From: Cymodocea nodosa
Lineage: Eukaryota > Streptophyta > Magnoliopsida > Alismatales > Cymodoceaceae
Reading direction: 5' to 3'
Length of the DNA stretch: 64,000 bases
Assembly: GCA_036874045.1 (NCBI GenBank)
Contig: JAZBRI010000004.1
Location: forward strand, 3,720,001 to 3,784,000
The number at the start of each line of letters is the position of its first letter. The first letter of the stretch is position 1. The notes beneath the pieces are model-generated. The model saw only the letters and a program-made list of their open reading frames with translations. It was not told the DNA's origin and did not search any database. Shown here in pieces: positions 1 to 64,000 of the stretch. Both the position numbers and the translations under genes were made by a program.

Positions 1-58
1 CAATGTGGGACTAAACCCACAACACACATACAATTCTAATACATTATTTACTCTAACA
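1..58 (-). repeat. Partial LTR of the non-autonomous element family X
   Basis: These first bases match the terminal part of the LTRs at about 640-691 and 6,460-6,522: an 'aatgtgggactaaacc' core and a 'ctctaaca' end. The bases after 58 do not match the internal sequence that follows a 3' LTR in this family. This is therefore probably the 5' LTR (element on the minus strand) of another copy that lies mostly to the left of the window. Confidence 0.5.
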
Positions 59-461
59 AAGATAATCAAAACACATGCTTGGCATTAATTGATCCAACAA
101 TGATATTTACTCTAGGGATATTGGCCCCCTTTCTATACTATTAACCCTTGTCCTAAGATATTGAGCTCATTGTATAAAGATATAGGATACTGATCTTGAA
201 GAAACATTGACCCACCTTGAGAGGGGATGGTATTGATTAGTCAAAGTTGATGTTGTGGCACGAAATAAGTTCACCAATTTGAATCTATAGTCTATTGATT
301 AACAAATGGAATATCGAGACCCTCAGTAGTCTAAAACTTTAAATTGAATTGAATAATTGAAACAAGAAATAAGAGTGACTTAATAGTCCACTAAGGGCTA
401 CTTGTGCTATATAGTGGGTGGTCCTAAGGGATAACCATTAAATGACAATGATCCAATTGAA
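59..461. other. Unassigned sequence, no gene seen
   Basis: About 400 bp of AT-rich sequence between two copies of family X. I see no exon of the Ca2+-ATPase gene and no recognisable transposon domain. It is probably intronic, because the next Ca2+-ATPase exon has not yet been reached. Confidence 0.4.
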
Positions 462-1017
462 TGTGTGGGAACAAAGGAATAGGTAAAAGTAAAATAATTT
501 CATTAGCAAACATAAGACTTATATATATATAAAGGCTAAATAATGGTGGCAAATACAACTTAAGCAATGTAAAACTAAATCATTTTGTGGGCTCCTAACT
601 GTCCAATGTAATATTGGGTTAAGTGAAAAAATATATATAGAAATAAATCCACATATAACACATTAACGTAACACATTAACACACTCTAACACTTTACCTC
701 AAATTGAAGCATCGAACTTGCAACAAACTTAATAGCAACTTAACAAACTTAAACATAACAAATGCTGCTAGAAGAATATTAAATATCATTACACCATTAG
801 TGGCAACAAGTAATGGTAACTGTATCAAAAGTAGCAATAACTAGTAGTAGTAAAAATAGCAACAAAGAGCAATAATGGTTACCATAACAAAAGTAGCAAT
901 AAAAGACAGTAGTAAGTACTGTAGCAGAAATAGCAGCAATAAAAATAATCTAATTCTAAAACAACTATATCTCAAATAATAGTAGAGTAACAATCAGATG
1001 ATACAATCCAAGGTAAT

Positions 1018-1152
1018 AGTTGAATCCCCAATTTCCCTTTGATTCAATCAATCTAAAGTTACATGGATTCTACATACATATATAGGTGTATGGACCATTT
1101 TAACAAGAGACTGATCCAAAAGTATATTATACAAATTACATATTACTTTACA
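1018..1152 (-). repeat. 3' LTR of copia element A
   Basis: The 135-bp direct repeat partner of 5,513-5,647. On the element strand it begins TGTAAAG and ends CAACT. Confidence 0.9.
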
Positions 1153-4100
1153 CTTTCCCTCAAGTTGAAGCATATATATCAAGCATGTCTAATTTATTAC
1201 AAAGGACATCAAAATTTCCATCTCTAAGACCTTTGGTGAAGACATTTGCAAATTAATCTTCTGAATAAGTGAAAGGAGTTGAGATGACCTTCTTCAATAC
1301 ATTATCTCTAATAAAGTAACAATCAATTTCAATGTATTTTGTCCTCTTATGGAATGTAGGATTGCTAGCAATGTAAATAGTGACTTGATTGTTGCAATAC
1401 ATAGGCATGGGAGTGCAAACTTCTACTCCTAATTCATGAAGTAAGGTCTTTAGTCAAATCATCTCAGAAGTAACTTGAGACATAGTTCGATATTTTGCCT
1501 CTACGCTTGACTTTGACACAACATTTTACTTCTTACTACATTAGGTCACAAGGTTTCCTCTCAAATAGGTGCAATAGCCTAAGGTAGATTTTGTCAAGAT
1601 TATCTCCTACATATACCTTATATTTGATTATTAATAGACAACTCTTGGTGAATGCATGAATTGACTTAGGAGGTTTACAATGAATGTAATATTTGGTCTT
1701 GATTGTCTCTGGTTTACATCCTTCAAGATCAATTTCTTTCAACATATCTAGCACATATTTCCACTGTGATAGAGATAGTTGCCCATTTGAATGGTTAAAC
1801 TCAACTCCTAAGAAGTTTCGAGGAGTGCCCAAATCCTTTGTGGCAAAATACTTATTCAAGAATCTTTTTGTATCATCAATGTCTTGTTGATCATCACTAT
1901 GAGTAGCATATTATCAACATAAACTACAAGAATAACAGTGTCTCAAAAAGTCTTCTTAATAAATATAGAATGATCAACTCAACAACTTTCAAATTCATCA
2001 CTCCACATAATGTTGTTGAACTTGTCAAACCAAGCCTTAGGGCATTGTTTAAGACCATAGAGTATTTTGTTCAACCTACATACACATGACTCCCCCTAAG
2101 TAGCATAACCAAAAGGTTACTCCATAAATACTTGTTCTTCTAGATCTTCATATAAGAATGCATTCGTGATATCAAGCTATCAAAATGACCAAGAGTGACT
2201 AACAACAAGAGATACGAGAACACAGATAGAGTCAAGTCGAGCAACTAAAGAGAAGGTTTCTGAGTAGTCAATCCTAAATTCTTGGGAGAATCTACGAGCC
2301 ACCAAAAGAGCTTTGTATCAGTCAATGGAGCCATTAGATCGACGTTTGATGGTAAATACCCTCGATAGGAGACCACATTGACATCATCAAGACAAGAGAG
2401 CAAATCCCAAGTGCTACAAGAAAGGAGTGCCTCCATCTTCTCATCCATAACTATCTTCTAATGAGGCATTTAAAGAGTCTAATGATGATCCTTGAGAATT
2501 GACTTTGCAAATAGGGATAAGGTAAAGCTTCAAAAGGTGGAATCAAGGTTAACATGGGAAAAGACATCAAATAAGGGATGTTAGGTGCAAATGTAGGTGC
2601 CCTTACAATGGGCAATGGGACGATCATCATGAGAAGTGATGGGGTGGACGTTAGAGCTAGAGTCAAAAGATGGAGGTAGGATAGCTAAAGCATGTCGCGA
2701 TAGTCAAGTGTAAACTTGTAAGGAAAGAGCAGGGGTAACATGTAGTACTAGAGAATCCTCTAACACAACACTTAGTCACTACAAGTGGGAAAAATGTCAA
2801 GGACAAAAGTGTTAAAACCTTCACTAGAAGGGAGACCTATATTAAGAAAATAAGCTTGGGATTCAAAGAATGTAACATCTATGGAGGTATAGTATTTACA
2901 ACTAGGGGGATGGTAGAGGTGGTACCCTTTTAAAAGTGAAGGTACCAAACAAATAGATACTTTAGAATACAATGGGAGAGTTTGTCAAGACCAAGAGAAA
3001 GATCTTGAACAAACACAACACACCTAAAAACTTTGGGAGGTAAGAAAAATAATTCTCATCCAAAGAGAGACAACTAAAGAGGACATCACCACCTAAAGGA
3101 GAAGAGGGCATCCTATTGATGAGGTAGACAACAATAAGAATGACATTAGACCAAAGGTGTTTGGGAACGTAAACACATAGCATGAGAGTGTGAATGACAT
3201 CAAGGATGTAACAATGTTTTGCTCTGCAACCCCATTCTATGCAGAAATATGGGAACACATGGTCTAATGTATAATGTCATAGGAGGAGCAAATAACCTAA
3301 AAATTAGACTACACAAATTCCAAAGTATTATCAATTTGGGACAAACACCAAATTAATTTTTAATTTCACCTAAAAAGGTTTGAAAAACATCAATAATAGT
3401 ACAATGATTTTTAAGAAGATACACTCAAGAAATACGAGAATAGTCATCGACAAATATAATGTAATAGTAATGACCACCAACAAATCCAACATGACTAAGA
3501 CTTCAAATATCATAATGAAGTAAATCAAATAAATTTGAGGTTGACAACAGACTTAACCGCTTACGAGGAGCACAAGTGTGCTTCCCAAGCTGACACAACT
3601 TACACTAAAAGGGTGACATAGAAATCCATAGAAGGGTCTGACGAAGCTTTTCCTATGAGAGGTGACCTAAGTGGTAATGCTAAGGATAGAGGATTATATG
3701 TTCGTCATGCATGTAACTAGAACTTGAGGAATGTGATCACAAACCAAAATGTAAACGTCATTGCTGCGCTTACGCCTTAAACCAATCCTTCAACCCGTTT
3801 GCAAGTTCTAAAAGATGCAATGAAAAAGGAAAAATGTTATAGAACAAGATAATTATTTAATAATAACACTAATAGACAAAAGGTTAAAAGATAAATTAGG
3901 AACATAAAGGACATTGTGTAACCATATCTGAGAGAAGGCTTAGACCTCTCTTTTACCAGACATAAGGTAAGAATGGTCATCAACAATGGTAACAATGAAT
4001 TAGTCAGGGAGATGGGATAATCAATCAAAAAGGGGTGGCATACCTGATATGTGAGAGGAGGCTCTAAAGTCAATTACCAAAGGATCACCACCAGAGGCAA

Positions 4101-5512
4101 CGAGAGTTGTGCTAATATTAGTACCTAAGTGAGAAGATAAGGCATGGGCACTTATGGTACTAGAATCTGATCTCTATGATCGAAGAAGACGCTCATAATC
4201 CATATGTAAAATGGTAACCATAGGTCCTCTTAAGTCATCACCAATAGCAAGAACAGTAGACTCAGTACTAACATTAGCCATCATTGGAGATTTCTCCCAC
4301 TTGTCATAACATTACTCAAATCTGTGACTAAATCTGTCATACCATTGACACTTTAGACATTGTCTGTCACCTCTACGTCTTGAGCAACCCTTTCCCCTAC
4401 TTCCTAAAGCTACAAGAGTAGATTGTTGAGTAGCAAAATTATCAGATTATGGTGTAGAGATGCACAGGGCTTGTGAGAAGGTCTCTTATACATCAAGCAT
4501 GGATGCAACATCAAGAACATAACTACGGATCTATGAAGCAACCTCTAGGTTGACACTATCCAAATAATTGGCCACAACAAGTTCCTTGTGGTACCATCAA
4601 AAAGTGGTCAAGTCTGTAGTTGGTGGCTAATAATAATTGAGTTCATTAAGTAAATTACAAAAGACACTGTAATGCTCTTGACATGTCTTGTCTCCTTGCT
4701 TCAAACTAGAAATTTGCTCATATACTTGGAAAGCCTTTGAGATGTTCTTGTTGTGACCATAGGATTTCCTAAGATTGTCCTAAATTCACTTGGTAAAGCG
4801 TAACATAGCAACTCCATGTGCAATGGTTGGCTCCATATTAGAAAACATCCAAGATACAATAACAATATCATTGGCCTTCCAATCCTTATATGTATCATCT
4901 TTGACATCTAGTGGTAGGTTGTATAAATGGTCTTCTCTACAATAACCATTGAGAATGGTCTCAAAACTTTAAGCCCATAAAAGATAATTAAGTCCATTGA
5001 GTTTTCCTATAATTTCAAGAAAGTTTTTATTGAATAAATCTCATGAAGTCATTGTTGGAGGATAATCTTAGTAGGACAATGAACTCAAGTGTAATGGAAG
5101 CAGCCTTCTAGGAGATAGGTGGATGGAACCTAGCGGAGGACAGGCACACACCATTATGGGAGTCCATGTCTTCACAATCAAGAAACGCTGCAACATTGGC
5201 AAGCAATCCGAACAAGTCGTCACTGTCATGGATGGTAATCATGGTAGGAAGCGAGCGATCAAAGTTGACAGACAAACACTGCTCGTAAGATATTACTTGG
5301 GAATGGAAGTGAGACATACAAGCTTCACTAGCAGTAGCTCATGGGAATTCCATAAATAGATGAGTGTGCGGCTTTACTATCAAGAACATGATAGACGAGC
5401 TTGCAAATAGACATAATAGATGAGCTCACAGATAGTGTGACAAACGAGATTGCAGACAATGCAACGGATGTTAAGTGTTGGGTGAAGGGAAGAAGGGTCT
5501 ACTCTGATACCA

Positions 5513-5647
5513 AGTTGTATCTCTAATTTTCCTTTGATTTAATCAATCTAAAGTTACATTGATTTTACATATATATACAAGTGTATGGACCATTATAACA
5601 AGAGATTGGTGTAGAGGTATATTGTACAAACTACATATTACTTTACA
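5513..5647 (-). repeat. 5' LTR of copia element A
   Basis: The 135-bp partner of 1,018-1,152. It abuts the primer-binding site with no spacer if the LTR is taken to end in CAACT. The flanking 'ataac' (5,648-5,652) and 'gtaat' (1,013-1,017) are a decayed target duplication. Confidence 0.9.
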
Positions 5648-6522
5648 ATAACAAAACAAATAAATAAATGTGATATATCCTCAAAAAGCAAGTAGATAGA
5701 TGTGATCTACCTTCAAATATTTTTTTTATATGTACTTCCTCCATTTTTTACTTTTTATGCAATTCTTTCATTTTGTTTCTATTCTCTCTCCCCTTTTTCT
5801 TTCTCTTTCTCCCTTTTTTTTTTTCTTTTCTCTCTTTCCTCCATTTTTGTCTCTATTTTTTCTCATTCTCCCTTTTCTTCCTTTTTTTTAATTCTTCACT
5901 TCTCCTCTCCTTACCTAAAAACCCTAATGGTTTACAATGGCAATAGAAAGGTGGGACAATAGCCCTTATCTACTTGTGGAAAGGATTGGTGGCAAACAAA
6001 CACATTGATAGATCTAACACCAATGAATTAGACAATGAAGGTGATGGCATCGATGATCTTGCTTCTAATCTCACATGAGGCAATGTCATAGGCACGTGTA
6101 ACATCCTTCAATGTGCCTAGTAATTCCTTGGTCAACATCATAAAATTATAGCAAAAGGAGACAGAAGCCCAAAAGGAGGATCGGTATTGGAAATAGACTA
6201 ATTGCAAGTTTGGGTAGTGAAGCTAGCAATGGTAGAGACAAACCAATGGTACTGGTAGCAAGAATCTAAGGGAAAATGGCACTTGTGGTTGTAAGGAAGG
6301 TGGTAACTAAGGTTTCCCTCCTCCCTTTTTAGATCTCACAATTTATAGACTCATAAAATCCAAGCTTTGATATCGAGAATAAATGGATAGGTGGAAGTAG
6401 AATAATTTCATTGGCAAGCATAAGGTCTTTATATGTAAAAACTACAAATAAACACAACTTAAGCAATATAAGATTAAATCCATAGATAATACTTAACCTT
6501 AATACACTAATATACTCCAACA

Positions 6523-8246
6523 AAATAAAAATATTAAATTGTATGAACTATTGAATGATTAATTAAAGGGTAAATAGACCTATAAATGGAGCTGGTATAG
6601 TCATATACTTATCCTTCAAGTTTGCAGGTAATATTGTAATTGACAAACATTAACATCAAAAAATTGAATAATGAATACTCAATCATAATTGGCAGTTGTA
6701 TAAGTACCATAATTGGAATAATTAATTATTGGCTTATTGATATATTCAAATGCATCAAATTGAAAATGATTAATGGACATAATGAATGTAATGGATTAAC
6801 TACTGAAATTGAATGAATGGAAAATTGACATGAAAGGTTAATTGATTATCATAGAGATTGCTGAATATGTGATCCATTACATTAATATTGTTTATTATCC
6901 TATGTCTTATTTTCTCCACCAATCTGAGTTTTCTTCAAAAAGTTGGGCTGATGGTGTATTCGCTGTAGGTATAGAACAAATCTAAGAGAAAAGAGACAGA
7001 TCTATACTTGCTAGCACTTTGGATGATACACATCAAAAGTGAATCTTAATGAATGTTGTTTTTAGTTTTTTTAGTTGTACAATTTTATTTCAATGTCAAA
7101 TTTGTACTTGTATATTGATGTACACTTATAATTCATTATATAAATGAGTTGTAACACCACTATGACTCTATTCTTTTATGAAGTTTATTGTTTTATGCTT
7201 CTATATATGATGTAGAGTAAATAGTTTTTTGTAGAAATCATTATACAGAGAGCACATAGAAATCCTCCTCTCTTGCCCATCGTCTCATTCTTTTGTCAAT
7301 CCTCCGTCATGGGGGAGCAATCACATGTGATTTTACCAGGTGACCAAATCCTACTGTTAGAAGTGAGGGTTTGAATCTAAGACAGATCAATACCTAAAAG
7401 TTACAAATACATGAAAACCTGCACGCAAAAACACATTCTTGCAGAACACAAACCCTTCATTTTTCATTTTCTTTTTTCTGGTTTTTCTCTTTCCTCCATG
7501 CAGCCTCTATCTTCTTCCTCCTTTTTACCTTTTTTCCTTCTTAAAATGTCTTTTTCTTTATTTTTTCATCTTTCTTTATCTACCTTCTCTTTTTCCTCTT
7601 TCTTTTGTCCCCCTCACACATATCTTCTTTCTTTCTTTTTTCTTTCTACGACATGGTTTCTTGTCCTTTTTTTTTTCTCACGTCTTCTTCTTCTCCCCTC
7701 TACATGTGTTCTTCTCCTCCCTTTCTACTTACAAGGAAACACATAACAGGAGAAAATACAGTTTTCCCCCCTTTCCATGTCTTGTTCCTCCTCCACTTCC
7801 TTTACCACATAAATGTACCATTATCAATTAAATTGAGAACACAAAGAAATAGAAAATACATAGAAAGCACAAAAAAGACTAGAGAAGGAAGAAACAGATT
7901 TGATCCTAGACAGAGAAAAAATGTTGTCTGCTGTGGCTGCCCATTCAGGCTGACAGCAGTAGTGTAGTGTTGAAAGAGTTATGGTGGAGAGAAAAGTTTT
8001 CAAAATGACATCAGTTTTACTTTGGTTTCAGTCTTTTGATTGAACCATAGGTTCAACCACAGTCAAATTGTTGTTGACGTCAACACAACATCAACATTTT
8101 GTAGACTCAAAAAAAAACCATAAGGCCTTATGCCCAGTTCAATCAATTCAACTGATGATTCAAAGTAGTTATGAAGACCAACAGGTCATTTCCAACACCC
8201 TCCAATTTACCGTATCATTTAGGATGTGATTTCTAAATGGAAAGCA
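6523..8246. other. Repeat-rich non-coding stretch with a pyrimidine tract
   Basis: No exon is seen here. At 7,455-7,800 there is a long C/T-rich tract (purine-rich on the minus strand) like the ones inside family X at 5,715-5,915, 62,470-62,610 and 63,180-63,360. It may be a further degraded relative, but I could not find matching terminal repeats. The overlapping reading frames through the tract encode only Leu/Ser/Phe-rich sequence and are not taken as genes. Confidence 0.4.
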
Positions 8247-8250
8247 GTCA

Positions 8251-8720
8251 TATTGGAAGACAGTTGAAAAGAAGTCATTTTAAAGGTGAGATCGGTAGTT
8301 CATTTACACATTCTTTACTAGCAATGGCCATCCATTTAGCAAGAAGTCTAATAATTGAAAAGACTCCACCAGCCCCGCAATAGCTAATTCCCTGCACCCC
8401 CCCCAGCCCCACCATAGCATATTGGAAGACAGTTGAAAGGAAGTCATTTTAAAGATGAGATCGGTAGTTCATTTACACATTCTTTACTAGCAATGGCCAT
8501 CCATTTAGCAAGAAGTCTAATAATTGAAAAGACTCTGCCAGCCCCACAATAGCATATTGGAAGACAGTTGAAAGGAAGTCATTTTAAAGATGAGATCGGT
8601 AGTTCATTTACACATTCTTTACTAGCAATGGCCATCCATTTAGCAAGAAGTCTAATAATTGAAAAGACTCTGCCAGCCCCACAATAGCTAATTCCCTGCA
8701 CCGCACCCCCCCCCCCCCCC
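8251..8720. repeat. Three-copy tandem repeat, 135-169 bp period, ending in a C run
   Basis: Copies begin at about 8,251, 8,420 and 8,555 with 'tattggaagacagttgaaa' and run nearly unchanged through 'gcaatggccatccatttag'. The first unit carries an extra segment of about 34 bp ('ctaattccctgcacc' plus C-rich sequence) that reappears at the end of the third unit, where it finishes in a 15-base C run (8,706-8,720). The array lies about 160 bp downstream of the third Ca2+-ATPase exon, inside its intron. Confidence 0.9.
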
Positions 8721-8881
8721 AAACCCTTAAGAAAAAAAGAAATTGTGGACTAATACTAATACTTTACACAGCTTGTGAAATCAGTGTGCAGAAAAGTGTG
8801 CCTAGGTAAAAACAAATAACTGCTAAGGTAAAGGCACTAGCCATTGGTGAGAATGTGCACAAAACTCAGAATGTTAACTAC

Positions 8882-11800
8882 CTGGTGCTGCCTTTTCACC
8901 AGCTTCTTTGAAAAGAAATGCTGCCTGAGAAAGATTTAACGTAACCATCAGTGAATAAAACTAAAAATGTATGCCATGGACGCATATTATATAATAAGAT
9001 TTAGTTCATACCCTTATGACTTGAGCATGTGCCCTGATTTTTCTCCGTAACTCATTCTTTTCTTTCTCCCTTTTCAAGTCAAGAGTATATCTAAACCGAC
9101 GAGCTGCATTTAGAACAAGTGCTGCTTGCTGAGGAAAAAAACAAGATACAATAAGTTTCATCCTTAAAGGCATAATGCCTCCAATCAATAAATGAAAAAA
9201 TGCTATATCAATAGTGTGGGCAGTATAAAAAAGCCATCTAGATGACAACATTCAGAAATTTATGCTATCATAATCATGGGTCATGAACAAGTAAAAAGTA
9301 CAGCAAGAAATAGGAAGCATAGAAACAAGGGAATGCTGCAGTCACACTAATGTTGTTGCACATATATATTTTCATTTATGTCTATTGTGTGCTACATCTA
9401 GGTATCTAACCTCTCCTTCCTAGAATTAATTAAATTCCTAACTATTTAATCTTGGTAATTCATCTATCCCTTTTGAAATTTCAGGATATCCCCTCTCTCA
9501 GAGTTTAGATCATTTCTTGAGATTACAAAACTACCAAAACATAGTTCTCCATGTTTTTGATAATTTTGTATAGATCTTTAGTTTTTTTGCTTCAATAAAT
9601 AGTAATTTTTTATTGCATTTCTTTTTTCAATATCTTAAAACAAACAAAAAAACATTTCACCTTTGAAATTCTACACCTAGTTCTCCTTATGGAAACCACC
9701 AGAGCTTTACAGAATCAAATTGTCAATTCATTTCAGGTTTTATCTGTTTCTTCAGCCAGCATGCCTTTCCTTGTTTCAACATTTTTCGACAAGGTGGATC
9801 TTATTAAAAACAATAAGATAGATCCAAAGCTAAAAGTAGACCTATCCAGAAGATAAGAAACCAAATAAATGAAAATTTACTGGAGAAAAAGGGAAAAACT
9901 ACAAGTTAAAAGAGGACACCCAGAAAAATACAATTACTTGTTTTAACATTTTGTCACAAAAAAAAGACAATTTAAATGCTACACCTAGTTCTCTTTCTTA
10001 TAGAACCACCACAGAGTTCTTGACTGACTATATTCTTTGATCTTCCTTTCACTTCTTAATATTATTAGCCAATGAGTTGTATAGCTGTTCTATCCTAGTT
10101 TCTATTACTAAATGATTTTCAATCCATGATAGAAATAGTTGTTGAATGTGCAATTTCTCTGAGTATAGGGTTTGGGAACTTAGTGATTTTCAATCCATGA
10201 TAGAAATGCCCTCTCTTGACTAAGGAGGGAGCATCCAGTTCCTTAGTGATCTTTGGAAAGCAACTTTTTTTTTTTTTTTTGGACAACCATAGAAATGACA
10301 ATTTGAGTACATTGTCCTTTCTTTCTTTTTTTCTTTTTCGTCGAGAACCCACAACTACTACTTCTAGAGAGGGCCCCAAGTGTACATGCAAACCAAGACA
10401 CACAAGGACCTAAGTAAACCAAGACAATACAAAATTGCAGACCTAAATCTAGCTCAAAGTAAAGAGTAACTCAACACAAGGGAAGAAGGAGACAGCAAAA
10501 CATCCAAAGCTAGTATACAAATCCACTAGAGACAATGGCCTTATCCAAATACACTTGTGTGTGAACCTCAAGTGAAAAGGTACAGGAATTCCAAGTAGAG
10601 CATCCAACAAACCTTGAAGACACACTTTAGTTAGGGCATCAGCCACCACATTGGCCTCCCAAGGGAATATATCTTAGGAAAGACACCCACTCCAACCTTG
10701 AACAGAAATTAGTCCAAAGGGTCATATTATGTTCAGTAAACTCATGGTTGGTAATGGAATTATAGAGGTATAGGGAGTCAATCTCCACCTCAAGGTTTGC
10801 CAGATTGAGTCCCAAATTATTGTAGGCACAGAAACCATCATAAAGGACTTACAACAAAGCTATAAGAACATTGGTATGACCATAAAAGTTGTGGAAGGAA
10901 AAAATAGTGGAACCATTTGCATTACAGATCAGTCCACCACCGACAGCCAGTCCATTCCAATTAACTGTCTTGTCCATGTTAAGCTTAAAATTAGAACCTG
11001 TGGGCCTATCCCAAGCACTCTCTTATGATTGTCCTAAATCTAGACCCCAAGGCATAAAGAGGCACATGAATGTGAGACACGTGCAAATACAAGTTACATT
11101 AGGTGATAATCACATTCTGTTGATATGTAATTCAAGAATAATGTAAAAATTATGCACATAAGTGAAAATGCTTCCATGTTCATATGTGTAGACTCTTGTA
11201 TGTTTCAAAAATCAAACTAAATTTTATAAATTATATCTTTTGAGCTTCTGTTATGCTATATGTTTCAACAGGTACAGGTACCTTTATCTAGCAAAATAGA
11301 TGGGAGAAGTTTTTTACATCATTTTTTTTGAAAATGTGTAAATTTTCTTCTTCTATTTTGCAATAGTTGTCATCTCTAGATTATTCAAAACATGACAATT
11401 AAGGTGGTATTAGCACCTCGATAAGGAGACCGACCATCCTCTAGATGAGTTCTAGTCATAGGCAAAGAGTCACAAAAGTAAATCGGCAAGCCAAAAGGAA
11501 TTGACATTTAATAGTATGCTGGTTATCAATTTTGTATGGGTACCATGAAGAATTTCTAGGATGTTTGGTTCACATCATGTGAATACTCAAGGCTTTACAT
11601 GAAAGTATGGTTTGTTCTTTCTCATAAAATTAGTTAGCATGATCCCCGCATTTTAGGGGTGACTATCATTTTATTTTGTGAACTAAAGACTATCATATCT
11701 TCAATCATGGGATGAATCTAAAATTTTCTTTGTTGAGATTTCTTTGGCCAATAAATAGTAAAGACTACTTTTGGAATTTGTCCACTTATTGTTGAGAAAT

Positions 11801-13568
11801 TCCCTTTAAGTAGATATTTGCTATTAAATATGCATTTGATCATTTGAAAATTTCCTTAATTTATCATCTAGTTAAGGATAATGAAGATTGATTAATAAGG
11901 GATTAATACAAAGATATTTAAGGAAGATGAGTTAACCAAATCCTTATATGGTTATCCAATAACTCATATCCATATACAACAACACAAATAACCATGCACC
12001 CCCATCAACACTCTCCTTCAAGTTAAACGATACATGTTTTCCATACCTACCTTGTTACAGAAATTATCAAATAATCTATGACTCAATCCCTTAGTGAGGA
12101 TATCTGCAAGTTCCTTAGAAAAAAGAGTATAAGGACAATAGATTATCTCCTTGACAACTAAGTCAGGAATATAATGACAATCAACATTAACATATTTTTT
12201 GTGCTCATGAAAGATTTCATTTTGTATAATACATATAGCAATTTGATTATCACAATCCATAAACATAGGTTCCTAAACTTTAAATCCTAGTTCACGTAAC
12301 AAGGAGTGAAGCTACATCATTTCATATGTAGTCTTTGCCATAAATCGATATTCTACCTCTATACTAAATCTAGAGACAACATTCCGTTTCTTGCTATGTC
12401 ATGTGACTAGATTTCCTCTCACATAAGTGTAGTAGCTAGAAGTAAATTTTTGATCTCCCTTATCACCTACATAATCAGAATTGGAATAAACTTTTATTTT
12501 GAAGTATCCATGAGAATTGTACATTAATCCCTTCCCTAGTGATCCTTTTAGATATACAAGCACTTTTTGAACACCAATACAGTGCACATCACATGACTCA
12601 TCTATAAACTGACTCAACAAACCAATGGTATAAGCGATATCTAGCCTAGCAACCATTAAATATATAAGTTTTCCCAGTAGTCTCTTATACTGCTCTAAGT
12701 TGCTCTTGTGAAATTATTGTATAGTTTCCCTTGATATGCAAACTATTAGTGGTCCATATCCCTTTACTTGAACTTTTCCTAGTGCATCATAGAAATAGAA
12801 TAAACAAAGATTCTATTATAATAACTTCCTTAATGTGTCAGTATGCTACTGTATTTAATGAGATCATCCAAGCATCCAGTGCTCGTACTGCTGATTCATT
12901 TGACTGAAAGGCCACTTTGCCCTCACTTGATTTCAGAACAGAATTTTCCATTGAAATTTGCATGCCCGTCACCCTTCAAATGTGACGTGCCCATCACAGT
13001 TGTCACGTAATGTTTTTCGGAAAAATTAAATCAAGGATCTGCATATTAGTTTCTTGTTAGCACAAGTACCCCCGTAACTACCCAATGAAAGGTTAACAGT
13101 ACACGCTCATGGGACAGAATAACAAATCGACTGACCCAGGTTTCAAACAAACCTAACGTTGTCTGTAAGGTTTTTTTTTGTAAGTGTTTTCTTATGTTGT
13201 CGTTGTGAAGAGTAATTGAAGATTTCCACATACGTTCTTGGGATGTGGGGCATGGCTCATTGATTAACGTGATCAGTAATCAAGTCGACACTATTTTATT
13301 CATCGTATACTTGCATTTCTCAGTACAAGGCCAATAATAACAGTCAAAGCAGTTAGCCAAAAACTTCTTATAATACATCATTGACTGAATCAGTTTACAC
13401 ACGTACCCTCCACCGCTTCATGCTCGATACCGACGCGTTCTTTGGAGGAATGAAAAACGTGCCTTCCGACGAATAATCATCATCGTTTCCTTCTGCACCA
13501 CCACATTCCTCGTCGTACGGACAATTGTGCCTGCTGGGGGATCCGTTCGACCCCTTGGTCCGTTCCAT
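8882..13568 (-). CDS. ACA: Autoinhibited Ca2+-ATPase (type IIB, ACA8/9/10 group), N-terminal exons only
   Basis: Three exons join in frame: 13,568-13,407 (54 codons), 9,128-9,012 (39 codons) and 8,924-8,882 (14 codons plus one base). All have GT-AG borders. The ATG at 13,568 has an in-frame TGA 15 bases upstream. The protein opens with an acidic, variable segment and then 'FFIPPKNASVSSMKRWR', followed by 'QAALVLNAARRFRYTLDLK', 'KIRAHAQVIR' and 'AAFLFKEAGEK'. In ACA8-type pumps this region is the calmodulin-binding autoinhibitory N-terminus of a P-type ATPase that exports Ca2+ from the cytosol. The 'IRAHAQVIRAA.LFK.AGE' wording is closest to ACA9 among the Arabidopsis members I remember. No transmembrane or phosphorylation (DKTGT) exon is present; these must lie left of position 1, or the gene is truncated. 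Intron 1 (4.3 kb) holds an L1 piece and a copia piece; intron 2 is 87 bp. Confidence 0.93.
10113..10217. repeat. 24-bp direct repeat, 81 bp apart
   Basis: 'tgattttcaatccatgatag' followed by 'aaat' occurs at 10,113 and again at 10,194, just downstream of the LINE tail in the Ca2+-ATPase intron. Cause unknown: a small tandem duplication that has decayed, or the footprint of a short insertion. Confidence 0.7.
10265..11090 (-). mobile_element. L1-type LINE, 5'-truncated, in Ca2+-ATPase intron 1
   Basis: On the minus strand the sequence reads into an RNase H-like C-terminus. Visible blocks are 'LEVEIDSLYLYNSITN' and 'EANVVADALTKVCLQGLLDAL' (10,600-10,900), then a 3' tail ending in a 16-base A run (T run on plus, 10,265-10,280). 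The same domain order and wording occur in the LINE at 58,361-59,752. The 5' limit is approximate. The target duplication was not found. Confidence 0.72.
11880..12690 (-). mobile_element. Ty1/copia fragment B (3' end: RT end, RNase H, LTR)
   Basis: The minus strand carries the end of a copia reverse transcriptase and an RNase H domain with the typical 'CDNQIAICI..N..FHE..K', 'VDCHYI.D' and 'LADILTKGL' blocks (12,660-12,018). A polypurine tract and the start of an LTR (TGTTGATG on the element strand, ending at 12,010 on plus) follow. The gag, integrase and 5' LTR are missing. Both outer limits are approximate. It is a decayed remnant in Ca2+-ATPase intron 1, in the sense orientation to that gene. 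Confidence 0.75.
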
Positions 13569-14738
13569 AGCTGTCGCTATTCAGCAGAGGAGACGTTACC
13601 TGGCACAATCAGAAAGTAAATGCTATGCTTTCCCGAACAATGCGCCATCATACTACCGAACCGCAAACGAAACCGGCGATAGAATTCAGTGTTATACGAT
13701 GCAGGACGAGGGAAAAAAAAGAGAGACGAAGGAAGCAACGAAGCTCACCCCCGACGACGACGACCGGTGGTTTTAGAAGACTATCTCCGAATCAACGACG
13801 ATCGGTGTTTGGTGGATGGAATTTAGGGGCTTCAGGGTTAGGTTACGCTTTGTCTTCTTCCTGGCCCGTGCTGGTTTTGGTTAGTCGAGATGCAACTGCC
13901 TTTGACGGGAAATTTCTCGGAACTTTCGCGGGACGTGGACAACGATCGAGACATGGACGTTCGTGTAGAACTTTACACATGGTTGATATTGAAGTTTTCT
14001 AATTTCAAGGGATTATTATGTTTGGACTTTGTGACAGATTGATTGGAATAGAACAAACAGTAGACGTGTTAGTGTTGTCTTTCTAAGTTGCTATAATAGC
14101 TCCAAATGGGTTCCATTCTTGGATGGGAACTTCACGGATGCTTGAAAGAAATGACCTTTGGATGAAGTTGAAAATTTAAGGGCATATAAAAATAACATCA
14201 ATTGATAATACTATATAATAATTTATTTAGTTTGAATTGGATCCAATAATTAAATATCAATAGATAATTGAAAATAAAGTTAAGCAAAAGAAAAATCTTA
14301 ACTTTTTAACAAAATAGAATTTACCTTTTAATTGATTCTTTCTATAATTTTATGATTAGTTTATATTAGATTATCAAACTTTATTTTTTGATTTTGTAAT
14401 GTAATTTAATTGCATAAGTTTAGGATCAACCAAATGTAAACTCCAATTAAAATGACAATTAATACAATCCTTCTATCAAGATCCAATGATACTAAAAAAT
14501 GCATTTAATATTAATAACATCATTGACAAAGTAATCACACTTATTTAATTGTTACCTTGTATGCATAAAGACATTAAGGGAATTTCACGGTGTTTCTATT
14601 AAAAATACATTTTCCAATATTTTTTTGATATTTCTTAAATATCGCTCGTTGATAATAATTTAATGTTTCAAAATATTTTAGTTTTTCTAGCATTATTGAT
14701 TCTATTTTACAGGACTTTATGATGAGAAAAATGATACA
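13569..14738. promoter_or_regulatory. Upstream region of the Ca2+-ATPase gene, intergenic
   Basis: The stretch 13,569-13,960 is clearly richer in G, C and CpG than its surroundings, as expected for the 5' UTR and core promoter of the minus-strand Ca2+-ATPase gene. From 14,160 it turns AT-rich and featureless. I could not place a TATA box or transcription start with confidence. The plus-strand reading frames at 13,525-14,002 are antisense to exon 1 and the leader. Confidence 0.45.
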
Positions 14739-15232
14739 GCACATTTTAGTAAAACGCACGCAAGTCACATCAGAAATGGGTACTATAAGATTAACTTGAC
14801 CAAGAAAAGCGATAAGCGCCCCAATTCAACTACGCTCAAATAGAATATCGCTTCGCAAGACACTGTCCACGATTCCAGCGATCACTGGCTAACATGTTGA
14901 CAGATTACAGAGTTCAGAAGGCAAAATTAACGACTAGCCGAACCATTCAAAGATTGCAACATAGAATTTCTAGTTTCGCGTAGATAAATAGCACATTTTA
15001 ACAAAATGCATGCAAATCACATCAGAAATGGGCACTATAAGAATAAGTTTACCAAGAAATGCAATAACCGTCCCAATTCTACTACAATCAGAACATCGCT
15101 TTGCAAGACACCGTCCACCATTCAAGTACACAACAATTCTAGCGATCAATGCCTAACATCTGTTGACAAATTCCATTTCAGAAAGCAAAATTAACCTTTA
15201 AAGAAAAGCCGAACCATTGAAAGATCGCAACA
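14739..15232. repeat. Diverged tandem duplication just 3' of SERRATE
   Basis: Copy 1 is 14,739-14,963 and copy 2 is 14,991-15,232, an offset of about 252 bp. Shared blocks include 'gcacattttaac/gtaaaa', 'cacatcagaaatggg', 'gcaagacac' and 'agccgaaccatt'. The pair starts about 190 bp downstream of the SERRATE stop codon on its strand, so one or both copies may belong to the 3' UTR or the polyadenylation region. Confidence 0.85.
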
Positions 15233-15423
15233 ATAACTGAATAAGTTAACCATTGAACCTGCATGCAGTCCTCGCCATGTAAAGAATCTTTGAGATGTCA
15301 TCCGACCGAAGACGGAGAAAAACCTAACTTCGCAAAGAGAGTAAAACAAGCTACAGGAGTATTTACGCCAAACCCCTCATCTCCTAGTTGAACATTGAGT
15401 CTGAGAGACTATAAAGTGCAGAC

Positions 15424-15484
15424 TCATAAGCTTCGGTAGTCAATAACAGTTACTTCATCTTCAGGCGCATCAAGGTCTTGGTAA
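15424..15484 (-). CDS. SE: SERRATE terminal exon (exon 12)
   Basis: After an acceptor 'tttcag', 61 bases encode 'SYQDLDAPEDEVTVIDYRSL' and a TGA stop, the conserved end of plant SERRATE. The codon is split AG|T with exon 11 (donor at 19,443/19,442), so the phase fits exactly. It lies 4.0 kb from exon 11 and is too short to appear as an ORF, so automatic annotation could easily miss it. In the human relative ARS2 the extreme C-terminus contacts the cap-binding complex; that this tail does the same here is inference. Confidence 0.95.
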
Positions 15485-18400
15485 CTGAAATGATAACCAA
15501 AAAAATTAATTACCCGTATATAAAATTTAAGTGTAATTACCAAAAAAATTCATCATAACCTAAATCAGCATGTTATAATTTAAATGTAATTCTCCAAAAC
15601 AACTACTTTCGGGAGGTAGTGGGATATCGTGTGTACATGCCACACGTGAATATGCATTGGAGTGAGGGGGTGTATGCAATCCCACTTTTGCCTAAAAGTT
15701 CTTATGAAATAATCAATGCTGGTTCGAACTGAGAACCAAACTGATAACAATGATTCCAAAAATTTAAAATTGAACCAAACTAACAGAATCTTGTTAACCA
15801 AACCAAGCCATCAAAAATCAATCAGTTCCATTGCACCCCATTTAACGAACTACTTTTAGAGTTTACAGTACCACAAACAGGGATGGTTGAATACAGCTGT
15901 TAGCTGCAGATGCTGAAAAATCGTACACGTTTCTCACCCCAAGTATGTGGCTGCGTTACTTGTTGCATCTGTGCAGGCTGCATACCGCACCAAGCCCAAC
16001 TAGAACCAACAATAATTAAAAAATAACAATATTCTTGAATACAAAAACAACAAAAAATCTACCTCCAAGCTGTACATATTCATCAAATACATACTTTCCT
16101 CGAAATTCTACATGTACTTATGAGATGTATGGTTGTTTCTCTAAAAATAACTAATTTTATGGGAATTCTTTGCAAAGTATATCAAGATATATTCAAAATA
16201 TTATACTATTATGGTAGATCTTCTACCCTATACAAAATTGTATAAGCCCATAACTAAGGTTGTAAATCATCTATAAATAGTTTGAATTCAAGGTTGTTTC
16301 CATATAGATATATATATGAAAAATGTATTTATAGACACCCACAACAATGTTACTGTGGGTGCCCAAGATGGAGGGTTAATCTCAACCCTCACCTCCCTGC
16401 TTACACTCACGCTCATCCTCCTCATCACCCACGCCCACCCATCCCCCCTATCCTGTGAATCAACACCCACCTGCTCAGCCTTCCTCCCCCATGAATCTCA
16501 ACCCACCCCCAACCAAACACCCAAACGGTGTCCCTAGCAATCACCCACCAAAGTTCAGCCTCCTTCTCCAACTCCCATGAATCAACACTCACCCAAATGC
16601 CCAAACAGTCTTCCTCCCGATCGCCCACAAAAGTTCAGCCTTCCCCTAGTGAATCAGTGCTTGTCCACCCTGAATCGATGCCTACCCTCCGCCTACCCTC
16701 CCTCCCCACTGGGCACCCATAGCAATATTGATGTAGATGCCTATAGCAATATCGATCTCTATTTATGCATGCATGCATGTATGCATATACCTTAGGTTGT
16801 ACATCTTTCCAAAATTTATGTTTATATGTATGTACATAGAGACACATACAAAATTATATAAGCAAGTATCTAAGGTTGTAAATAAACTATAAATAATTTG
16901 AATTCAAGGAAGGTTGTCAAGGAATCAAATCCAGCAACAAGCAACCTATGGGGTGAATGATTCCCATAGCTAAAGGGTACTGATTCCATTGCCATGAGCA
17001 CTCATGCTTGCTACCTCTATTCTAGGTACTAATACCCCCATTACTATGCTTGCTTCTAGAGATGATTCTTGGATTATAGACACAAACACCTCTCCCCATA
17101 TGTCAAGTAAACATATCCTTTTTATCACCTTTCTTCCATTCCTGATAAATCTACTGTTACTATTACTGTTGGTCATTTATATTCTATATCTAGTCAAGGA
17201 GTTGTTTAAGCCTCTTCACAGATCAGATTAAACAAATTCCTATATGTATTTGACTTTCTTGTAAACTTATTATTCATTAGTGCCATTACAACTGAATTAA
17301 TGTGCTCTACATCCTTCTTTCTCTTTCATTGTACTTTTCAAAGAAGAAGAGAATTTGTTTCAAGCATAAGCATGAGGAAAAGGTGTACCTACCTATTCAT
17401 GAAAATGTGTCATATGGATTGCTAGCCTTGTATAGGAAACATCAGCAAGTTCTTCCATAGGTCTCAATTGTTCCATTTGAATGTGAGTCTTGTCAGTTTG
17501 ATAACCAAACCTTCAACAAGCTCTTCCATAGGTCTACAACCTTCTTTCTCTTTCATTGTACTTTTCAAAGAAGAAGAGAATTTGTTTCGAGCATAAACAT
17601 GAGGAAAAGGTGTACCGACCTATTCATGAAAATGTATCATATGGATTGCTACCCTTGTCTAGGAAACGTCAACAAGTTCTTCCATAGGTCTCAATTGTTC
17701 CATTTGTATGTGAGTCTTATCAGTTTGATAAGCAAACCTTCAACAAGCTCTTCCATAGGTCTTGATTGCCACATTTAAATGTAAGTCTTGTCAACTTGAT
17801 AAGCACGCCCATACTACCTTAAAAGTCTCCATTTGGTGTCAAGTAAAAATCCCTTTGATTTAGTTCACTATGATGTCTAGGTCTAAGACATGTCTTGTCT
17901 ATTACCAGTCATAAATATTATCTAGTCTTTGTCGATAATCATTTTGTGTTATGGGTTTATTTGTTAAAAGACCATCTACATATTGTTTATGTATTCAAAA
18001 AAAAATTAGTTAAATAAAAAGTCAATTTTCTATTAATCCCAAAATTTTGCATACAACGCCTTTGAGTTTGTGCAACATAAATTTCAATTTGTTTGTATAT
18101 CATTAAGAACTATATATCAAACTACTTATCTTTGTACTTCCTAACAAAATGGTGTAGCAAAAAAAAACTTGTCATATTTTAGATATTACTAGTACCATTA
18201 TGTTAAAAATAAAAGTACCAAAGTATCTTTGGTCTAATACCATTCTTGCTACCTTTTTTTTTTTGATAAATAGAATGTCTTCGACACCTTTAGGTGGTGA
18301 AGTACCCATTTGTCGTCTTTGGCTAGAGTCTGAATTATGTCCTTCACCACCTACAGTTTTTGGTTGTTCTGCCTTTATCATGGATCTTTCTCTTGGCTTG

Positions 18401-21400
18401 GATAAATTTTCTCCTCAATCCATAAAATGTATTTGTTGGTTATTCACAAACATAAAAAGGATATAAGTTGTTTCATCCTCAAAGTCACAGATACTACATA
18501 TCTATGGATGTCACCCATTTGACTACACCCAACATACCACCCAAGGCCCAAGCAGACTTGAAAATTCACCTAAGTGACTAGGTGAACACACAAGTGGGTG
18601 CCTCAAGCCTGTTTAAATTATTTAGGGTTATGGTTTTCATATTTTTGATTAAGATTCAATCCTAATGCTTACTTACATTCCCTTACCAACTTCAAAAGAC
18701 GACCAAGGTTGTACACTTGTAATTGTATTTCATATGAAAGAATGAAGAGTCACATAGAAGAGAAACTTGTACGTTGCATCATTATACTTCAATGCAAAGA
18801 AGTTTAAAGGTATTTTAAGACAGTGCAAAATAAAGAAATATGAGCATTGTTGCAAAAGTGCAAAAAAAGACAAACGCCACACCGTCCAAACATTTTATAG
18901 CCTAAGCTGGGCAGTTTTTCTAGAAAACGAAAATGGTTTGAAAAATGGCCATTTTTTGTTTGAACAGCCTTTTTTCATTTTTAAGGGTAAAGGATGTTTT
19001 ACCATTTTTGGCTGTTTAAATAGCTTTTTTTATTCTTCAGATTTTTTTTTTGAGTTTGTCATTGATAGGATTTTACCATTTTGATATTTTATTGTTTGAA
19101 ACTTTAATTGTACTCATATAGTTAAGTATATTTAAGGACTTGTTCTTACTTGATACACATATTCACAATAAGTTTATGAATTACATTATATGTAATTCAA
19201 TTAAAATTTATTTCATTCAATTAATTTGATAATAGTGATGACTGCATATGTAACTAAGTATATTTCTATTTTTTATTTTTTATTTAGACCTTTTTCAAAA
19301 AACACCCATTTACATCCCCATCTTTTAAAAACGAATTAATTTACAAGGAAAATAATGCATTTTCAATTTCTACAACATTGCATATAGACATTCATTTATT
19401 TACGCAGCAGGTCATCATAACTAAACTTTTGTTGGCACCCACCTTCGTATGCGCCGAGGATCATGTGGAAGTGCTGGAGGCACTGCAAGAATTGGTGATG
19501 GGCCAGATCGTCCTTTCCTCCCACGACCACTGCTTCCTTCGAATGGTGGAGGGCCACCTTGTTCTCTCAGCAACCGCATGGCAACATCAGGTGGGGCAGG
19601 AACAAACGGACCCAAAGGGCTACAAGTATACAACAATCACAAAATAAGTCATAGAGTAAGCAAAACTGCACTTAAACAGCGCAAGAAAAGGAATAAAAAA
19701 ATTTAAAAACTGAGAAATGTAGAGCTCCCAAAAGATCTGAGATTGTTAACATACCCAGCTCCAGGCACAGGCATTAGTACTGGTGGATGTGGCATATCTG
19801 AAGGAAAGGGAGCGCCATGTAAACCTTGTCCATCATAAGCATCATACATTGGGTCATCAGGGTTTTCACCGTCAGGTCCCTGGGATGGTGACTTCTCTGA
19901 CCTGTCATACCTGTCTTCATATCCTCTACGATTGCCACGATCATCTCTAAGACGGTCAGAAATTGGTCTACGGGTTGGAAGCTTCTCCTTCTGCAAAAGA
20001 ATAGAAATGCTACACTAAGAGGAAAACAAATCCCATTCAGAAGACTAAATTTGATGTAGAACTTCAGCTCCTCAGTGTTGGCAAGTTTATTTGTAAGCAA
20101 GTTACAAGAAACAAACAGTATGTACCAAATTAATTTTGAAGTTAATTTTTTGAATTAGATGAAACATGCCGAGTTATAAGAACGGATATTCAAGTCCAAT
20201 GGCAAGCTTTTTGCAATTGTTTCTACAGAAAAACCATTCCATTATCAGCATACAAGAAATCAAATAAAAATAGATTTGTAATTCTAAATCAAGTCATACC
20301 AGAGCAGGCTGTTGCATTACAGGTGTTCCACCAGGTGCATCAGGATCACTGAATATAGTAAACATGTTTCAACAGACAAATTGTATATTCATAGGGTACA
20401 CACAAAAAAAGCTACACATGCTTTCATAGCATATTATAAATACTTACTTCATATAGTTCTGAAAATATAAGTCATCACGCACTTTTGAAGTCAATTCCAT
20501 TACAAGATCTGGATGTTTGAGTCTTAAATGCTTATGAACAAACTCTGCAGCGTGAAAAAGCTTTGTGCAGCCCTTAGCTCCACAACCATACTTCCAGCCA
20601 TACTTTTCATCCCTTATTTTACGAACATATGGATCCAAAACCTCAACAGCAGCTGCATCAATCTTGTCTTTGGCTGTCATCAATTCCAAAGGATCCTGGT
20701 GCTGCAGCCTTTCCTGCCAGAATAATTCAAGCTTCTTTTCCCAATCAGCCACAGCTTTATTTGTTCCATCATAGCCCTTTTCTTCAGACCTAACATGTCG
20801 TAGGCCCTTAGGTTCAGTTTTCTCAGTCATGCCATAGTAATCAATACCATGAATGCGCCACAGATAAGTAATAAGTGTATCTAGTAGCTCAACCCCCTCA
20901 AGACCTCTAACAGCTGTCATTCCTCGGATTATTATTATTGGTCCCATTGATCCATCACGTGATTTGTCTCCCTCAAATTTCTTGCGGTCACTGTTAGACA
21001 GAATGTTTTCCTCAACACCCTTTTCAGAGTCAAGCTTCACTACCAAAGACTGAGCAAGTTCTATGTCAACTTGAATTCTTCGTGGTTCAGAACTAACAGG
21101 ATGTGCCTTTGGGGCAGTAGAAAGATCGTTATCTTTCATTACCCCTTTGCCATTTCTTTTCCTTTTGTCACCTGGTCCTGCCTCATCATCAGAGCTAGGG
21201 GCACTGCTCTGCCCTGGTTTACTTATTGATGCTGCTGTTCCTGGACCACTATAAGTTCAAACACAATAAAAGTCAGCAAAGCATGGCATCTTCTAACCTA
21301 ACAAGTAATATAAAAGAAGAATCTTACAGGTCCAATGTGCCATTCTGCAAATCTAGCAAGAATTCCTTGGCAATTTCTTTAGCATTCAAATTCCGCCTAA

Positions 21401-24400
21401 AATATATATAAGCAGGTGTAAGGTTATGGACTTATATAAGTTCTAGACACTCAACTGTCAAGAGAGATTTAATAACAATCTTCCACATAAAATTCACTTG
21501 AGTGGGCTTACCTTTCTATTACTGCTATTAAGTTGGTAGGATGATATTTGTCTTTTAACCTACCACAATGGAAAGTGAAAACAGATGGGAGGAAAATATT
21601 GGAATATAGTGAACCAACAAGATGCAAGAAAAAGAAGACTGAAGGTACCATTCTTCTTCTTTGTGGGCCTCAAAAAAAGTACGCTTCTGTGTTGATATGT
21701 ACTCAGATCTATACTCTTCATATCTATATAACCACCACAGCAAAAGATGATTGAATTGAATTCATTTCAACATCATTTACTTGAATTCCAGTAGTTATTA
21801 AATTGGCTCTATCTTTTGAAAACTAAACAGTAACTCATACCAGCACAAAGTATATATATTTATTATCATATACCTGCGTTGAGCTTCAGCAGGTGATATA
21901 TCATCTTCAAGTTCTTGAATGAACTGCTTATACGACATCAAGCCTTCCCTGAAATTTTCATGTCATATACAGAATACAGTATCCATTGTTCAGATAAAAA
22001 ATAAAAGGGTTGAAAAATGAGTTTTTCAATGGCATGCAAAGAATATAGCAAAATAAATAGAAACAAAATGGTAAATTCAACTGGTCAACTGGAATTTGTA
22101 CGTGCAAAGCCAAAAATGCCCAGTGTATGAAACTTCAGCCTATAGAAACGATTGATATTGGAATGGCAAAAGCATCAGTAAAGACATGGTCAGAACACAG
22201 AAGTACATTGAAAGGAGATTTTTTTTTACTCTAGATATCTACAATGACTTGCATTAACTTAATATATATATATATATATTTATATACATATTACATAGCT
22301 TAATGTTTTGTTAATTATATCAGAGTGCACGTTACAACAACCAACATTCTTCTGCTGGTCCTTCCAAAACAAACCTCTTTTGCCATCGCTGTCATTGCTT
22401 TGGGAGCATAAATGAGAATAACAAATACCAGTGCTTCAGACATGACATAGTACACTAAGCAACCAATAGGTGGAATGGATGCCAAAGGGCAGGAAAAAAA
22501 ATATGCCAAACAGTGTAAAGTTCTATTAAACAAGAATTTGCAGCAAGGGGTGTCTAGGGAATAGAAGAATGTTGATAAAACATCAGACCAAGAATAGCTT
22601 CATCAACAAGACTAAAGACTCAGATCCTCTAACAAAATGTCCTTCAACAAGTTTTTTGGAAGTAATTAATTTCAAAAAGATATATTTATATGATACCATT
22701 ACCTTCTGGTTTCTACAGTCAAAATTGCAACCAGATGTTACAAATACCATGCCCTAATCAACAGCATGTACGCACAGCTAATTCAGTCAACCCATGATAA
22801 TACCACAATTTTCCACTTTGGCATTAAATGTGTACAATCTAGAATTTATGATTCACGGCAATAAATATCATCAAGGATCAATCAAGCAGAGAAAGGTTAG
22901 TATATATCAACTCGAAGACATGTAAAAATGAGTACCTGTCACTCACCTTTTTATGACCCCAATGCTTGAGCCATCAAAACGTCCTGAATCAGGCCAATCT
23001 ACAAGATGGACATTATCAAGTTTCAATTAATTACGATACCCTTCATAAGTTAAAAGATGATTTTTGTCAACAGTATTCCTTAGCCAATAATATGGTACAA
23101 CAAAACCAACCATACTATGTTAAATACATCGTGCTGCTCATATTGACAAGGGGCATTCAAGTTCTGTACAGGCAATATTTGGTGCTTTTGCGTGAACAAT
23201 AATGATAGCATTCATTTCATTAAAAACAAAGTACAAAGAATAACCAAAAATAATGGCCTTATCAACACATAAGGAAGAAAAGGAAAAAAAAGCAAACAAG
23301 AGGATAGGGAGGAAAAATAAAACCAAAGGCTCTAATTCAATCAAGACCAATTGAATCCAGCAAAGGACTTATCAGTTGTTCCACTGCCTGATTATTACAC
23401 AATAAAACAAATACATTGTCCATCCGAACTTCCTAAGGGCTTGCCTCTCCACCAGCTCCAGCAGATTCCAAGTCATCTTTTCCTCTTCCTCAAACCTTTG
23501 AGTTCATAGCTGCACCTTCTAGGAATCCAATGTATTAAAGAGTCCATTAGAGATGGCCACCAACTTGAAATCCTCGGACATGAGAAAAGCAAGTGTCCAG
23601 CAGACTCAATGCTCTTGGTAAAATTGACACCTATAGCTGAATAGCAGACACCAATCCTGTATTGTATAGATGCCTCCTTTATATTCACATCTTGCAGAAG
23701 TTTCCAAGCAAAAGTTCCAACTTTCTTGGAAGATGGCATTTCCACTCATTTAAATATGAATTGAAATTTGGAAATTTACATTTTGTTGTTCTAATTTACA
23801 CCAATCCTATATTGCATAGATGCCTCCTTAAAAAATAAAAATGCTAACAAATTTGTTATTGAAATTAAAAATCAGGCCTATAAAGAATTATATGATAGTT
23901 TGAACACAAAAAAAGGAGATAATAGAATATATATATTGTCTAAGGCTAGAAAAAGAAAATCTAAAGATTTAAATCGAGTAAAGTGTATTAAAGATGAGGA
24001 TGATAGAGCTTTAATAAAGGAAAATGAAATAAACAATAGATGTAGGTATTTTAGTAAACTTTTAAATGAATCTACCTTAGGAAATACTTACATGCAAAAT
24101 TTGGGTAGTAGTACAAAGGATATAAACTATAGTCATTTTACAAGAATTAATAGTTTGAAAGTAAAAGAACCTATTAAGAAAATAAAATATGAGAAAACTA
24201 TTGGATCAAATGGTATTCCTATTAAAGTGTGGAAGTCTAGGGATGAAATACGGATTATGTGTTTAACTAAGACTTTTAATATGATTTTAGAGACAATGAA
24301 GATGTCAAATGAATGGAGAAAGAATTCTTAAATACCTATTCTTAAGAATATGGAATATATACAAAATTTTAATAATTATCATGATATTAAGTTAATGAGT

Positions 24401-27400
24401 CACACTATGAAATTATGAGAAAGGATAATTGAACAAAAAGTAAGGCATGTAGCTAAAATCACAGGAAATCAATTTTCATTTATGTTGAGTAAGTTAACAA
24501 TAAAGGTTAATCATTTACTTAGACAACAAATAGAAGATTTATGAGTTAAGAAAAGGGCCTTCATATGGTTTTCATTGATTTAGAAAAATTTTATAATAGA
24601 ATACCTAGAAATCTATTATAGTGGGTATTAGGAAAAAGAATACCTATAGAATAAATTTATATTATAAAAAACATGCATTAAAGAGCAATTACTAATGTTA
24701 AAACTATAGAAAGAGAAAATAGGAAATTTACACCAATCTAAGTTTCCCTCCTCCCTTTTTAGATCTCACACTTACAAACTCTCAAAATCCAAGCTTTGAG
24801 ATGGATGAAATAACTGAAGAAATTCAATGAGAAATACCTTAGTGTATGCTATTTATTGATGACAATTTTAATTGATGAAAGTAAGTTAGGAATTAGATCT
24901 AAACTAGAGATATGGGAGATAGTTTAAGTTCAAAGGGTTTAGATTGGGTAGATCAAAATTGAATATATGGAATATAAGTTCAATAAAAATAGGAATAATG
25001 ATGAAAGCATATATTTAAATGGCCATGAGTTTCATAAAGTAAGAATTTTAAATACTTGGGATTTATAATAAGTAACAATAGTGAAATTCTAGAGGATGTC
25101 ATTCATAAAATTAAAGTAAGATGGATGAAGTAGAGAAATGCTTTCAAAATATTGGGTAATAGGAGGGTACTCTTAAAATGAAAAGGAAAATTCTATAAAC
25201 TATTATTCACCTAGCTATATTGTATGACTCAAAATGCTAAGCTATAAAGCATGACCATACACAAAAAGTTACTATTGCTATGATGAATATGCTTAGATGG
25301 AAAGTGGTAACAATACAAGGGATAAGATAAAAAATGATTTTATTAGGAATAGAATAGGAATTGCACCTATCATTAAAAAACTAAGGAACACACCAGTTAG
25401 AAAAGGAGAATTAACTAGTGCAGAATAAATTAAAAGAAGTAGAGGTAAGCCTAAAATTACTTGATTAAAAATTCTAAGAAAATATTTAAATTTATGTAAC
25501 TTAACTAAAAACTTGACCATAAATAGAAATACATTGAAGAAAATGATTCATGTGGTTGACCCCGTGTGGCAAGATTATGGTTTGAATTGTTGTTGTTGAA
25601 AATTAAGAGGATGGATCTCGTTACAGGCTGATAAGGTACATCCTGTCAGAAGAATTTCCAGAATGGTAAATCCAAAAAAGGGAAAAAAAGATACAAAGGC
25701 ATGGCCTCCTCACTAAAGCAATATCTTGACACAACTTTCCCATAAGACACTCAACATTTCCACCATCTCATTCTCAGAACAGGATGCACCATTGGAAACA
25801 ATGTCATTCCTGGTCCGAATGGTCTAGCACACAGCAAGAACCAAAAGAAGAAGCTTATGTTTGGCCACAAAGAGTTTCTCCTGCAGGAACATGGAAGTTT
25901 CCTGAAGAAACAGGGAGATAGAAGCTTATGCCAAGCCATATTTCACTACAAGAGACGTGAGTAATTCCCAGATCCTCCTACCGACTCCACAAGTAAAAAA
26001 AGATGCTCAACATTTTCCTCCCCACAATTGCAAAGGCTGCATGTGGCATTGGTGGAATCCATTGGCTTCCATATTTCTTAGTAATTAGCTTCTTCTGACA
26101 GAGAAGCCACATGAAAGCCTTCACCTTCATGGGAGATTTAGCCTACCAAACAACTTTGAAATGCTCCCAGTTCTTGCCAAGAGAACCAAACAGATTCTTG
26201 GTCTTCATTATTCTTATTAGGCTTTAAACAATTGAAAGACCAAGGTCTACTAATCATGAATCATTTGTTTTGTCTTTTTCTATTTTATTTGGTCATTTAA
26301 AGTGATTATTCTGCATTTAATACAATAACCTACAAAGATAAACTGTTCTCTGGTTCTGAGTAAAATAAGCTAGGAAAGCTTAAACTGCAACACCTAAAAG
26401 GATAGAAAACTTTAATTTGCGGACTGGCCTTACTGGATGATGCTAGATACAGGTAACAAATGGTAAAAATAATATGGCAATCACCTGATACACGGCTGTG
26501 ACGTCCAGAAAACCTATCATCAGCATAAGCAGACCTACCTCCTGGGCCACTGTAGTCATAATCGTACCTGCCAATATACTACCAATTATATCACTATAGC
26601 TTGTAAAATAACGTGTAACCTAGTAAAAGTTGTTAGAAATACAAAAGAATATGTTTTATGTGCTAAGGTAGAAGATGAACAGGCTAAACCAGGCTATCGA
26701 CAAAAATATGCCCAGTACATCAACCGACGTAACTAAGGTCTTTATTCCTTATCTTGACTTGAAGTTGAATTTGTTATATTTGTTATGAACTTATTTGTTA
26801 TATTTGATTGGCCACCCACGTGAATGCAATGCGCTAGTACCAATATTTTGTTATGGAAATCAGTACTCCGTTTCTTGTTTTATTGGAATTATCCAGAAAT
26901 CTGATTGAAATAGAGAAGAAAAAACCGAAATTTTAACTTTGTTTTCCAATTTAGAAAATGGACCTACAGCATCGAAGCATCACCAATATAATACTAGATA
27001 TCTTCGACATGGGCAAAGAAGTTAGAATACATGAAAGGCTACAAACAACTCACCGCCTATCGTCTCCGAAACCACCCCTTGGACTTCCTCTTCGCCTATC
27101 ATACCCCCCATCATCTCTCCTCGATCTCTTTGCCCCAAAGGGCGGTGGTGACCTCCTCGGTGGCGATCTGCGTATGTCCCTATGTGAGTACGGCGGACTG
27201 GGACTGCTCCTTCTACGATAATCCCTATCCCTCTCGCCCCTAGCAGCTCCCGTCGGTGGCGGAGGCGGCGATCGTTCTCTCCTATTCGGTGGCCGCTCGG
27301 CATCTCTATCGTCCCTCCTCTCTCTCGAGTCCCTCTCCCTCCTTCTCGGGGGTGGAGGAGGAGGGGAGCCGTCGAGATCATTTTCGTGGTTCTCCAGACC

Positions 27401-27460
27401 GCGGTTCTGCTGCCGGGAGTCGAGGGCATCTGAAGCGGCGACATCCATCACGTCTGCCAT
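15424..27460 (-). CDS. SE: SERRATE, zinc-finger RNA effector (ARS2 family)
   Basis: Twelve exons join in frame to 710 codons (Arabidopsis SE has 720): 27,460-27,054; 26,567-26,485; 22,998-22,947; 21,948-21,874; 21,723-21,649; 21,559-21,512; 21,396-21,328; 21,248-20,448; 20,348-20,300; 19,990-19,755; 19,619-19,443; 15,484-15,424. All borders are GT-AG and every phase agrees. Exon 1 encodes the MADV start and an Arg/Pro/Ser-rich region with RRxSPP-like repeats (residues 1-136). Exons 4-8 give the helical ARS2 core ('MSYKQFIQELEDDISP', 'YISTQKRTFFEAHKEEEW'). Near residues 490-517 is the C2H2-type finger ('YGCGAKGCTKLFHAAEF' then 'HKHLRLKHP'). The C-terminus is 'YQDLDAPEDEVTVIDYRSL'. SE works in the nucleus with DCL1, HYL1 and the cap-binding complex in microRNA processing and splicing. 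Introns 2 (3.5 kb) and 11 (4.0 kb) contain transposon pieces. The coding sequence looks intact. Confidence 0.97.
16233..16909. repeat. C-rich block between 65-bp direct repeats in SERRATE intron 11
   Basis: About 65 bp around 'aaggttgtaaat' and 'tttgaattcaagg' occurs at 16,233-16,300 and again, diverged, at 16,847-16,909. Between them lies a C-rich segment (16,340-16,715) of about 375 bp with loosely repeated 'caatcacccacca', 'aagttcagcc' and 'atgaatcaac' words, unlike its AT-rich surroundings. The many overlapping reading frames through it are Pro/Ser-rich artefacts of composition. Confidence 0.75.
16428..16448 (-). promoter_or_regulatory. Canonical four-tract G-quadruplex motif in the SERRATE transcript strand
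   Basis: On the minus strand, the SERRATE coding direction, the sequence has four G tracts of at least three with loops of 2, 1 and 3 bases: G6-AT-G3-T-G3-CGT-G3. It lies in intron 11, about 3 kb after exon 11, and would be present in the pre-mRNA. Folding and any role are inference. Confidence 0.7.
16950..18545 (+). mobile_element. Ty1/copia fragment G (protease to integrase) in SERRATE intron 11
   Basis: The plus strand carries a protease-like 'DDSWIIDTNTSPHM' block (17,060-17,105), integrase remnants (17,780-18,200) and the integrase C-terminal block 'LINRMSSTPLGGEVP' to 'KFSPQSIKCICW' (18,260-18,450). It fades out near 'atggatgtcacc' at about 18,510. No LTR, gag, RT or RNase H is seen. 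It is decayed, and antisense to SERRATE. Confidence 0.78.
17312..17766. repeat. 227-bp tandem duplication inside copia fragment G
   Basis: 17,312-17,539 and 17,540-17,766 match closely at a constant offset of 227 bp, both ending in 'caagctcttccataggtct'. A third, partial echo follows to about 17,810. The duplication happened within the fragment. Confidence 0.9.
18546..19442. other. Rest of SERRATE intron 11, no feature seen
   Basis: AT-rich sequence with homopolymer runs. I find no exon, LTR or transposon domain. It ends at the GTGGGT donor of exon 11. Confidence 0.5.
22261..22283. repeat. (TA)n microsatellite in SERRATE intron 3
   Basis: A run of alternating T and A of a little over 20 bases. 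Otherwise intron 3 (21,949-22,946) shows nothing recognisable. Confidence 0.8.
23390..23760 (-). mobile_element. L1-type LINE fragment with zinc-binding RT domain (zf-RVT), SERRATE intron 2
   Basis: The minus strand encodes 'KKVGTFAWKLLQDVNI' and 'SIESAGHLLFSCPRISSWW', the wording of the zinc-binding region that follows L1 reverse transcriptase in plants ('..F.WKLL..' to 'E...HLLFSC....WW'). No RT core or tail is present. The limits are approximate. A piece of the same kind lies at 25,612-26,260, so an RTE insertion may have landed among L1 remnants. Confidence 0.6.
23648..23832. repeat. Direct repeat of about 36 bp at the start of the RTE insertion
   Basis: 'caccaatcctgtattgtata' followed by 'gatgcctcct' at 23,648 recurs, diverged, at 23,795 ('caccaatcctatattgcata' and 'gatgcctcct'). 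The second copy directly abuts the RTE-like LINE. Part of it ('aatttacaccaatc') appears once more at about 24,728 inside the LINE. Confidence 0.75.
23833..25603 (+). mobile_element. RTE-clade LINE, 5'-truncated, in SERRATE intron 2
   Basis: The plus strand encodes the run-up to and the core of an RTE-type reverse transcriptase: 'NQAYKELYDSLNTKKGDNRIY', 'VKCIKDEDDRALIKENEIN', 'KTIGSNGIPIKVWK' (23,860-24,330). In degraded frames follow a 'FIDLEKFYNR' block (about 24,570), a 'MLFIDDNF' active-site-like block (about 24,850) where the usual motif is FADD, and a 'GRGKPKIT' block near 25,440. It ends in 'gaattgttgttgttg', the TTG-repeat tail seen on plant RTE elements. No endonuclease is present. 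Several stops and shifts are visible, and a small foreign stretch lies at 24,738-24,803. Antisense to SERRATE. Confidence 0.78.
24738..24803 (-). repeat. 66-bp sliver of family X inside the RTE LINE
   Basis: 'gtttccctcctccctttttagatctcaca' and 'atccaagctttga' match 6,312-6,371, the part of family X between its pyrimidine tract and its 5' LTR. The LINE reading resumes right after it with 'gatggatgaaat'. The other RTE copy, at 45,735-45,800, has ordinary LINE sequence at this place. Confidence 0.7.
25612..26260 (-). mobile_element. L1-type LINE fragment (zf-RVT region), SERRATE intron 2
   Basis: The minus strand reads 'SPMKVKAFMWLLCQKKLITK', the conserved start of the zinc-binding domain of plant L1 RT, followed by a degraded Cys-rich part and tail. 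There is no intact frame. It starts directly after the RTE tail at 25,603, which suggests that the RTE element inserted next to or into it. Confidence 0.65.
26261..27053. other. SERRATE intron 2 end, exon 2 and intron 1; nothing further seen
   Basis: Apart from exon 2 (26,567-26,485) this stretch is AT-rich intron. No transposon domain or additional exon was found. Confidence 0.5.
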
Positions 27461-30400
27461 GGCCGTCCGGTTGTTGAAATCGTGGCGACCTTGAGATTGG
27501 GAAGCTGAGGATAAAGGGTTTTCAGTTCCTTCGGACGGTTTGGGTTAAAAAAGGGAGGCGAACGCCGAACGACCTCAATGTCGGCGTAAGCCTACTATTA
27601 AGTCCGCTTTCGCTTTCGGGTATGCAAACTTCGTTATGTGATTAATTGCTGTTAAGGATTTCTTTTTTTATAAAACTCCTGGTCTATTTACAAAACAATG
27701 ACATAACATGATAGAAATTACAAATCAGAGAATTAGCTCGCAATTTCATCGAAAACTAACAGAAAAATGTCAGTCCGCAAGACGATCCCGTGGCCGACAA
27801 ACAAAAAAGAAAATAAAGGTACCATAGCTAGTTGACAAGAAGAAATAGAAAGTAAACTCCATCCTTCAAAATTAATCTCACTTATAATGATTGCACCAAA
27901 ATATCGTAGAAATTCACAATAGAAAAATGGCTGCATAGAAAACCTCTGTTCAGAATCTGCATGTATCACCAGAACTGTAAAATCAAAATCTTACTTTATT
28001 CATGTCGATCATCTATAAGAAAAATTATCTATTCATGTTAAAAAGAAAGTATACATTATAATATTAATTTAAATGTAGATCAACAAAAAAGAATAATTAA
28101 TATATTACATAAATAGATTATATATTTTATATGAAAAAAATATATATATAGAATTTTTTTATTTAAGAATTACTTATAATAAATTATAATTTTTATGAAA
28201 AAGTTATTTCATAACTTGCATCTTCTATATAAATAATTAAAATTTTCTTAATATTAATATAAATTGTTAATATATAATATATTATTTATAATTTTTTTAA
28301 AAAAAAAAATATTTCATATTTAAAATATAATATTTGATAATTTTAAAAAAAATAATTAATATATTTTTAATCATTTCCTACAAATACTTTAAAATTCTTA
28401 TTATTTTTCAATGTACATAAATAACGTTTTATTTACTATTATTTATTGACATATACAAATAATATTTTATTTCTTTTCATGTTTCACTATTTTTATTTTT
28501 CATAATTTTTTACATCTCTTGTTATTTTATTTTTTGACGAAAAACAGATAAATCTTTTACGTTATCGAAATTCATAAATTTTTCTTTTAATTAAAGCTAA
28601 GTCAGGCATATTGAAATCCATACAAAACATGATATTTCTGAAACCAGATACATGCATAGCAAACAACAAGTAATTTTTTAAGTATAACTGAATTAAATCT
28701 ATTATACCTATTGAAGATATTTCACCACCAATCAATTCACCAATAATATTTCTAATGTAATACGTTCAAAGCTCTGATATACCATTGAAGGACAACTTCA
28801 AGCATTTCTGAAATCAAATTTTTATCACGGATTTAGTGCAGAATATTTACCAACATAAATGTTATCATAGATCGACACGAATCGATTTAAGAAGAACTGT
28901 CCTTATTAAGCTTTCCCTTCGTTCCCTCACTCAACAGCTTCACGTTAACAGATCGATTTAACACAAATTGACACAGGAATGTCAAATCGAAAACAAGTTC
29001 GACATAGGAATACGATTAAGATTTACAGAAAAATGGCTATTTGTTAATGTAAATTGTGGAAAATCATAATAAGAAATCGTGGAAAACGGTCAAGAAGTTT
29101 TGAAGATCATAGAAGCTTTAAAAATGGGGAAATCGTGGAAAACTTGTGATGAACGAAGCTTTCCGACGACGAAATCCTTTTGAAAACTTTTGTTGGTTAT
29201 TGCATCATTTATTTGTCTTGCATATCATACAGAAAAAAGCTCATTAGCAATGTTTTCGTTCGACAATATTTACGGATATAAAATCCATAAAGGTAATTTC
29301 CTAAATAATGTAAGGTTAAGACACCTATCTTTTGTATCCCAACCCAACATTTATGTTATAACGAGGTATTGATGTATCTCACATAAGTTGTCTTTTACGA
29401 AATTTACTAACTATTTACAAGCAGTCATTTCAAACATTGTTTCAAAGCCTAATAAAAGCTTGTGGATATAAAACAATACAAATAAATTTTTAAAAAATAA
29501 AGGCACAATAAATAATTTTTAAGAATTTAAGAATGAACAATAAATCTTAATATAAATGACATTATAAATTTTTATAAAATAATATTGATCTTTAATATGT
29601 AAATACTAAATCTCTACACATATATAGGTCAAAATTAAAATCATCATCCTCGAAAAACCGTGTTTAATAATTTCAATATTCATTTATTTGCTCTAAATAA
29701 CAAAAGTCACGCCATTTGAATTTATAACTTATAATCTTAACTCATTTTCTTTTTCGTTTATCATGGTTACATATTAACCCTATAATAATGGTCATATTCC
29801 AAACTTATCATTTAACAATTAACGTAGATTCGTAAGTTTATCTTCTCCTTTCAAGCTCACATTCTCAGAGAAAAATGAAACACGAACAGTATTTTCTGTT
29901 TACGTAAAACTAATTATGCACATGAAATTTAAACATTTTATTGACTTTTTGTATAAAGGATTTTTATAATTAATAAACCGTGTCTGTAATGTTTTTTTAC
30001 CCTTTTCACGCTGACAGTGCTAAAAGGGGAAAAAACCGAAAAACAATATGAATTCAGAATGGTCCTTCTGTGATTTTCACGTAAATTTAAATAAGCAAAA
30101 CATTTTGGATATTTAATTGATCGCATTCTATTAAGTACTTGATAGAAATAAAACATATCGTCTATGTTTTATATCATCAAGAAAAACACGAATTTTATTA
30201 TTTTGCCTAATTTATTAAAAAACATCCATCTATGGTTTTGAAATTTTTAAATGATTATGTTCCTTTTCTTTATGGAAATTTAGATTATAATCGGTTATGT
30301 ATACCACTTTAAATAGTTTATCGTTATATATTATTGTGAAAATCGACCACGTTGGTGAAAAAAACATTTTAGAAATTTCATCCAACTTTTGGAACCAGCA

Positions 30401-30828
30401 TACATCACAAACAAATTGTTATAATATACTAGAAAAGCATTATTTAGACTAATAATCTTATGAAAGTGCCTATGGAAGATCAATAATATTTGAAAACCAA
30501 TAATATTTTTATAAATCCTAATAAATAGTTTAATTTCACCATATAAAAAAAACATTTATAAAGCATAGGAATATAAATCTTATTATCAAAAATTATATTA
30601 TATCGTTCAGTTGTTGCCGTCGATGATGGAGTTCGATATTCTCATCGTTTCGCCAGAGTTCCTGGTCATCGTCTGATCTGCGAAGAACAAAAGTGGCAGA
30701 CCAACCGAACGGAGGAAGAAGACACAAGAATACGACGACGACAATAGCCATTCAATTACCGCAACCGCGGTGACGGCGATGGTGGTGGTGGGATATGCCT
30801 AATTCCACCAGCCTGCCCTCCGGAAACC
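27461..30828. promoter_or_regulatory. Divergent promoter region between SERRATE and TT9
   Basis: The two genes start head to head 3.37 kb apart. Near each ATG (27,461-27,620 and 30,600-30,828) the sequence is richer in CpG, which fits 5' UTRs and core promoters. The middle, 28,020-28,560 and 29,450-30,580, is extremely AT-rich with long A and T runs. At 28,860-29,180 there is a slightly more GC-rich block with repeated 'aaatcgtggaaaac' words. No gene, LTR pair or transposon domain is recognisable. Confidence 0.55.
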
Positions 30829-30881
30829 ATGTGGTTTTCGTTCTGGAGATCCAGAGATCGTTTTTCACTTGACGAACTTCG
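30829..30881 (+). CDS. TT9: TT9 exon 1, isolated start exon
   Basis: 53 bases encode '[17 protein letters not shown]' plus two bases of the next codon, then a GTACGG donor. The phase fits exon 2 at 39,114, giving '[19 protein letters not shown]', the family's expected second block. The start is chosen because the [12 protein letters not shown] opening is conserved in the family. Confidence 0.93.
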
Positions 30882-33800
30882 GTACGGAAATCTTGATGCC
30901 CCTCCCAATTGGATTCTGTATTCGATTTTGCTCATTGTTTTGAACATTCGACATTGAATTTGGTTGGATATTTGGGCGCGGGGGGTTTGAATTTCCAATT
31001 GGGACGAGGTCGACGGTTGTGGAGAGACGAAAGGACAGCGTCTTGACAAGAGTAAGACAGAGTATTTTTGTTTGTTCAGTCCCTTCACAAACACTCTCAA
31101 AAATGAATTTATAGACGAATACCCGTCATTCCAAAGGAGTCATTATTTAGTGTTGCCGAAGACTGGTAGGTGGTGTAGGTGTACGGTCCACTTCCTTTAA
31201 GGTATGTTTATATGGTCCGCTCTGCACATTTAGACAGTGGATTCAATGGTTTTTTTGGCGACACCCTTTTTTATTGGCGTGTTGACTTCTTCGTTAATGT
31301 TGGAGTCGATAAATTCCAGTCGTATCGGCTTCTAGGTGCCCAAATAGAGGTAAAATGTCGGGAGTATGCTTTGACATCGGTGTTAAATTCGGGTAATGTT
31401 ATTTTCTTCTTCTGCTCAAAAAAATTTCACGTAATGTTATTTATTACGTTTTTTCTCCCATACATCTTTGACCATAATAAAACCTTTTCACTGTTAAGAT
31501 TACGATGGCATGGAAACTTTCTAGGAATCCCCCAATTGTCAAGTTGCTAGGTTCTTTGGCTTTGGTGGGAAGATCATAAACTTTCCGATAAATCATCCTT
31601 CTCATGTTTGCACATTTCTCGGCTAAACAATCTACAATGTTACCGTCTTCCTCGTAAATGTAAGCCAATGAGTGCATTGTCTAATCAGATCAATGAGATG
31701 ATCTCAAAATGTGAGTGCTTGCTAGTGTTTGCATTTGCCTTCCTTGATTATGGGGGTGCTTGTACTCATGGAATATGGCAGAAAGGAAAGAGATGGATAC
31801 TTTCTATTACATTCCTGATGTTTGTGCTTCTAGTAAGTGATGAAAGGTAATTTCATCACTTTTTGTGGTATAAAAGGAAAACATTTGCAAATTTTCTCCC
31901 CCCACCCTTGGAAATCTGACGAAATCTCGTGACCTCCCCAGATTGCCTGACTCCTGACATCCTAAATCTCACATCAAAGTTGTGCCTATATTGCTGTTCT
32001 CATGCCAAATCAAAAATCTCGCCAGTCTCACACTGAAAAGTCTTTTAACTTTGTCCCTTCAAAATTTTTCAATAGAAGATCAACACAATGTGTTATAGAT
32101 AGTATCCAAATAATGGGGTACTTCTCCATTATCTTTTTCCTAGCTTCCTTGAAGTTAACATTATTGTTCGTCACCTCCTATACAACATTTGATGATCCAA
32201 CTTCCTTGATAACGTCAAATATTAATTTACACAAATACTTGTAGTCTCTAACATTTTTGATGCACCAATAGGTTTCAAGAAAATAGCTCATCCCTTACGG
32301 TAGACCATGTTGTTGATGATCTACTTTCTCATAGCAGATGTCCATACATTATACATAATGGTGACAACATACATGGATCACTGCTTTCTTAAAACATCAA
32401 AGTAACTATTGATACACTGAAAATCACTAATATTCTCTGAAAATCAGTAATATTCTCTAATATATTCACTAATATTCATTAAAATTTAAAACATAATATT
32501 AATATCTTTGGTCTGTTTTAAAATGAAAGAAATGAGATGAGAAGAGAATCCACTTTAAGATAGAGTTATAGAAGAGACATCAAAGTTGATTTAATGGCTT
32601 CTCCTAAGAAAAACACCTTCAAAGTGTAGATCAAGGGCCTTCTATTTCATTTAGACATGAACATCTACCCAATTCAAGTGGAAATTAAGTGGATTGAAGA
32701 AGAGAAAATATGTGAAAATCACTTGAAACTTATCAATTCCACCAGCTGTTGGCAAATCCTAGGGATCAACCAATATGTGGATTTGAGTCTGACTTGTGAT
32801 TCAATATTGGCCAATCTAATGGTTTTTTGAGAATAGACTTGATTATTAGATTGGGCAGCCAAAATTCTGATCTGGATTATTGAAAAATCATTGATCTAGA
32901 TTGTTTGGAAAATTATACTTTCAACTATTATCTTCTATCTCAAAGGGTCCATTTGTATACTTAGAAAGTAACATAAAAGAAAGTGTCAGAAAGTTCGGAA
33001 AATAACGGAAAAAAAATTACAGAAAGTCGCTTGAAAATTATAGTATTTGTGCATTGGCTAGAAAGTGATAGAAATGTTCAGAAAGTAAAAAAGTAATAGA
33101 ATGTAATAAAATATGAATGATTAATATAAAAATATTTGTATATATCTTAAATTTATGGAAAAATTAAAAATGTTTACATTCTTCATAATAGTACATTATA
33201 CATTACAAAGTTAAATTTATAATATATAAATTTAACAAATTATAAAAATTTATTATTATTATAATTATTCATTAATTATTATTATTTCATCTTTTTTTTA
33301 TTTACAAATTTAACAAATTACATTTTCTTTTTTTTTCCTCTTCTTCCTTTTTCCCTCACTTTTTGTCACTTTTGGACCTTTAGCTTGAAAAGAGAACGAC
33401 TCTACTTTTTTTTTGCAAAACTTTTTCTAGAAAGTGACAAACTTTCTGTTACTTTTTACTAGACACAAATACATTATATTTTTTTACCGCTTTCCCTTAC
33501 TTTCTTTTCCACCATTTTCTCTTGTGCACAAATCCCCTTAAAGGGTGTAAACATGGCAATGTCTTGAGAGCAATGACGATTAAGGCTAAGAGAGGATTAA
33601 GAAAAAGAAGTAAATTTTCTATTAACAAATGTCATATAAATACATAAGCTTAAATGGGTAAACGAATCTACAGAATCCATTTACAATACTTTCACACCCC
33701 CCTGCTAGTTGGGGAATAGAGTTATACATTCCCAGCTTGGAACATAGAAAAGCAAAGGTACTAGGAGTAAGGGCTTTGATAAAAATATTCGCAACATGTT

Positions 33801-36800
33801 GAGATGACAGAACAAATGGGGTGCAAATGATGTTGTCTAATAGAAGTCAAATATAATGGTAATTCACCTTAATATGCTTTGTTTATTGATGGAAGAGTTT
33901 ATTCCTTGCAATATAAATTACAGTTTGATTGTCACAATATAGAGGAATTGGTGTAGGGACTTGCAGTCCCAATTCTACTAGGAAATTTCGTATCTATATA
34001 ATCTCTTGCCTTGCATTTCACATGACTCTATATTAAGATTCACAACTAGAGGTGGATACAAAATTCTATTTCTTGCCACATCAAGTGATAAAATTCCCTC
34101 CAGGTTCAATACCTAGAAATTGATTTTCTATCCACTTTATCTCTAACATAATTAGCATTTGAGTAGGCTACTACATTCAAGTGTTCATTATTGGAGTATA
34201 TTAATCATTTCCCTAGGTTAAGCTTAAGGTAGGTAAGAAGACGTTGAATACCTCTCCAATGTTCTAATCACAACTTCTGCATAAATTGACTTAGTAGTCC
34301 CATAAAGAAGGAGATATTCAGCCTAGTAACAATAAGATAAATCAATTGACGATAATGTCCAAGATCAGTCATGGCCTTAGAGGCATCATCCTAAAAAAGG
34401 GGATTTCTCTCTATGGGAGCTTGCTCAAGCTTGCATTCAAGCATACTTGTTTCCTTGAGGAGATCAAGAGTGTATTTCCGTTAAAATAAAGCTAGTTTGC
34501 TTTTGGCATAGACAAACTTGATCACAAGAAAATATTGTGATTGTCCCATGTCATAAAGGGAAAAGTTCTTGGCTAATAGAGCTTTGGCATAGATTATCCC
34601 TTTGACATCATCTCCTGTAAGGAGTATATCTTTCACATAGACAACAAGAATAGTGATTCTTGATAATCGCCGTTGGATGAAAATAGAATTCTCTACCACA
34701 CATTTTTGGAACTCATGAGCTAATATTACAAAACTAAATTTGGAGAACCAAGCATGTGGACTTTGCTTTAAGCTATAGAGTGATTTACGTAGTTGATAGA
34801 CCTTGTGTCCATCTTGATCTTGAACAAGATATCTAAGAGGTTGTTCTATGAAGACTTTCTCCTTATGATCACCATATAGAAAAGCATTACCAATGTCAAG
34901 CTGTGAGAGAGACCATGATCTTGTGACTATAATGGAGAGAATTATTTGGATGGAGTTAAGGCATGCAACTAGTGCAAAGGTTTTCTGATAATCCACACCT
35001 TCAATCTGCGTGAATCCCTATGCAACAAGTCGAGCCTTGTGATGATCAAGAGAGTTATCAAGTTTGTATTTGTTTGTAAAGACCCATTTACAACTGACTA
35101 TAAGAGTTCTTGGAGGCTTAGTGACTAACACCTATGTACCTCTGTCAAGTAAGGCTTGCATTTCCACATTAATAATACACTTCCAAGCAGGAAGTGTAAG
35201 TGCTTCCTTGTAATGCCTTGGAATTGATTCAAAAATAAGTATAGGTGATGTAGGAAGTAGATTAACAAAGTTAGTAACAGGATGATTAATACAAGCATAG
35301 GTATCTTTCCTTTGGGCGATTGGTAAGTCAAGAGATGACTAATCTGCAAGGGGTGGAGGAGCTGAGGTTGAGTCCATGAGCGTTGAAGGAATTTGGTGAA
35401 TACAATGCCTTTAATACACCTGTAAAGATGGTGACTATGGTGTATCCTTGTTAGCTTTAGGAGTATGTTCAACAAAGGTAGGACTTGGTTGTAGCTCAAT
35501 AGGAGAAATACAAGGAGAATCAAGCACCTCGATCCCATCAAGGAAGGAGATAGGAGGTGTAGAAAAATAGAGTACATTCTCCTAGAAGATCACGTTGGCA
35601 GAAGTGAAATATCGACATGTAGGAAGATGATAACCTTGATATCCCTTCTGACTACAAGGTTAACCAACAAAAATACATTTAATTGAATGAGGAGATAGTT
35701 TATCAAAACATGGTGAAATTTTTTTAACAGAGGTAATACAACCAAATATCTTTGGAGGAAGATGAAACAATTCCTTATTAGGATATTGTCTCCTTAAAGG
35801 GATATCTCTTCTTAAAGGTGTAAAGGGCATACGATTGATCAAAAAAGCAACTGTAGATATAACATCAGATTAAAGATATTTGGGTACATTCATCTCAATA
35901 AGAAGGGTGTGAGCAATATCTAAAAGATGTAGATATTTGCATTCAGTAACATCATTTTGTTGAGAGGTATATACATAAGTAGTTTGATGAAGTATCTCAT
36001 GATCAATACAAAAAGAAACAACAGTAGATTGAGTAAACTCAAGTGCATTATCAGTACAAAGAATTTTTGAAGTAATAACAAATTAGGTTTTTTTTTCATT
36101 AACAAACATTTTAATAACATCAACAACAAAATAACAATCTTTCAGGAGGTACAACCAAGACGCTCGAGAAAAATTATCAACAAACATGATATAGTAATGA
36201 AAACCAAATATAGACATAACCTACGAGGGTCTCCAAACATCACAATGGACAATATTAAAAGACATAGATGTTGACGCTAACTCACGATGAAGATAGGTAA
36301 CAAAAAAGTGCTTTTCTAAAGTATAGGATTGACATTGAAAAGACTTAAAGGATACCCAAGGTAACGCCTCCTAGAGCTTTTGATAGGATAGACATCCAAA
36401 ACGATGATGCCAAAGAAAGAATGAATCATTTGAAGATACCACAACTACAAGGCCTTGTGGAACATCTTCCTTGGCTAGAATGCAGACGTCATGACCCTAC
36501 TTATGGCCCATACCAATCTTTTTCCTTGTCTATAAATCTTGAAAGACATAATGGAAAGGAAAGAAGGTTACACAACAATGAAGTTGTTTGGTTATCTTAC
36601 TAATGGATAGTAAGTTAATAGGAAAATCTAAAACAAGAAAGATACAATCTAAGGTTATATTGTGATTGATGGGAGTGGTGCCCTTACACCTATCAACCAA
36701 GGCAACGGATTCAATGCTAGAGATCTCAAAAAGTCTTATAAAAAGGCTAGAATCACCTATAATATAGTTAGATGCGTTAAAATCAATGATTCAAAATAGC

Positions 36801-39800
36801 ATTAGAGGTGGAAGTGGGTGATGTGATATTACCAAACTAGATAACATCATTGGCGATGACCTTATTTTGTTGTTGTGCCCTATAAATCATCAACTCATCA
36901 AACTCTACTTGAGAGACCTGGATGGTGGTAGTGAAACTTGATCTGTAGCAAGATTAGTAGAAGAAGTAGGTAGAGCAGATTGAGTTGTTGCAACATTGGC
37001 GAAGGTAGGTGGAGTAGTGGGCTAACCAAACTTGTGCCAACACTTATCGAATGTGTGATTTTTTTTGCCATAATGAGTATGTGGTGGGCATGGAGGACCA
37101 CGTCCTCTTGATTGTCTTTTGTTATGTCTTGATGAACCCCGTCCTTTATAGGTAACAATAAATGCAGAGGCTACTTGAGTGCTAGTAGAAGTAGAAGATT
37201 TAGATTTTGTAGCAACATGCATAACCTTATTGAAAATTGTTTGAAGTGAAAGTAGCATATCAGCAGCAAGAATTTAACCTTGAACTTGAGTAGAAACTTC
37301 AGGACAAAGACTAACAAGAAATATTGCAACACCAAGCTCTTCACGATAACGTTGCTATGTAGGAATGTTAGGTGTTGGTGGTTCATAAACATCCAACTCA
37401 TCAAGAAGACACTTTAATCAACTGAAGAATGTAGGAATGATGTCATCTCCTTGTTTGTTGGTGAAAAGTGACTCATAAAGCTCACATACTTGGGAGATGT
37501 TCTGTTCATTACCATAAGTTGTGCGAAGATTCTCCTAAATGTAACTTGCATGCGCAAAACTTTGCATAATGTATTTTTCCACACTATTAAACAACCAAGA
37601 CACAATAGTGGCGTCAGATCCTCTCTAAGTCGCATAACCATTAGCTTTGTCATCTGGAGGATTGCCAAAGAGGTGATCTTCTTTGAGTTGTGAAATCACA
37701 AAAGTTTCAAAAGCTGGTGTCCATAGGTGATAGTTCTGTTCATTTAATTTAACATCTGTAACAACTAGTTTGTTGGATAACCCATCCCCCATCATATGGG
37801 TGTTCATCAGAGTTAGTGCTGAAAGGAGGATTAATTGACAAGCTCTCTAAAAGACAACCATTGCAAGGACTAATGGATGTCAACCTTAAGGATTGCTAAG
37901 AGGGCAACTGCAAACATTGTAGACTACAGGAGTCGACTAACATTGCAGGTGATGGATAGTAGATGTCTGGAGATGGCGACACTACAAGAGTCGACGAACA
38001 ACAACAACATTGTGGACGATAGGAGTCAATGGACACTATAGGTGATGGATAACGAATGTTTGGAGATGGTCGTGGCAACATTGGAGCCTCACCTGGTTGC
38101 TATATACGTAGCGACAAAGATCACAAATGGTTGGTTGGGTCACTTACAGTTCGACATGTGTGGCAACTCAAGGGCCACACTTGGTGCTGCACTCATAGCA
38201 GCTTGGAGAAAAGGATGACGAGAAGGAGTCTTGTTTGATGATAATTAGGAGCAAGCCAAGAGAGAAAAAACAACATATAGGGAGAGATCTGACATATGTT
38301 AACCTCCTACTTTGATACCAAGTGACAATTAAGGCTAAGAGAGGATTAAGAAAAAGAAGTACATTTTCCATTAAAAAAGGTCATATAAATACATAAGCTT
38401 AAATGGGTAAATGGATCTTGTAGATCCATTTACAACACTTTCACAAGAGCCAATAGCCACTTTTAGCTACAATAATGTTATCATAAATGTTTATGGTAAA
38501 ATAGTGAGCTAGGCTTAAGCAGTATTTATGATAGCCCAAAGGGACACCATGAAACTTGCAAACATGTTATCTTGTAGTATCTAACAGCCTAAAGGGACAC
38601 CATGAAATTTGCAATTTTATAATAAAAACACCCCACCATATTTAACTCCTGACCTCAATATTATTTGTTTGACACTATGCTACTCTTTGAGGGGATTTTG
38701 CCTTACACATGTATATGTCATCAACATTTGATCTCATGAAAATGAAGGGCCAAAATTGGAATTTTAAGTAATTGCTTCGCTTATATTTGGCATCAAGTGA
38801 AAATGATGTGCATGGAGAATTACTTTGATAGGCCTAATCAAATTAATGATTGCAACATGCATGTGTAGGAAACATAAAATTTATTTTAATGGTTATGTTG
38901 TCAAATGAAACATGCACCTTCTCTTGGAGGTTGAAGCTATTTTTTCATTTTCTTTGATATCAATAGGTTCAAAATGTGTTTGGTTGAAATTTCACAAATA
39001 ACTTCATATCATCTTTCATTAGTTGTTTGAATGTGTTATTTTACATATAATACATTCTATGCTAATAATGCTATTATCATGTATGTGGGCTAAGATTTGC
39101 ATTTGCATTGTAGATGCGTGACCGACCAATTGCAAAAGGTCCAAATTGTTAACGAGGTTAACAAGGTAGATGATTACCTATGCAAATTTCTAAAAAAAGG
39201 CTATCTATGACTAATGACTTTCGTGTATTATTTTTGTTTTGAAGGGTTTCATCATTGAAGCTTTAAGATCAATTGCAGAGTTGGTAACATATGGCGACCA
39301 GCATGATCCTAGTTTTTTTGAGTGAGGACAACTACTCAACTAGTGATCGACATTCACTGATGTTTAATAGTTTAATTGTGCTCATTTTTCAGCTAATCAT
39401 GGTATTTTTACTGTATAGGTTCTTCATGGAGAAGCAAATCATGGGTGAATTTGTGCGTGTATTACAGATCAGTAGAGTCATGAGCATTGCACTCCAATTA
39501 TTGCAGACAATTAGCATTATGATCCAGAATTTAAGAAGTGAACATGCCATTTGTGAGTTACATGTTAGAATGGAATTACAAAATTTGGTCTTTTATTTAC
39601 AAATATTGAGGTTATTATCTCACGAATATTTTTAACTTTGATGCAGACTACATATTTAGCAATGAACATATCAACTCTCTTATAACATATCCTTTTGACT
39701 TTCAGAATGAAGAGCTGTTATCATATTATATTTCATTTTTAAGGTTTGTACTCAACACTCATTTTTCTGCTAAATCTTTAGAAGCGATGCTTTATTTTGA

Positions 39801-42800
39801 TAGGTGAATCTTGGTGATAGAAGATAACAACAAAATTCTTTATAGCAACCCTGAGCACTTTATCATGTTTTCTTTTTTAAGGGCAATAAGCGGGAAATTG
39901 AACAAAAATACTATTTCACTACTTGTGAAGACTGAGAATGTAAGTCTTTCTCTCTTTTCTTATGCAAATCTTAAAACTGTTTACAAGTTTCCAAAAGGTG
40001 ATTTTATTATAAATTCTCTGAAAGACACAAGCATGGAAGGTTCATAAACTGATAAAGCCACAGATGACATAATGATGACAATCAAACAAGAATTGCTTAT
40101 ACAGTATTATTTTGACCACTGGTATAACACTTTTTTGGCAAATTCATGGATAAATATTAGTTTCATTCTCCTGAAATCTTAATCATGAAAACTGAGTTAA
40201 TGCTATTTTTGTTGCATGAAATGCCAATACACATCAAATAAATCTCAATGTACATTATCTGTATGTTTTCTTACTTCAGAAACCTGAAGTTCGACCACTG
40301 GCATTACCACTTAGAAGGCCCTTTCTCTTGAATTCTTTAACCATGGTTACAAACATCTCAATAATATCTAGGTCACATAGTTTCTCTAATTATATTCCTT
40401 CCTTTTTGCATTCTTATAGCTTTAATGAAAAATTCACCATAAGAATGGAGATAGTCATAATGCATACATTAGTATAGTTGAAAACAAGATTAGGGAAAAC
40501 TAATCACTCTACTTGCTGTAGCACTAGATTAAGAAAGTATATATACAAATACAAGCATAATGAATCATAAAGATCCATGTACCTATTAAGGGTGACCTGA
40601 CTATCTAACACTCTCCCTCAAGTTAGAGAATAAATATAAAATAATTTCAACTTGTTACTAAGATCATTAAATGGACCAACATGTAACTCTTTAGTGAATA
40701 CATCTGCCAATTGTTGAGAGGAATGAGTGAAGGGGAGAGTAATAGCATCTTTCAAAACAAGATCTCTCACATAGTGGTAGTCTACTTCAATATATTTTGT
40801 ACATTCATGGAAGGTATCATTACTTGCAATATAGATTGCTGTCTTGTTGTCATAATGCATAGCTATGGGTGTAGGAATTTGAACCCTTAGTTCAGCTAGT
40901 AGTGCTTTGATCCACACAAGTTTGTTGCTAATTTGAGACATGCCACGATATTTAGATTCGCAACTTGATTTGGATACAACATTTTGTTTCTTATTTTTCC
41001 ATGTGATTAGGTTGTCTCTAAAGAATGTGCAACAGTTAGAAGTGGACTTTCGATTTGATTTGTCTTTTGCATAGCTTAACATCAAAGAACTCACAAAGGC
41101 ATTGATGTCCATTACTAGAATACATTAGGCCTTTGCCAGGACAACTCTTGATATAGGCAATAATCCTGAGTGCTCTTTGCCAATGTACCTTTTTAAGCTT
41201 CTACATAAATTGACTTAGCAAACCAACAACAAAGGATATATCTAGACGTGTCATGGTTAGATAGATCAATTTCCCAAGAAGTCTGCGATAACTTCCGGGA
41301 TCATCTAAGGATGCTGAATCATTGTCCTAGAAAGGAAGATTTGGATCAATTGGAGTGTTTTTAGGTTTGCACCTCAAGAGACCCGTCTCCTTTGATAAAT
41401 CCAAAGCATACTTTCTTTGAGATAGAGATATCTTACCTTGGTTGTACGTAATCTCAATATTAAGAAAATAACGAGGTTGTCCCATGTTGTAAAGAACAAA
41501 GTGTTTTGAGAGGAACGCCTTAGTGGAAGCCAATCCTTGCAAATCATTACTTGTAAGAAAGATATCATCAACATAAATAGTTAGAATAGTGATATCTGCA
41601 GTAGACTAGCAAATAAAGATTGAGTTGTTTGCTTAGCTATTGTGGAATCCATGAGAGGTCATAATGGAATTGAATTTCGCAAATTAGGCACGAGGATTCT
41701 ATTTGAGCCTATATATAGTCTTCTTGAGGTGACATGCTCTATCCTCCCTTTGAGTAACAAATCCTAGAGGTTTCTTTATATAGATTTCTTCATGAAGGTC
41801 ATCATATAGAAAGACATTGCGAACATTAAGCTCACCAAGAATGAGTGGCAGCGAGAGCAAGAATAATCTGTATGGTAGGAAGTTGAGCAACAAGAGAGAA
41901 TGTGACAAAGTAATCAATGTTATGAGTTTGAGTGTAGCCACAAGCCACTAAATGAGCTTTATGACGGGCAACTAGGTCGTCAGGATTATACTTCATGGTA
42001 TAAACCCAATAATAGCCTAGCACGGGAGCGTAGGAAGGATGAGAGACCAATTGCCAAGTATCCTGCTCAAGTAAGACCTGCATTTCAACATCCTTGGTAG
42101 ACTTCTGAGCATCATGATAATCCTTGGGTAAAGATTCTGAAGTAAGAGAAATGGTAAATGTATAATTGGAAAGGGAGAGAACATCATATGAGACAAAGTG
42201 AGAGATATAATGCAAAGTGCAAGCACAAGTACCTTTATGTAGAGTAATGGGAATGTTAAGATCTGACAAGAGGTTTGCTGTATAGGAAGTGGGAGGTGTG
42301 GTCGATGGCACAGGCATGGGGGGAGGTTGTCAGTGGTAAACCTGTAAGGGAGGAGGGGAAGAGGGGGGAGGTAAGGTGCCCTTAGGAGAAGAGGATGGGT
42401 GGCTAGTGAATGGTACAGAAGAATCAAAAGAAGGAGAAGAAAGAGGTGAAGTTGGCATCTCAGAAGATAGCGCCGGGACTCGAGGAGGCTCAACTAGGAA
42501 AGGAGTCACAACAACAGTAGTAACAGAAGAAGGAGAAGAAAGAGGTGAAGTTGGTGAATTAGGAAGGAGGTAGCACAAGGACTTGAGGAGACTCAACCAA
42601 AAAAGGAGTCACAACAATAGTAGGAACAACAGAGACAGACAAGGAAGATGAAGAACGAGAGGTAAAAAATATGGAACATCTTTTTGAGAAAGGGCATTTG
42701 CAGAGGTAATGTAATGATGAGTACAAGATGATAACAAGGATATCCCTTGGAGGTACAAGAGTATCCAACAAAGACACAGTGAAAAGAACACGAAGATAAC

Positions 42801-45800
42801 TTATCAAGGTTAGGAAAAAGGTCAAGGAGAAAGGTCCTTGACAAAGGCAATATACCTAAAAATGTGAGGAGAAAGAGGAAAAAACCCTTTATCAAGAAGA
42901 AGGTGGTGTAGAGGAATGGTGCCACCAAAGGGACTAAAGGATAAATAGTTGATGAGATAGGATGTAGTAGATACAACATCAGACTAAAGGAGTTTAGGCA
43001 CATGCATCTCAATTAAAAGGGAGCGTGCAACATCTAAAAAGTGATGATGTTTCTATTCAGCGACACCATTTTGTTGAGAAGTGTGGATGTAAGTAGTTTG
43101 ATGAAGTATACCATGTACATTACAAAGAGAGACAAGAGAAAACTATGTAAATTCAAGAGCATTATTAGTACGAAAGATTTTGAGAACAATATTAAACTAA
43201 TTTTGAATTTCATTGAAATAGCAAGTAATAACATCCAAGATTGTTTAATGATTTTTTAACAGATACAACCAAGATGTTTGAGAAAAATTGTTAACAACTA
43301 TAATATAATAACAATAACTAGACATAGACATGACCTAAGTTGGGCCCCAGACATCACAATAAACTATGTCAAAAGGTTTGGAAGTAAACAACAACTCACA
43401 ACTCGCATATGTAGCACAAAATTACTTACCCATGATATATAAAGAACAATTGAAATGAGGAATAAAAACCAAAGGAAGAGCCTCCTTCAACTTGTGGTGA
43501 GAGGGGTGATTGAGATGTCGATGCTAAAGGAGAAAGGAACCACCAATAGGGGTAACCATAGAGGTGAGTCCACAAGGTATCACATTTTTGGTCGAGACGT
43601 AGACACCATGACCATGATCATGACTAACCTCAATTTACTTTCCCGTTTGTAGATCCTGAAAAGTACAATGTAAATGATAAAATGTTACGAAACAAAAAGT
43701 TATTTGGTAATAACACTGATTGGAAGTAAGTTCACAGAAAATTACAAAATATAAAAGACTTTGTTAAAGGTGATGTCAGATGTGAGAGGTGTAGTGTCTT
43801 CACTAGAGACTTGGCAGTTACTTTCATCAATAATAACAACAGATTTCACATTAGATAGGCAGGTAAGGGGAGAAAAAAGAGAATTGTCTCCAGTAACATG
43901 GTTAGAAGTATTAGAATCAATAACCCAAGGAGAATCAAATGTGAAAGATGTGTGAAATGCAAATATACGTGTAGGAAGAACATGGTTGGCAGTGGCTTCA
44001 CCTTATTGTTGTGCGTGATAAAATATCAGTTCATCAAAGTCTGCTTGAGAGACCTGAATCATGTGGGCTTAAGAGGAGTCAATTAGTGTGGATGAAGTAG
44101 TTGGGGGTACACCAAAGATCAAAAGATGGCCAAAATTATCCTAGTAGCGCTCCAAGGGATGATTCTGACGCCTATAATGAACGCAAGGCGTGTGAGAAGA
44201 TCTATGCCCACTAGATTTACCCTTGCAACGCAGGTGGAGTTGGAAGAACCACGTTTAGATAGAGTGGTGATCGTAATGGTAGTAGTTTTAGTGGAGGGTG
44301 CATGCAGGAGATGCAATTGAAATGCGAAGAGCCTTGTTGAACATGGTCAATATCAAAGGAAGGGCATTGATAATTAACATCTAGCCTCAAAGTTGTGTAG
44401 ATAGTTCAAGATGAAGGCCAACTAGGACGGGGGTGACACCAAGCTCTTCATGGTAGCACCATTGAGTGGCCAAATCTAGAGATGGAGGCTAGTATATATC
44501 AAGTTCTTCAAGGAGTTCAAGAAGCTTTATATAGAAGCTGTAAATGGATTGGTCACCCTATTTATGCGAGAATAGGGAGTCGTACAGTTCACAAACATAG
44601 GAGATGTTTTGAACATTCCCATATATGGACTGTAGAGACTCCCAAAGGCAACAAGTAGGGTACATCTGAGAGATGTTGTGAGCTATGACATCATTGATAC
44701 TATTGATCAACCATGATATGCCAACAATGTCGACGACTCTCCACACAAGAAATAAGGGATTGGTCTTGGGTGGTGATGACTATGTAAGATGTGCCTCCTT
44801 AAATTGGGAGATGACGAAGGTCTCGATCGCTGTAAACCAATGATGGTAATTATGCTCATTAAGCTTGATGTTGATAACATTGAGCTTGGAAGCTTTCGCC
44901 ATCAAGGAAGGATGGCAAATGAGAAAGGTTAGAGACTATTACTTGAGGTGTCTCCAACAACCCCAAAAGTCGCACAGAGGTGATGAGGATGTTGAACGGT
45001 GAACAACAAGCAGAATCGAATGGAAGAACGAGTTGACATCAAGAAGAAGGAGAAGGTGGAGGACAAGATTAAACCCTAGTTATCTTCTGATACCAAGTTG
45101 AGAACAAGATTAGGGAAAATTAATCACTCTGCTTGCTATAGCACTGGATTAAGAAAGTATATATACAAATACAAGCATAATGAATCATAAAGATCCATGT
45201 ACTCGTTAAGGGTGACCTAAACAAGTATCTTTTAAAACATCATAGTATCGACCAAGATTTTTTTAGTATCAATAAGTTATGATCTGTTGACGAGCTATAC
45301 ATTAGCTTGTAATTGAGCGTCTCCCTACTTACAATCTATGGTGATTGATGAGATTGAGTTATGGATTACATGACTTAACCTCACATGTAGTAGTTAAAGC
45401 TTCTTTTGACTCACACATTGATAAATATCTTATCTGTTGTATTTTTACAACATAAATTAAGTCTTTAGAGGACAAAAAAGAGTTGTCCAACTAGTCACTA
45501 CTTACAAAATGTTGCAAATTATTAGATGTTAAAATATTTTGCTGATATTGTTTCATAGACATTCTCTCTTGAACATTATTGAAGTTTAATTATGCTTTTT
45601 CTTGCCTTGGTTGGTTGCATGCTCTATGGAAGTTACTAAATTTATATATATGGCCATTAACTATATGAATGATTGTCTAATTGGCTGACCCCATGTAACA
45701 GAATTATAGTTTAGATTGTTGTTGTTGAGTTCTCTCTAAGACCATATCTATTCATCTTGGTTATGAATGAAATAATTAAGGAAAAATACTTTAGCATATG

Positions 45801-48800
45801 TTATTTATTAATGACATAGTTTTAGTTAATGAAAGTAAGTTAGGAATTAATTTCAAATCAGAATTATAGAGAAATACTTTAGAGTCTAAAAAATTTATTA
45901 TTATTATTAATGAACCCTAATTTAGGGGGCAATGACCCACTCAAGTGAGAGGGGCAACAAGAGAGAGAGAGATAACCAAGGAGAAGATTGCAACAAGTGA
46001 GAGAAGTAACAAACACAAGCAAACATGAAGAAGTGATGGTGAAAGGGGATTAACTTCATTTTAAATAGGGAAGGCCTCAACATATCCAATTGAAATAGTT
46101 GTCAAGATGTAGTTGGGAGGTTAGTTGCGCATCTAAAGAGCTTCTTTGAGTACTGTTAGAAGGTCCCTTTGCAAGTGAGTCTATAAGTCAGTTGGCTTCT
46201 TTAAGAATGTAATAGATAGAATGAACTTGTCTAGTAAGGTTACTAACAGTGGACAAGATTATCATCGCTTGTCTCAGAATACAATGGTTTTGTTAGAGGC
46301 TTTGGGCAAGGGGAAGAGAATCAACTTCAATCTCAAGAAGGCCTAGATTGAGACTCAATTCTTAGCATATGAGCAAACCACTAACCATGGACTTAAGTTC
46401 AGGCATCAAAACTTTTGATTGACCATAAGGCTCAAGATATGCTACCATTAAATTTTCCTCTAAATTTCTAATTGCTCCTCTACTTGTTGTTTTGCCATTT
46501 AGGGAGTGTTTGTGCACATCGGAAAGTTTAGAAATAAAAGAAATGGAAAGTTTAGATTCTTGTGAATTAGAAAGTCCAGATTCTTGAGAAAATCAAAGTT
46601 GTTTGTGCATGTCTTAGAAAGTTAGGAAAGTTAAGATTCCTACAAGAAGGTTTGTGTTAAATGGAATGTTTAAAATTGAAATATATTTTTTTAATCAAAG
46701 TATTCTAATAATTAATTTTAATTTACTCTATTTCTTTACTTCATAATACTTATATTTTAAGAAAAAATATCAACTCTTCTTATTTTTAATTTTTAATAAT
46801 ATCATAAATAAATTGAACAAAAGTTGTGTTGTGTATTACCTATTTGAATATAACATATCACAAACAATTACTTTTCAAAATTGTTAACTAACATCCAATA
46901 TATGAATAAAATTCACAACATAAATATAATTGTCAACATACAAATGTTTGAATATTGTAGCATAACAATTTGACAAAGTTATATGAAATGATTTAAAAGT
47001 CATGTCCATCCCTCATGGCAGTCTTCATGTTGTCACACATTTCATCTACTATTTGTTTTCTTTGTTCTTATGTTATTTCTAATGTACTGTCTATCTGTGA
47101 AAGTTCATCTTCAGTAATTCCAATTTTTTCATTTTTCAGATCAAATTTAGCTAACTCATCTTCTAGATCTTCTAATAAATCTACTCTGTCAGCTCTACGT
47201 ATAAAATTATGTATTAAGAAGTAAGTCATCACAATCTTCATTTGTGTATCATAATGATACAGTATATGTTCTCGTAAGATTGTAAAACGATGTTTAATAA
47301 CTCTAAATGATCGCTCAATCACTGATTTTAATTGTGAATATCTATAATTAAAGTTTTCGACTGTATTTTCTGAAAGTCTATTATTTTCATATTCAGATAG
47401 ATAATATCTCACTCCTCGATATAAATAAATAAATTCAGGTCAATTAGGATGCTAGCATCAACCAAGTAAAACTTTCTTGTATATATTTAAAAATTAGTGT
47501 AAATAAAAGATATATATTCAATAATGTCATTTCATACCTGGTGAAACCTTAAATGGATGATGTCTTATGACAACATATTGAAGGATTCTTACATTAGAAG
47601 CTGATCCTTCCCAATCACTAAGAATGCATGTAAATTCCATATCAAAATTACATGCAGCCATAATATTTTGACTTAACTCTCCTTTTCTATTTCTAAATTT
47701 TGCTATTTGTTGTCCATAAATAGTTACCTTAATATGTGTTCCATCACCAATGACTTGTCTTAATTCTATCAAAGTGTTATTGTCTATGGCAATCAACAGG
47801 GGGTAGGAACTCAACCAGCTTGATGTAAAGAATACATTTTTATATGGGAATCTAGCTGAGGAGGTGTACATGACCCAACCTTTAGGGTATGTTACCTAGG
47901 GTAGGTAGATGGTTTGCAAATTATAGAGGGCAATTTATGGGTTGAAGCAAAGTCCACGACCTTGGCTTAAAAGGTTGAGTGGTGTCTTATTTGCTGGGAG
48001 ATTTTAGAGATATTTTGTTGATTATTCAGTTTTTATTCGTAAATCTGATAGGGGTATACTATTCTGGCTATATATGTTGATGACATACTTCTTATAGGTA
48101 ATGATAATGAGGGTATTGTCAAAATCAAGACACATCTTGTCAAGATCTTTGAAATGAAAGACCTAGGGCAACCATGATACTTTCTGAGTGTTGAGTTTGC
48201 ATATTCCAAAGGAATGATGATGTTGTCGTAAAGGAATTATGTTCTTGATCTGTTAGCAAAGACAAGTACCCTCGGATGCAAGCCTGAAGCCACACCAATT
48301 GAGCAAAATCACTCTTTTTGAGACTCATCATCAGAACAACTATCAAATTCCAGTAGTTACTGGAAGTTAGTAGGCAAACTCATTTATCTCATTGTTATTA
48401 GACTCGACATTGCATACATTGTAAGACTGCTTAGCCAATTTCTGCATCAACCTAGAATGGTGCATTGACATGGGATCCAAAGGGTGTTTGCCGATATCAA
48501 AGGCTCTCCAAGGAAGAGACTGTTGTATCAGGATCATGTACATCTCAAGGTTGAAGCTTTTTCAGATGTCGACTTTGCAGAAGACAAAGGAGATAAGAAA
48601 TCTACTTCGAGGTATCTAACTTATGTAGGGGGAAATTTGATAACCTAGAGGAATAAAAAGTAGAGTGTGATATCCTGCTCTAGTGTAGAGGTCGAATATA
48701 GAGCTATGAGATTTACTGGATATGAAATGGTATGACTCAGTTCTTTATTAGTAGAACTAGGGTTGGAGGTTAAAAAATCAATGATTATGCACTGCAACAA

Positions 48801-51800
48801 TCAAGTTGCTATCTACATTGCCAAGAATGAGACCTTCCATGAATGCATCAAGCACATTGAGATAGACTGTCATTACATCCGAGATTTGGTCACAAAAGGA
48901 GTTGTTCGCACATCTCACATATTCTCCACTAAAGAATGTGCAGATATTCTTACTAAGGCTGAGTCATAAGTCCTTTAATTATCTTTGCAACAAGCTATAC
49001 TTTTTAGCTTGAGGGGGAGTGTTAGAGCTTTATTATGTATTAAGTTGTGTATGTTAGATTAGTTGAGTATATGGATCCATCATCCTATATATATTTACCT
49101 ATTGTACTTCCAAATTTTGATTCAATTCAATTGGGGTTTTCTTCTCTCCTTCTCTTCCACTTTAACAAGAGAAAATCAATTTAGGTAGTTTAATCATATC
49201 CTTAGGAGAAAAAGAAATGTACTAGTTATGAGAGGAAAATCAATTAGTGTAGAAGAAATTAAAAGAAGTAGAAGTAGCCTTAAAATTTATTGGTTAAGAA
49301 TTATAAGAAAAAATTTAAATTTATGTAATTGAACAGTAGTTTTGACCATAAATAAAAATACATGAAAAAAAGAATTTATGTGATCAACTCCACATAGTGA
49401 AATTATAGTTTGAATTGCTGTTATTGACTATATGAATGATTGTCAATATTAGAATCTGACGAATGTATTTCCCCTCCTTCCATCTAGGATGAGGTAGTTT
49501 CCTTCCCACTATATGTTGAGGCAATACGTTATGCTTTCCATGAGGAGAACATGATCCAAATTGCTATACGTGCTTTGACACTTAATGTTTATCATGGTAA
49601 GTTCTTTTTTTTATTTTCTCACATCTTTCAGTATTTGTTTTTATAGCATTTCTGTCACTTTTCTCCTCTTGTAGTTGGTGATGAAAATGTCAACAAGTAT
49701 GTCTCAAGTGTTCCTCTATCAGATTATTATTCAAAATTAGTTTTGAATTTTAAAAAGCAGTGCCTTGGTTTGGACAAATGGGTTTTTGAAGCCAAGTAAG
49801 TTGTTGGTACTAGTTCTTTTTTTTGAAGAGATCTTAATACTAGTTCCTAAAGAGTTAACCCAATAGCAATGAATGTCTTCATGAAGCAATTTCTAATCTA
49901 AATACAATCATTTTCTATAATTTTCCCTAATAGATGCATCAACTCCTTGATGATGTTAATTGGTTTTCAGTTGTCTTCTGTAACTTTTCTGACAACAGTG
50001 TGGTATTTGGATCAGGAATCCTGATTCATCAGATTCAACTTCATGTATACTTGTTGCAGTAGAAGAAATTGAGGACAACTTATATTATTTCAGTGATGTT
50101 ATATCTGCCGGTGTGCCTGAAATAGGAAGATTGATAACAGATAATATTCTGCAGCTTTTGGTCTTTCCCTTGCTTTTGCCCTCCCTGAAGGAGCAGCAAG
50201 TGAGTCCATTTGCTCCGTTATTTTCTTAAAAAAATAATAATGATACACCCACTGAGACAGTTTTACTTTACCACTCAGGAATCACAGATAGCTGTTACCA
50301 CTTCATTGTATATACTGTGTCGCATCTTACACATTGTGAAAACAAAGGATCTGGCCAGCAGTATAGCTACTGCACTTTTCTGCTTGCCAGAGTACTTCAT
50401 CCCGAAATCTGATGCTAAACTTAATGGATGTATTTTTTCTAATCCCACTGATGAGAGCAACCAATACAGAGGTGAATCTTTTGACGTTCAAGTTCAGACA
50501 GGAAATGAAGATCTTGAACTGCAATCCTTAAGTTCTTCCAGGGCTCTTTCACCACGTTGTTCTTTCTTTCAAAATAATGATGGTTTGCAAATGTCCTTAA
50601 GGTAATCTTCTATTCTACATGTAAATTGTTTGTTTCTAAGTTCAATTTCCTTTCTAGGAGGTTTATTACATGGTAATTATATATGTATTTCTCGTCTAGG
50701 GAGGTGTTGCTTTCCTATATTGTCAGTGGGAGTGAAACCGAAACATTGGGTTCTCTGAGTTTGCTATCTACTATATTGCAAACAAAAGGTTAAAATGATT
50801 CTTTGGCTTCTTCAGCTGTGTTCTCTGCATATTGACATTTATTATTTTCTCTTAGAGCTCGATGAGTCGATGTTGGATGGTCTAGGGATTCTTCCCCAAA
50901 GAAAGCAACAGAAAAAGCTCCTGTTAGTAAGTCAGCTGCATTGTTCTTATGCATAAAAGCTTGCTAGAGCTTTTAAAATTTAAACAAGGCCTTTCCTGGT
51001 GATAAATTTTCCTTTTCCTTGCATTCTATGCCCTGTAATATTATGTTTCTAAAATTTTCATTTTCATTGCATTCTGACCCTATAATATTGTTTTTCTGTT
51101 CAACAATACTTGCCAAACCTCTTTAATACATGAAAACCCTTTTCTTTTGCTAATTTTCTTTCTTCTCTTTAACAAGATGATGACAATTGTTGAAATGTGA
51201 TGCATCTAATTTAAAATCAATTGGTTGTCAGTGGAAAGATCTCTTTTTTATATATATGTACAAGTCATATTCTCACTTTTCAATGTAAGGCTATTCTAAG
51301 ACCCCCCCACCCATTTGTAGTTTTTTAAGGTGCTAAAAGTTTCTTTATGTTTAAATCGTGGTGATGCATTAAAACTTGAGCTTAGTAGATCATTATTGGT
51401 ATTGTTATCATGTCTAAAATGTGAGACATCTAACTTAAAATTAATTAGTTATAGAGATCTTTTTTTATACATTTATGCACTCATTCATACAGAGATTACA
51501 AATGTGAAGGGTTTTTATTTGGTCAAAATAGAAAATTGCAAGAAATTTAAGTATGAAAGTGGGCTTTTTGTGCATGATCTTCACACCCTTAATCTGGCCT
51601 TAATTGGGAAGTGGCTTTGGAGACTATATTGGGGTGGTGAATTTGGTCAATAATTTTGGCAAAAGGCAATTATGGGTAAATGGTATGGAGCTCAGCTGAA
51701 CTCTAAATTAAGATTCCAACTATCCAAGTACATAGAATTTGGAATGGTGTATTGGAATGACATCATATCATGTAGTGCATCATCAAGGCAACAATTAGTG

Positions 51801-54800
51801 ATGTAAGTGATGCAGATTTTGGAAGGACAAATGGTTGGGAGAGGGTACCTTAGAAGCCAGATTTCCTGCAGTCTTTAGTGCTGCAGTTAACCCTTTGGAC
51901 TAAAGTTATAGATGTGACATCAAATAGAGAGTTGATCATTTGGAATGTCAACTTGATGTGAGTGCAATTTAGAGTTAGGTTAGGAGAGGATTATGAGAGA
52001 TTAGGAAAAAGGAAAAAGGTGATTTTTCCATTACTCAAGAGCCTATATATATACTTACATAAAGGGGATCCATTTACAATATAGACTCTTACAAGTACAT
52101 TCACACTCCCTTTCAAGTTGGAGAATAGAGATTATAAATTTCTAGCTTGGAACATAAAAGAGTAAAGGTACTAGTATCGAGAACTTTGGTAAAAATATCT
52201 GTGACTTGTTGCAAAGACGGAACAAATGGGGTTGCAAATGATCCTTTCCAATAGAAGTTGTCGAATATAATGACAATCTACTTTAACATGTTTTGTCTAT
52301 TCAAAGAACGTTTTATTATTAGTAATATAAATTGCAGTTTGATTGTCACACTATATAGGAATTGGTGTAGAAACTTGCACTCTCAATTCTACCAGGAAAT
52401 TGCATATCCATATAATTTCTTGCCTTATATTTTGCATGCCTCTATATTCGGATTCACAACTAGAGGTTGATACAAAATTTTGTTTCTTATTGCATTAAGT
52501 AACAAAATTCCCTCCAAGGTAGGTGCAATACCTAGAGGTAGATTTTCTATTCACTTTATCTTCAACATTGCTAACATCTGAATAGGTCATGACATTTAAG
52601 TATCGATTGTTGGAGTATATTAATCATTTTCTTGGATTATTCTTGAGATAGGCAAGGGCACATAGGGCCCCCCTCTAATGGAGTAATTGTAGTTCTTACA
52701 TAAATTGGCTTAGTTGTCCTATAAAGAAAGAGATATTTGGCCTGGTAACTATAAGATAAATCAATTTTCCAAACGATAGTTACTAGGATCAATCATAATC
52801 TCAATGGTATCATCTCAAAAAAGAAGATTTCTCTCTATTAGAGCTTGCATCCAAGCATATAAATTTTCTTGAGGAGATCGAGAGTATATTTCCATTGAGA
52901 TAAAACTAGTTTACCCTTAGCATAGGCAAACTCAATTCCAAGAAAATATCAAGATTGATGTCTTGGAGGAAAAAATTCTTTGCAAGGAAGGCTTTGGTAG
53001 GGGTTATCCCTTCAACATCATCTTTTGTAATGAGTATATCATCAACATAGACTGTAATAATAGTCATTTCTAATGATCTCCACTGAATGAAAATGGAGTT
53101 CTCTATCACACATTTTTTGAAACCGTGAGTCAACATTACAAAGTTAAGTTTGGAGAACCAAATATGTGGACTTTGCTTTAGGCCATAGAGTGATTTGCAA
53201 AGACGGCAAACCTTGTGGCCATTTTGACCTTGAGTAGCATATCTAAGAGGTTACTTCATAAAGACTTCTTCCTTAAGATCACCATATAGAAAAATATTGT
53301 CAATATCAAGTTGAGAGAAAGACCATGATTTTGTGATTGCAGTAAAGAAAATAATCTCGATAGAGTTAAGGTATGCAATTGGTGCAAAAGTTTCTTGATG
53401 ATCAATGTCTTCAGTTTGCGTGAATTCCTGCCCAACAAGTCTAGCCTTACAATGATTCAAAAAGCTATTTGGTTTGTATTTATCTGTAAAGACTCATCTG
53501 CCTCTAACTATAGGAGCTTCCTAAGGCTTAGTGACCAATTCCTATATACTCCTATCAAGTAAGGCCTACATTTTCACATCTATAACATACTTCCAAGCAG
53601 GAAGTGTAAGTGCTTTCCTATAACGCTTTGTAATTGATTCAAAAATAGGTATAGATGATGTAAGATTTAGGTTAACAAAATTGATAATAGGATGAGCAGT
53701 GAAAGCATGGGTACTTTTTCTTTAGGTAATAGGTAAGTCAAGGGTTTTTGACTTATTTGCAAAAGGAGGAAGGGTTGATGTAGAGTCTATGAGTGCTGAA
53801 GGAGTTTGATGAATGCAACATCTTTGATACACCTACAAGGATGTTGACTGTTGTATATCCTTGTTAGCTCTTGGAATATGTTCAACTAAGGTAGGACTTG
53901 GTTGTGACATAATAGGTAAAACACAATAAGTATCAACAGTCTCGAGTTTGTCAAGTGAGGAGATAAGAGGTATAGTAGAATTATGAGTGGAAAAAAAATA
54001 AGGGACATTTTCTTGAAAGATCATATTAACAGAAGTGAAGTATTGACATGTAAGAGGATGGTAGCATTGATATCCTTTTGACTACAAGAAAAACCAACAA
54101 AGACACAATTAAATGAAGATACAGTTTATCAAAACTTCAAGAAAGATTTTTAATAAAGGCAGTACACCTAAACACTTTTGGATTAAGAGAAAACAATTCC
54201 TTATCAGAATATGATCTCCACAAAAGAATAACTCCTCTTAAAGGTGTAGAGAGCATGTAGTTGATCAAAAAAGTAGTTGTAGATACAATATCAGACCAAA
54301 GGTATTTTGACACATTCATCTCAACAACAAGAGTACGAGCAACATCTAAAATGTATCAATGTTTCATTCGACAACACTATTCTATTAAGAGGTATATGCA
54401 CAAGTAGTCTAGTAAAGTATTCCATGATCAGTATGAAAGGAAGCAACAATAAATTGAGTAAACTTAATTGCATTGTCAATATGAAGAATTTTTAAAGTAA
54501 CAATAAATTGAGTTTTTATTTCATTAACAAACATTTTGATAACATCAACCATAGAATGACGATCCTTTAAGAGGTACAACCAAGAAGCATGAGAAAAATC
54601 ATCAACAAACATTATATAGTAATGAAAATTAGACATAGATGTGATCTGAGAGGGTTTCCAAATATCACAATGAACAACATCAAAAGACATAAATGTTGAT
54701 GCTAATTTACGATGAAGATATTGAGAAACTTGTTACTTGGTGCAACAAGAATCTAACCTTAACCTATGTAGAAACTTTAGGATGAAGACCAACGAGAAAT

Positions 54801-57800
54801 AATGCAACTCCAAGTTCTTCACAATAATGCCTCTATGTAGGAACATCAAGCGTTAGTGGTTGATATATATCCAACTCATTGAGAAACATTTTGAGTTGAC
54901 TGAAAAATATGGGAATAGTTCCATCGTATTTGTGGGTGAAGAGTGACTCGTAAACATCACATACTTGGGAGATGTTCTATTTATTTATGTAGGTTACTCA
55001 AAGATTTTCCCAAATACGACAAGCAGGTTGAATACATGCAAAACTTCGCACAATATGCTCTTCCACATTGTTGAAGAGTCAAGAAATAACGACTGCATCT
55101 GATGCTCTCCAGGCTACATAACTATCAACTTTGTCATCTGGGGGATTTCCAAAAAGGTGGTATTCTTTAAGTTGTGAGATTACAAAAGTTTCAAAGATAG
55201 GTCCCCACAGATGATAGTTTTATTTATTAAGTTTAACACCTATTACAACAAGTTTATTGGGCAAACCAACCTCCATCATACATGTGGTCATTGTAAATGT
55301 TTGCAAAAGCAATCTCAAAACTTTGAACAGTGGTCGTTGCAAACATTGAACCTACAAGAACGGAACCAATGCAGTAGACCAAGCATCGAATGAATTGGTC
55401 TACATAAGTCGGATTGCAACTGACGAATTGGTTTGCAAGAAATCAGACTACAACAGACAAACAAGTACCAAAGAGTCGCACCCACTATAGATGGACTAAC
55501 AAATCGTTTTGATGGAGTTGCGACTATTATGAGAGCCACACTCGAGCACTACACAACAATGATGATGACTACGAATGGTCGGACGAAAGTCAACCTTCAG
55601 TCTGACATGAGTGATGACTCAGGGGTTGTTCCCTGGTATTGCACTTGTAATGTCCTGAAGAAGAGGTGACACTGAAGCTACATAGGAAGGTCTATCTGGT
55701 TCGCACAATCCTTGGTCTGAAAACAACAAGCAGGAGGGGGTGATTTCTGATGTTTCCCTCTTGCTCTAATACCAAGTGTGATTTAAGGTTAGGTTAGGAG
55801 AAGATTAAGAGAGATTTGGAAAAAGGAAAAAGGTGATTTTTACATTACTCAAGAGCTTATATATATTCATACATAAATGGGTAAATGGATCCACTAGATC
55901 CGTTTACAATACAGACTCTTACAGGTACATTCACAATGTGTATAATCTATAGGATGTTGAATTAAATGAGCCGGCCCATCTCTTTTACCTAGTCAACAGG
56001 AAAGACATCCTCCAAAATACTGGTCCTGAAATATCTTTACCTTGAAGTCTCTCTTGAAAGTCTCAACTCCCAAGGGTGGGGAAGTTAGATACCCATGATA
56101 TAAACAAGTGTGGAACCCAAGCTTATCAACAAAAGTGCAATTTTCTGCTTGGCAGATGATACTAGATGGTGTTCTATCGGCTGCAGTTTTACAGAAAAAA
56201 GGGTTGGCAATTAGCAAATCAGTGCTGTTTTTGTAGAAAGGACCTTTTTTCTCCTGGCCTGATATAGCATCTTGGTAGTCAAAATGGCTGCCATCCTTTG
56301 GTACACAGCTGTCCTGTCTCTCAATTCTCGACTATTTGAATAGCAGCAAACAAATTCAATGGACCCCAGGCTTCAGTTTGAATTTTGAATCTATTACCCC
56401 CATTAACCTGGTGGGCAAGGTGGTAGGAAAGTAACAGAAGATGATTCCACGACTCAGTGTGAGGCTTTGATTGCTGGAATGAATCTCTAATGGAGATGGT
56501 CACCAACTATGCCTCCACATAGGATTTGGGAAGTATGGTGTTCATTGCAGAACACCCTTTCCAACCCCCCCCCCCTTTGAATGGTGGTATGATTGCCTCA
56601 CTGTCTTCAAGAATATATCTGTAAGTCTTGTTCCCACTTTCCAATGTGGGACTATTCAAACAACTATAATGATAATTTCTTTTCCATTTATTAGTCCATT
56701 AAAAATGTAAATTTTTTATTAGTAATGCTATGTTGCTTTCAATTTTTTGCTTTGCATTTATTGATTGAAGCATTCATTTATGTATTTGTGTTTTTTGTCA
56801 TGGACACTGAAAATGTTTTTTTTTTTGAATTTAGCAAGCTTTGGTTGGGGAAGATTCTGGTGAAGAACAACTATTTTCCTCAGAGAATGGTTCAACTATG
56901 GATTGTATCAATACTGAACTTGAACGGTACCTGCAAAGGTTTAAGGTATTGACATTATTTCTGCAGTTTTTTCCTTTGAAATTTGGATCGACATGGACCA
57001 CTGTAGAGCAAAGTATTGTCTTACCGATCCTCTAGAGTTCTAGTATCATTCAAACAACACCTCAATTGTTTTCGATCACCTCCTTAGACTTTAGCGTCTA
57101 CCAAGCACTTGTAACTGCAAATAGAAAACAGTGCCTGTACCTGATATCAAATGGATAACCTCATTCTTTGTTCTAGGTTTAAATCAAGTTGAATTTGCAA
57201 ATTATAATTGAGCGCAAGAAGTTTTCCAAATTCATAAATTCACTTATCTTTAATCAAGCACTAAATTTAAGGCCATGAAAACTACAAGCAAATGGTTAAC
57301 TGAATCTATCCCACTCTTCAAGAGGATCTTGAATCAAGCCCTAAATTTAAGACCATGAAAACTACAAGAAAATAGTTAAATGGATAATTTGTTTAGGTTT
57401 TTAATTTTTTCTCTTTTGTTTTAGTGGATAATTTGTTTGCCCCTAAAAAGAACTTCTATTCAAGTCAAGCTAAATGACAACAAGTTTGGATATTGTTTCG
57501 GTGGATTTCATCTGCATTCCAACTTGTTTCAGTGGTAGGAAAAGGGTGAGAGCAATATCATAAATAATGTGAAAAGGTTTGATTAAATATGAACATTTTT
57601 AATCATATTCATTTATGAAAAACATGAATCTTTTTTGTTCCCCATATTCATTGATGAATAAAATACACAAATCCTTCTTTGTGTGTGTAACTGCACTGTC
57701 ATTCCCTGCACCTTTTGCTTTGGCTATAGGAAACCTAACTTAGTTTGGAAAACTCCTTTGTCTTATGCTATATGTTTATAAAGTCCTGTCCTCTTTTTAT

Positions 57801-60800
57801 CTCCCTTTATGACGAACAGAAGAGAAACTCTCTTTTACCAGAAATTAGTTGTTTAAATGTAAATATTATAGAGATTTGATTAGTCCTTGTTTTCAATCAT
57901 TTGTGTAATTTGTGATTCATTGCCTTTATTTAATGCATCATATCTTTTCTGATTGTAATCCATTTTTATCATCATTTCAACTATTTTAAGATAAATTCTA
58001 CTCAAGCATGGATCTTTTTGGCGGTTTTTTAAATATTTTGTAAAATAGGCTTGATTGAAAATAATTTCAAAAGTAGACCTGGTTAGTGTAGCAGGGCATT
58101 AAGTATTTTAATTTTTTTTTCATGAATTTGGTAATCGAACAACTGAAGTCATCCTGTATTGAGGAATTCAACAGCTTGACTACCAAATTTAGTTTGGTTC
58201 AAAAATGCTTGTGTTAGACATATTTTCATGTCTTTATTAAACTTTAGTATTTCAACTGCTGAATTTCTTAGAATTGGTAGCTGAATTACCAAATGATTTT
58301 TACAATTCAATTATCAAATTCAGGGAAAAAAATTAAGAAATACTTAATGACCTGCTACAGTTTTTTTTTTTTGTGGTAAGATCCCCAATCAATTAAGGAG
58401 TGGGGACCCTATCACAAATTGTTACAAGTATGAGAATGAGTATGAGGAAGCCAGATACAAAGTAATAGTAAAGGAAAAACTAAGGGACAACAGCATACAA
58501 CCCACATGAGGACAACCTGGCAGAACTGACTATTGGATATAGCTAAAGCATCCAATCGGGCTTGCCTCTAGACTTCCACCGAAAGCTCATCTAGACATTG
58601 ACAAACTCTCGATTGCTTGTAGAGATCCAACTTAACCAAGGCATCAGTGGTTGTATTAGCTTCCTAAGGCACAAAATGAAAGGAGTGCACTTGCTTCAAT
58701 ATGCAACAAATATCTATCAAGCATGATATTGCTTGTCCCTCTGCCCAATCATTGTTTCTAATACCATTGTAAAGGGAGAAGAAATCAACTTCCACTTCAA
58801 GGCACTCCAAAGCAAGGGCCAGCTCCATACAGGCGCATATGGCAGCATAAAGAGCTTGGAATTCTGCCATGATCACATTAGTCTGACATTAGGGATTGTG
58901 GAAGGCTAGTATTAGGGACCCATTAAGATCCTGAACCAAGCCTCCCCTGCCGCTGGACCCTCCAAGCTAACCATACCATCCATGTTGAGTTTGAAATTTG
59001 AGGGCAGTGGCTTCTCCCAAGCAATCCATTTGATTTTAGGCATAGTGGCCTCCACATGCATGAAACCCAAGTGTCAAAGTTTAAGGATTTCCTCTAGGTG
59101 GCATCGATTACTTCTGAAGGTATGAATAAAGGTTGTCATGACAGCTTCCACCCTTCCTTTGATGCTAATGAACGACCCCTGTTTTGGATTAAATACCACA
59201 AAACGTCTCTTCTTCCAACATTCCCAAAGAATGTTGACCATGAAAACTTAAAATGGTCAACAAGGTCAGGATCAAAGTGTGCTGGACAAACAACTTTCAA
59301 TCTATCTGATTGCACAAATTGAACTTGAGCTTCCTGTTAACCCAAAATCTACTTAAAATCACCCATTTGCCTTGAAAGCAGAGATGAAGAGAATAATCCT
59401 CTGCCTGTGCAAAACGGTAGCACCTGCATCTAGAAGCCAAATGAAAACCTCTCTTCTTGGTACTCTAATTTGTCTGGAGGATAGAGTAAAATAGCCTCCA
59501 TAAGAAGAAGGAAACTCTAGAGGATAAGAACTTGTTCCACAATCCTTTGTTTGACCCAACCTGATCCACCTTCTTACAGGTGATTTCCCAATTCGTCCTG
59601 ATTGTGAAATCCCCACAAGTTGACAACTTCCACCTGGAGGTATCATCAACATCCAAAACAAGATGCAACCTGGCATGGAGTTCTTGGACAACGTCCTCCA
59701 AGTGAGGGAATCAGTCAAGCACGTCTGTATTGGTTGCCACTTTTGCCACTGCTAATGACATGCTATAGTAGCCAAGCGTACTTTTGAAAATATTTTTTAT
59801 CCAAGACTATGCAAAATATTTTTTTAAAAATTAATATTTTAAAATAATTGCCTACCATGAATATGTATCCAAATTGATTTTTTGATGTTTCTTTCTCAGT
59901 CACAATATGGCTTGTTCTTTTGCTGCGGTGAATCTGGAATAAGCCCTCAGGTTCACAAACACCAGGTACTTTGTCATTTTGGTAATTTTGTTTTTTATCA
60001 ATGAAGGTCACTGATAGAACTGCAGATACATGTTTTTTTTAGTAAGGGAAAAAGAGTTATTGATCAAATGTATCAGTGAATTTTAGCATTTAATAATTTA
60101 TGATTTGCATGATGCTCATCTTTAATTTTTTTAAGGTCCACCAGAGTGCATTTACCTAATTATACACATAATATCCATTGGGTTTTTACCTTTCAATCTG
60201 CAAACAAAAGTTGTCCCAAGTTAAAATATCATCTCAGATTGTTGCAAGGAAACACAAAAATACTTTTATCTCATATATTACATACCAGACACTGATGTAT
60301 TCTATATGGACCTTGGCATCAACTTACAACCATTTTTAATTCAGTCACTAAATCCAACCCAAGAATTTTAAAATGTTCTCCCTTTCATCTTGAACATCTC
60401 TTTTACAATTTCTCATAATTTCCTCTTAAACTGCAATCTTATAGCTTCAAATAACATCAAAGAAAGTAGGGAAGAAGATTGGTAATGGTTTTCAATTTTC
60501 TTATGTAACAATGCTGGGACACTCAAGCAATGATGCTGTCAAAGATTAACATTTAATATCTAATAAAGCTTTGATGGCTATGGAATTGTTGGAGCAAAAA
60601 ATTGAGATGATTAGCTCAAAAAATGATGGGAAAGATGGAACTTCGATGAAGAGAGTAATGAGAAAATGAGGCAAGTCATTTCAAAATAATACAAGGGAAA
60701 TAAGCAGATACACCATAGGCAAGCAGCAGAAAGGTGGGGTTATTTTGATGTTAATGAAAAACCATTGCCATAAAAAAATATGGGATAGTTTGGGTCTACC

Positions 60801-61119
60801 TAAGTCTAATATTAAGTTTTAACAAAGTCATTGCCTTTTGAGAGGCTAGAACTTCCATATACATATTATTTCAATAGTTGGCCTTCAGTTTCCTTGTACG
60901 TTGAAAAGTAGGATGCATCATAAATTATATCGAATGAAAGGGTTGTTGCTTATATTAACTGTGAAGGTTTTTGTACTACAGGTTCTTGATGCATTGGTCA
61001 GCCTTTTCTGCAGATCAATTGTTTCTGCTGAGGTGTTATGGGCTGGAGGATGGCTTTTAAGACAGCTTCTTTCTCATGGTCATGCTGAATTTAGTAACAG
61101 TCATATGCAAATACTCAAG
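30829..61119 (+). CDS. TT9: TT9/GFS9-like protein (CLEC16A family, FPL domain), 3' end outside window
   Basis: Fifteen exons join in frame to 561 codons with GT-AG borders: 30,829-30,881; 39,114-39,165; 39,245-39,321; 39,419-39,552; 39,647-39,743; 39,882-39,939; 49,488-49,596; 49,675-49,795; 50,016-50,199; 50,279-50,601; 50,700-50,788; 50,856-50,926; 56,835-56,945; 59,900-59,965; 60,982-61,119. The protein starts '[17 protein letters not shown]', as in plant and animal CLEC16A proteins. The FPL domain (about residues 40-190) includes '[20 protein letters not shown]', '[12 protein letters not shown]' and '[20 protein letters not shown]'. Later blocks are '[18 protein letters not shown]', '[20 protein letters not shown]' and '[11 protein letters not shown]'. 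In Arabidopsis this Golgi peripheral membrane protein serves vacuolar sorting, vacuole development and flavonoid accumulation. About a third (roughly 280 residues) should lie beyond 64,000. Introns 1, 6, 12 and 13 (8.2, 9.5, 5.9 and 3.0 kb) hold transposons; most others are under 220 bp. Confidence 0.94.
31444..31720 (-). mobile_element. Possible L1 RNase H remnant, TT9 intron 1
   Basis: A minus-strand frame contains '[20 protein letters not shown]', which resembles the '..IYRE.N..AD.LA..' end of the RNase H domain in plant L1 elements. Nothing else of an element is visible nearby, so this is a weak call. Confidence 0.35.
31721..32940. other. TT9 intron 1, no feature seen
   Basis: AT-rich intronic sequence with no exon, transposon domain or repeat that I can support. 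Confidence 0.45.
32943..33540. mobile_element. Candidate PIF/Harbinger-related MITE, about 600 bp
   Basis: The ends are inverted relative to one another. The left end reads 'gggtccatttgtatac' followed by several 'agaaagt' words; the right end, reverse-complemented, reads 'ggggatttgtgcacaag' followed by 'aaaagaaagt'. The interior is AT-rich and non-coding. The ends resemble the terminus of the PIF transposase relic at 46,502 ('gggagtgtttgtgcac' with following 'gaaag' words). The 3-bp target duplication is not clear. Copia element C inserted about 30 bp to the right. Confidence 0.55.
33572..33696 (-). repeat. 3' LTR of copia element C
   Basis: Direct repeat partner of 38,321-38,445. The element-strand start is TGTGAAAG. 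Confidence 0.92.
38321..38445 (-). repeat. 5' LTR of copia element C
   Basis: Ends GTCACT on the element strand, directly followed by the primer-binding site. Confidence 0.92.
38451..39113. other. End of TT9 intron 1, no feature seen
   Basis: Intronic sequence between copia element C and exon 2. A short phrase 'agcccaaagggacaccatgaaa' is repeated in near-identical form at about 38,535 and 38,590. Nothing else is recognisable. Confidence 0.45.
40476..40610 (-). repeat. 3' LTR of copia element D
   Basis: 135-bp partner of 45,096-45,223. It starts TGTTAG and ends CAACT on the element strand. Confidence 0.92.
45096..45223 (-). repeat. 5' LTR of copia element D
   Basis: 128-bp partner of 40,476-40,610. 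It starts TGTTTAGG and ends CAACT on the element strand, directly before the primer site. Confidence 0.92.
45229..45660. other. TT9 intron 6 sequence between insertions
   Basis: AT-rich intron between copia element D and the RTE composite. No exon or transposon domain is seen. Confidence 0.45.
45905..46498 (-). mobile_element. L1-type RNase H fragment inside the RTE composite
   Basis: On the minus strand, degraded frames give an '..[10 protein letters not shown]..' block and '..IYYILKEAN...DSLAKGTF', the C-terminal RNase H wording also seen at 10,600-10,900 and 58,660-58,876. The region has stops in every frame. Its right end meets the PIF terminus. Confidence 0.5.
46502..47795 (-). mobile_element. 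PIF/Harbinger transposon relic with DDE transposase
   Basis: The left end 'gggagtgtttgtgcac' follows TTA (46,499-46,501), the target preference of this superfamily. The minus strand encodes two transposase blocks. 47,795-47,527 has 'IGDGTHIKV', '[21 protein letters not shown]' and '[14 protein letters not shown]'. 47,412-47,068 has '[12 protein letters not shown]'-like sequence, '[23 protein letters not shown]' and '[11 protein letters not shown]'. The gap between them looks like an intron or decay. The first Asp and the Glu of the catalytic triad are present. The second, expected as Asp before the 'RIL' block, reads Asn here, so catalysis is doubtful. The N-terminal part, Myb-like gene and right terminus are missing: the relic is cut at about 47,795 by the junction with copia fragment F. 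Confidence 0.82.
47796..49167 (+). mobile_element. Ty1/copia fragment F (RT to 3' LTR)
   Basis: Plus strand, degraded: RT from the '..[19 protein letters not shown]' block (about 47,830) through '..[11 protein letters not shown]' (about 48,070) to '[21 protein letters not shown]', '[15 protein letters not shown]' and '[10 protein letters not shown]' of RNase H (48,780-48,970). A polypurine tract 'gagggggag' and a 148-bp 3' LTR (49,020-49,167) follow. The 5' half is missing. Unlike elements A, C, D and E this LTR has canonical TG...CA ends, so it belongs to a different copia lineage. It is the only sizeable copia copy in the TT9 sense direction. Confidence 0.82.
49020..49167 (+). repeat. 3' LTR of copia fragment F
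   Basis: Begins TGTTAGAG after the purine tract and ends TTTAACA. No partner LTR is in the window. Confidence 0.75.
51500..51960 (+). mobile_element. L1-type LINE fragment in TT9 intron 12, cut by copia element E
   Basis: Plus strand: '[19 protein letters not shown]' and '[12 protein letters not shown]' (51,580-51,690), then '[20 protein letters not shown]' (51,815-51,880). This is the conserved stretch between reverse transcriptase and the zinc-binding domain of plant L1 elements. It has several stops. Copia element E inserted right after it; the continuation beyond 55,941 is too degraded to confirm. Confidence 0.65.
51961..52105 (-). repeat. 3' LTR of copia element E
   Basis: Starts TGTGAATG and ends GCACT on the element strand. 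Confidence 0.9.
55775..55935 (-). repeat. 5' LTR of copia element E
   Basis: Starts TGTGAATG and ends CACACT on the element strand, directly before the primer-binding site. Confidence 0.9.
55941..56834. other. End of TT9 intron 12, unassigned
   Basis: Moderately GC-balanced sequence unlike ordinary intron, with a C run near 56,562-56,572 and degraded frames. It may continue the L1 fragment that ends at 51,960, but I could not recognise a domain. Exon 13 follows after a T-rich tract at 56,817-56,826. Confidence 0.35.
57251..57410. repeat. 80-bp tandem duplication in TT9 intron 13
   Basis: 'aatcaagcactaaatttaag' at about 57,252 and 'aatcaagccctaaatttaag' at about 57,332 begin two diverged copies that share 'ccatgaaaactacaag'. 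Otherwise 56,946-58,344 shows no feature. Confidence 0.75.
58361..59752 (-). mobile_element. L1-type LINE, 5'-truncated, with target duplication, TT9 intron 13
   Basis: Minus strand: a zinc-binding RT domain ('[21 protein letters not shown]', '[20 protein letters not shown]', 59,700-59,465), then RNase H ('[20 protein letters not shown]', '[15 protein letters not shown]', 58,876-58,664), ending in a 12-base A run (T on plus, 58,361-58,372). A 16-bp target duplication flanks it with 14 matches: 'taatgacctgctacag' at 58,345-58,360 and 'taatgacatgctatag' at 59,753-59,768. Only the last 1.4 kb of the element was copied. Frames are broken by a few stops and shifts. Antisense to TT9. Confidence 0.85.
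59966..60981. other. TT9 intron 14, no feature seen
   Basis: A 1.0-kb AT-rich intron between exons 14 and 15. No transposon domain or further exon was found. Confidence 0.5.
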
Positions 61120-61924
61120 GTATTGTGTATTTCCACATACATATATTTGTCAATAAAAGGTGTATTTTAGGATGATTTCTGCATTACAGTAAAAGTTTTT
61201 CAATTCATCCTATTTATTTTGAAAACTATGGTTTGCATTATTTGAGATAAGCTGGATGGACGGTTAATGCCTGCATTACTCACATGCTGAATAAGTCTGG
61301 AGAACGTGGTTTACAAAACCTTACTAGGAATGCAATCAAATGCTGAAAATCTAATAAAATGCAGGGAAAAAGAGGGAAATTCATTTGAAAAACAAACTAG
61401 CATAGAATAAGCCTTCAATGCTAATCTCATTGTTGAGAATATTCTTTGAGCCCATGTGGTCTCCTGTAGATATTCAAGTTGGCAGATATTACTTCTCAAA
61501 AATACAATGATAAATGATAACATTGTTCAGTCCACTAGACTGTGGATTAAATCGGAATTCAGCAATGCATCCCCAAATAAGATACCTCCCTAAAGAATAG
61601 CAAGGGGGCAAGGATCTTCCTCTCATGATTACAAGGGTGCTTCTTGCGACCCCATTTTCCCCAGGAGTAAGGCATAGTGGGAGAGGATGAGTTAGGATTG
61701 AAGACCCTTACTTTGAGAGCCATTGCAAAATAGAAGATAACCTTCCAGTCAAATGACTTGAGGAATGAAGAGCAAGTGTTTCCATCTATTTGATAGGCTA
61801 TCGAACACACCCAAACATAGCCATTCGTAACAAGGAATTCAAGAACACCTTGTCTTAAATTATGTTATTTTTTCCTTGTAAAATCACACCAAGTTCCACT
61901 ATAAAAAAAAAAAAGAATAAATAA
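61120..61924. other. Start of TT9 intron 15, unassigned
   Basis: The next TT9 exon is not found. A minus-strand frame at 61,559-61,810 has no family resemblance that I can name and lies in sequence that is probably repeat-derived. Confidence 0.4.
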
Positions 61925-62640
61925 GTGTTGAAACACAAGAGATAGGTGGACGTAGATTATTATTCATAAATAAACATAAAAATTATATATATAAAAGCTA
62001 CACAAAGAGAATAAATACCGCTTAAACAATGTAAGACTAAACTTACAAATGCACAATATATAACAAAATAAACATACTAATCTAATATATCATTTATTCT
62101 TACATTCTCCTTCAAGAAATGTTCAACTTGCAACAAACTCAATAACACAGTAAACTCAATAATAACTCAACAAACATAACAAAAAATAACAGATACATAG
62201 AAGAATATTAAAAAAATCAATTATTGTAACAGAAGTAGCAATAATGGCAATAATTTGAGAACTTTATTTTAGATAGTAGTAGAATAATTGTTGAATACAA
62301 TTTGAGGTAGAAAACTAATTGTTCTAACAAAATAGCAGCAAAAGACAATAATCTAAGAACTTTATCTCAAACAGTAGTAGAATAACCATTGGATGCAATT
62401 TAAGGTAATAAAATAGATAGAAAAATGTGATTTATCCATAGAAAGTAGGTAGATAAATGTGATCTACCCTTATGAATTTTTTTATGTTTTTCTTTTTTGT
62501 ATTTTTTTGACTTTCACCAAGTTTTTAAACATATTTTTACTTTCATTTTCTTCTTCCTCCTTTTTTCCCCTTTACTCTTTCCTCACTCTTCTTCTCTCCT
62601 TTTTTCCTGTGAAAACACAAAAAATGATGGAAGTTGTATC
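61925..62640 (-). mobile_element. Family X copy 2 (LTR plus partial interior)
   Basis: An LTR at about 61,925-62,104 matches 462-691 ('cttaaacaatgtaagactaaac'-like core). An interior with 'agcaataatggcaataat' repeats and 'agtagtagaataa' words matches 760-1,017. Then come the uninterrupted equivalent of the copia A target site (62,403-62,411, 'aggtaataa') and the pyrimidine tract (62,470-62,610). The 5' LTR and the part before it are missing; the sequence runs directly into copy 3. Confidence 0.65.
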
Positions 62641-64000
62641 AATTCAATAACATAAGAGCTCTATTTAGGAAGACCAACACATTTAAACAATGTAGGATTA
62701 AACTAATGCACACTTAATGCAATAATATTCTCTAATACTCCCCATCAAATAGGAGCATCCAACTTGCAAGAAACTAATATATAAGCAAATTAGAACAAAA
62801 TAAATAAGGAGATACAAGACAAACCAATATAACTAGAAGTAGTATCAATATTATGCAAATAAAAGAAATGGTCAAACCCTAGCTGACCATATTAAAACAG
62901 ATGTAAATACTAATACATTGTTGTTGATGTTATTCGACTCAGTCAGCATACATACACCTATACATACTAAGAAGACTTACACACATGCTTCTACAATACT
63001 AACACAAATATCATCAATCATTCAATAAGAGTGTGGATTGTTAACTTGAGGTGTTTCATAAATCTCAAGTTTCATAGAGAACATACAACTTTAATGGAGC
63101 AACACTACTACAACATTAAAACTCTCATGAGAAGAGTATAACTAATCAATTGGAGATTGACAATGAAGCATTAAACAAATATTTTTTTGTCTCTTTTTTT
63201 AACTTCCATCATTTTTTTTTTCATTTTTCTCCTTCATCCTCTCTTCTTCCCTCTTTGTTCTTTTTTTCCTCTTTCCTCCCTTTTCTTTTTCTTTCCTTCT
63301 ATTCTCCTTCTCCTTTTTTTTTCTTCTTTCCTTTTCTTCACTTCTCCTTGTCCCCTTTCATCAGCAACTCATCAGCCTACAAACCTAATGGGTGTAGGTG
63401 GTGGCAATAGTGATGAAGAGACAATGAGTAGAGTCATTATCCCCCCTACAATGAACCCATCATCAAAATAGTGAGAAGGCTAGCAATGCCAACATACAAA
63501 AAGCTTTCCTCCAACTTGTGTCCATTATGCACCTACCTTTTCTCCATTACTAGAATTTGACTCCTTTTTTCGATCACCTCTTTGCTCTCTTCTTCAAAAG
63601 GAGAATTGTAATGAGGAGAAAAGTGGCATCCTTTTTTCTTCCTCTTCCTTGTAAATAAACAAAGACAATGAGGTGAGTTCACATTTTGATGTTTTCTTTT
63701 GGTGGAAGGTGATGAGTAGAGGAAGACAACATAGGAAAAAAAGGAAAAGAAGGGGAAAAATAAGGTTACGAGGGAAGTAGCACGAGTGCTTATGGAAGAG
63801 AGGACAAGAGTAGTAGTGGCGATGGGATAGAGAAGTTCCAATTGTAGTGTCGTCGATGGAGGAAGACAGAGTGATCGCCTATGTGAGAGGAACTAAAGAG
63901 GATTGTCGAGAAGACAGAAAGAAGTTAGCAGCTCGGGTTTTTAGAGTGAGAGAGATGACAAAAAGAGTTAGGAGAGAAGAGGGTAACAATTAGGGTTTCC
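62641..64000 (-). mobile_element. Family X copy 3, running off the right edge
   Basis: LTR-like sequence at 62,641-62,738 ('aaacaatgtaggattaaact') is followed by 'catcaaataggagcatccaacttgc', matching the LTR-interior border of copies 1 and 2. The pyrimidine tract is at 63,180-63,360, then a purine-rich segment (63,540-63,980). The last bases, 'gggtaacaattagggtttcc', match 6,300-6,318, so its 5' LTR should begin about 70 bp past the window. Confidence 0.62.

Follow-up and report, generated by a model that had tools for sequence, protein, structure and literature searches.

Introduction

The locus raises the question of whether fifteen short coding segments, spread over more than 30 kb and interrupted by sequence that resembles transposable elements (TEs), still belong to one working gene. 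The window, the whole stretch of DNA analysed, comprises 64,000 nucleotides of Cymodocea nodosa (contig JAZBRI010000004.1, positions 3,720,001 to 3,784,000). The best explanation of the locus is one host gene of the TT9/GFS9 (FPL/CLEC16A) type, which exceeds 30 kb through TE insertions in introns 1, 6, 12 and 13, and this reading is given a probability of about 0.88.

Gene structure

An exon chain was rebuilt from the raw sequence and consists of 15 exons (30829-61119, + strand) with 1683 nt or 561 codons, over a visible gene length of 30,291 bp (Table 1). Donors are GT in 15/15 cases and acceptors AG in 14/14, and the phases are compatible at all 14 junctions. Introns 1 to 14 measure 8232, 79, 97, 94, 138, 9548, 78, 220, 79, 98, 67, 5908, 2954 and 1016 bp, respectively. 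The initial annotation had given about 1.7 kb of coding sequence over fifteen exons, eight introns of 67-138 bp and one of 220 bp, introns 1, 6, 12 and 13 of 8.2, 9.5, 5.9 and 3.0 kb, and phases and splice borders that fit throughout; its exon count, named borders, phases and intron sizes agree with the independent reconstruction. An alternative acceptor of exon 9 at 49999, leaving an intron 8 of 203 bp, was ruled out by stops from exon 9 onward, so that 220 bp is the correct size. The size of intron 14 was absent from the initial annotation.

The joined exons contain no stop codon in the model frame, whereas the other frames hold 30 and 54; at intron base composition, a run of 561 open codons would arise by chance with a probability of 8e-20. 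Checked exon by exon, the model frame is open in 15/15, and exons 1 and 13 are open in one further frame. Exon 15 is followed by a GT donor and then by at least 2881 bp to the window end, which places the 3' part of the gene outside the window; the gene should continue there.

Table 1. Features of the TT9/GFS9-type gene, its intronic elements and the neighbouring gene (positions in the window)
Feature	Position	Strand	Remarks
SERRATE-like gene	20447-27544	-	upstream of TT9; ARS2 domain E 4.4e-31 at 20447-21256
Exon 1	30829-30881	+	ATG, 53 nt, ends in phase 2; outside the Pfam match; also open in one other frame
DUF659 transposase pieces	32031-32294	-	intron 1, two adjacent; E 3.3e-6 and 2.4e-4, both below cut-off
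Copia C	33572-38445	-	intron 1, antisense, target duplication AGAGC; RVT_2 E 8e-38
Exon 2	39114-39165	+	reconstruction
Exon 3	39245-39321	+	FPL starts here, at residue 42
Exon 4	39419-39552	+	reconstruction, FPL
Exon 5	39647-39743	+	reconstruction, FPL
Exon 6	39882-39939	+	reconstruction, FPL
Copia D	40476-45223	-	intron 6, antisense, target duplication AGTAT; RVT_2 E 3e-15 and 1.1e-13; Pol_BBD E 7.7e-7
RTE-like block	45678-49426		intron 6; holds PIF and copia remnants
PIF-type transposase (DDE_Tnp_4) pieces	47071-47895	-	E 7.7e-8 above cut-off; E 5.8e-5 just below
Copia F coding piece	48736-48966	+	46% identical to copia D piece over 74 residues; no Pfam match
Exon 7	49488-49596	+	FPL match reaches here from exon 3, across intron 6
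Exon 8	49675-49795	+	reconstruction
Exon 9	50016-50199	+	acceptor 50016, intron 8 of 220 bp; weak CLEC16A_C match starts here
Exon 10	50279-50601	+	reconstruction
Exon 11	50700-50788	+	reconstruction
Exon 12	50856-50926	+	reconstruction
L1-like remnant	51321-51955	+	intron 12, left of copia E; recognised by eye, no meaningful Pfam match
Copia E	51961-55935	-	intron 12, antisense, target duplication ATGTG; RVT_2 E 1.3e-14, rve E 5.2e-9
Exon 13	56835-56945	+	also open in one other frame
L1-like remnant	58667-59751	-	intron 13; zf-RVT E 1e-4, RVT_3 E 0.0061, both below cut-off
Exon 14	59900-59965	+	reconstruction
Exon 15	60982-61119	+	last visible exon

Identity of the encoded protein

The predicted protein matches the FPL domain (PF09758) at residues 42-192 over the complete profile (positions 1-148 of 148; E 1.6e-54; 184.4 bits, cut-off 26.1). 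A weak match to the CLEC16A C-terminal domain (PF19439) at residues 249-326 (E 0.0036; 16.3 bits, below the cut-off of 22) covers positions 10-91 only of a profile of 767, the end of the gene being beyond the window, and is overlapped by a RAI16-like match that is also below cut-off (E 0.016). CLEC16A and plant TT9/GFS9 both carry an FPL domain, and an N-terminal stretch of 17 residues and motifs in exons 10-15 presumably correspond to plant TT9 motifs. Because the firm Pfam cover is limited to residues 42-192, the TT9 label of exons 1-2 and 10-15 derives from this presumed likeness of motifs. The single TE-expanded TT9/GFS9 gene of the initial annotation is supported as a collinear gene, its name being tentative for those outer exons.

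No match to the predicted protein was obtained among solved structures (PDB). When the first 295 residues were searched against contigs of prokaryote genomes, 26 stretches matched a pattern and none was confirmed, and a search of plasmid records with 49488-50926 returned no match. Rfam and tRNA scans of the whole window found nothing.

Transposable elements in the long introns

Three copia elements (C, D and E) had been assigned to introns 1, 6 and 12, respectively, and all three were recovered. RVT_2 is present in the minus-strand coding pieces of 3/3, each element has paired LTRs (125-161 bp), and perfect 5-bp target duplications flank 3/3, the element ends having been set with the duplication in view. 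The sequences of the three elements are related to one another, and C and E were also compared directly. A match to Retrotran_gag_3 at 37628-37846 (E 0.025, below cut-off) is weak and fits copia C. The datable copia elements are antisense to the gene in 3/3 cases, a number too small for a test (n = 3), and copia F and the L1-like piece of intron 12 are in sense orientation.

Most of the remainder of intron 6 is a composite block, with one copy of a perfect 18-bp direct repeat at each end (45660-45677 and 49427-49444). Parts of this block resemble an RTE-like copy located at 24815-25599 (82% over 83 columns, 77% over 208). Just behind the left 18-bp repeat, 45682-45728 is a second match to the 3' end of the RTE-like copy (25553-25599; 81% over 47), so what looks like one insertion may be two RTE-like pieces within the block. 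The coding piece 23795-24328, near the RTE-like copy, gave no meaningful Pfam match. The composite of RTE, PIF and copia F sequence described in the initial annotation proved correct in outline.

L1 had been reported in introns 12 and 13, and L1-like remnants were noted at both sites, though both calls are weak. DUF659 is a mark of hAT-type transposases, and the two adjacent pieces of intron 1, both below cut-off, are probably a decayed transposase of this type. A stretch of intron 1 at about 32944-33541 was considered as a PIF-like MITE; the alignment of its two ends scored 25, compared with a mean of 16.9 and a best of 33 in 200 shuffles, and because the score lies below the best shuffle this candidate is neither claimed nor counted. 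The right end of the same AT-rich stretch (32944-33541) resembles the PIF end at about 46498, with a score of 44 obtained without shuffle control. An open stretch of 112 codons is located at 55996-56331 (-) in intron 12 and has no Pfam or PHROGs match, and intron 13 contains two 60-bp copies at 57246-57385 that are 88% identical and start 80 bp apart.

Pfam was searched with 29 distinct window pieces, 51321-51650 included. Eleven of the 29 pieces had no match of any kind (40621-41124, 48736-48966, 46365-46592, 55996-56331, 61562-61864, 54140-54355, 48425-48616, 59098-59319, 31447-31680, 27053-27544 and 12402-12713). Matches to Herpes_LMP2, MRPL52, Tuberin, Ccdc124, TSTD2_N and SPO1_gp41 were below cut-off and were taken as chance.

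In the five introns longer than 500 bp, 19,330 of 27,658 bp (70%) are assigned to TEs when the whole intron 6 block is counted, with shares of 62%, 89%, 78%, 37% and 0% in introns 1, 6, 12, 13 and 14, respectively. If DUF659 and both L1-like stretches are discounted as weak calls, 17,346 bp or 63% remain. The statement that nearly all the excess length is transposon is thus mostly borne out as to TE content but overstated in degree, the assigned share being 63-70%. Part of the remaining 30-37% may consist of older repeats that escaped recognition.

Neighbouring sequence

The gene upstream of TT9 is SERRATE-like, and its arginine/proline-rich N-terminal piece (27053-27544, no Pfam match) is presumed to be part of it. 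The RTE-like copy at about 24.8-25.6 kb is situated between the two SERRATE-like pieces, so this second gene of the window also seems to carry an intronic transposon. Its presence there suggests, from two genes only, that TE-bearing introns are not special to TT9. Elsewhere in the window, a copia RVT_2 remnant was found outside the TT9 gene at 1539-1910 (-, E 7.6e-9), and local tandem duplications were found at 8249-8688 (units of 169 and 135 bp) and 17306-17805 (units of 227 and 71 bp).

Age of the insertions and state of the coding sequence

The LTR pairs of copia C, D and E show identities of 0.888, 0.914 and 0.903 and K2P distances of 0.122, 0.094 and 0.104, respectively, with standard errors of about 0.025-0.028. 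Conventional rates are 1.3e-8 and 7e-9 per site per year. At these rates, the three elements are 3.6-8.7 million years old, a range that is rough because the LTRs are short. Methylated elements may mutate faster than exons.

Neutral drift of the coding sequence was simulated with an exon change equal to half the LTR distance (0.061, 0.052 and 0.047 per site) and with an indel rate based on just 2 gaps, compared with 39 substitutions, across the LTR pairs of all three elements. None of 2000 simulated genes remained free of stops, splice-dinucleotide losses and frameshifts in any of the three runs. At half the lowest rate (that of copia D) 1.65% were intact, and at a quarter of it 12.7%. Stop codons alone provide a weaker test, with 2-4% of the genes stop-free at the full rate and 12-20% at half. 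As 0/2000 simulated coding sequences were intact at the age of the copia LTRs, the exons have probably been kept by selection, and very probably through most of the period that followed the insertions. The initial description of the gene as looking functional despite its load is put somewhat too strongly, since the judgement extends to the DNA of the part inside the window; for the exons there, the simulation supports continued selection.

Alternative explanations and proposed mechanism

The intact exons could also belong to a recently dead or silent copy that no longer yields a single transcript, its role being filled by another TT9 copy. Some neutrally drifting copies do remain clean for a time, as the figure for a quarter of the copia D rate indicates, but at the LTR-derived rates no clean copy was left, and here the frame is unbroken, without a stop, with every GT donor and AG acceptor in place. 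Recent death is accordingly improbable. Division of the gene by its insertions into two or more independently expressed transcription units is the least probable of the alternatives. The available text of the rice study reports premature polyadenylation at large TE introns when IBM2 is impaired (PMC7145194), which is how such a division might arise; against it, the phases agree on both sides of each of the four TE-loaded introns, and no single piece would hold a complete FPL domain, since this domain is coded on either side of the 9.5-kb intron 6.

A different alternative concerns the history of the introns and leaves the gene whole. The introns may have been long since an ancestor, with the visible copia elements as later additions to old repeats that can no longer be recognised. 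The sequence without TE assignment in the long introns is in keeping with this, as are introns 13 and 14, most of which is not identifiable transposon. The visible insertions are nevertheless sufficient to account for introns 6 and 12, given their assigned shares, and ancestral length is considered a real but minority prospect, better placed than either death or division of the gene.

Under the preferred reading of one TE-expanded host gene, the length of more than 30 kb results from copia, RTE-like and L1-like elements and DNA-transposon remnants inserted in introns 1, 6, 12 and 13. RNA polymerase II would transcribe the whole locus as one pre-mRNA, the intronic elements would be silenced in place, and the spliceosome would remove introns of up to 9.5 kb in the same way as the short ones. 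A plant IBM2-type pathway, which carries transcription through heterochromatic introns, would prevent the silenced elements from ending the transcript, while selection would have held the exons intact since the insertions. As copia C, D and E are antisense, their own poly(A) signals would stay hidden from the transcript. A stronger proposal, that TT9 output from the four introns loaded with old TEs depends on the IBM2-type intron-heterochromatin pathway, is a long shot; if true, changes in TE silencing would alter TT9 dosage and, through it, vacuolar trafficking and the storage of flavonoids. It is plausible that gene predictors would mis-split the locus.

Comparison with known systems

In the accessible part of one Arabidopsis report, GFS9 is allelic to TT9, is localised to the Golgi, and has roles in vacuolar protein trafficking, vacuole development and flavonoid accumulation (PMC7475254). 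The present gene has the protein family in common with it, as judged by the FPL domain and the presumed TT9 motifs. No literature linking TT9 with introns, retrotransposons and flavonoids was found, and the locus may still have been described; for antisense intronic TEs, only vertebrate work was found.

Long introns filled with TEs have been surveyed in grapevine, where the text available lists 2,563 genes that contain 2,697 introns of 3-100 kb, these introns being more than 80% repetitive, with copia about 6.5 times as numerous as gypsy, LINEs common, and 188 EST clusters that matched several annotated genes, described as genes wrongly split at a large intron (PMC3058033). The present locus fits this description of long, TE-filled introns bearing copia and, here as candidates, LINE elements. 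It differs in its LTR pairs, which are 89-91% identical in all three elements, whereas about 30% of the intronic pairs in that account of grapevine are more than 99% identical, and in that the grapevine case was demonstrated with ESTs (PMC3058033) and the present one was reconstructed from genomic DNA.

For Arabidopsis introns longer than 5 kb, RT-PCR validated 6/8 but not 2/8 and found one new intron, and several of the validated introns hold copia or LINE elements, according to the sections available (PMC5575664). The introns of 5-12 kb described there resemble the present ones in consisting mainly of TEs (with one exception), including copia and, as candidates in the present locus, LINEs, some of which also run opposite to the gene (PMC5575664). 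Splicing was tested by RT-PCR in that work (PMC5575664), whereas here several such introns are proposed within one gene from genomic sequence.

In rice, intronic heterochromatin occurs in more than 10% of genes, and OsIBM2 supports transcription through TE introns, its loss leading to premature polyadenylation there, as stated in the portion available (PMC7145194). The heterochromatic introns described in that portion are long and TE-bearing, belong to active genes and are enriched near promoters (PMC7145194), features to which the present locus is similar, its transcription being presumed. TE-filled introns in expressed plant genes are already documented in grapevine, rice and Arabidopsis, and the present locus is a clean but ordinary example. 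It leaves existing knowledge unchanged, as grapevine and rice have been measured genome-wide and Arabidopsis tested by RT-PCR. Its value is that of a well-resolved case, in which exons seem to have remained under selection for millions of years, through several large insertions into the introns. It is also well suited to testing gene predictors and to the study of how silenced introns are transcribed.
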